The position numbers and the translations under genes were made by a program. Shown here piece after piece: positions 1-39,456 of a stretch of 39,456 bases of DNA (position 1 is its first letter; each line of letters opens with the position of its first letter). Source of the DNA: Spirogloea muscicola (Eukaryota > Streptophyta > Zygnematophyceae > Spirogloeales > Spirogloeaceae); assembly GCA_009602725.1 (NCBI GenBank), contig WELB01000016.1, positions 1,085,146 through 1,124,601 on the forward strand. Direction: 5' to 3'. Below the pieces are notes generated by a model. That model had not been told where the DNA came from, did not search any database, and worked only from the letters and a program-made list of their open reading frames with translations.

Positions 1-266
1 CCTCCTCCTCTCTTAAACCCCTCCTGCCTCCCTCACCTTCCCCCACCCTCCCTCCTCCTCGGGCTGGTGGGCGCTCCGTCTCTGCCTCTCTATGCCGAGA
101 GCGCCACATTCACCTCCTCCAGTCACCTTCGAATCGTAACTCCGCCTCCGCTGAGCCCTCCATGGTATGGCCTAAGAGCATTCCGAAATTATTGTCCTGA
201 TGGGTACACGACAGTGACGAGGTAGTGGCGATCACTGATGTGCTGCCCGACTGCAAGATCCTGAGC

Positions 267-731
267 TCAGCGGCGGCATCGGCGGTGGGTTTGCAGAGCT
301 CCGTGTGCAGACGCTGGTGGTGATGCGGCACGGGGAGCGGCGGCGCTGGCGATGCTGTGGGGGTTGAGGAGGGGGGTGGCGGAGGCGGTGAGAAGGCGGG
401 GGGGGCGATGGGGTCGTTGGAGGAGGCGATGTCGAAGGGGCTGGTGGAGGGGACAAGGGGGGCGGGCGGGGAAGAGGACCGTGAGGGCGACGATGGTGGG
501 GAGGCAGGGGACGCCAGCCGCGGCGTCCGTCGCTGGCAGCGAGGAGGTTGGCGACGGGGGTGGCAGCGATGGCGAAGCGGGGGATGTCGACGAGGCGGTG
601 TGCTGCGGCGGTGGCATCATTGCGGGAGGCGAGCAGGCGAGGCTGGCGTGGTGCAGACCGCAGGTGTTCATGTGAATTTTCAGGCCTCGGGAGCCTTTGT
701 ACTCGTTATGGCACAGCGGGCACGGCAGCAT
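267..731 (-). CDS. Zinc-finger ORF, possible 5' ORF of a LINE
   Basis: A 154-residue ORF begins with a compact zinc-finger-like motif in its first 25 residues (CPLC, then GLKIHMNTC), so a C-x2-C...H-x4-C arrangement. The rest is proline-, serine- and alanine-rich with no recognisable fold. R2-type and related non-LTR retrotransposons carry similar 'GL..H' zinc fingers at the N-terminus of their ORF, and LINE debris is abundant in this window, so a retrotransposon origin is the best inference. No reverse transcriptase follows in the bases left before the window edge, so the element cannot be confirmed. The same frame is open upstream for another 260 codons through low-complexity sequence, so the start chosen here (the Met just before the finger) is only a guess. 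It could also be a host zinc-finger protein or a spurious ORF in GC-rich DNA. Confidence 0.3.
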   Translation of the reverse strand: MLPCPLCHNEYKGSRGLKIHMNTCGLHHASLACSPPAMMPPPQHTASSTSPASPSLPPPSPTSSLPATDAAAGVPCLPTIVALTVLFPARPPCPLHQPLRHRLLQRPHRPPRLLTASATPLLNPHSIASAAAPRAASPPASAHGALQTHRRCRR

Positions 732-815
732 CACGCTAGACGAGGGAGAGCACGATGGCGGGGTGACAACGGCGGGGGAGATACGGATGGCGTGGGGGGC
801 GCTGATGGAGGCGAT

Positions 816-821
<6 letters not shown>

Positions 822-846
<25 letters not shown>

Positions 847-864
847 GAGGAGGAGGAGGAGGAG
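822..864. repeat. (GGA)n microsatellite
   Basis: About 14 uninterrupted GGA triplets follow a short G run. Read on one strand they give poly-Glu and on the other poly-Ser or poly-Leu, which explains several long but meaningless ORFs across this stretch. Confidence 0.9.
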
Positions 865-1315
865 ATGGCGATTGGAAGGGAATGGCGGCAGTGGCCGCGG
901 CGGAGAATGCTTGAAGACGAAGTGGAGGCAGAAGGCGGCGAGGACAGCGGGGAGCGGCAACGGAGAGGCAGGCAGAGGCGCGGCAGGGGGCTGCCGCCTC
1001 GTCTCCATGCGGGGACGAGGCGCCCCGACCGCCTCACAAAGGTGCTTCGCCTGGAGGAACTCCGGGCTCCGACTCCGACTGCGGCGCCGTGAAAGCGCGG
1101 TTGGAGCGATGGGGAGCGGGGCGGCGGAGGCGAGGGCGGCGGCGGCGGGCGGCATGGCGACGGCGGGAGCTGCGGCGGCGGCGGGTGCGAGGGATCCCAT
1201 GGCGGGCGCCGCCGGCAGCGACGTCGGGGGTCCGGGGTATAGGAGGCGAGGCGGCGGCGGCGGCGGCGCCCTCGACCTAGCGCGCGGGGAGGCCAAGGAA
1301 GAATGATTTGACAAG

Positions 1316-1520
1316 CCCCCTCCGTCATTTGGCCCCTTCGATTCTTTTCGGGCTGGCTTTTCACAGCCCTTGCCCCCATTGGGAGTGCCACTTCTCTTTG
1401 CGGAAGCGCTTCTCTCCCTTTCTGTGCACTTCCTTCATGTCCATCTGGCCATGGGATTGCCTTGGTACTTGGCCACTCAGGCCCTCCATCGCTCCATTCA
1501 CATTCCATTTTCTACTCGGG
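1316..1520 (+). repeat. LINE 3'-end repeat just upstream of the Sec39 gene
   Basis: This contains the family's 3' UTR block: a 'ggccccttcg' box, the hairpin core gggctggcttttcacagccc, then 'ttgcccccattgggag' and 'gccacttct'. It ends with 'cttggccactcaggccctcc', which is also present before the L-galactose dehydrogenase gene (near 14410). No LINE coding sequence is attached, so this is a solitary 3' end. It finishes about 70 bp before the first Met of the Sec39 gene and may have replaced or displaced its original 5' part. Confidence 0.7.
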
Positions 1521-1591
1521 GCGACTACTTGGGTTGCTCTTGGCAGCCACAATCTGTCGGTGCCCGCGCCACTGCCTCAGGCGACGGCCGC

Positions 1592-4500
1592 ATGGCCCTC
1601 CAGGCCGCCGAGCCGGCAGGCCCCGAGCTGCGCGCGTGCTTGGAGGCGGTGCCTGCGACGCCAGACGCCGTCAGGGCGCTGCTGCGGCGCGGCCTGGCCC
1701 TGACCGAGCCGTGGAGGGACCGGGACCCATGGTGCGCCCAGCAGCGCCTCAGGCTGCTGCGGTACTCCGACCGCCTGGACACCTTCCTCGCCGTCCACAT
1801 GGGCAGGCGAGCACGGCTTCCCTCGCCTTCGTCGTGCCGCTTGGAGATGCTGCGCACCCCTGACCGCAGGCACTACTCACGCTGTGTGTGGCCGGCAGCC
1901 GTCGGCAGCAGAAAACCGTGCGGCAGCTGACTGTGGAACCATGGTCTCGGGCGGGCCATGCCAGGTTTTCGGCGGGCGAGTACGTGGCTTTCCGGGAAGA
2001 GGAGCTGCAGACCGTGGCACTTCGACTGGCGCGAGCTGGCAGCCTGTCCGAGCTGGAGCTTCTTGTGAGGCGGCACGCGGCCACCCTGGGAGGTGGTCTA
2101 CTTCTCATCCTGGACGCCATTGCAGAGACCGTGCCGCCTCATCGGTTCCGCAACATCCTCCCTGGCCCGACACAGCCCTCAGGCGCCCCGCTCCGAAGGC
2201 CCGACTGGGCGGAAAGCAACGCCGCCGTCCGAGAGTTGAGCAGCAGCAGCAGCAGCTCGATGCGTGACTTGCTGAAGGCCACCGACGAGATGGTGCGCCT
2301 GGCCAGGCAAGCACCTCCGTGGCCTGCACTGGAGGTTGTGGAGTCGTGGTACAGGCAACGGGCAGGTGCCATCGATGAAAGCACTGGGCAGCTGGAGCAC
2401 AGCATGGCGCTGCTGGACCTGGGCATCCAAAAAGGCCTCCGTGGCCTGGAGCCGCTCCTGCTAGACGTTGCAGACCTTCATGCTGTCGTCTACACAGGTG
2501 CCAGTCCTTCTGGCCAGGCCCTTGGCATCGCCGCCTGGCAGGGCCTTGGAACCCATGAGCGCTTTGAGCTGCTGCTGCAGACCCCCACTGTTGATACACT
2601 CGTGCCTCGTCTTCTGGAGGTTGCCCTGCCATTTCTTCGCCGTCAGCAGCGCGCAGATAGTGGTGAGCTTGCGCAGGCCAAAAGCGACTCTTCTCTGTCC
2701 CCCGCGGTTTCCATGAGTGCAATATTGGGTTGTCCCTTGCGCTTGTTGGGCCTGTTACTAACCCCTGGCATGTTTGTATGAGACTGGCCGCACACGCGGG
2801 GAGGTTTGGGCCTCAGTATCCCTGCAACTCCAGTTGTTGCTGTTGTGTGCAGGCAGAGGTGTGGAGCAGGGCGCCATGCTCGCCAAGTGGCTGCTCTCTG
2901 CCGCTGCGAGGGGCCAGCTCGCGCTCTGCACGAGCATCTTGGCAGCTGCAAGCACTAATCAGCAATTGGAGGCAATATTGGGAAGCCCAGCAGAGGTTGC
3001 CGAGCTGGCGCTGCAGTGCTTGTATGCATGCCCTGCCGCGGACTGCTGGGATGACATGGACAACTTGCTACGGGCTGTAGAGCTCCCACGCCCCAACGAG
3101 GGGGGTGTGGCGGACAACGGCGGATTGTTGGCTGCAGCCAACCGAGTAGGTCAGCCGCTGTGGACGGGGCTGGAGGGAAGAGCTGAGCAGGCCTCGAGTC
3201 GCCTGAGTGGCGCATTGGGAAGGGTGATGCGTCAAGGCCATTTCCATGCCCCGGTGAAGGCTGCCAGCACCGCGCCAACTGCTCCATCCTCAGGCGAAGA
3301 TCTCGGCGGTGCTAGCTTCGTGCGAGAGAAGCTCGCGCTCGCCCGGAGTCACGTCGCAGGCGCCAAGCTTCTCCAGCACTACCAGGCATGCATGCTCCTC
3401 CAGCCTGATTGGGGGCGGGGGCAGTGTCGATCGTAGACGACCGTGGACCTTCTTGACCATGCTGAATGGGCGGGAGAGTGGGGGCTCAGAGCTGTGGGCC
3501 GGTTGGGATCATGTGTCATATGGCTGGGCGTCGTGCACAGGTGCCAAAGCCAGTGGCATTCGTGGCTGGAGTCCATGAGGACGAAGCCGAGGTGCGGAAG
3601 TTGCTTCGACAGGTGCTCGCTTCATTTGCTCGGGAACAGCCCCCCCGGTCAGACACACAGTGGGCCACGCTTTGGCACGACCTTGGCACTCTTCGGGCCG
3701 CTGGGCTGGCTACGCCCTCGGATGTGCACTACCCTCTTGCCGAGTACTGCCGTGCCCTGCTCAGGGCTGGCAGGTTCGGCCTTGCCAGGCCCCACCTGAG
3801 AGGAGGAGCTTCTCTTGGAGTCGAAAGGGCAGAACAGCTGGTCCTGGGAGCTGCACGGGACTACTTGTACTCGGCTCCCTCCTTGGATGCCCAGGCCGTA
3901 AGCATTTGAACAGCTTCCCGCAACACAAGCGCTGCAATCGTGCCTGTGAATGGACAACCCACAAGCTCACCTTCCTCCATCTCTGTGCTCTGACCAGGTT
4001 CGAGTCACCCCCGGTGCCTGCAGGTGGTCAAGGCCCGGCAATGCCTTGCTCTGCTCCCTGAAAGCGAAGCAGTCAAGGCAGAGTCACTGCTCGTCCAAGC
4101 TCTGGTGGAGGAGCTTCCTCCCAGAGGAGTGACACTCTTGCCTGTGCAGTTCCGACAGTTGCGCACACCGCTGGAAACCATTGCCATGGTGCTCGATGCA
4201 TCACCTGACACTCACAGGTACTCACTTTAACCCTTGCTTTGGCAGCAGCCTTTGCCTCGCAATAGCAGTCTACCCCATGTCAAACCTGCTAGAGTAGCGG
4301 TGTTGTCAATTCCACAATGACGACAAAATGTGTTGTCAATGCCTGGAGCACTTGCCTTGGAGCTTTATGTGTGTGACTGTACTGTTCCAACTGCTTGGCA
4401 TGCAGGGATCCGGATGGCCTCGTTGCTCTGGCCGCCCACGTAGGACTGACCAGCAAGGAGGATCAGATGCAGGTGCTGAATATAATCGCTCGCCATGCAG

Positions 4501-7500
4501 CTGCTCAGGGGGATGACGTACAGGCCACAGAGCTCTGCCTGCGCTTGGTGGAGCAAGGGTACATTGCCATTTGGGATCTGGCCGCTGCGCTGGGCAGGGC
4601 GCCCCTTGACGAGATAGGGTCGAACACAGCATTGACAGCGAGGAAGCGCCTCCTGGGATTTGCCCTTGCACACTGCGGGGATGATGATGTGGGCAGCTTG
4701 TTGGCAGCCTGGCAAGAAGCTGACCTTGCGCTCTCCTGTCACCACGAGGCTGTGAGGGAATCCATACCCGATGTAGGAAGAGTTGGTGAGCTGCCTTCAG
4801 GGCCACCGGCTAAGGGCATTGGCAGCGACCTGGATGGCATGCCAGAAGCTGTGGAAGAGCTCCAGAGGCTCTTGGGGCCATTGCTGAGCCAGCGTCTATC
4901 TAGCCTAGTCAGGCAACCCTCCGAGCGGCTGTCTCCACGTGACATTGACATGATGGCCAGGGTCGCCCTGCAGGCGCTGGCGAGCAGCCAGGGAGCAGCT
5001 CCTGACTTGGTCTTCCTGACGCTGGCCCGTGCAGCATTGCTGCGCATGCCTTGGGGCCGAGCAAGAGACGACCTCAGTCTGGCTTACCTTCTTGCAGTGA
5101 GAGACTCATCTGTCGCAGCCGATGTGCTTGATAAGGAGGTCGAGCGGTGGATCGGTGAAGGAGGGCAGAGTGCTTGGCATGCTGCTCGCATGGCCATCTT
5201 CTTCAGCAACCTGCAGTACGGCGTCGCGAGCGTGACCACTGCAGATGAGGTGGACCTGTTGGTCAGCGGAGGAAGTCCAGAAGAGCCACGGAGCCTGACT
5301 GGTGAGACGGATCAGGGAGCATGGGCATGGAAGCAGAGAGCCTGCAAGTGGGAATCCTGGCTGAAGGCGTGTGTGGATGCCAGCAAACTAGAGAACGCTC
5401 TGCCAGGGGTGGACACAGACAGGTTTGCTGCAGGAGATCGAGAGTATGTGCAGCAGACAGTACTCTCTCTGACAGGCCCTGCCTATCTGGACGATCCCAG
5501 TGCTCTCGACAAGGCCATGGTGCTGGCGACCTCCTATGGTGTGCCTCGGTGGGAGGTATTTACCTGACGATTCTCTGGCTTGGCCCTGGGAGCCCTCCGT
5601 TGCTGCAGACAGTAAGGTGCTCATCATACAGGTGCTTGCCTGTGCAGGTTGCTATGGGGAGGGTGCAGACGGTGCTGCTTTCAGATTGGCAGATGGCAGA
5701 CATACAAGAGGAGGTCCGAATATGGAGGATGGAGCTGCTCGCCAGGCCAAGTGTCCTGCTGCAGCGGCTGCAAGAGTTTGTGTATCCCAACGTGTTGGGC
5801 ACAGACCATACTCGCCTTAGCTGCGTCTTACACATGCTGGCAGACTGCCATGAGGTCAGCAAGGAGGAAGAGGCGGGAAGGCAGGAAGGCGGCACGGAAG
5901 CTGCTGCTCGCTTTCTGCGTGATGCAGACGTGTGCATTGCGCTCAGTGTGTCTGCACCTAGCCTGGACTTCAAGAAAGTGGAGGGCTTGGAGGGGCCATG
6001 TTTCGAGGAGGCTCTGCCTGAGATCAAAAGACACGTCACGATGCACAACGTGCAGGAGTTAGCCGGCATAGTTGCTACAATATTCACAGCCACAGGGCTT
6101 CTGTCTGAACAAGACGTCAACCTAGCTCTGGTGCAGAAGTGCCTCCTGGATATCCCTTGGCACGAATCTTCTGAGCAGTCGCTCAAGCGGCGCAGGCTGG
6201 CTGAAGGCTACGAGGCCTGTAGTATCTGCTTGCAGCATCTTGGGGAGGCTGCGCGGAGGGACCTCACGCAACTCATTGTCAGGGAGAGCATGCCCGCTGC
6301 AGCTTCTGTCGGTGCTCTGTGGAGAGGAGAGGAGGAGATGACGCTGGCACTGTGGAGCCAAGTACTTGGAGATGAGAATCGACTGTCGACGAGCGATGGC
6401 AGAAGGCAACTTGTTGCTGCACATGCGACGTGCTTGCAGGTATACAAGTAGCTCTTAATTTCACTGGGCACCAAAAGGGTTGGATGAGCGCAGTACCGTG
6501 TACATCTCAGGCCTGTTGCCATAAGCTGCACTAGGGTGCAAATTCATTTCAATCACACCGCTCGGTTCATTGTGCATTGGCTCTGATATGCTGACTATGA
6601 TGACTGCATGCGGTGACGTCAGTGCCATCTCAGGTCCTCTGCTATGCACCCTGCTGAGCAGGACGGCCTCTGGTGCAGGAATTACTGGGTGAGGCGAAGT
6701 TGAGCAGCCACCAGGCAAGGGCAACCCTGCTTGCCATTGGCAGGGAGGTGCTCGGTGATGGAACTGAAGCTGACTTGCTTACCGTCATGCTCCGGACGGG
6801 CACCACAATTGATGCAGTGCTACAGATGGCTGCGCAATCTGACGACATCCTTGGGCCAGCTTCAGAGAACGAGGCCTTCCTCCACCCTGCTGATGCTCCA
6901 TCGTCTAGTACTGGTGAAAGAAAGGGTCAAGGTCATGTGTGGTCGCTGTACAGGCATGAGTTGGATGCATGCATCCAAGACTGGAAGGTTGCCGTGGGGA
7001 CGAGCAGCCAGATGGGGGAGCAGGACGCAAGCTCACGTCTTGCCAGCCTGCTCGGCTGTCTGAAAGCTGCATCACCTGTGCCTGGGCTCCAGTCTCTGCA
7101 AGCGCATGCTTGGGGGACACTGCAGAGGGTGGTGGCAGACACTCAAGTACCGTTGCGCATGCGGATCCGTGTCCTGGAGCTTCTCAAGTCCATCCATGAC
7201 GACGGAAGTGGTGAGGAAGGCTTGTGGGGCATGTGGTCCCCAACCCCAGGGCCACCAGATCCGAGATCAAAAGGCGATGCCAAGGTGGCTGTCGGTGACA
7301 CTGAAAAAACGGGCCTCCTATTTCTCAAGTCAGCCGACCTGATCACATCGATGTCGCCTTCGGCTGAGATCCAGCCCGAGGACCTGGCATCTGCTTCTGC
7401 TGCTGAGGAGCTGTTCATGCGTTTGCGGGGGAACTCGTTGCAGGCTTCTAGGACACTTGCCTTGCTGGCCCTTCTGGAGTTGTGGGGCAGCTCTTTTGGC

Positions 7501-8955
7501 AGCTCCGCTTCTCAGGCACCGCACATGGACGACCGTGAGGCGGCTAGCGAGGTTGACACTGGTGGCGGCACATTCAACGATGGCGCACGCGGAGGCTCAG
7601 ATGGGCATGGTGTACAGGGCGACGCGGCTGTGGCAGATGGGCATGAGGGTTGGGAGGGGGTGGCCGGTGAGGAGGAGGCCAACGAAGGGTGGGAAGGTGT
7701 TGAGGAGGGTTCCCCTGAGAGTGCTGTTGAGCAGGAGGCGGATGAGGCAGGCAGCCGAGGGGGTGAGGGGTGGGGAGAAGCGTGGGAAGGGTTTGACGAG
7801 GAGGAGCTCCACGTAAACTCATTACATCGCTGCTGGGAAGTCATGATGCTTGACCTCCTTGGAGCCGGGCTGGCAAAAGAGGTTATCAGGTACTGTGCAT
7901 GGGCCGCGTGCAATCCCCCGCTTCCTGGACGCATGCTGTGGCAGGGCATGTAGGGCTTATTGTCCGTCAGAGGACCCTTGAAAGCAGCAGGAGGTCTCCT
8001 GAATGTCTGAATGGATATTTGTTGCAGGATTCTTGACGCAGGTCCTGCAAGCTCAAAGCTCTGCGCTGAAGTACCAGCTGAACCACCCCCGCTCCTTTTG
8101 ACCGCCAACGAGGCCGAACGCGTGGTGAGCAGAGCCAGAGCTGCTGGTGGGCCCCTGATGGCAGCCAAAGTGGCCCTTCTGCTACCATTCGATGCTCTGA
8201 GCTCGTCGGCGGTCAGCTCACTCAGAGATCACCTTCGCAGCACCAGCCAGGCTGTGTGGACAAGAGAAGGAGAGAATGTGACGGTGAGCTTTTGCGGCCA
8301 GGCAGCGTCTCATGTTATCCTGCAGTGGGCCTGTTGAAGCTGCTTCGTAGCACACTGGTAGCGCTCGCAGTCTGCCTTGCCTGACGACCTCACTCACTGT
8401 CCACCAATGTGCTTCTTAAGAGTGTCTATTATCTGCGCTGCTCAGAGCTATGATGTGGATGAGGAGCTACTCGTGGCATTGTTGGCCAGCGGCAGGCTGC
8501 ATTCAGCTGCAGAGGATGCTACATTCTTTTCCTTCATGTGCCATCAATTGGCACCGCTGGCTTGGTCCTTGCTTGGAGCTGATGGCAGCTCATTGCCTGC
8601 GGCAGACTCCCATCTGCGTGAAGATGCAGACCTTACCGTGCCATCCAAGCCTGCAATCGCAGCGGTAGTGTTTCCCTACTTCGTGGCAGAGCTTGTTGCC
8701 TCTCGTCTGCCTTCGCTGGCTGGCTCCCTAGTCCTGCAGTTCCTTGGTGTTCCCCTGGCACTTGCCACCTGGGCTTCATCGACATGTGCTCTTCAGCGTT
8801 ACTTGAAGCAAGAGCTACAGGTCCTCGACTCTCAGACCAACTCTCAGAGTGACAAGCTCGCTGACCCCTGCGTCTTACCTGGATGCATTGCACGCCTGCG
8901 CGGAGGTCTGAAAGTTCTGTTAGCGGTTGCTTTACGCACCATCCTTGATGAGTAG
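1592..8955 (+). CDS. Sec39-domain tethering protein, plant MIP2 / animal NBAS homologue
   Basis: NBAS/MIP2 is a subunit of the NRZ (yeast Dsl1) complex, which tethers Golgi-derived vesicles to the ER; animal NBAS also has a role in nonsense-mediated decay. Exons that keep frame: about 1592-1802 (junction to the next unresolved), about 1909-2662, 2853-3385, 3541-3897, 4024-4217, 4406-5555, 5648-6439, 6679-7889, 8028-8283, 8446-8955, giving roughly 1990 residues. Recognisable Sec39 blocks are 'LRYSDRLDTFLAVHMG', 'LDAIAETVPPHRF..ILPG', 'WYRQRAGAIDESTGQLEHS', 'ALQCLYACPAADCWDDM', 'VTLLPVQFRQLRTPLE' and 'RKRLLGFALAHCGDDDVGSL'. A W/E/G-rich acidic stretch (7550-7810) precedes 'NSLHRCWEVM', as in plant homologues. 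Intron 3386-3540 appears to be GC-AG. Plant and animal proteins start with a beta-propeller of several hundred residues that I cannot find; the exon is open upstream and a LINE 3' end lies right there, so the gene may be 5'-truncated or its first exons lie outside. The function call is firm; the N-terminus is not. Confidence 0.85.
2234..2258 (+). repeat. AGC-repeat (poly-Ser) inside the Sec39 gene
   Basis: Repeated AGC codons encode a run of serines in exon 2 of the Sec39 gene, between the 'IPETVP'-like block and the 'WYRQRA' block. It is an expansion in a variable linker and does not disturb the frame. Confidence 0.8.
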
Positions 8956-9866
8956 CTAGGTCCTTAGTAGACAAGTGTGCTTGTTGACCAACCCCCTGAT
9001 GCTGGATGCGTAGATCTGTACAGTAGCCTTGCAGTCTCTGGATATGTCTAGGTATGTCTCAGGCTGCTGTCAAGCACCTACCTTGTGGAGCTGCATGCCA
9101 CAACATTCATTGCTGCAGACTTGACAGTGCACAATTTCTCACTGAGTGCAAGACATCAGGTGGAGCACACATGGTTCACCCAGTGGCTCATTGTGCACAT
9201 GGCATGCTTAATTCTCAGTGTCAAATTGGCACGTCAGAATACCTGTCTGTGACTACTGTAGACCAACAATCACAGAGAAGGCTGCAAATCCCGTGAAGAG
9301 CTTGGTGAGGTATACAAAGTTGCTAGCAGTCAAGGACCCACATCTCAACTTCACATATTGCAGCAAGTCGTGATCACACTGCTGCCTCCGGCCTGCTCAG
9401 TTGTGCCTTCTAAGCAGTAGCAGAGGGCTCTGGAGCTGTGTGAGGGTGGATTCTGGTGGATACTGTGGGAACAGTGAGCTTGCCCAAATTGCAGCCTCAT
9501 ACGGTACTGGGCTTACGCGAATGCCAGCCAGCACAAATTGGGCCATGAGAACTCCAGGGTCCTTGAAGTCAGCTCGTGAATCTCAAGATCCAGAAGAACC
9601 TCACAGCAGAATGACTTGCGAGTCATCTGGGCCTCTTGTCATCAATGTTGGCTGATCAGCACCTTTGTCAGGCTTCTCTAGGCTACCGCCATCCTTGCGA
9701 CATCCCTTCTGATCTGTGTGTGCAAATGGTGCTGCAAGCCAATCCTGCACTGCTCTTGTGCCCATGCGCAGGCCGAGCTCCATCACGTGCACCTAGAGCA
9801 ACTCTCATGATGGCCGCTTCATCCTTCTAAGATCGCCAACAATCTCGTCACACTGCAAGTCAGAGC
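8956..9866. other. Convergent 3' intergenic region, no gene seen
   Basis: The stretch lies between the stop codons of the Sec39 gene (+) and eIF3L (-). ORFs of 60-85 codons exist on both strands, but none has a recognisable motif or a plausible splice partner. It probably holds the two 3' UTRs. Confidence 0.6.
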
Positions 9867-12800
9867 TCAGACTATAAGTGAGAATGAGTGTGAAGGATGA
9901 GGGTGCATGCTGTGAAATGCTGCATGATGTAGCAGCTCATGTACAAAGTCATGCAATGGACTGCACGAGCAGGATGTGGATGATGCATACAGCCATTTGT
10001 ACACGCCGCATTGCCTTGCCTTTGCGATGTGCCTGATGAAGTAGTCTCCAAATCTCCGAGTGCTTTTGGGCTCGGCGACATGGACCATGTCCTGGCAGGA
10101 TCGAGCAAAGCCAATGAGGACGTCAGGGGCTGATTGTCCAGCTTGAAAGGCTTGCCAACAAGACAGCACGGGTGCAAGAACACAAAGCCAAAAGGAGGAG
10201 CATTTCAAGTATCATATCATATTGTTGGCAACATCATCACATCCCATCGTCTCATTGTATTGTATATGCCTAGTATTGACCTCGTCAATGTAGAAGTCAA
10301 TGGCAGCATTCGTGTAATCGCCATCGGCATCTACCACGTGATTTTTGTGCTTGTAAGTCATCAAAGCCGTCCTAACAGTCAAAAGCGCAACCCGGGAGAT
10401 TAGAGGGGGCCACATAGAGGATGAGGACAACATAGTCAAAGCTATTCCTACTATGCGGCACAAGCAAGTGCAACCTTCACAGTCAACTATCCATTACGCG
10501 GTTATGCCAGATGAAAGAGGCAATATGCTACTGAGTCCACGTCACAAGGATAGCTTACCGTAATGTCGCATCATCGATGTCCATGAAGGAGGCCAATTTA
10601 GCAAGAGGAATGGATGTATACAAGTTGAGGAAGCTGCGAATGTTCGGCAGGAGCTGCTGTTGTCGCACCTCTGCCAAGAACAATTTGAGCTGCAGCCTGT
10701 ACGCATCCTGCTCATTGATGCCACCAGATCATCAGTGAAGGTCAGTTGATTAAACATGTCATCTCACAGCAGAGTAGGTATCTCCTGCATCTTGATATCT
10801 TCTGTGTGTCAAGTGCATGCTGTGCGGTGCAAAGGTCATCAGGACAGTCCACAGGAAGACCGTCATATGCACCTGATTGTAATTTACGAGCGCCTCTTCA
10901 TAGTTGGGAGGCGAAGGGGTGATGAACTTGGGGCAGGAGTAGGAAAAGAGCTCATCAAAGACCGAGTCATCGCCTCTTTGCATGCGAGTCATCTTGTCAG
11001 CATACTTTTCACGTAAAGCAGTGCTCACAGACTCTTCCACCAACTTGTTCTGCAGCACAGAATGAAGATGAGGGCTTTTGTCTTTATGTTTATGACCACA
11101 AAGCATGACGAAGAGGCCAGTAACTACATAGCCCCAATACCAGCAACCCATCACTCAACAGCGCCCGTTGGTGAGGCTCCACATGTCTAATGTAGTCATA
11201 CCTGCGGGCACAGAGAGATGCAGATGGCGAGCAGAGCGTATAGCTGCTCGTTCTTCTTGAGAATCTGGTCCATCTGAGGAGAAGCTTGCAGGTACTGCTT
11301 GTTGCGAATGATATACAGAAGCACCCTATTGACTGCTGTTATGGCATCAGTGTACCTGCAGCAAAATAGGATGCAAACAAAGGCATGTCACAAGTGTATT
11401 GTTGACGCTGGCCTCATGTCAGTGCCATGATTAGCTAGCTGTTGATGCACCTGTCACTATCTAAGAAACTTGGACACGGCCGCAAAGAAGGAAGGAAGCA
11501 GAGAAGGGATCTGCCCAGCAGGACACTAGTGGCAATTTAAGCCACCATTGTGGCCTAAATTGTATGCATTGCATATGCAATGCGTGCCTCTGCATGACTC
11601 TCCAGGACACGTGACAGGAAGCATAAGCGTACATGGAGGCACTGGTGACGATGCTGACCTCCGCATCATCAGCGACGCAAACCCGTAGTAGTAGAGCATG
11701 GTGATATGGCAACCCATTGTTCGAGTGAAAGTTGCACTGGGCTGGCTGACGTCAATGGGCGTCACGCGAGCAAGTGCTGTGTGGTAGTCACCTAAGATGC
11801 AGTGCATTCTCAAAAGGCCCACAATGCTGAAGTAGCCGAGCACCGTCAGGACGTTGCTACCCCCACCCTCGTAGTCGTACCCGTCAGTCACGCTGAAGGT
11901 CAGCTCGCCACCCCTCTCGCTGTCCAAGATTTGCACGATGTCTGACTTGTCAATGAGAGCCTGCAAGTAGTTCAGAACGCCAAATACATTCCACACCTGC
12001 AACCGACCGCCCAGTGGATCCGTCGGCAGTCAGAGGGAGGTTCTCAGCAGACAGCTAACAGGTGTTTGCCTGCACCGTGGAGCTCTGCCTTGAGGCAACA
12101 CCCCAGACTGATTTCCAGTTGCACCAATTGTAGTCAGAGCGCGTCGGAACATCAGCCATAGTGACTTTGGTGCCCTCAGATGAGCGAGGGCAGGTGACCA
12201 ATGCACCTCTCCATGAGATGCAGGCCCTCCTCCACACAGTACTAGGTCGGCACCTGGTCGGCCTCCCGCAGGAGCAGGAGCTCGGCATCGGAGCGCGCCT
12301 TGGCCTTGGCGCGGAACTGGCAGAATGCCTGGAACTGGTAGATGAATTCGTCGACCATGTCCCAGAGCCACTGGTTGGGCAGCTGCATGTTGAGGTGGCC
12401 GTGCAGGATGACCTGGAACAGCTGCGTGTAGTTGTCCCACGACTCGCACCGCTGCTCCAGCGTCGGCGCCAGCTGCTTGTACAGGTGCCGGAAGTACATC
12501 TCCTTGTACAGCAGGCAGAACACGTGGTCGTTGTCCACGTACGGGGCTGCCACGGCGGCGGGGACACGCCGTCAATCGGGTGCGCTGCGCAGGGTACAGG
12601 GCCTGGGGTGCTCATGCGCTGCAACGGGGCTGCTCACCGATGACCTCGACGGGCGGCCAGGCGGTCTGCTTGAAGTAGCGCTCGCTGAGCTTGAAGAAGG
12701 AGCCCTCGTACATCTGGTGGATCTCGTAGACGTTCTTCTCGCGGATGTGGCGGTAGAAGTACACCACGAACGTCTTGATCACGTCCGGCACGCCAAACTG

Positions 12801-12908
12801 CGGGTCGTAGGCCTCCTCGCGCTCTTCGCCGCCGGCGCCGGGCCCGGGGCCGGGGCCCCGCCGCTCCTCGTACTCGTCGTACCCGCCGCCGCGCCGGGCG
12901 TACGCCAT
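9867..12908 (-). CDS. EIF3L: Eukaryotic translation initiation factor 3 subunit L
   Basis: eIF3L is a PCI-domain subunit of the eIF3 complex, which scaffolds 43S pre-initiation complexes in the cytosol. Eight exons keep frame with GT-AG junctions: 12638-12908, 12254-12546, 11659-11996, 11202-11355, 10873-11049, 10559-10707, 10281-10371, 9867-10091, giving 565 residues, close to the family length. Diagnostic blocks in order: 'VIKTFVVYFYRHIREKNV', 'LPNQWLWDMVDEFIYQFQ', 'VLGYFSIVGLLRMHCILGDY', 'REKYADKMTRMQRGDD', 'ELFSYSCPKFITP', 'IRSFLNLYTSIPLAKLASF' and 'FGDYFIRHIAKA'. The N-terminus is Arg/Gly/Glu-rich and variable. The last 50 residues after 'FIRHIAK' are Ser/His-rich and unlike the family, so the true end might use another splice site. 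The gene is divergent from L-galactose dehydrogenase, with LINE debris filling the shared upstream region, and convergent with the Sec39 gene. Confidence 0.95.
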
Positions 12909-13011
12909 GAGGGGCGGCGCAGGGGCAGGGGCGAGGAGGGACGGGGGTTTGCGGTGTGGGGGTTTAGGGGGAACAACAGCTTCTTCCCAGGCGGCGTACA
13001 GAAACTGGCCT

Positions 13012-13091
13012 TCGGGCTGGCCTCTCCGTGCAGGGATAGTTTACCGGCAGCTAGTCTGTCGGATGTGAGGCTCCTCACTCGTAACTACTAA
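13012..13091 (+). pseudogene. LINE ORF C-terminus (5'-truncated copy)
   Basis: The frame reads 'SLPAASLSDVRLLTRNY' followed by a stop. It matches the conserved C-terminus of the LINE family in this window and starts about 100 bp upstream of the eIF3L start codon. The copy is truncated to fewer than 30 codons. Its 3' UTR opens with 'gtggtccatcctccccc', as does the copy at 36243, which marks one 3' UTR subtype. Confidence 0.7.
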
Positions 13092-13130
13092 GTGGTCCAT
13101 CCTCCCCCGTTCTGCGATAGCCTCTTCAGG

Positions 13131-13234
13131 CCCCGCAGTCGCTGCTTAGCTCGTAGTTTGGCCCCTTCGAACCTTGTCAATTCTTTTCGGGCTGGCTTCT
13201 CACAGCCCTTGCCCCCATTGGGAGAGCCACTTCT
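13131..13234 (+). repeat. LINE 3' UTR unit, direct repeat copy 1
   Basis: A 104-bp unit runs from 'ccccgcag' to 'gccacttct' and contains the hairpin core gggctggcttctcacagccc. It recurs 246 bp downstream with only about two differences, in the same orientation. Confidence 0.85.
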
Positions 13235-13376
13235 TCTTCCTCTCCGTGCAGAAACTGGTGAGGGTGAGACCTTAGTAGCCACGAGTGGACCCCCTGGTTC
13301 TACGTGCTGACTCGCGGTTACTCAGCGGGTCTGCTTAGCGGCTGAGCACCATTCTGTGGCCTTCGTGGCCTGCGGA

Positions 13377-13480
13377 CCCCGCAGCCGCTGCTTAGCTCGT
13401 AGTCTGGCCCCTTCGAACCTTGTCAATTCTTTTCGGGCTGGCTTCTCACAGCCCTTGCCCCCATTGGGAGAGCCACTTCT
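13377..13480 (+). repeat. LINE 3' UTR unit, direct repeat copy 2
   Basis: This is the second copy of the 104-bp unit at 13131-13234. Between them lies 'ctgactcgcggttactcagcg', a trace of another LINE ORF end. The pair shows that one 3' end landed next to an older one. Confidence 0.85.
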
Positions 13481-13482
13481 GC

Positions 13483-13600
13483 GGATATTGTCCGTTCTTT
13501 CCTGGGCTGGCTTTGCCAGCCCGTCTTCTTCTATGAGAAGGGCTCGCCCATTGAGGAAAAAGCTGGAAAAGCTGGAAAAAGCCAGCCCAGAAAAGAATGA
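13483..13600. repeat. Tail-to-tail pair of LINE 3' hairpin units
   Basis: A plus-oriented unit (ggatattgtcc, then the hairpin at 13504-13522) is followed within about 40 bp by an inverted unit ('gggctcgcccattgagg', 'aaaagccagcccagaaaag'). The result is a near-palindrome of two opposed 3' ends. Confidence 0.7.
13504..13522 (+). other. Perfect 3' UTR hairpin (8-bp stem, TTT loop)
   Basis: GGGCTGGC-TTT-GCCAGCCC. The same 19-mer recurs at 14292-14310, with variants at 24774-24792 and 25550-25568. Confidence 0.8.
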
Positions 13601-13651
13601 ACAAAGGACGAGAAGGGGCCAGGGGAAGTACGAAGAAAAACAAGCACAGAA

Positions 13652-13827
13652 AAGGTGTACCGCATGCGCTTGGCCGTCTCGCTGCAGAGGTCTATGGCCC
13701 GCGCGCTGCACCTGCGTGCAGGCAGAGCCCTCGCTAAAATTTCGCTGCTGCCTCTGGCTCTGGCCAGGGGACCCGCTTCCAGGAACCCAGTCTCTCTGAC
13801 CTGAGGCTGCTTAGCAGGGGTTACTGA
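13652..13827 (+). pseudogene. LINE ORF C-terminus with internal duplication
   Basis: The sequence encodes 'YRMRLAVSLQRSMARALHLR', then, after a small frame-breaking insertion near 13735, 'FQEPSLSDLRLLSRGY' and a stop. The tail resembles the copy ending at 33236 (FQEPSFSDLRLLSRGY), so these two belong to one subfamily. The frame break makes it a dead copy. Confidence 0.75.
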
Positions 13828-13897
13828 GTGCTTCGTAGCTGCTTCGTTTCTATGGGCCGCTTTCTGCTGAGCGGGTCCCTTTTTCCGCCGCCGCCGC

Positions 13898-14086
13898 TTC
13901 AACGCCGCCGGTTCGCTCGCACAAGTCTTCCGCATGCGCCTGGCCGTATCGCTTCAACGCTCCCTTGCCCACGCCGTCCACACGCGAGCAGGCCGTGCTA
14001 TGGCCGCCGCCTCTGGGTCTCGGCGCAGTGCCTCTTTCCCTGCAGCGAGCTACTCAGACCTGATGTTGCTCACTCGTGGGTACTGA
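13898..14086 (+). pseudogene. LINE ORF C-terminus, 63-codon copy
   Basis: An intact frame runs from 'FNAAGSLAQVFRMRLAVSLQ' to 'SYSDLMLLTRGY' plus stop. It has the same length as the copy at 24487-24675 and differs in only a few residues (for example F for C after AQV), suggesting recent dispersal. It is 5'-truncated, as reverse transcription of LINEs often leaves. Confidence 0.85.
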
Positions 14087-14253
14087 ATTTCCCTCTGCAT
14101 CGTCTCTGTGTTCTGCAGTGTTTTGTAGTGTAGTCCCTTTGTGCCTCTTTCCCTGCAGCGAGCTACTCAGACCTGATGTTTGCTCACTCGTGGGTACTGA
14201 GCTTTCCTCTGCATCGTTTCTGTGTTCTGCAGTGTTTTGTAGTTTCTCCGGCT
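14028..14253 (+). repeat. Tandem duplication, period 113 bp
   Basis: Two units begin with 'gtgcctctttccctgcagcg' at 14028 and 14141. Each holds the last 20 or so codons of the LINE ORF and the first part of its 3' UTR ('ctgcatcg...tgttctgcagtgttttgtag'). The second unit has one inserted T, so the ORF end is out of frame there. Confidence 0.85.
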
Positions 14254-14267
14254 CCTCTTTCTTTGGC

Positions 14268-14465
14268 TTTGGACATTGTCCATTCTTTTTTGGGCTGGCT
14301 TTGCCAGCCCTTCTTCTCTATGGGCGCGCACTTCTTCTTTTTCCCCCTTTGGGAGAGCCAGTTCCCATGGCAACATGTGGTGTGCATCTGTCGATGTGCT
14401 AGCCTGTGTCCTTGGCCACTCGGGCCCTCCATCACTCAATATACACTTCATCCTTCCTGAACAGG
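14268..14465 (+). repeat. LINE 3' UTR with two hairpins, upstream of L-galactose dehydrogenase
   Basis: In order: ggacattgtcc (small hairpin), an 'attctttttt' spacer, the perfect hairpin at 14292-14310 (8-bp stem GGGCTGGC/GCCAGCCC, TTT loop), 'cttctctatgggcg', and the 'ggccactcgggccctcc' box that also precedes the Sec39 gene. It ends about 70 bp before the L-galactose dehydrogenase start codon. Confidence 0.8.
14292..14310 (+). other. Perfect 3' UTR hairpin (8-bp stem, TTT loop)
   Basis: Identical to the hairpin at 13504-13522, and placed 13 bases after a ggacattgtcc mini-hairpin, as in the other LINE 3' ends. Confidence 0.8.
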
Positions 14466-14534
14466 GCGCTGGCTTGATGTGGCGTCGCTTTGACGTCCTG
14501 CGCACATCGCCCTCGTTCGTTCTTCGTTCCTGCC

Positions 14535-16329
14535 ATGGCCACCGCAGCGTGCACGAGCGAGGCCGCCGGCCTGCCGCGCCGCGCGCTGGGCGCCACCGGC
14601 CTCACCGTCTCGGCGCTCGGCTTCGGCGCCTCCCCGCTCGGCAACGTGTTTGGCGACGTGCGCGAGGCCGACGCCCGCGCTGCCGTCGCCGAGGCTCTAC
14701 GCCTCGGCATCAACTTCTTCGACGTCTCCCCGTGCGCGCACTCCCTCGCACTCCCCGCCCCACTCCCGCGCTGCCGCCAAGCCTCCGTCCCTGACCCGCG
14801 CCGCCCCCTCCCGCCGGCCAGGGCAGCTTCTACGGCGCGACGCTTGCCGAGACGGTGCTGGGCAGGTGCCTGCAGGGCGTCCCCCGCGATGCCTTTGTGC
14901 TGTCCACCAAGGTCGGGCGGTACGGCCAGGACGAGTTCGACTTCAGCGCCGAGCGCGTGCGCGCCAGCGTGCACGAGAGCCTGCAGCGGCTGCAGCTGGA
15001 CTTCATCGACATCATCCAGTGCCACGACATCGAGTTTGTGCCCCTCGATGTGGTGAGAGGTGCTTGTGGGGCTAAGGGCCTCCTGCTTGCTGCAGAAGCG
15101 GGCACCTACCGCTCAATTGCACGTAGGTCAGCCATTGGCAACAGGAGCCCCATACTTCGGCCTAATCTTCTGGTGCCTTGCTGGAAGGAGTGAACTGGGT
15201 CAAGCAACGAAGATGCCTAAACAGGAACATGCCAGCCATGTGACCCTGCTCAGGGGCGTGTGCTCATCTCCCCAGGTTGTTACGGAGGCGCTACCGGCCT
15301 TGAAGCAGCTCAAGGACGAGGGCAGAGTGCGCGCCATTGGCATCACAGGCTTGCCCCTCAAGGTTTTCCGGCAGGTGCTTGACAGCGTGGAGCCTGGGAC
15401 CGTGGACGTCGTCCTCTCCTACTGCCACAACAGCCTCAACGACACTGCTCTTCTGGACATGCTGCCCTTTCTCCAGGAGAAGGGCGTCGGCGTCATCAGC
15501 GCCTCCCCTCTCTCCATGGGCCTACTAACGGAGCAGGGGCCTCCACCCTGGCACCCTGCACCTGCTCATGTGAAAGTGAGCTTGGTTTCCTGGCGCAGCA
15601 CCTCGACCAACAGATGGCAACCATGGACCTTGCAGGCCGTGCATTGACCGACGTGTCTTCAAAGGATGGAGACTACTGTGTTGACCTCTTCCTGTATGGG
15701 CTGACGGTGATTGCTCAGGAGGCTTGTGCAGCAGCTGCCTCCCTCTGCAAGGCCAGGAAGCAGAACATCGCCAAGGTCGCACTGCAATTTGCCCTTCAGG
15801 ACCCCAGGGTGGCTTCTACACTAGTGGGCATGAGCTCCATCGAGCAGGTAGTTGAACATGTCTGCGGCTCCAATCATATGGCAATGTGGACACAGTCACG
15901 ATGGCAGGTTGCAAACCTTGGCCAGAGATCCGGATATCTGCCAGATTTTCCATGTTATCTGTTATACAAGGACCGTGCCAGATTGCATCCATTGCATCAA
16001 GCATCTCTGAAGCTGGGTCTGAGGTAACGGGGTTGAGGTCTCTGTATTTCTGCATTGGTATCGTACAATTTTGGTCAAAGCTCTGGGGTGTAACAAAAAC
16101 ACTAGGGTTCGGAGCCTGTGGTCTGCCATGGCTGAGGGTATAACATGGAGCACGGTGTGCTTGTGCATTGTTCTGCTTGTGACGACAGGTGAGAGAGAAT
16201 GTGGAAGCTGCAGCAGAGTACTTCCAAAGGAGGTCAGACACAACCATGATAAAAGAGCTTGAGGACATACTGAAGCCTGTTAAGAATGTCAGCTGGTTCA
16301 GTGGCTTGGAGCAGAATAACCAAGGGTAG
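14535..16329 (+). CDS. L-galactose dehydrogenase
   Basis: The enzyme oxidises L-galactose to L-galactono-1,4-lactone with NAD+, the penultimate step of ascorbate synthesis in the plant/algal Smirnoff-Wheeler pathway. Five exons keep frame: 14535-14731, 14827-15052, 15276-15575, 15719-15847, 16189-16329, giving 330 residues (the plant enzyme is about 320). Aldo-keto reductase features: 'GFGASPLGNVFG' near the N-terminus, and the catalytic tetrad Asp63 and Tyr68 ('FFDVSPFYG'), Lys94 ('STKVGRYG') and His132 ('QCHDIEF'). 'IGITGLPL', 'VLSYCHNSLND' and 'ISASPLSMGLLTEQGPP' are signatures of the L-GalDH subgroup. It ends 'ILKPVKNVSWFSGLEQN', like the plant protein. No transit peptide is evident, so it is probably cytosolic. 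A TGACGTC element (bZIP-type core) lies at 14491-14497, 38 bp before the ATG. Its neighbour on the left is divergent eIF3L; the gene converges on BolA4. Confidence 0.95.
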
Positions 16330-16837
16330 CAATCCAGATTATTCTGCTATATTTGCCATTTACAGCGCTATGCTTGGCATGGCGAGGGACTGGTATTTCA
16401 CTTTGACCACATTGGGCCAGATATGGGATAGTGGGCTTCGAGGCCTGCATGCCAGTCCTGATCAAGGTGATGCTGAAGCCGATGGCCAAAAGCGTCAATG
16501 TAGATACTCGTCCCTTTGAAGAATGTTTAACAGAGTTGACCTGAAAGCCCTGCATCACCACTCTAATGTGGCTACTACTGGAAGGGGCTGCACACTCGGT
16601 CAGGCTGGATGTAGGAGTGATGATCAATTGTGATGAATTTTTTGGCCGAGGAAGAAGGGCTCTGCGAGAGACCTTGACTGCACATTGTCACTTGCATTAG
16701 CCAAGAAGCGAAACTGGCACGTATGCACACAGACTACATTGCTCCTCTCTTTTAGTGCAAGTCGCAGAGTTGCACTTGGAGGTATATAGGTGCCTTAGTG
16801 ACGAGCATTACTCCGAGCTTATGGGCCTTCTGTATAT
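16330..16837. other. Convergent 3' intergenic region, no gene seen
   Basis: This 508-bp gap separates the L-galactose dehydrogenase stop (+) from the BolA4 stop (-). Only short ORFs without recognisable motifs are present; it is probably 3' UTR of both. Confidence 0.6.
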
Positions 16838-17598
16838 TCAAGACGATGTTCCCTCGACCTCAGCAGGGGTCCTTGTAGTCATGGAGTCCACAGCATGAAC
16901 AGTGCTCTGCAGCTCCTCCCAGATGGCCTTGTACACCATCCGCTGCCGATTCATGGAGCTGAGGCCCTCAAAGGCGGGAGATACGACATAAATGCTGCCA
17001 TGAGCAGCTTCAAAACCAGTCAGTCACTGTCATTGTCCTCCTACACAGGTATAAATTTGGCTGAAAGTATGCCCCTGCCATCGAAGATGCAAGCCCCGGC
17101 CACACATCCTGCTCAGGCGCGCTGCTGGCAGGCAGATGGAGCACACCCCCTGGCTTCGATGAAGCTCCGTGCGGAGCGCGCAGGCGTCGTGCTGCGAGGG
17201 AGAAGGCTGAGTGGGCAACCTGACGTGGCGGCCATCGCCGTACGCGTCCTTCACGAGAACCTCCTGCGCCTCCAGTGCCTCCTTGATCTGGTCGAGCGTC
17301 ACGGAGACCAAGCCCGTCAGGTTAGCGAGCTTCCCGCACGCACGCCGAGGCGAGGTTGGCCAGCTCCCGCGCGTGGCAGAGGGGGTGGCGCCAGGAAGGC
17401 GCGGAAGGCTCTCTTGGCAGAGCACTCGAGGACATGGCGCGTGCGAGAGCCGGGAGCCGGGCAGGGGATGGAGCTGGGCGCCGAGCAAGACGGCGGATGG
17501 GCAGTGCGTGGCAGAGGGGGGAGGACCTTGGCCTGCATGGCGGCCATCTGGGGGGAGTCGATGGAGCCCGGGCCGGAGACCTGGAGGGAGGCGCGCAT
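16838..17598 (-). CDS. BolA4-like organellar BolA protein
   Basis: BolA proteins bind monothiol glutaredoxins through a shared [2Fe-2S] cluster and act in iron-sulfur cluster handling; plant BolA4 is found in plastids and mitochondria. Exons keep frame: up to 17598-17527, 17287-17220, 16994-16838. From the Met at 17598 this gives 98 residues. Exon 1 carries '[16 protein letters not shown]', the motif that opens mature plant BolA4. Then come '[19 protein letters not shown]', the helix-turn '[18 protein letters not shown]' and '[11 protein letters not shown]', with the C-terminal His of VHA as the likely cluster ligand. The frame stays open upstream of 17598 with an Arg/Ser/Pro/Ala-rich stretch ('RPPRPSRAARLSARPAPRR') typical of an organellar transit peptide, but it runs into an adapter sequence at 17715, so the true start is probably missing. 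It is divergent from NOG2, about 240 bp apart. Confidence 0.88.
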
Positions 17599-17691
17599 GG
17601 GGGGCGCGCCGGAGAGGTGGCGCCGGGGCGCAGGGCGCGCGGAGAGGCGGGCAGCCCGCGACGGCCGCGGCGGCCGCGACGCGGCGGCCAG

Positions 17692-17715
17692 AGATCGGAA
17701 GAGCACACGTCTGAA
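17692..17715 (+). other. Illumina TruSeq adapter sequence left in the assembly
   Basis: The 24 bases here begin AGATCGGAAGAGCACACGT and match the start of the standard TruSeq read-1 adapter without a mismatch. Translated, they give the well-known contamination peptides 'RSEEHTSE', 'DRKSTRL' and 'IGRAHV' on plus and 'FQTCALPIS' and 'LFRRVLFRS' on minus. The junction falls in the region shared by the BolA4 and NOG2 starts, so the sequence on either side may not be contiguous in the genome. Confidence 0.95.
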
Positions 17716-17836
17716 AAGGGAGTAGGGTTGTGTGGCCCCGCCCTGGAGGCGCCGTGGGTTCGGGGTGAGCGCGGCTGGCCTGGCCTCGGTCTCGGGACTC
17801 GGGCTGGGCCTCCCCGCCGCCGCCGCCGCCGCCGCC

Positions 17837-20800
17837 ATGGCCAAGAAGAAGCCCGCCGCCTCCGGCGCCTCCGCGGGCAAGCCCCGCCACTCCCTCGACG
17901 AGCGCAGGTACGCCGCGCTCCCGCGACGAGGCCCGCCGCCACCGTTGGCCTGGCCCCGGCCTCCACTGCGCCGTGGCCACGCTTCTCTGGCCGCGGCCAG
18001 GCCGTGGCCAGTCCCCCCCTTCTCCTCCCCCCCTGGCCTTACACGCTTCCTGGCGCCGCCCCCTCCCCTGCCTCGCCAGGCGCGATGGCAAGGCTGGCGG
18101 CTCCGGGGGCCAGCGCTCGGCCGCGGCCGTGCGGCGCCTGCAGATGTACGGCTCGCGGCCCGTGCGCAACGCCAAGGGCAAGATCCTGCACCACGAGCTG
18201 CAGTCCAAGGAGCTCCCCTCCACGCGCATCCAACCCGACCGCCGCTGGTTCGGTGCGTCCTCCTGCCGGCCTCGCCTGCCAGCCTCTGCACGGAGTGAAG
18301 GGTGTGGCCGGGCCCTGTATGTGCTGCCCTGACCCTGCTCCTGCTGTCGCAGGCAACACGCGTGTGGTCGGGCAGAAGGAGCTCGAGCGCTTCCGCGAGG
18401 AGATGCGCACCAAGGCGGGGGACGCCTACACAGTCGTCCTCAAGGACAAGAAGCTCCCTCTGGCCCTCCTCAACGACCGCCACAAGGTGTGCACCACGTG
18501 CTTCGTGGAGCTCTTGCTGGCAGAGCCGGCCTTCCTCTGCAGAAGGCAAGAGCGCAGAGCAGCCCTGACAGCAGGGGTACTTGTGTGCAGCAAGCGCGCG
18601 TACACGTGCTGGACACGGAGAAGTTTGAGGATGTGTTTGGCCCCAAAGCCAGACGCAAGCGCCCCAAGCTCGTGACTGACGACTATCAAGCCCTGCTGGA
18701 CCAGGCTGCTGCAGTGCAAGGTGCGCTCTGCCACTGTAGGTGATGATAGAGGTGGTCGTTCACGCGTGCTAGTAGGTAGACCTGCTGCTCTCTGCAAGAG
18801 ACAATAGTCGTGCTTGTCGCGATCTTAGCTTGCTCAACGAGGAATGCTCTTAGGATTGTAACAGCGAATGGGTATTGTAAGTCCACCCTCTTTGACGCGC
18901 TGGTCTGTGGGCATTGTGCGCGAGTGTGCAGGGTCATTTACTGATAAAGTAGACAATCAGACGGATGCGGAGGTGGCGGCCGCAGGTGACAGGCAGGAAG
19001 GCATTCGGCCGTCGGCCAGGCACACCATGTATGAGAAAGGGCAGAGCCGCCGCATCTGGGGGGAGCTCTACAAGGTTGTTGACTCGTCCGACGTGGTCGT
19101 GGAGGCAAGTGCAGCCTGCCAAGACCGCATCTGTTTTAGTGGGCGGATTGACTCCAGTGACTGTGTCTTGCTGAGAGCTCGTTGAAAGGAGTAACAGCTG
19201 CCACCTACTGTTGCTGTGCATGATCTTCCAGAAGATATTCCAGAACTTGCAACTTTGCTTGTCAAGTGTGAGAGCTGGAGCTTGTGAGAGGAGACGTCCT
19301 AGCCTTACATGCCAATCTGGGCTGCGCAGGTGTTGGATGCAAGGGACCCAGAGGGTACGCGCTGCAAGCATTTGGAGAAGCACATCAAGAAGAACTGCAA
19401 GCACAAGCACCTACTGCTTCTGCTCAACAAAGTGCACTCCACAACCTGTCTCAGCAGGCACTTGAGGCATTGTAACCTGCCTATACAGTCACTCGCCATC
19501 TTTGGATGGCGACGACCTTGTCTTGTGATGAGTGTAGAAGTCACTGGCAGAAGATATATTGCCAGTGGGCATCCTTATGTAACAAAGCTCGTGCAATGAT
19601 CCTTTCTCCACGGCTACTTTGAGACGAGTGATATTATAAGAAAGAGATACTGGAGGAACGACGAGTGCCTGACTCCTGGTTGTGCGCTCTTTGATGCAGT
19701 GTGACCTTGTACCATCGTGGGTCACCAAGGGCTGGTTGCACGCGCTGTCCCGAGAGTATCCAACGTTGGCCTTCCATGCCAGTGTTACAAATTCTTTTGG
19801 CAAGGTGCAATTCCTCATGTCCTTCACAGCATCCTGCTGTTAGCATGCCGTGACATTGTGCCCCGGCTTGCACAGTCTCAGCACTGACAAACTGGACATC
19901 TGATGCCAACTCCACCTTACTCTGTGCTGTTGTGAAGGGTTCTTTGCTTTCATTGCTGCGGCAGCTGGCAAGATTGAAGAGTGACAAGCAGGCAATATCT
20001 GTAGGTTTCGTCGGCTATCCCAACGTTGGCAAGTCTTCCGTCATTAACACGCTTCGGACCAAGAAGGTTGGAGCAACTTCTCACCCATCCGCTTGCTGCT
20101 AACGCTGGTTCATTTGTTGTGAGCTGCTTGACTTTGATGGAAGGCGTCTTTTCCCGAAATAGTGAGCCCCGCAAGCCCCTGCTCTTCTGTGCCTCTTACA
20201 AGGTCTATAATGTGAGACCATTGGCAGGTCTGCAAAGTGGCGCCAATTCCAGGAGAGACCAAGGTCTGGCAATACATCACGCTGATGAAGCGCATCAATC
20301 TCATTGACTGTCCTGGCGTGGTCTACCACAGCAAGGACAATGAGACTGATATTGTCCTCAAGGGTGTGGTGAGTGGGAGCAGAGTTATGCAGATGTCTTC
20401 AACTCTATGTGGTCATTTGATCAGTGATGTTGGCATGAGAGGGGCCATGGGTGGCATTCTGTTCTCTGCGCGTTCTCGGGGGAGGGGTCTACTTCACATA
20501 ATTTGACTCTCTCAGCGCACAGCTTGAGTCAACATCATGAATAATGCTCAGCGGAGCTTTGTGGTTATCTTTTTCTTTGAGGAAGCTTCTTCTTTGTTTA
20601 GCCAGCAAGCGTCATAGGCCCAGCAGCATGTCCTGCTCAACCGATTTCAGTGGACACAAGCTAACCATCTTCGTCAACCTACCTTCACCAGGTCAGAGTG
20701 CAGAACTTGGAGTCACCTGCCGAGCATATCTCAGAGGTACTGAGGAGAGTCAAGAAAGACTACCTTATCAGAGCATATCGTGTCCAGGAATGGTACGTGC

Positions 20801-22097
20801 ATTGGAAGCATGCGTCCCTCTCTTTGCACCTGCGTCGTGCTCCATGTGCATGAGTTACTGGATGCCAATTTTCTTCCTCTCATAGTCTTTGGCTACTGAC
20901 CACAACCATGCATTATCCATGTTGCAGGGAGGATGATGTTGACTTTCTGACGCAATTGGCAAAGCTTCAGGGAAAGCTTTTCAAGGTACTGGTGGGACTC
21001 TTTAGCATTGCATCAAGTGACTTGCCGATGAGCCACAGATCAACGCTGTGGTGGATACTAAGCTTCGGAGAGTTGCATTGAGGTTTTCACAACAGTCAGG
21101 CTTTCTTGAAGCATTCTGATACGTGGTATGATATCGTTGGTCTCTTGATCTTGATTGGGTGTACACTTCATAAGTAAGTATGAAAATTTATCAGAGATTA
21201 CTTGACCATATCTCACGACTGATTTCTTGTCTTGCTGAAAAGGTAGATCCATGTCTGTTCTGCAGATGTTAAACAGATAGGAGAAGTAATTCTGCCGCTG
21301 TTGTGCTTAATGAGATGTGCTGCGCAGAAAGGGGAGGCAGATCTTGCTACAGTGGCCAAGATGGTATTGAACGACTGGCAAAGGGGAAAGATCCCGTTCT
21401 TCACCCCGCCTCCACAGCTCGATGGGAGCGAAAGCCACACAACTTCAACTGCTGGTGCCCAAGCCTCTCCTGGCGTCGCACGCTCTGCTGAGATGGCAAT
21501 TCCTGCCTCAAGTACAAAGATAGAAGAGGACACAGTCTCCCAGCCGGCGGAGGAAATTCCGACTAAGATGGACGCAACGCTGCAGGAGGCCCTTGCCAAA
21601 GCTGTGGCAAGGCAGAAAGGCTCACTTCAGGTAATGATGCACGTACTAGACCAAGTCCTTGTCAAGCTCAAGCATAGGGACAAGAATCTGGCTTGTTATC
21701 AGTCGCCCTTGGTAAATGCCCCACGAAAGACTTGGCTCTCCTTATGGTGCCTGACATTGCTGGTGTCATACAGGGTGCTGTGCAGGAGAACCTGTACGAC
21801 GATGAAGATCAGAGGACCCGGGAGAGTGAGCAAAATGTCCATTCACCTGACAACTCAGAATGCGACTCAGAGGCAGAACCTTCTGATCAAGAGACAGTAG
21901 CTTCTGGGGAGGACGACGACGCTGCTGACGAGACTGCTGGTGCCACTACAGCCCCTCAAGCGCCACTAGGACGAGAGCTCAGAAAAGGAGGAAACGGCAA
22001 ACGAAGACGAGTTTGGGATGAGGAGAGTGATGAGGAGGACATGACATGGGAAGATGTTCTTAGAACCATAGAAGCTGAGGTTGGGCCAACTCTTTGA
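17837..22097 (+). CDS. NOG2: Nucleolar GTP-binding protein 2 (NOG2/Nug2/GNL2)
   Basis: NOG2 is a circularly permuted GTPase that rides on pre-60S ribosomal particles and acts as a checkpoint before nuclear export. Thirteen exons keep frame: 17837-17907, 18080-18252, 18353-18486, 18591-18720, 18932-19104, 19330-19431, 19700-19804, 19938-20066, 20228-20368, 20692-20792, 20928-20985, 21328-21630, 21774-22097, giving 647 residues. The N-terminal NGP1NT block shows '[20 protein letters not shown]'. The permuted order is visible: G4 'LLNKCD' (to residue 263) comes before G1 'GYPNVGKSS' (322-330), G2 T350 in 'PGETK' and G3 'DCPG' (366-369). '[18 protein letters not shown]' follows, and the C-terminal 150 residues are acidic with a basic patch 'GKRRR'. 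Intron 19105-19329 has a GC donor (GAG/GCAAGT). The ATG sits in a GCC-rich context and starts MAKKK, like NOG2 proteins. Confidence 0.96.
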
Positions 22098-23744
22098 TCT
22101 AGCTCTCATTAAATTTTAGATGGAGGGCCTCCAGCCGCATGGTGTCTGACTCAATTGCTGACAACTTCCACAATGAGCGCTAGTATGTAGGACAAGCCTT
22201 CTTCAGATAAGCTTCAGGTCGGTGGCATGCAGCATATACTGGATGCTGGGTGTCGTACACTGGACATGTGAGCACTGTTCATTGGACAGTAAACAGTTGT
22301 TAGGCTGCCTGAGGCGCAAGGAGAGCATCATACCAAGAGGTGGTGCCTGCCTGCGCACACCGACAAGGGAACGAGCTAATTTTCTGTAATAGCAGTGGTG
22401 CTGTGGGTCTGTTGTCGTTTGGTGTGAGCTGTGTGATGCTTGTGCTGTATCAGGCTTGCACTTCTCTCTTGTAACCAAAGGCCATGTCAACTCAGGCCAC
22501 CTTGGGACGTGGAAGTAACCTGTGGTAGTAGCTGCAGGGCTGCTCAGGGGCCCCTGGGATTTGTTGGGGCTGCTGGCGGCAGTGTGGTCAACAGACAGGA
22601 CCACCAAGGGTGGTCGTTCGCTCAAGCCGTTAGCCTTGTCCTTCACTGGGAGGAGAGCTAAAGCTTGGAGTACTACTATCAGGAGCAAGTTGTGAAGACA
22701 TTTATGCACAGCTTCTCAGAGCTTGTATCAGCATAGAGTTGCCTAATATGTGCCCTCCACCACCCCAAGTATAGTGCCATGTGGAAGTAATAGATTTCTC
22801 ATTAGGCTGGCGAGCAATGGTTGCTAAGGTCCTTGCAGAGTGCCCGCCAAGGACCCGCTGTAGCTGGTAAAGTCCTGCCAAGTGTGGACTGACATTTATC
22901 CTCATCTGGCTGCTCCTTACGTTGCTCCTGTTCTCTGTGTTCAACAGCCTTGATTATTCATCGTTTTTACTCAGGAGTCCTCAATGGGGCGTTTGCCCTT
23001 CTCCATAAAGAGAAAGGGCGATGGAGGACCAGCAGAGGGCGAGCAGACCACCCTCATTTCGACGGTCCAGACTCAGATCCACTTATGGCAAATCAAACAA
23101 CGTGTTCTTGGTTCCCTCCAGTGCAGGTGCTTGTCGTGTATTGTCTGGCCTACTGACTGTCTACCTTTATGCATATGCAGAAGACGTCCTTTCTTCATCA
23201 AGTCACACAAGACCAAAGAGCATGTTGACAATGAACCATGCGATACGAGCGTCTGTGGTTGAATACAATCCGTGCAAGGTGCTCCCATAAATGTAAATTT
23301 TCGACATGTCCAGAGCTCGCCATAAAGGTTCACAGAAGTCCACCTTCAGCATGTGATGCACACATCATATTAGCAGCACCCTTTACACATCGAGGCCCAC
23401 TCTATCTCTCTACTCCTGCTCATGCAGAAGTGCAAGTGCAGCTATGAGTTCGGACTGTTGGTCGGCACGGTCAAGCGACACAGGTTCAGCTCCCTAGCTT
23501 GTGGAACCAAATGTGTGATGGGGTTCGAGCGAGCCATCAAGGGGCCCAGCCAGAGGTGCAATCAGGGAATCGATCTGGAGTAGGGCATGTCGGACCCAAG
23601 GGTAGCTCGCTCCTGCCTTTCCTCCTTAACCTGCAGGAGGCAGTGATGCGTAAGCACCAGCTAAGGGGCAGGACGAGTCGCCACATGGCTGTGCTGGAAG
23701 CTGATGGATGCAGTGCGCCACAAGTGAGACGCCAAGATGTACAC
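22098..23744. other. Convergent 3' intergenic region, no gene seen
   Basis: About 1.6 kb lie between the NOG2 stop (+) and the QCR7 stop (-). ORFs up to 168 codons occur on minus (22203-22709), but they show low-complexity composition without motifs, and no splice-supported homology was found. LINE 3' blocks are absent here, in contrast to the divergent gaps. Confidence 0.6.
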
Positions 23745-24357
23745 TTAATTGGGCGCTTGCTGCACTACCTGCTTCAGAGGCTGCTGCAGGTAGAATGCAT
23801 ACGGAGTCTGCTTGGCCTGCACTTCAGACAAGGAGACACCGAGGCACTCAGCAGCACAGTCACCGCCCGCGAGCAGGTCCGGCTAGCCAAAGCAGCCCTG
23901 CGGAGCGTCGGTGTGGAGCGGCCGCACGCAGTCCAGGGCAGCGGGGGCGCGAGCCGTGACCTGCAGGTCCTTGGGCAGCGCGGTGTGCTTGAGCGAGGTG
24001 TCGATGGCGCGCTTGAGGCGCTGGTTGCGGGCGTCCACCTCGGCCAGGGGCAGGCGCTTGAGAGCCTCGTGGATGTCCGTGTCGTTGTTGTCGTCCAGCA
24101 GGTCGTCGTACCGCAGGCCTGCGCACGCGCAAGGGGGGTGGCAGCAAGTCGGGCAAGAGGGCGAGAGAGGCGCCGTCTCCGCCGTCACCCTGAGGGGGCG
24201 GCGAAGGCGGAGGTGGAGGCGGAGGGGCGGCGGGAGGAGGCCCGGGCCGAGCACCGTATTTGCGGAGCTCGACGGCGACGGCGGCCTGGTAGCGGCGGGC
24301 GGCCCACGCCAAGGCGGGCTCCAGCGCCGCCTCCAGCCGCCGCACGAGAAACGCCAT
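23745..24357 (-). CDS. QCR7: Cytochrome bc1 complex subunit 7 (QCR7/UQCRB, 14 kDa)
   Basis: This is a small matrix-side subunit of mitochondrial complex III, bound to cytochrome b. Three exons keep frame: 24255-24357, 23961-24118, 23745-23816, giving 110 residues (plant QCR7 is about 120). The core 'LRYDDLLDDNNDTDIHEALK' and 'RLPLAEVDARNQRLKRAID', then 'SLKHTALPKDLQ', matches plant QCR7 closely. Exon 3 adds 'AKQTPYAFYLQQPLKQVVQ' and a short tail. The N-terminus (MAFLVRRLEAALEPALAWAA) is amphipathic, as expected for this subunit, which is imported without a long cleaved presequence. A run of ten G on plus (24359-24368) sits immediately upstream of the start codon. It is divergent from GMPPA, with LINE fragments between. 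Confidence 0.93.
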
Positions 24358-24396
24358 TGGGGGGGGGGACGCGAGGGGCGGCCGGCAAAGAGTGCG

Positions 24397-24675
24397 GCTA
24401 TTGTCAGCCGCTGGCTGGATCTCCTTCAGCGGCTTGCCCGCCAGGCCATCGACCGGCGGCCGGGTCTGCCAGGGCCGATGCCCGGCTTCAACGCCGCCGG
24501 TTCGCTCGCCCAAGTCTGCCGCATGCGCCTGGCCGTCTCGCTTCGACGCTCCCTTGCCCACGCCGTCCACACGCGAGCAGGCCGTGCTATGGCCGCCGTC
24601 TCTGGGTCTCGGCGGAGTGCCTCGTTCCCTGCAGCGAGCTACTCAGACCTGATGTTGCTCACTCGTGGGTACTGA
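24397..24675 (+). pseudogene. LINE ORF C-terminus, longer copy
   Basis: The frame reads 'SRWLDLLQRLARQAIDRR', then 'FNAAGSLAQVCRMRLAVSLR', and ends 'SYSDLMLLTRGY' plus stop. The first block aligns with 'ARWLELLNQLSRQAIVRR' in the copy at 32841-33236, so these residues follow the endonuclease-like domain. It starts only 40 bp upstream of the QCR7 start codon. The last 63 codons (24487-24675) are nearly identical to 13898-14086. Confidence 0.85.
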
Positions 24676-24739
24676 GCTTCCCTCTGCATCGTCTACGTGT
24701 TTTGCAGTGTTTTGTGGTGTAGTCCTTTTTCCGGCTCCT

Positions 24740-24955
24740 CTTTCTTTTGCTTTGGACATTGTCCATTCTTTTTAGGCTGGCTTTGCCAGCCCCTCTTCTC
24801 TATGGGCGAGCACTTCTTCGGCTGCTGGTACCAATCGAGCGGCTGTAAGAAATCGAGTGTGTTTGAGTCTGGGCTGGCCTCTCACACCCATTGCCTTTAG
24901 ACTGGAAGAGCTGTTTCTACTTGTGTTAAGTGATGGTTGGCCTGAGTGGCCAAGT
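24740..24955 (+). repeat. LINE 3' UTR, plus-oriented half of a tail-to-tail pair
   Basis: It contains ggacattgtcc, the hairpin at 24774-24792 (one base off perfect: aggctggc/gccagccc), 'cttctctatgggcgagcact' and a degenerate 'ggctggcctctcacaccc' block, then 'ggcctgagtggccaagtac'. It meets an inverted 3' UTR directly. Confidence 0.75.
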
Positions 24956-25230
24956 ACGAAGAAAGAAAGTGCTCGCCCATAGAGAAGAAAATTTTCGTGT
25001 ATTTGAAGCAATCAGAGAAGAGGGGCTGGCAAAGCCGGCCTAAAAAGTATGGGCAATGTCCAAAGCCAAGGAAGAGGTGCCGAAAAAGGACTACACCACA
25101 AAACACTACAAAAGACAAAACGATGCAGAGCTCAGTAACCGCGAGTGAGCAACATCAGGTCGGAGTAGCTCGCTGCAAGGAAAGAGGCACTCCGCCGAGA
25201 CCCAGAGGCGGCAGTGGCCAAAGAGAAGCA
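24956..25230 (-). pseudogene. LINE ORF C-terminus plus 3' UTR, inverted copy
   Basis: On the minus strand the ORF end (stop at 25132-25134) is preceded by residues like 'SASFLAASYSDLMLLTRGY'. It is followed, toward lower coordinates, by the 3' UTR with 'gggcaatgtcc', 'ggggctggcaaagccggcc' and 'gtgctcgcccatagagaag'. It is the mirror image of 24600-24955. Confidence 0.75.
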
Positions 25231-25499
25231 CATTGACAGATGTACATTAAATCCTCCTGCTGAGCTGACCCGCTCAGTAATCACGAGTCAGCACATAGAG
25301 TCGCTAACTGATGGCCGAACACCGGACATCAATCGACAAGCTCTTGCCACCAGCTAAGGCTCGACCAGCTTTCTGATGCAACGCATGGGCCTGAGCTCGC
25401 TGCAAACAAGCTGACACTTAACGTCGCAAGAATGACAAATAGGCTGTCGGCATCTGCCCATCTGGGCTGGAAGCATATCCGCACATCCCAGACTCGCTA

Positions 25500-25700
25500 T
25501 GTTTGTTCGGCACCTTTTTCTTTGGCTTTGGACATTGTCCATTCCTTTTGGGCTGACTTTGTCAGCCCTTCTTCTCTTTGGGTGAGCACTTTCTTCTTTT
25601 CGTCTTATCAAATAGGGTATGGAAGAAAGGGCTCGCCCATGGAGAAGAGGAGCTGACAAACCCAGCGCAAGAAAGAATGGACAATGTCCAAAGCCAAAAG
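25500..25700. repeat. 200-bp inverted pair of LINE 3' hairpin units
   Basis: The plus half has ggacattgtcc at about 25530 and the hairpin gggctgactttgtcagccc at 25550-25568. The minus half has 'gggctcgcccatggagaag', 'agctgacaaacccagcgc' and 'ggacaatgtcc' at about 25680. No LINE coding sequence lies between the halves, so this could also be a short foldback derivative. The 25550 hairpin carries a paired change relative to the other copies (G to A in one arm, C to T in the other). Confidence 0.75.
25550..25568 (+). other. 3' UTR hairpin with a compensatory base change
   Basis: GGGCTGAC-TTT-GTCAGCCC: stem position 7 is A-T instead of G-C, so both arms changed and the pairing is kept. Confidence 0.75.
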
Positions 25701-25708
25701 AAAAGCGA

Positions 25709-25760
25709 TTATGGAAGCGAGGACAGATGCAGCCGAAGGTGTCGATTGCGGCTCGTTGTG
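25709..25760 (-). pseudogene. Tiny LINE endonuclease-domain fragment
   Basis: The minus strand encodes 'AIDTFGCICPRFHN', matching 'AVDIFGCLGPRFHT' in the fragment at 29760-30117 and 'AIDTHGALGARWLE' at 32841-33236. It covers about 16 codons only. Confidence 0.55.
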
Positions 25761-25779
25761 AAAGGCAGTAGCCACCCTT

Positions 25780-25860
25780 GGCCTCGCCTTCCGGCCCGTT
25801 TAGATCCTGTACGTTCCTTTGGGCTGGCCTCGCACAGCCGATGAGCACACGGGGAGAGCC
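25780..25860 (+). repeat. LINE 3' UTR remnant upstream of GMPPA
   Basis: 'ttagatcctgtacgttccttt' leads into 'gggctggcctcgcacagcc' and 'ggggagagcc', a degraded version of the family's 3' hairpin block. It ends about 200 bp before the GMPPA start codon. Confidence 0.6.
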
Positions 25861-26066
25861 TCATGTTCCGATGCGGCTCCGAGCCCCGTCAGCTGCCTCG
25901 GAGGGCCGGTGGCACGGCCCTCCGCGCCCTCCGCGGCCGAATCGCCCAACGACACCCCTACACCTCTCGCGCCCGTGCCTCCGGCCCCCCCCCCCCGCTC
26001 CCCCGCCGTCTCCCGCCGCCACCTACCGGCGCGCGCCGCGCCCCGCGCCACCCCCCCGCCGCCGCC

Positions 26067-29056
26067 ATGGGCGCCGAGGACAAGTGCATTGCCGTCATCA
26101 TGGTCGGCGGCCCCACCAAGGGTACCCCTCTCGCCCTCGCCCCGCCGCCCCCGCTCCTGCGCTCGCGCTCGCCCGCCCGGACCCTCCTCGATCAGCTCAA
26201 CCCCCGCCGCTCGCGCGCTCGCGCAGGCACGCGCTTCCGGCCGCTGTCCCTCAACCTTGCCAAGCCGCTCTTCCCGCTGGCCGGGCAGCCTATGGTCCAC
26301 CACCCCATCGAGGCCTGCAAGAAGGTGCTCCCCCGGCCATGCCTCCCACCCCTGCTCGCCCCGCCCGGCGGGCCTCCTCTCGCGGCGCCCCGCCGATCAG
26401 GCAGCTGGCTCGCCCTCAAGCTGCCCGCGCTCCCCATCTGGCACCGGCGCCCTTGCCCCTAGGTGCCCGGCCTGTCCCAGATCTTCCTCATCGGCTTCTA
26501 CGAAGAGAAGGAGTTTGCGCTCTACCTGTCGGGCATCTCTCGGGACCTCAACGTGCCAGTCAGGTACCTGCGCGAGGACAAGTCGCACGGATCGGCCGGC
26601 GGCCTGTACCACTTCAAGGATCTCCTCCTCGAGGATAACCCGGTGAGAGCAGCCACCTGCTCCCCTCACCCCCCTACCTGCTCCCTCCTTCCAAGAGCGC
26701 TGTGCTGCAGTGTGTCGCTCTGTCAGGAGGAGGGCATCCGCACTCCCGTCGCTTGCATGCCTCCGGGCGAGGAGGTTTTGCCTGGCAGGCACTGCCCAGC
26801 AGATCTCACCACGCTCCTTCGTCTGGACCCTGGCTGGCCTGGTGCAGAAGCACATCTTTGTGCTCAACTGCGACGTCTGCTCGACCTTTCCGCTGGTCGA
26901 CATGCTCAGTGAGCCACAGCCGCTCCTCGCAGCACTTGCAGCAGCGTGCCTGGGCAGTTGGTAGAGGTTGACCCGCGTACCTGGGCAGTCGCAAGCCATG
27001 ATGGACACTCGAGCAGGCACCTACCACGTGCTCCACTGTCCACATCCGTTGTCCATACCACGCATGCCAGGCCATGCTCACGCACACGCCTGCTGCATGC
27101 TGCAGCTGAGCACAAGAACAAGGGTGGATTTGGCACTCTCCTTGTGAAGAAGGTCAGGCCTTTCCTTCACCCATGCCTACGTCTGCGACCGGTGCATCCT
27201 ACTGCAACTCCCTGGGTGGTGCCAGAAGGGGCAGCAGAGCAGATCTCAGAAACTTAGCAGATAGTGCCTGAGGAACTCAACCCGAGCATTCTCACACAAG
27301 CACTTGGCCCCACCAGGTGTCGCCAGAAGTGGCGGCAGAGTACGGAGAACTGGTTGCTGATGCCGAGACGGGCGAACTCCTGCATTACGCTGAGAAGCCT
27401 GAGACCTTTGTAAGTCTGCATACCTTCTTGGCCACCTACGTCAGGTGCTGTCAGCATCCTCAGGGGCCAGGCTGCAGCCTGGTAGGGAAACCACTTGTGA
27501 ACTGAGAAGCTAGGGTTGAGCTACATACATGACAAGGCTGTCCGCTCTGTGCTCAGGTGAGTGACAGGATCAACTGCGGCGTTTACGTCTTCTCCCCAGA
27601 TCTCTTCACGGCCATCCAGAACGTGGAGAAGTCACGCCAGGACAGAGGTAGAGGCGTCCTGCCCCCTTATACATCCTTTCTGGTGTTTGTGGTGGTGACA
27701 TGTGCATGTAGCGAGGCAACACATTGGCAAGCAAACAATTCAAGCCTGCGCCCACTCTGACAGGTTGAGGCTGTATTGACGTGGATTCTTTGCTTTTCAC
27801 CAGCTGGACTGAAGAGAGTTTCCAGCTTTGAGGCCCTTGCGCTGTCCTCAAAGTGCGTCATGCAGCTCCTACTCCTACTCAGCTGCTCTGTGCAAGACAT
27901 CTTGCTACTGGAGGCTTCTTGCAAGCTTGAGAGTTGCCCTGGTGGATTTTGACGCACACACATTGCTGCAGTGAGGTTGTGCTGTTCCTGAGACGCTGCC
28001 CAGTGTGGTGTACATGGCGGCGCTCACAGGACACTCCCTGCTGATTTTGTGAGATTGGATCAGGATATTCTGACTCCTTACGCTGGAAAGAAGCAGCTGT
28101 ACACGTACGAGACGAAGGACTTCTGGGAGCAAATTAAGGCGCCAGCGTGAGGCGACTGTTCTGTCCTGACCATTGCGTGCTTGCTACACTCAGCGCACGC
28201 AAATGTCAGCCATGTGTCTGTCTCTACTGACCATGTCGAAGTGTGACCCTCCAGGATGTCCTTGCGGTGCTCCCAGTTGTATCTTGCACAATACCGGAAA
28301 GAAAAACCTGCCCAATTATTCAGCACAAAGGAAGGTGCAGGGCCAATCGTGGTGGGCGATGTGTTCGTGCACCCATCCGCCAAAGTTCATCCAAGTGCCA
28401 AGGTAAGTGAATGGCAGCTGCCATTGCCCATGGCTGAGTCGTCCCCTGAGCAGTCAAGATGCTGGCATTCACTGCTCGGACCGTCACAATGTGCAGATTG
28501 GGCCGAATGTGTCTATTGCACCCAATGCTCGTGTGGGACCAGGTGTTCGTCTCCTGAACTCCATCATCCTCGACGAGGTTGAAATCAAGGTAAGCCACTG
28601 TTTCGAATGCACAGCCTGAATTTGATGCCCTCAGGGCAGCATCCATTGACACCCTTTGTGTCAACAAGGATGGCAGGCTCCGCCTACCAAGCTTGTGCTG
28701 ACATTGCGCGGCTTTGGACGTGAAGGAAAATGCATTTGTGAACAATGCCATTGTTGGCTGGAAGTCGTCAATCGGAAGATGGGCCCGTGTGCAGGTATGT
28801 GGCATAAGTACACGTGCCTACATGACAATCTTCAGACCATTCACTGCATGGTCTGGAGTGGCCTTGGTTTTGGCAGCCCATTGCTGACTTCGTGCACATT
28901 GAGTACTTACAGGGAGGGGGTGATTACTCTGCGAAGCTTGGCATCTCCATATTGGGAGAAGATGTGAGCGTGGAAGATGAAGTGGTGGTTGTAAATTGCA
29001 TAGTCCTGCCACACAAGTCCCTGAGCAACAGTGTTCGGGAGGAGGTCATCTTGTGA
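26067..29056 (+). CDS. GMPPA: Mannose-1-phosphate guanylyltransferase alpha-like (GMPPA / plant KONJAC type)
   Basis: GMPPA is the regulatory paralogue of GDP-mannose pyrophosphorylase. In animals it mediates feedback control; in plants the KONJAC proteins stimulate the catalytic subunit VTC1, which supplies GDP-mannose for cell-wall glycans, glycosylation and ascorbate. Thirteen exons keep frame: 26067-26121, 26227-26324, 26463-26642, 26848-26908, 27106-27152, 27317-27409, 27557-27647, 27804-27852, 28054-28146, 28255-28402, 28497-28589, 28726-28794, 28913-29056, giving 406 residues. The nucleotidyltransferase domain shows '[13 protein letters not shown]' (14-26), '[11 protein letters not shown]', '[15 protein letters not shown]', '[13 protein letters not shown]' and '[13 protein letters not shown]'. 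The C-terminal left-handed beta-helix shows '[19 protein letters not shown]', '[16 protein letters not shown]' and '[14 protein letters not shown]'. '[20 protein letters not shown]' is characteristic of the plant alpha form. A TGTAA, a common algal poly(A) signal, lies at 29139, 83 nt after the stop. The 5' leader is very C-rich. Confidence 0.95.
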
Positions 29057-29759
29057 GGTAGTCAGGTCAACATCATGTCAACCCATATCTGGCCCCAAGA
29101 CTTCTCACCGAGTTTGGCAGTCACTCTGTCACGGCTGGTGTAAACCCCTTGCCATTACCTTCCTTGTTTGGATCAACAATCAGAAGTTCCCACCAATTTG
29201 AGGACCCCAGGAAATCAACAGCTTGTGATACTGGTCCCGCCAACCACTTCAAGCGAGGATATTCAGGCAGTCACAGCAGTGGAAGAGGTTGTTGCATCAC
29301 AGTGCAAAGATTGCCCTCGTCCCCTGACGAGTCAGAAAGTCAAATTGAAAACCACGTGCGGGTGTGAGGGCTGCTGTTGCACACATTCTTTCAAATACAT
29401 TTCAGACGAGCTATTGCACGAGGGCCTGATTGAAGCAAATGCGGGAAGCTTGTGAAAGCCATCCTTGTGAAAGCCACCAAGGTTCTCCGTGTTCAAGGCA
29501 GCCGTTGGAAGATGCAGCATCTGGATTGTAGGATGCTGTCTGGTCACAATTACAATAGAGAGCCTTGGCCGTGCCCAGTGCAAGGGTCAGTATGCAACAC
29601 TTCGTTCAGGCATGCAGACGACCTCCAGCTGAAAGTCAACACCTAAACTTGTGCAATTGCCATAAGCAGCAACACAGCAAAAGCATACTTTTCCTTTTTG
29701 CGGATGGGCTCCGCTCAAACGCCAAGCCAAATAAAAGGAATGGGTACTGGCAATATTCT
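29057..29759. other. GMPPA downstream region, no gene recognised
   Basis: An ORF of 95 codons (29168-29455, +) has a cysteine cluster 'CGCEGCCC' but no homology I can name and no spliced partner. Most of the stretch is probably 3' UTR and the start of the LINE array. Confidence 0.5.
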
Positions 29760-30117
29760 GAAGGAGAGTGTGGAAGCGAGGACCCAGACAGCCAAAGATG
29801 TCGACTGCCACTGGCAGGAGCTGATTGTATTGGGAGTAATCGGAGTAGTGCTGCAGCTTTCTTTGTTCTGCACCGCTCACTGCGTGGCCAGCGATGTGTG
29901 TCGATGCTGGACCTTTATACGCCTCCGTAACAACGACATCGACCAAGGCCCGTAGTCCTCCACCAGGTTGCACGCCCACAATGTCAAGTGTGCAGCGATG
30001 ATGACGTCCCTGGGCGTCCGTGGTGATAGGCATGATGTTGTTGACTTCCACGACCGCACGGTAGCCGGCGTCGCGCACCAAGCCCGCCAGGGCATCGCGG
30101 AGGAGGTTGTGGATGCC
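29760..30117 (-). pseudogene. LINE restriction-like endonuclease domain fragment
   Basis: On minus: 'HNLLRDALAGLVRDAGY', then 'CTLDIVGVQPGGGLRALVDV' followed by VVTEA, then 'AEQRKLQHYSDY' and 'VAVDIFGCLGPRFHTLLQ'. Asp in 'LDIVG', Asp in 'LVDVVVTEA' and the Lys in 'QRKLQHY' fit the D...D...K pattern of PD-(D/E)xK nucleases found after the reverse transcriptase in R2-like LINEs. The fragment is broken on both sides. Its 5' side is joined to a LINE 3' UTR in the same orientation, so it inserted into an older element. Confidence 0.75.
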
Positions 30118-30560
30118 CACCACTTCTAGTCCAGTGGAGCAAAGTGGGGGCAAGGGCTGTGAGAAGCCAGCCCGAAAAGAATTGACAAGCGTCAAAGGGG
30201 CCAGATTTCGAAGGGAGGGAGGGGCTGGGTTGGGAAAGGCACGAGAAGAAAGACGCTTCCAGGAAAGGGCGGTGGCTGGGAGAGGCCAGCCCAGCAAAAA
30301 GAATTAGCAAAGTCCGAAGGGGCCTGGGAAGCGCTAAAGCACACACGGAAGCGAGAAGCTACCTACCACTCACAAACAGAAGAAGAAGGGCTCGCCCATT
30401 GAGGAAAGGGGCTGGGAAAAGCCAGCCCGAAAAGAAAGCGCGGCCCAATTGACTGGTGGCTTTGAGAAGTGGCTCTTCCAATGGGGGCAAGGGCTGTAAG
30501 AAGCCAGCCCAAAATGAATTAACAAGGTTCGAAGGGGCCAAACTACGAAGGGGCCAGAGG
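30118..30560 (-). repeat. Stack of at least three LINE 3' UTR units
   Basis: Read on minus there are hairpin blocks at about 30140-30180 (agaagccagcccgaaaaga), 30270-30300, 30390-30430 (ggctgggaaaagccagccc) and 30480-30520, each with 'attcttttcgggctggc' and 'ggccccttcg' companions. No complete ORF end lies between them. They look like successive insertions of truncated elements into each other's 3' ends. Confidence 0.7.
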
Positions 30561-30592
30561 CGCTAGCTCTATACTAGGGAAGGATGAATCAC

Positions 30593-32645
30593 TCAATAAC
30601 AACGAGTGAGGAGCCTCAAATCCGACAGACTAGCTGGCGGGAAACAATCCCCCTGACGAAAGCCAGAGGCAGCAGCGAGAGCACGGCCAGCACGCAGGTG
30701 CAAAGCGTGGGCCAGGGATCGCTGAAGGGATACGGCTAATCGCATGCGTTAGACTTGGGCCAACGAGCCAGCGGCGTTGAAGTTAGCCTGCTCACTTCGC
30801 CTGGGACACTGCGCGTCGCGCGAGCCCTGCCAGTAGGTCGAGCCACTGGGACCCGAGAGCCCCGTGCACATCCACGGCTGGAATCGAGTACCCCTGTACT
30901 CGTCCCCAGCCGGGTGGTCAGCGAGTTTGACGGCCTTGCTGCGAGCGGCGTTCGCCGCAGCATGGCCAGCCCTCGAGGCAGAAAGGCCCGGATTGGAGCG
31001 GTCCACCTTATCAGTGGTGACCACATCTGCAATGATGCGCGCGCCGCCTCCTGGCGTGAAGGCCACCAGGTCGACGCGGCGCGTGTGTAGGCCCTCCGCC
31101 TTCTGAAGGATTGGCATGACCGAAGTATTCTCCAGCGCTACCGAGTAGCCGGCCTCCTGGAAGATGCCAAACATGGCATCCCTGAGGAGGTCGTGGGCTG
31201 CCGGGCGTCTCCTCCAGTGGCGCACCGGAGGACGTGCGCCGCCAGTTCCGCCGGGTCCGCCGACCGATCCCCGCACTCGCACTGGAGCACGCCCTGGAGA
31301 CAGGGCGGGGGAAGACCCAGTAGGCGATGGGGGCCGCGCGGAAGACTTCGTCCGGCATCCGGAGTGCGTCATAGAGCGGAAGCGCCGAGAGCCAGGCTGC
31401 CGCGCCAGGGGAAGAGCCGGCAATGCCCGCGCACGTCGGTTGGAGGGAGGAGCTGCAGCGTGGCCGTGAAGGCCGCCTTGTCGATCACCGCCATGTAACG
31501 CGCCTGCACCCACCAGTCAGGGGAGTGGGCCAGATGGGCCAATGGGCACCACGCCCTCAGCTAGGGCTGGGTACTCGGCGAGTAGCTCTAGTTGAGCAGA
31601 GCGGAGCGCCACCTGGAACGGCAGCGAGCCGGTCTCCACGTCCGCAGCAGCCTGCTGCAGCGGGGGCCGCCCGTCGAGCACGAAGCGGTGAGCCACCGAC
31701 GATGCGACCTGGGCCCAGCTGCCGAGCTACGCTGGCCTGCAGGTGCGTGCGAGCGAGCGGCAGCCGAGGCCGCCCTGGGCGAGGGGTAGAGTGGCCTGGT
31801 GTACAGCCGCAGGCGTGTTGAGGAAGCCGGTGTGACGGATGAGGGCCGCCACGCTCTCCGTGACGCCCGGTGTCGCACGTGGCGTAGGCCTCCAGCACCT
31901 CGGGGCAGGGAGGGGCAGCCCGCGCAAGGTAGTGCGGCCGCTGCACAATGCTTCTGGTGAGCATAGCCAGGGCCAGCTGCATATTCTGCAGCTCGGGGAG
32001 GCGGGCCGCCGGTCGTAGGTGCTCCTGGAGCCGGGCCCGCAGCTGCTCGTTCACGAAAGACGGTGTGCCGAGGGAGGCCCCTGGGATGGTGAGGCCGCCC
32101 GGAGGAGTCTGGCACCCTGTGGGCAGAGGCAAGGGGGCAGGAAGGCCGCGAGGAGACCACGCTACGCACTTCTCGGCCCGAATGGTCAAGCCGAGGGCGG
32201 CCAGCTGCTGCTGGAGGGTGGCGGTGGTTGCCAGCACGTCCTTTGGGCTGTCGACCAGTGTTGTGTCGTCGGCGTATGTCGGCAAGAGGACGCTGGGGTG
32301 CGCCGCCGCGGTAGCCTTCAGAACGCGGCAGTGAGCCAACGCCAAAAAAAACGCCTGCCAAATGATCCCCCTGGCGTGTGCCCGTCCTCGATTGCAGCGT
32401 CTCCACCCCACCACTCCCCGTCCCCCACAGAAGGTCGCTGGGCTGGCAGTAGCCAAGGCGGAAGAAGGGAAGGAGGGAAGGGAAGGCAGCTCGTAGCTCC
32501 TCGGCGATGGCGTTGCGCTCTACGCTGTTGAAAGCGTTTTGCACGTCGACAGCCAGGACCATCCAGTCAGGGTGGAGATCGAGGGCCGCGCGGACGCCGT
32601 GGACGACAGCCTCCTCGCCGCTTCGTGGCCCAGCGCCGTATTGAT
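30593..32645 (-). pseudogene. LINE with reverse transcriptase and endonuclease-like domain, degraded
   Basis: This is the longest LINE copy here, reading 32645 down to 30593. The reverse transcriptase part has 'QYGAGPRSGEEAVVHGVR', 'LAVDVQNAFNSVERNAI' (first catalytic Asp region), 'QGDHLAGVFF' and 'LLPTYADDTTLV' (YADD box). About 300 residues later the endonuclease-like part has 'HDLLRDAMFGIFQEAGY', 'RRVDLVAFTPGGGARIIADV' followed by VTTD, and Lys in 'ARSKAVKLADH'. It ends 'FNAAGSLAQV', an in-frame stop at 30749-30751, then 'RMRLAVSLQRS' and 'LLTRCY' before a final stop. Frame changes between the RT segments (for example near 32560 and 31557) show it is inactive. The N-terminal part before RT motif 2 is missing; the truncation point is fused to another copy's 3' UTR. 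Confidence 0.85.
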
Positions 32646-32822
32646 GAGGGGCAAGGTGGGTCTGCGCCTGCCCGAGGCTGTGAGAGGCCAGCCCAAAGGA
32701 ATGGACAAGGTCAGAAGGACCCGGATGGCGCAGAATAGAAGCAAGGTACTAAGTGCTAAGACGGCAGCCAGGGGACTCTCAGTAACCTCTAGTCAGTAGA
32801 TGCAAACCGGAATAGCTAGCAG
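32646..32822 (-). pseudogene. LINE ORF C-terminus and 3' UTR into which the RT copy inserted
   Basis: On minus a frame ending 'HLLTRGY' plus stop (32779-32781) is followed by a 3' UTR with 'attcctttgggctggcctctcacagcc' features at about 32680-32705. The UTR is cut by the 5' end of the RT-bearing copy at about 32645, giving a nested head-to-tail order. Confidence 0.65.
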
Positions 32823-32840
32823 GCGGATAGACATATCCTT

Positions 32841-33236
32841 GACGTGGTGACCACAGACGCATGCGACCCCTCACACCCAGCCCAATGTGCCACCAAGGCT
32901 GGGTATACGGTAGCCTGTGCCGCTCGGGCCAAGGAGCTCAAATACGCAGACAACCTGCGGGAAGACGAGTTTTTCCCGCTCGCCATCGACACGCACGGGG
33001 CGTTGGGCGCTCGGTGGCTCGAGCTGCTCAATCAGCTCTCACGTCAAGCCATCGTCCGCCGCTTCCATAGGGTGCCAGTGGACTTTCATGCAGCCGGGTC
33101 GCTGCAGAGGACTACGGCCCGCGCGCTGCACCTGTGTGCCGGCAGAGCCCTCGCTGCTGCCTCTGGCTCTGGCCAGGGGACCCGCTTCCAGGAGCCAAGT
33201 TTTTCTGACCTGAGGCTGCTTAGCAGGGGTTACTGA
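32841..33236 (+). pseudogene. LINE endonuclease-domain C-terminus, intact frame
   Basis: An open frame of 131 codons starts in the endonuclease-like domain ('DVVTTDACD', 'AARAKELKYADN', 'FPLAIDTHGALGARWLELLN', 'SRQAIVRRF') and runs to 'FHAAGSLQRTTARALHLC' and 'FQEPSFSDLRLLSRGY' plus stop. It is 5'-truncated and lies head to head with the minus-strand copy ending at 32822. It is the best preserved C-terminal half in the window. Confidence 0.85.
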
Positions 33237-33259
33237 GTGCTTCGTAGCTGCTTATTTTA

Positions 33260-33380
33260 TCTTGTGCTTTTTCTTCTCAGTGCTTCCCCTGGCATTTTCT
33301 AGTACTTTGTTTTTTCTATTTTGGGCTGGCCTTTTCCAGCTCTTATCCTCTATGGACGAGCCCTTCTCTCCCCCAACCTC
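33260..33380 (+). repeat. LINE 3' UTR of the preceding copy
   Basis: 'ttttgggctggccttttccagctc' followed by 'tcctctatggacgagccctt' is a diverged form of the hairpin plus 'ctctatgggcgagc' box seen after the other copies. Confidence 0.65.
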
Positions 33381-35930
33381 ATTTTGCCCTTCTGTTGCTA
33401 AAGTGACCTGGGGCCACCGAGACGGCCCTGCGACCAGCCCGCGGCTCCACGTAGTGCAGATGACCCCGCATTCCCCTCTGCATGCCATTAGCTGGCCCTT
33501 TCCAGCCGCCCCCTTGACATCAGCAACCGCTTAGCAGATAGCACGTAAGAGCCTCGTTAGCACCCATGTTGGCTCCCACCATCGCTTGTCAAGCTCCGCT
33601 AGCTCCCTCCCAGCCTCCCTTGCGGGTCTAGATTTAGGCCACCCTTTCATTTCATGCGCACAGGCGCCTTCCCTCCCTTACGGGTAGATCAGTGTCGTCA
33701 GCTGCGCAATTTTCCGCACAAGGATCTCCAAGCTAGAAGCCCGACGCTTACATAAGCTGGAGCCCCCATCAGCCTGCACAATGCCGGAGTCTGTCCAGGT
33801 GTCGCGTTACTAGTAGGCTCTCATGCAAGGGCTTATGCGCTTCCAACTCGTGCAAGAACACAAGCCTGATCAGAGAGGGCAATGGCATATTGGGCAGCTC
33901 GAGGACACTCATGTTCTTTTGACGTTCGTCATCCTGAAGAGGTTCTTAATTGGGACATCTAAAGCCACTGGTCCCTCGCGTCGTCAACTCCGCACTCTTG
34001 TTGGTGCTACAATTCATTAAGATGCTGGGCTGTCAGGCGCGGCCACTAAGACTGGGAGGGGCTAGGCAAAGTAGAGTTTGTGTGGGGCAAGCTTCGTCAG
34101 ACACCGTGTAAAACGTGGAAATCTATTGGCTGGCCAATCATTGCTTGTGATTCTGGCTCAAGTATGACTTCACTGAGCACCAGATGACAATGGTCGTATC
34201 CAACTTCGTGTGTGCCCGAGGTGCAATTCTGCTTGCGTCAGTAACAGCCGTGGCTTCACCTTTCCTGTGTATTGGCTCTGATACAAGGAAAACGCGCATG
34301 TCAGGGTCGGAACTGCAGCTTGACTTGCATGCAAGGAGAGAGGGGAGGCTGACAGTGACGTCAGCGGAATTCAACTCCCATGGTTGGCGTCTCAATGGCA
34401 GGAGATACAGACAGCCAGATGCATAAATGATTCTTAGCCTTGTAGCATACATCTTCAGCAGCGTTTGGCAGCAGTGGGTCAAAGAGACGACAGCAAGACG
34501 ACTATCTACTTTCAAGCAACTCTCATTACTTACAGTAACAAGTCATCTTCTGAATGTCCTACTCCAAGTAAATTGAGCTATCGGCGTAAATTTGGTTCTT
34601 CAGCAGGAATTGCACGACATTCTGAAGGACTAACCGCATCTTCTTGGCTATGCATTATACACCTCATGTGCATCTTGCTTCTAAAGCGTAGAGCTTAGAA
34701 TGAGAGACGTAAAGGTGGTTGAGTGTGTCGTTACGTGCAAGCGAATGGAGCCAGCAGATTTACTTTCACAAATTTCGCGGTCCTTACTTTGGAAGTTACG
34801 ATAGTCCAAGAGAACTTTGTTTTGTTACACAGCGTGTGCTACTAGATTGCAGCAGACCCTCGGTAGTGTGTGACGCTTTCCAAAGCATATGTGTTGAGAA
34901 GCCTCCGTTCTGTCCTGAAGGAGTAAGAGAAGGAATATATAACTCCGGCTTGACTGTAAGGTGAAGCATGTTCGTGTCACAAATGGCAATGTTCACCCGG
35001 AATGTGTGGTAAGCGCTCTAGCATTGCAATTCCACACCAAGCTTGAGAACGAGTTTGCTATGAGTGGGACTTGTGAAATCAGGCGCATGGAAGTAGCAGA
35101 TGGTGCTGATCTGCGCACATCTGGGCGTGCCCTGCTTGCTGACAAATATAAACATGCAGAATAACACTCACGTTGAAATTTTCTCTCAAGTACTTGAGAA
35201 TTTCGTTACTCACGATGACAAAACAATCTTCACTACCTTGCCACTGAGGCTCTCTGCCAGTCTAACTGATACTTTATCTTGAGTTCAGTGATGAACCACG
35301 TCTGCATATCCCTTTCGTATGCTTGTGTTTCTAGTCTCCCGATATGTCCTGCTGCAGCAGCCGCGTTCAGAGCCAGAGCAGGCACTGGTGTACTTACCTA
35401 TGAATACTATGTCAGTACTGCTTGCACATTCTCGTAAGCCCAAGGCTGTGAGACCGTGTCATGCAAGCTGCTTGCTGTGCACATGCAGCATGTCGTTGTG
35501 CCTTTCATGTACAACGTCAGTGACTGCATGCGCGAGCTGATAGCTGACTTTTCTACCCAGCACTGCGAGAAAAACGAGCTTGGCTACGCAAGCATGCACT
35601 ACTGCACCTGACCTTGCATCGTCTGCCTTGTCCTCCAGTCCCCCCCCTCTCAAACCTCGGCCATCCATTTCCCCTTCCAACGCTTAGGACCAACTGAACA
35701 TAGGCTCTTAAACTAAAATCAAGACCTCATATTTGCCACAGCACGGCAACTTGTGTACGCGCATGTTCACTCGTTGTGAGCAAGTCCTGACGACTGTTTG
35801 ATCGACTCGTCAGCTGATGCCGAGCAGCGTGCAAGCTCAAGCTCTTGAAATGCCTCGCCTAGATGCTGGCACCTCTCGTTTGACCACGGCCGCCAAGCTC
35901 CGAAGATAAAGCCGTGCTATGGAGCTTGTC
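33381..35930. other. 2.5 kb less GC-rich region without a recognisable gene
   Basis: Base composition drops visibly relative to the flanks. ORFs of 60-125 codons occur on both strands (34138-34515 minus is the longest), but none shows a motif I recognise, and no chain of exons with conserved residues could be built. It may hold rapidly evolving exons, non-coding transcript or decayed repeats. Confidence 0.5.
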
Positions 35931-36159
35931 AACAGAGGCCGGCCGCTTTCTGCGATGCACGCCGGGCGCGCTTATCGCAGGCTGGCCTCCCGCTCAACCG
36001 AGGCCTGCAAGGTTCGCGGGCTCGCGTGGCAGGCCCGAGCTTTCGGGCGCGATTGTGGAGAGTGGCGGGAAATCTGCACACGCTGCCTCGTCGCGCGGCG
36101 GCGGAGTCGGCAGCCCTCTGGCCAGCCGCGCCCGCAAGGGCAGGGCAGGTGGCGTGGGG

Positions 36160-36440
36160 AGGGCGCAGGCGGGGGCAAGGTCCGCGCCGGCGTGGAAAAA
36201 GAAAGTGGCTCTCCCAAGGGGGGCGTGGGCTGTGGAAAGCCGGGCTCTCGCTGCAGCCTCCGGCTTTCGCCAGGGGGATAGGTTTTCGACAGCTAGTCTG
36301 TCGGATTCGAGGCTCCTCACTCGTGGCTTCCGAGTGGTGCATCCTCCACCCGTTCTGCCATAGCGCTGTAGGCTCCTTCCGTCATGTGGCCCCTTCGAAC
36401 CTTTTGTCAATGCTTTTTCGGGCTGGCTTTTCACAGCCCA
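36160..36440. pseudogene. LINE 3'-end fragments in both orientations
   Basis: An inverted piece at about 36195-36240 ('aagtggctctcccaagggg', 'gggctgtggaaagccggg') is followed on plus by the ORF end 'FSTASLSDSRLLTRGF' (about 36285-36335), in which the stop codon after the conserved motif is lost. Then comes the 3' UTR block 'ttcgggctggcttttcacagccc' at about 36418-36440. Confidence 0.7.
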
Positions 36441-36705
36441 ATGGGGGGGGGATTGCGAGAAGGGGAGAAGAAGAAGATGGGGAGAGCCACTTCTTCTCCC
36501 GACAAGAATTGACGGAGGCTGGAAGGGGCCAATGGCGGAGGAGCCTGGAAGCGCCAGTAGTCAGGACGTGGAAGAGCAATCCGGGCCGGCGGGAGCACGA
36601 GCGCGCGCCACGGGGCCGCGCCTGGGGGGTTCCCAGGCTGCCCCCACGCGGCCGATGCCGCATCGCACGGCTGCCATGCGCCGCCGCGCCCCCGCCCCGG
36701 GTCGA

Positions 36706-36706
36706 N
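36706..36706. other. Assembly gap (single N)
   Basis: This is the only N in the window. The left arm of a 349-bp inverted repeat starts at the next base and sequence character changes abruptly (GC-rich before, AT-richer after), so this is likely a contig join. Confidence 0.9.
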
Positions 36707-37055
36707 ACTCAGCTCACCAACCTTGTCATACTGTCCGTTCCTTGCCACCTCCCATACCAAACTCTCTGCCTTTTCATAATTTCCTTTTCTCCCAACTATA
36801 AATCTGCAAAGCTCCAAAACTATCTGCAATGCTCCACAGTGGTAGCCATAGTAGTTGCATGATAGCCAGGCTCCTTCAGCAGGGGTGCTTTACCTGTGCA
36901 GCATACTGGACTACAACAGCTTTACAGGCGTACTACCCGACGACATGTCCTACTTGACACACATCCAAAAAATGTGAGAAGTACTTACCTTGTGCAGCTT
37001 CCAACTTCCCTGAGCTGAGGGTCATTTCAATGTGTACTTCTCCTTGCTGCAAAGC
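36707..37055 (+). repeat. Inverted repeat, left arm (349 bp)
   Basis: This arm is the reverse complement of 37180-37528 over its whole length with at least one substitution ('cataatttcc' against 'cataattccc'). It contains an LRR exon (see the LRR entry) in plus orientation. The spacer to the right arm is 124 bp of unrelated sequence. Confidence 0.95.
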
Positions 37056-37179
37056 GAAGCTCCAAATGTTGATGAGCCTCAAGGCATTAGAAGCATAGAC
37101 AAACGGTTGCTGTGCTTAAGCACTTTCATGTGAGCAACACCGTTGTCCCGTTTTAGAATGTCAAGGTTCTCTTGCTCCT

Positions 37180-37528
37180 GCTTTGCAGCAAGGAGAAGTA
37201 CACATTGAAATGACCCTCAGCTCAGGGAAGTTGGAAGCTGCACAAGGTAAGTACTTCTCACATTTTTTGGATGTGTGTCAAGTAGGACATGTCGTCGGGT
37301 AGTACGCCTGTAAAGCTGTTGTAGTCCAGTATGCTGCACAGGTAAAGCACCCCTGCTGAAGGAGCCTGGCTATCATGCAACTACTATGGCTACCACTGTG
37401 GAGCATTGCAGATAGTTTTGGAGCTTTGCAGATTTATAGTTGGGAGAAAAGGGAATTATGAAAAGGCAGAGAGTTTGGTATGGGAGGTGGCAAGGAACGG
37501 ACAGTATGACAAGGTTGGTGAGCTGAGT
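37180..37528 (-). repeat. Inverted repeat, right arm (349 bp)
   Basis: This is the mirror copy of 36707-37055. It carries the LRR exon on the minus strand, and the homology to the gene continues outside the arm: 37529-37590 on minus encodes 'CCNNLTGQIPTQITQLTN', the preceding LRR. So this arm has the longer gene context and the left arm is cut at the N. Confidence 0.95.
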
Positions 37529-37660
37529 GATCTGCGTTGGTATTTGTCCTGTGAGATTGTTGCAGCAGAGATGGCTGAAACAGCCACAACAAGCTCCAGT
37601 TACGGTGGCAAACGGGAGCAGGGTGCTGCCCTTCCCGGTGGCTCGGTGCCTTTGGGTCTG

Positions 37661-37828
37661 GTGTCCTGCTACCGTATGCGACTGTCTATGTCCCTGCAGC
37701 GCTCCCAAGCGCTTGCTTTGCACCGCCGCGCTGGTCGCGCCCTTGCAGCAGCCTCTGGCTTGCGCAGCGGGGTTGCTCTTCCTCCCCTCAGCTCATCTGA
37801 CTTCCTACTGCTGACACGGGGGTATTGA
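37661..37828 (+). pseudogene. LINE ORF C-terminus inside the LRR gene region
   Basis: The frame encodes 'YRMRLSMSLQRSQALALH', then 'LPPLSSSDFLLLTRGY' and a stop. It begins about 70 bp after the last LRR homology of the inverted right arm. A faint 3' hairpin block ('ctggctggcatttcacagcc') lies at about 37880-37900. Confidence 0.8.
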
Positions 37829-39139
37829 GGGCGCCCTGTCTGCCTAGCCTTTGGCTCCGTCATGAACACCTGTATGCATCTGGCTGGCATTTCACAGCCG
37901 ATTCTTTCATATCAGCAGCCGCTTTCTTTTTGCGTCACAGAGAATGATACTTGTCGTTGAGGCCGTCAACACACCTCACGAGAGATGTGCGTCTCTTGTG
38001 TCGCAGCCAAGTAGCGCACAATAACTTGACTGGCTATATTCCCCCTCCCTTTGCTGTCTTCTCAAAAGATGGAGGCTACTATGCAACCAATCTGACACAC
38101 TTGTAAGCTTTGTACCTGTTCCTTTCACTATATTGATCTTCTTGAAGTAGCAAGTGCAATCTGGCTTGCTAAGTACTATATGAGTGGTGCAGGTTTTACA
38201 TGCAACTCATGGCTGAGCTGATGCTTTGCCATCCCAAGTGCTGACGTAAAGTTAAATGTAAATGTAATCTGGTCATACAGCGACCTTTCACACAACAAAT
38301 TTGCGGCCGATTTCTTCCCCGAAGAACTCATATACTGCTCGAAGTTGCAAGTCATGTATGCTCCACTGCTGAAGCCCGCCGTGCAGAGTAGACAGCAGAT
38401 TTGCTGAACATCGGTGTTTATTGCACGTGCCAACTGACATTGTCATCAGGTCCTGATGTGTAAGTAGAAGACGTCTCTTTCTGATTGTCTATTCTCCTCT
38501 GCTTCACAAGTAGCAAGAGACATCGAGGTCTGGGAAAGCCATCATGGAGTTGCAACAAGGTCACAAGCAGGACTTGATGGAGTATGCTTTTCTTCGATAC
38601 TATCTCCATGTAACCACTGCCAATCTCAGTAAGCCTGCCACTGCTGTGCAGAAATTTGGCAGGGAACAGGTTTTATGGGACGCTTTGGATGCACTTTGGA
38701 AGTCCAGGCTTGAAGGACCTGGAGAAGTTGTGAGTTGGCTAACTCCCTCCAACAGCAACAGAAGACCCTGAGTCACAGACACGCCCTTCTGCAGTCACGA
38801 CCATACTGCTCTTTGCAACTTGCTGAGCAGCACAAAAATTTTGATCGCTTGACCACGGCTGAGCATCAGTCGCTTTTCCATGTGACAGCAACGTCTCTCA
38901 CAACAACTTCCAGGGAGGATTCCCCAGGACATTACTTGCACCATATGTGCATCCCAAGCTGATCTGGATAGATGTCTCATATAACTACATGGTTGGCCCA
39001 TTGTATGCCCCAGCGCCCAGCGTCAGCACTGTACCAAATTACACACATGTTATCACCGCCAGCAACTGCTTCAACAGATCATATGTGTATGCCAAATATC
39101 AAAGGCCAGCTTAAGAGTGCAAAGCACACAACACCAAGC

Positions 39140-39456
<317 letters not shown>

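Follow-up and report, generated by a model that had tools for sequence, protein, structure and literature searches.

Elements of the R2 clade proper insert at a fixed site of the 28S rDNA, NeSL elements carry a Ulp1-like protease, and Utopia elements insert in U2 snRNA genes. Most LINEs with a restriction-like endonuclease (RLE) are described as target-specific in PMC4640811, which presents NeSL and Utopia as elements with zinc fingers and an RLE placed after the reverse transcriptase (RT); the target of NeSL is given as the spliced leader in PMC3636483. RLE LINEs are characterized in PMC5678591 by a zinc knuckle of spacing CX2-3CX7-8HX4C and by a PD-(D/E)XK-like core with a displaced lysine in the motif KX2KY. 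Two kinds of element are reported from green algae in PMC8226300: Dualen/RandI elements, which encode both an APE and an RLE according to PMC3636483, and Zepp/ZeppL, an L1-type LINE that undergoes nested insertion and leaves arrays of 3′ ends through 5′ truncation.

The stretch of DNA analysed here (hereafter the window, 39,456 nucleotides of Spirogloea muscicola) is littered with dead, mostly 5′-truncated copies of several related element families (Table 1). The initial annotation had described a LINE family in which an RT and a D..D..K endonuclease-like domain are followed by a conserved C-terminal end, and had listed ten places for the terminal motif. We found the motif at all ten, in the orientation given, as variants of LL(T/S)Rx(Y/F): LLTRGY at 13898, 24397, 25132, 32779 and 37661, LLSRGY at 13652 and 32841, LLTRNY at 13012, LLTRCY at 30593 and LLTRGF at 36285. 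The residues preceding it are SDL, SDV, SDS or SDF (SGL at 32779). It was said to stand immediately before the stop, which is true of nine of the ten places, the frame at 36285 continuing into an arginine; in fragment 13652 the motif is reached only through a frame change. Two extra tail ends lie at ~14180 (+) and 25276 (-). The longest copy matches RVT_1 weakly, at 19.8 bits where the cut-off is 29.6, and the copy at 32829..33236 is missing about 12 codons before the tail in comparison with other copies. In the copy at 660..1277, positions 1277-1192 (-) match bases 8-96 of E59 at 85% identity, and a CX2CX12HX3C finger is found at 722-660 (-).

Table 1. Element copies and their parts in the window.
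Position	Strand	Feature	Basis
30593..32673	-	Longest copy in the window, broken by frame changes	tblastn with intact ORFs L059/L063/L066
32673-31866	-	RT of the longest copy	
31864-31547	-	Linker of the longest copy	
31542-30752	-	Knuckle/RLE of the longest copy	
30748-30596	-	Tail of the longest copy, LLTRCY, stop	
32829..33236	+	Second half of RLE and tail, LLSRGY, stop	76-79% identity to intact ORFs
33237..33369	+	3′UTR of the preceding copy, GGGCTGG..CCAGC inside	blastn to 33369
13044..13091	+	Tail LLTRNY, stop (tail group 2), then 3′UTR to ~13241	
13370..13480	+	Second 3′UTR stretch of the same kind as 13124-13234 (repeat family D2)	95% like
13652..13827	+	Group 1 tail, LLSRGY and stop; change of frame at ~13741	
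13892..14086	+	Group 3 tail, LLTRGY and stop; another, partial tail at ~14180, 3′UTR to ~14339	
24397..24675	+	RLE end and tail LLTRGY, stop (group 3), 3′UTR to ~24819	
25132..25167	-	Tail LLTRGY, stop (group 3); group-4-like tail VLTRDY at 25276 (-)	
32779..32811	-	Short tail remnant SGLHLLTRGY, stop	
36241..36333	+	Remnant of a tail, LLTRGF, no stop	
37652..37828	+	Group 5 tail, LLTRGY and stop	
29749..30141	-	RLE domain from a family less closely related, motifs KLQHY and DVVVTE; tail outside the fragment	tblastn, 37-39% identity
660..1277	-	N-terminal part of a copy with its 5′ end, beyond the coordinates of the initial annotation	

Nine intact copies were found elsewhere in the same 153-Mb genome, each with a single ORF of ~1,300 aa when counted from the first Met (the open frames span 1,328-1,403 aa) that ends in SDLRLLSRGY and is followed by a 3′UTR of ~125 nt. 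The domain order, which had been pieced together from fragments, can be read directly on these uninterrupted frames: two CX2CX12HX3C fingers, the RT, a zinc knuckle, a nuclease-like domain with E..R-x-D..D..K, the motif RMRLSVSLQR and LLSRGY before the stop, the region upstream of the RT being made up of the fingers and a proline-rich linker. As to the YADD motif ascribed to the RT, it is present in the window ORF 31557-32519 (-), whereas the intact copies carry FADD. In Pfam, RVT_1 was the sole domain of the intact ORF above its cut-off (58.7 bits, cut-off 29.6); C2H2-type matches were weak and below cut-off, and no match was obtained up to E 1 to the Myb domain that accompanies the N-terminal zinc finger(s) in the R2 group. 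An APE upstream of the RT, which by the initial annotation would have counted against its claim, was not found: a search of the full intact ORF gave no APE/exo-endonuclease domain up to the same E value.

Against the PDB, the RT matched R2 proteins first, with E about 1e-6, and these were its only significant matches (9nl3, 9dou R2Tg, 9nl2); no RT of an APE LINE was matched up to E 10. Together with the intact ORFs, these matches bear out the description of a LINE family in which the RT precedes a D..D..K nuclease-like domain and the protein closes with a conserved tail. The element is best filed as an R2-group-like RLE LINE, that is, as a known kind of element rather than a new one. The element and R2 both have a single ORF, the RT of R2 is the best solved match, and in both a zinc knuckle precedes nuclease-like motifs with KX2KY. 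The N-terminal CX2C..F.T..G..H fingers are colinear with the R2 fingers in an alignment that is not significant alone, although the aligned R2 fingers end in H and those described here in C. Further differences are the knuckle spacing, an RLE that is unrecognised by sequence profile and the conserved LL(T/S)RxY tail. Moreover, copies are dispersed and numerous, and Rfam gave no match in the window, nor any at gathering score, rRNA and snRNA included, in the 20 of 68 loci searched, in contrast to the fixed 28S rDNA site of R2, the snRNA target of Utopia and the RNA gene targeted by NeSL. The intact ORF also differs from NeSL in that neither a Ulp1 protease nor an RNase H domain was found up to E 1. 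What it has in common with NeSL and Utopia, as these are described in PMC4640811, is the RLE-like domain after the RT and the presence of zinc fingers. Nesting into existing copies and arrays of 3′ ends are shared with Zepp/ZeppL as presented in PMC8226300; Zepp, however, is an L1 element, whereas here an RLE-like domain follows the RT and no APE was found. No relatives were confirmed among IMG/VR and GTDB contigs, and literature searches, which covered few subscription papers, returned no description of this family and no match to the string LLTRGY.

The domain that follows the RT looks like a restriction-type DNA cutter, as predicted from its sequence. Its E, R, D and K are the same in all 10 C-terminal sequences compared; in the second copy of L066, G takes the place of D in R-x-D. 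The conserved K sits in KX2(K/H)(Y/H/F), a context that matches the displaced-lysine KX2KY given for RLE LINEs in PMC5678591, with H replacing the second K in distant families and the Y in group 2. At the place where the same source puts the CX2-3CX7-8HX4C knuckle, the element has CX1CX12HX3C, and a search of protein P0001 for the canonical spacing did not find it. With a profile of the RLE, none of the PDB chains, R2 included, was matched up to E 10; in Pfam two families came up, neither of note and each with a single one of the member sequences (E 0.087 and 0.17). The AlphaFold model of window-only RLE fragments was poor (mean pLDDT 41.8) and the Foldseek matches obtained with it, none with E below 0.07, are meaningless.

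The exact 21-nt piece coding for LLSRGY and the stop occurs 2,807 times in the genome and the reversed pattern 0 times, so the tail motif is not a product of chance. A protein search with a 131-aa fragment yielded 16,715 first-look candidates, of which the best 150 were scored. Among the tail ends collected by tail similarity from all loci and the window (n=145), the stop is in place in 120 and the last residue is Y in 123. Loci L039-L058 were picked for resemblance in the RLE only, the query ending ahead of the tail. In 17 of these 20 the match to the tail came within 2 residues of the tail's end; it was short in L047, L052 and L055, the tail end of the latter being seen in a separate comparison. 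Within this genome the tail extends beyond the one family to which it had seemed specific, since several families share it, down to 35-37% identity.

Its presence in such distant families implies that the tail is old, and would agree with it being the usual C-terminus throughout the RLE LINEs, R2 among them, its seeming specificity then coming from a lack of reference comparison. On the other hand, a profile of RLE and tail matched no R2 chain in the PDB up to E 10, which says little because the RLE itself is without a match; we consider this explanation possible, and somewhat less probable than its opposite. Hardly credible, in turn, is that the shared end is a 3′-terminal RNA signal needed by the reverse transcriptase and open by chance. 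Indeed, thousands of copies retain the 3′ end, and a hairpin-like sequence in the adjoining 3′UTR is common to several families, but as its GGCTGG arm and AGCC are invariant across 13 selected and aligned sequences, they lend no support to a structure beyond conserved sequence. In the tail, however, pS is 0.54-0.85 and pN 0.14-0.27 among the listed pairs of nearer families, and third positions are about twice as variable as first and second ones over all pairs (993/793/1877 differences at first/second/third positions), the excess being smaller in pairs that involve either of the two most distant sequences (for L063/L042: 28, 21, 33). Codon-position and dN/dS counts thus largely refute an RNA-level reading, which we rejected: the tail is coding and constrained, with synonymous sites near saturation between families and residues kept. 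Between L063 and L059, its dN is 0.018 and its dS 0.406 (pS 0.31, pN 0.02), this dN being lower than that of the RLE (0.063), on few changes.

Counts of exact words rise from 5′ to 3′ as 13, 28, 120, 351 (RLE) and 2,807 (tail), a truncation gradient that is approximate because the words differ in conservation, and copies are strongly 5′-truncated (13 exact 5′ ends against 2,807 exact 3′ ends). The steep last step would suit a SINE-like non-autonomous element, made of tail and 3′UTR and riding on the LINE. Yet the short copies of the window start at scattered residues (1210, ~1230-1246 and 1270 of the Met-started ORF) and no head sequence of their own was seen in them, so that we deem such an element very unlikely. 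Starts at element bases 2615-3538, observed for 17 copies from L010-L038, are uninformative on shorter copies because these loci were found with the 131-aa query. Just as improbable is a Dualen/RandI-type element whose APE has been lost or missed. The report of Dualen in green algae (PMC8226300), its coding for both nucleases (PMC3636483) and the RLE in common speak for it; against it, no exo/endonuclease domain was detected in the full intact ORF up to E 1, RVT_1 alone exceeds its cut-off, and fingers and proline-rich linker occupy the region before the RT.

Copies are dispersed, and flanks differ among junctions, the exceptions being L019/L034 and, on the 5′ side, L059/L067. Of 24 junctions, half are inside related copies. 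Words of at least 7 bp were shared by both ends in 10 of 22 copies, against a mean of 1.4 after permutation, while at 5 bp the excess was slight (17 versus 11.3) and 9 of the 22 had no shared 6-bp word. In L021 and L036 the shared word stands several bases away from the ends, and in L015, L018 and L020 it overlaps the end of the element itself. Truncation, dispersal and frequent short terminal duplications are what target-primed reverse transcription would leave if it had no single fixed site.

We hold it very probable that these are several families of RLE-type LINEs, whose single protein would bind RNA, nick the target and prime reverse transcription. What is observed is the anatomy, a coding tail under selection, truncated copies, more short terminal duplications than expected by permutation, and copies that are nearly identical. 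In the mechanism that we propose, one ORF would be translated into a protein with two C2HC fingers, proline-rich linkers, RT, zinc knuckle, RLE and C-terminal tail, which would bind its own RNA through the 3′UTR. The putative RLE would nick the target, reverse transcription would be primed from the nick, and the second strand would be cut with a short stagger, giving duplications of ~6-11 bp; the tail may pack on or extend the RLE and help to hold nucleic acid. A broader reading, rather unlikely as a whole, is that of an RLE LINE lineage that lost its fixed target and turned into a dispersed genome-filler of high copy number, in which the tail would be an added nucleic-acid-binding module, insertion would often occur into older 3′ ends, and a shared 3′-terminal RNA hairpin could allow the enzyme of one family to mobilise the RNA of another. 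Most RLE LINEs being described as target-specific, this dispersed, abundant and recent element lends itself to studying how such a LINE comes free of a fixed site, and its tail is a concrete unexplained module, the dN of which is lower between L063 and L059 than that of the RLE. In annotation, a large repeat class of this genome is explained by the tail and 3′UTR that the families share.

The family is large and recently active. In comparison with L063, seven copies are 99.25-100% identical over 3.9-4.1 kb, L067 being identical over 4,111 bp, and L059 is 93.6% identical. The identity of L059 to L063 is at least 98.5% over the first 2.2 kb, then 82-92%, and 68% in the last piece. We did not retain L059 as a template-switch mosaic, recombination or misassembly being as likely because its 5′ flank is common to L067 and its 3′ flank to L034.

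The 153-Mb genome (471 contigs, with the window at C16:1085146-1124601) was searched with protein fragments of the tail (131 aa; 16,715 first-look candidates, 150 scored) and of the restriction-like endonuclease (RLE) domain (255 aa; 6,510 first-look candidates, 149 scored). Ten regions were chosen from matches with long open frames, and one of them (L068), holding 1,525 masked bases and without a usable long frame, was left out. The remaining nine carry open frames of 1,328-1,403 aa, all ending in SDLRLLSRGY. Five of these nine intact copies (loci L059, L061, L063, L064 and L067) have a common first base, TCCATCTGGTCG, and all of the five except L059 have identical terminal bases. These recurring start and end bases put the element's length at about 4.11 kb. 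Identity to the reference copy L063 is 99.25-100% in seven copies, over 3.9-4.1 kb, and 93.6% in L059. The identity of L059 (C135) to L063 steps near element base 2100-2200, its 5′ flank is that of L067 (C453) and its 3′ flank is that of L034 (C28), which points to either recombination or misassembly. Loci L001-L008, whose open frames (1,172-1,237 aa) are nearly identical to one another, represent another RT family and do not belong to this LINE.

The domain order proposed in the initial annotation, an RT, then a D..D..K nuclease-like region, then the tail, is seen in the intact ORF P0001, of 1,337 residues from stop to stop with the first Met at 39. In Pfam, P0001 matches RVT_1 at 58.7 bits, against a cut-off of 29.6, and its matches to C2H2 models stay under cut-off; nothing beyond these was found up to E 1, and therefore RNase H, Ulp1 and APE, including an APE upstream of the RT as the initial annotation had named against its own reading, are not detected in this ORF. 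Among PDB chains, the whole of P0001 matches three R2 sequences (E 9.7e-7 to 1.5e-6), the next match being a zinc-finger chain (E 0.81). With the RT alone, the same three R2 sequences (1.6e-6 to 1.3e-5) were followed by cytochromes c-551 (0.34-0.97) and, up to E 10, by a pair of RTs of group II or retron type (0.97, 2.2). The NCBIfam group II RT model scores 20.9 bits, with a cut-off of 300.

Features of the intact ORF protein P0001 and further features of the window (limits of window copies set by tblastn with intact proteins)
Feature	Position	Strand	Source
Finger CX2CX12HX3C	P0001 residue 104		
Finger CX2CX12HX3C	P0001 residue 303		
RT FADD	P0001 residue 775		
Knuckle CX1CX12HX3C	P0001 residue 1110		
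RRVDLV	P0001 residue 1177		
DVVTTD	P0001 residue 1195		
KELKY	P0001 residue 1225		
Tail end SISDLRLLSRGY	P0001 residues 1326-1337		
Additional tail	about 14180	+	six-frame motif search
Additional tail	25276	-	tail collection
N-terminal piece of copy	660-1277	-	
RLE of more distant family	29749-30141	-	tblastn, C-terminal alignment
Host-gene regions, jointly	1864-2778, 12242-12571 (-), 18333-18740, 14478-15053		Pfam

In an alignment of ten C-terminal sequences (nine loci and one from the window, picked for reading open), E76, R93, D111 and K141 are kept in all ten and D96 in nine. An excerpt of PMC5678591 describes, for RLE LINEs, a catalytic lysine that has moved into the second helix as the first K of KX2KY, a D/E closing the first strand and an RH or H/K pair opening the first helix. 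Counterparts of this lysine, strand D/E and helix pair are present in our alignment, the lysine motif reading KX2KH in group 2 and KX2H(F/Y) in distant families. Several results count against a nuclease, and its fold is not established: the knuckle spacing departs from the one in that excerpt; a profile of the ten sequences retrieved nothing from the PDB at E values up to 10 and, two stray matches aside, no Pfam family; the structure model built from three window fragments was poor (mean pLDDT 41.8), at which value its helix-strand-strand-strand-helix order, expected of a PD-(D/E)XK core, carries no evidential weight; and Foldseek with this model found nothing. The nuclease-like domain of the initial annotation is therefore retained as a putative nuclease, by motif and by its position after the RT.

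In its mode of action the element resembles R2-group RLE LINEs, with a putative nuclease-like domain. Some R2-group elements have no fixed target, so dispersal by itself may not be new; the points worth following are the conserved tail and the common 3′ end. The element shares with RLE LINEs a single ORF with an RT, then the nuclease-like domain, and no APE detected; its knuckle spacing, CX1CX12HX3C, differs from that of the RLE LINEs in the excerpt of PMC5678591. The features tested exclude R2 proper and Utopia (no Rfam RNA gene in 20 of 68 loci), NeSL (the same Rfam result, and no Ulp1 domain up to E 1) and Dualen (no APE domain in the intact ORF up to E 1). HERO and EhRLE3 are named among R2-group elements in an excerpt of PMC3636483.

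A six-frame search recovered the tail motif at all ten places, and on the strands, of the initial annotation, with a stop immediately after it in nine (36285 reads on). The tail had looked specific to one family; it is instead a feature of the group in this genome. It persists in families whose identity to L063, over the region aligned, is down to 37% and 35% (in L042 as FLRRRVSACLQRAQAHALHQKAGQALA..SVSDLYVLTRSY). In 17 of the 20 loci selected with an RLE query ending before the tail, the tail can be followed to its end or to at most two residues short of it. Codon alignments of L063 and L059, evaluated by Nei-Gojobori-type counting, gave dN 0.018 and dS 0.406 over the last 52 codons, and dN 0.063 and dS 0.482 over the knuckle and RLE. 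For the tail of either copy against group 2 (L040, L044, L049, L057, L058), pS is 0.54-0.75 and pN 0.15-0.18; constraint is less plain in the most distant pairs (with L042 and the second copy of L066), as pS is 0.67-0.69 and pN 0.46-0.51. Codon positions 1, 2 and 3 differ 993, 793 and 1,877 times over all pairs of twelve sequences, the pairs being non-independent and several copies dead. These rates and counts demonstrate that the tail is coding and constrained. The codon-position and dN/dS counts rule against the tail as an RNA-level signal.

Exact words of L063 have 13 (base 1), 28 (1200), 120 (2968), 351 (3539) and 2,807 (tail) occurrences in the genome, and backward control words none; this rise from 5′ to 3′ argues for strong 5′ truncation, the words being unequal in conservation. 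End duplications were sought in 22 copies with both ends, namely 17 from L010-L038 (29 loci, the rest lacking an end) and the five base-1 copies. Words common to both end regions reach at least 5 bp in 17 of the 22, 6 bp in 13, 7 bp in 10 and 8 bp in 5, compared with means of 11.3, 3.9, 1.4 and 0.5 copies when 3′ flanks were permuted; the 6-, 7- and 8-bp counts were never reached in 300 permutations. Shared words include GAAACAAA (L063), AGTAAGG (L030) and CCCATAAATAT (L021), and among base-1 copies they measure 6-8 bp in three and 5 bp in two. The true number of duplications is uncertain, because some words are set a short way (a few bases) in from the ends or coincide in part with the terminus of the element itself, and because L059 and L067 have the same 5′ flank. 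Apart from this pair and a flank common to L019 and L034, flanks vary from copy to copy, and those printed hold no poly-A tail.

The 3′ junctions were mapped in 24 of the 29 loci, five having no recognisable 3′ end, a small sample chosen by similarity to one tail. Past these junctions family DNA makes up 39% at 0-15 bp, 47-49% at 15-250 bp, 39-40% at 250-800 bp and 24% at 800-1,300 bp, and with the same library it covers 17% of the window. By map reading, 12 of the 24 junctions lead into another copy (L030 and L031, for example, lie in other tails), and L063, outside this set, sits in another 3′UTR; at most 23 junctions are independent, as L019 and L034 have a common flank. Nested insertion, which an excerpt of PMC8226300 describes for Zepp, would account for the pattern, as would mere clustering.

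Near the 3′ end, TTGTC.ATTC..GGGCTGG..CAGCC..CTTCT is common to tail groups 1 (LLSRGY), 2 (LLTRNY) and 3 (LLTRGY) and to two others, GGCTGG and AGCC being invariant in 13 sequences chosen among the tails listed of 145 collected. A stricter pattern is found in 45 of the 145; many tails are cut short downstream or belong to groups 4 and 5, whose 3′UTRs are different or partial. Loci L019, L025 and L034 have a group-1 LLSRGY tail and then a group-3-type 3′UTR end, and look as if 3′ ends swap between families. Such hybrids argue against tight pairing of tail and 3′UTR sequence and, together with a 7-bp word common to the two ends of L025, they suggest that either 3′ end can serve the enzyme. This hints at, without proving, RNA recognition that lies in the 3′UTR and is common to the families.

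The window also holds host gene pieces with Pfam matches to Sec39, Paf67 and NGP1NT, and an aldo/keto reductase match under cut-off. A perfect inverted repeat (36707-37528; 349-nt arms, 124-nt spacer), has an ambiguous residue (X in translation) at one edge; it could be a foldback, or else an artefact of the assembly. A long CT/GA-rich simple repeat, seen in translations, closes the window (39200-39456).
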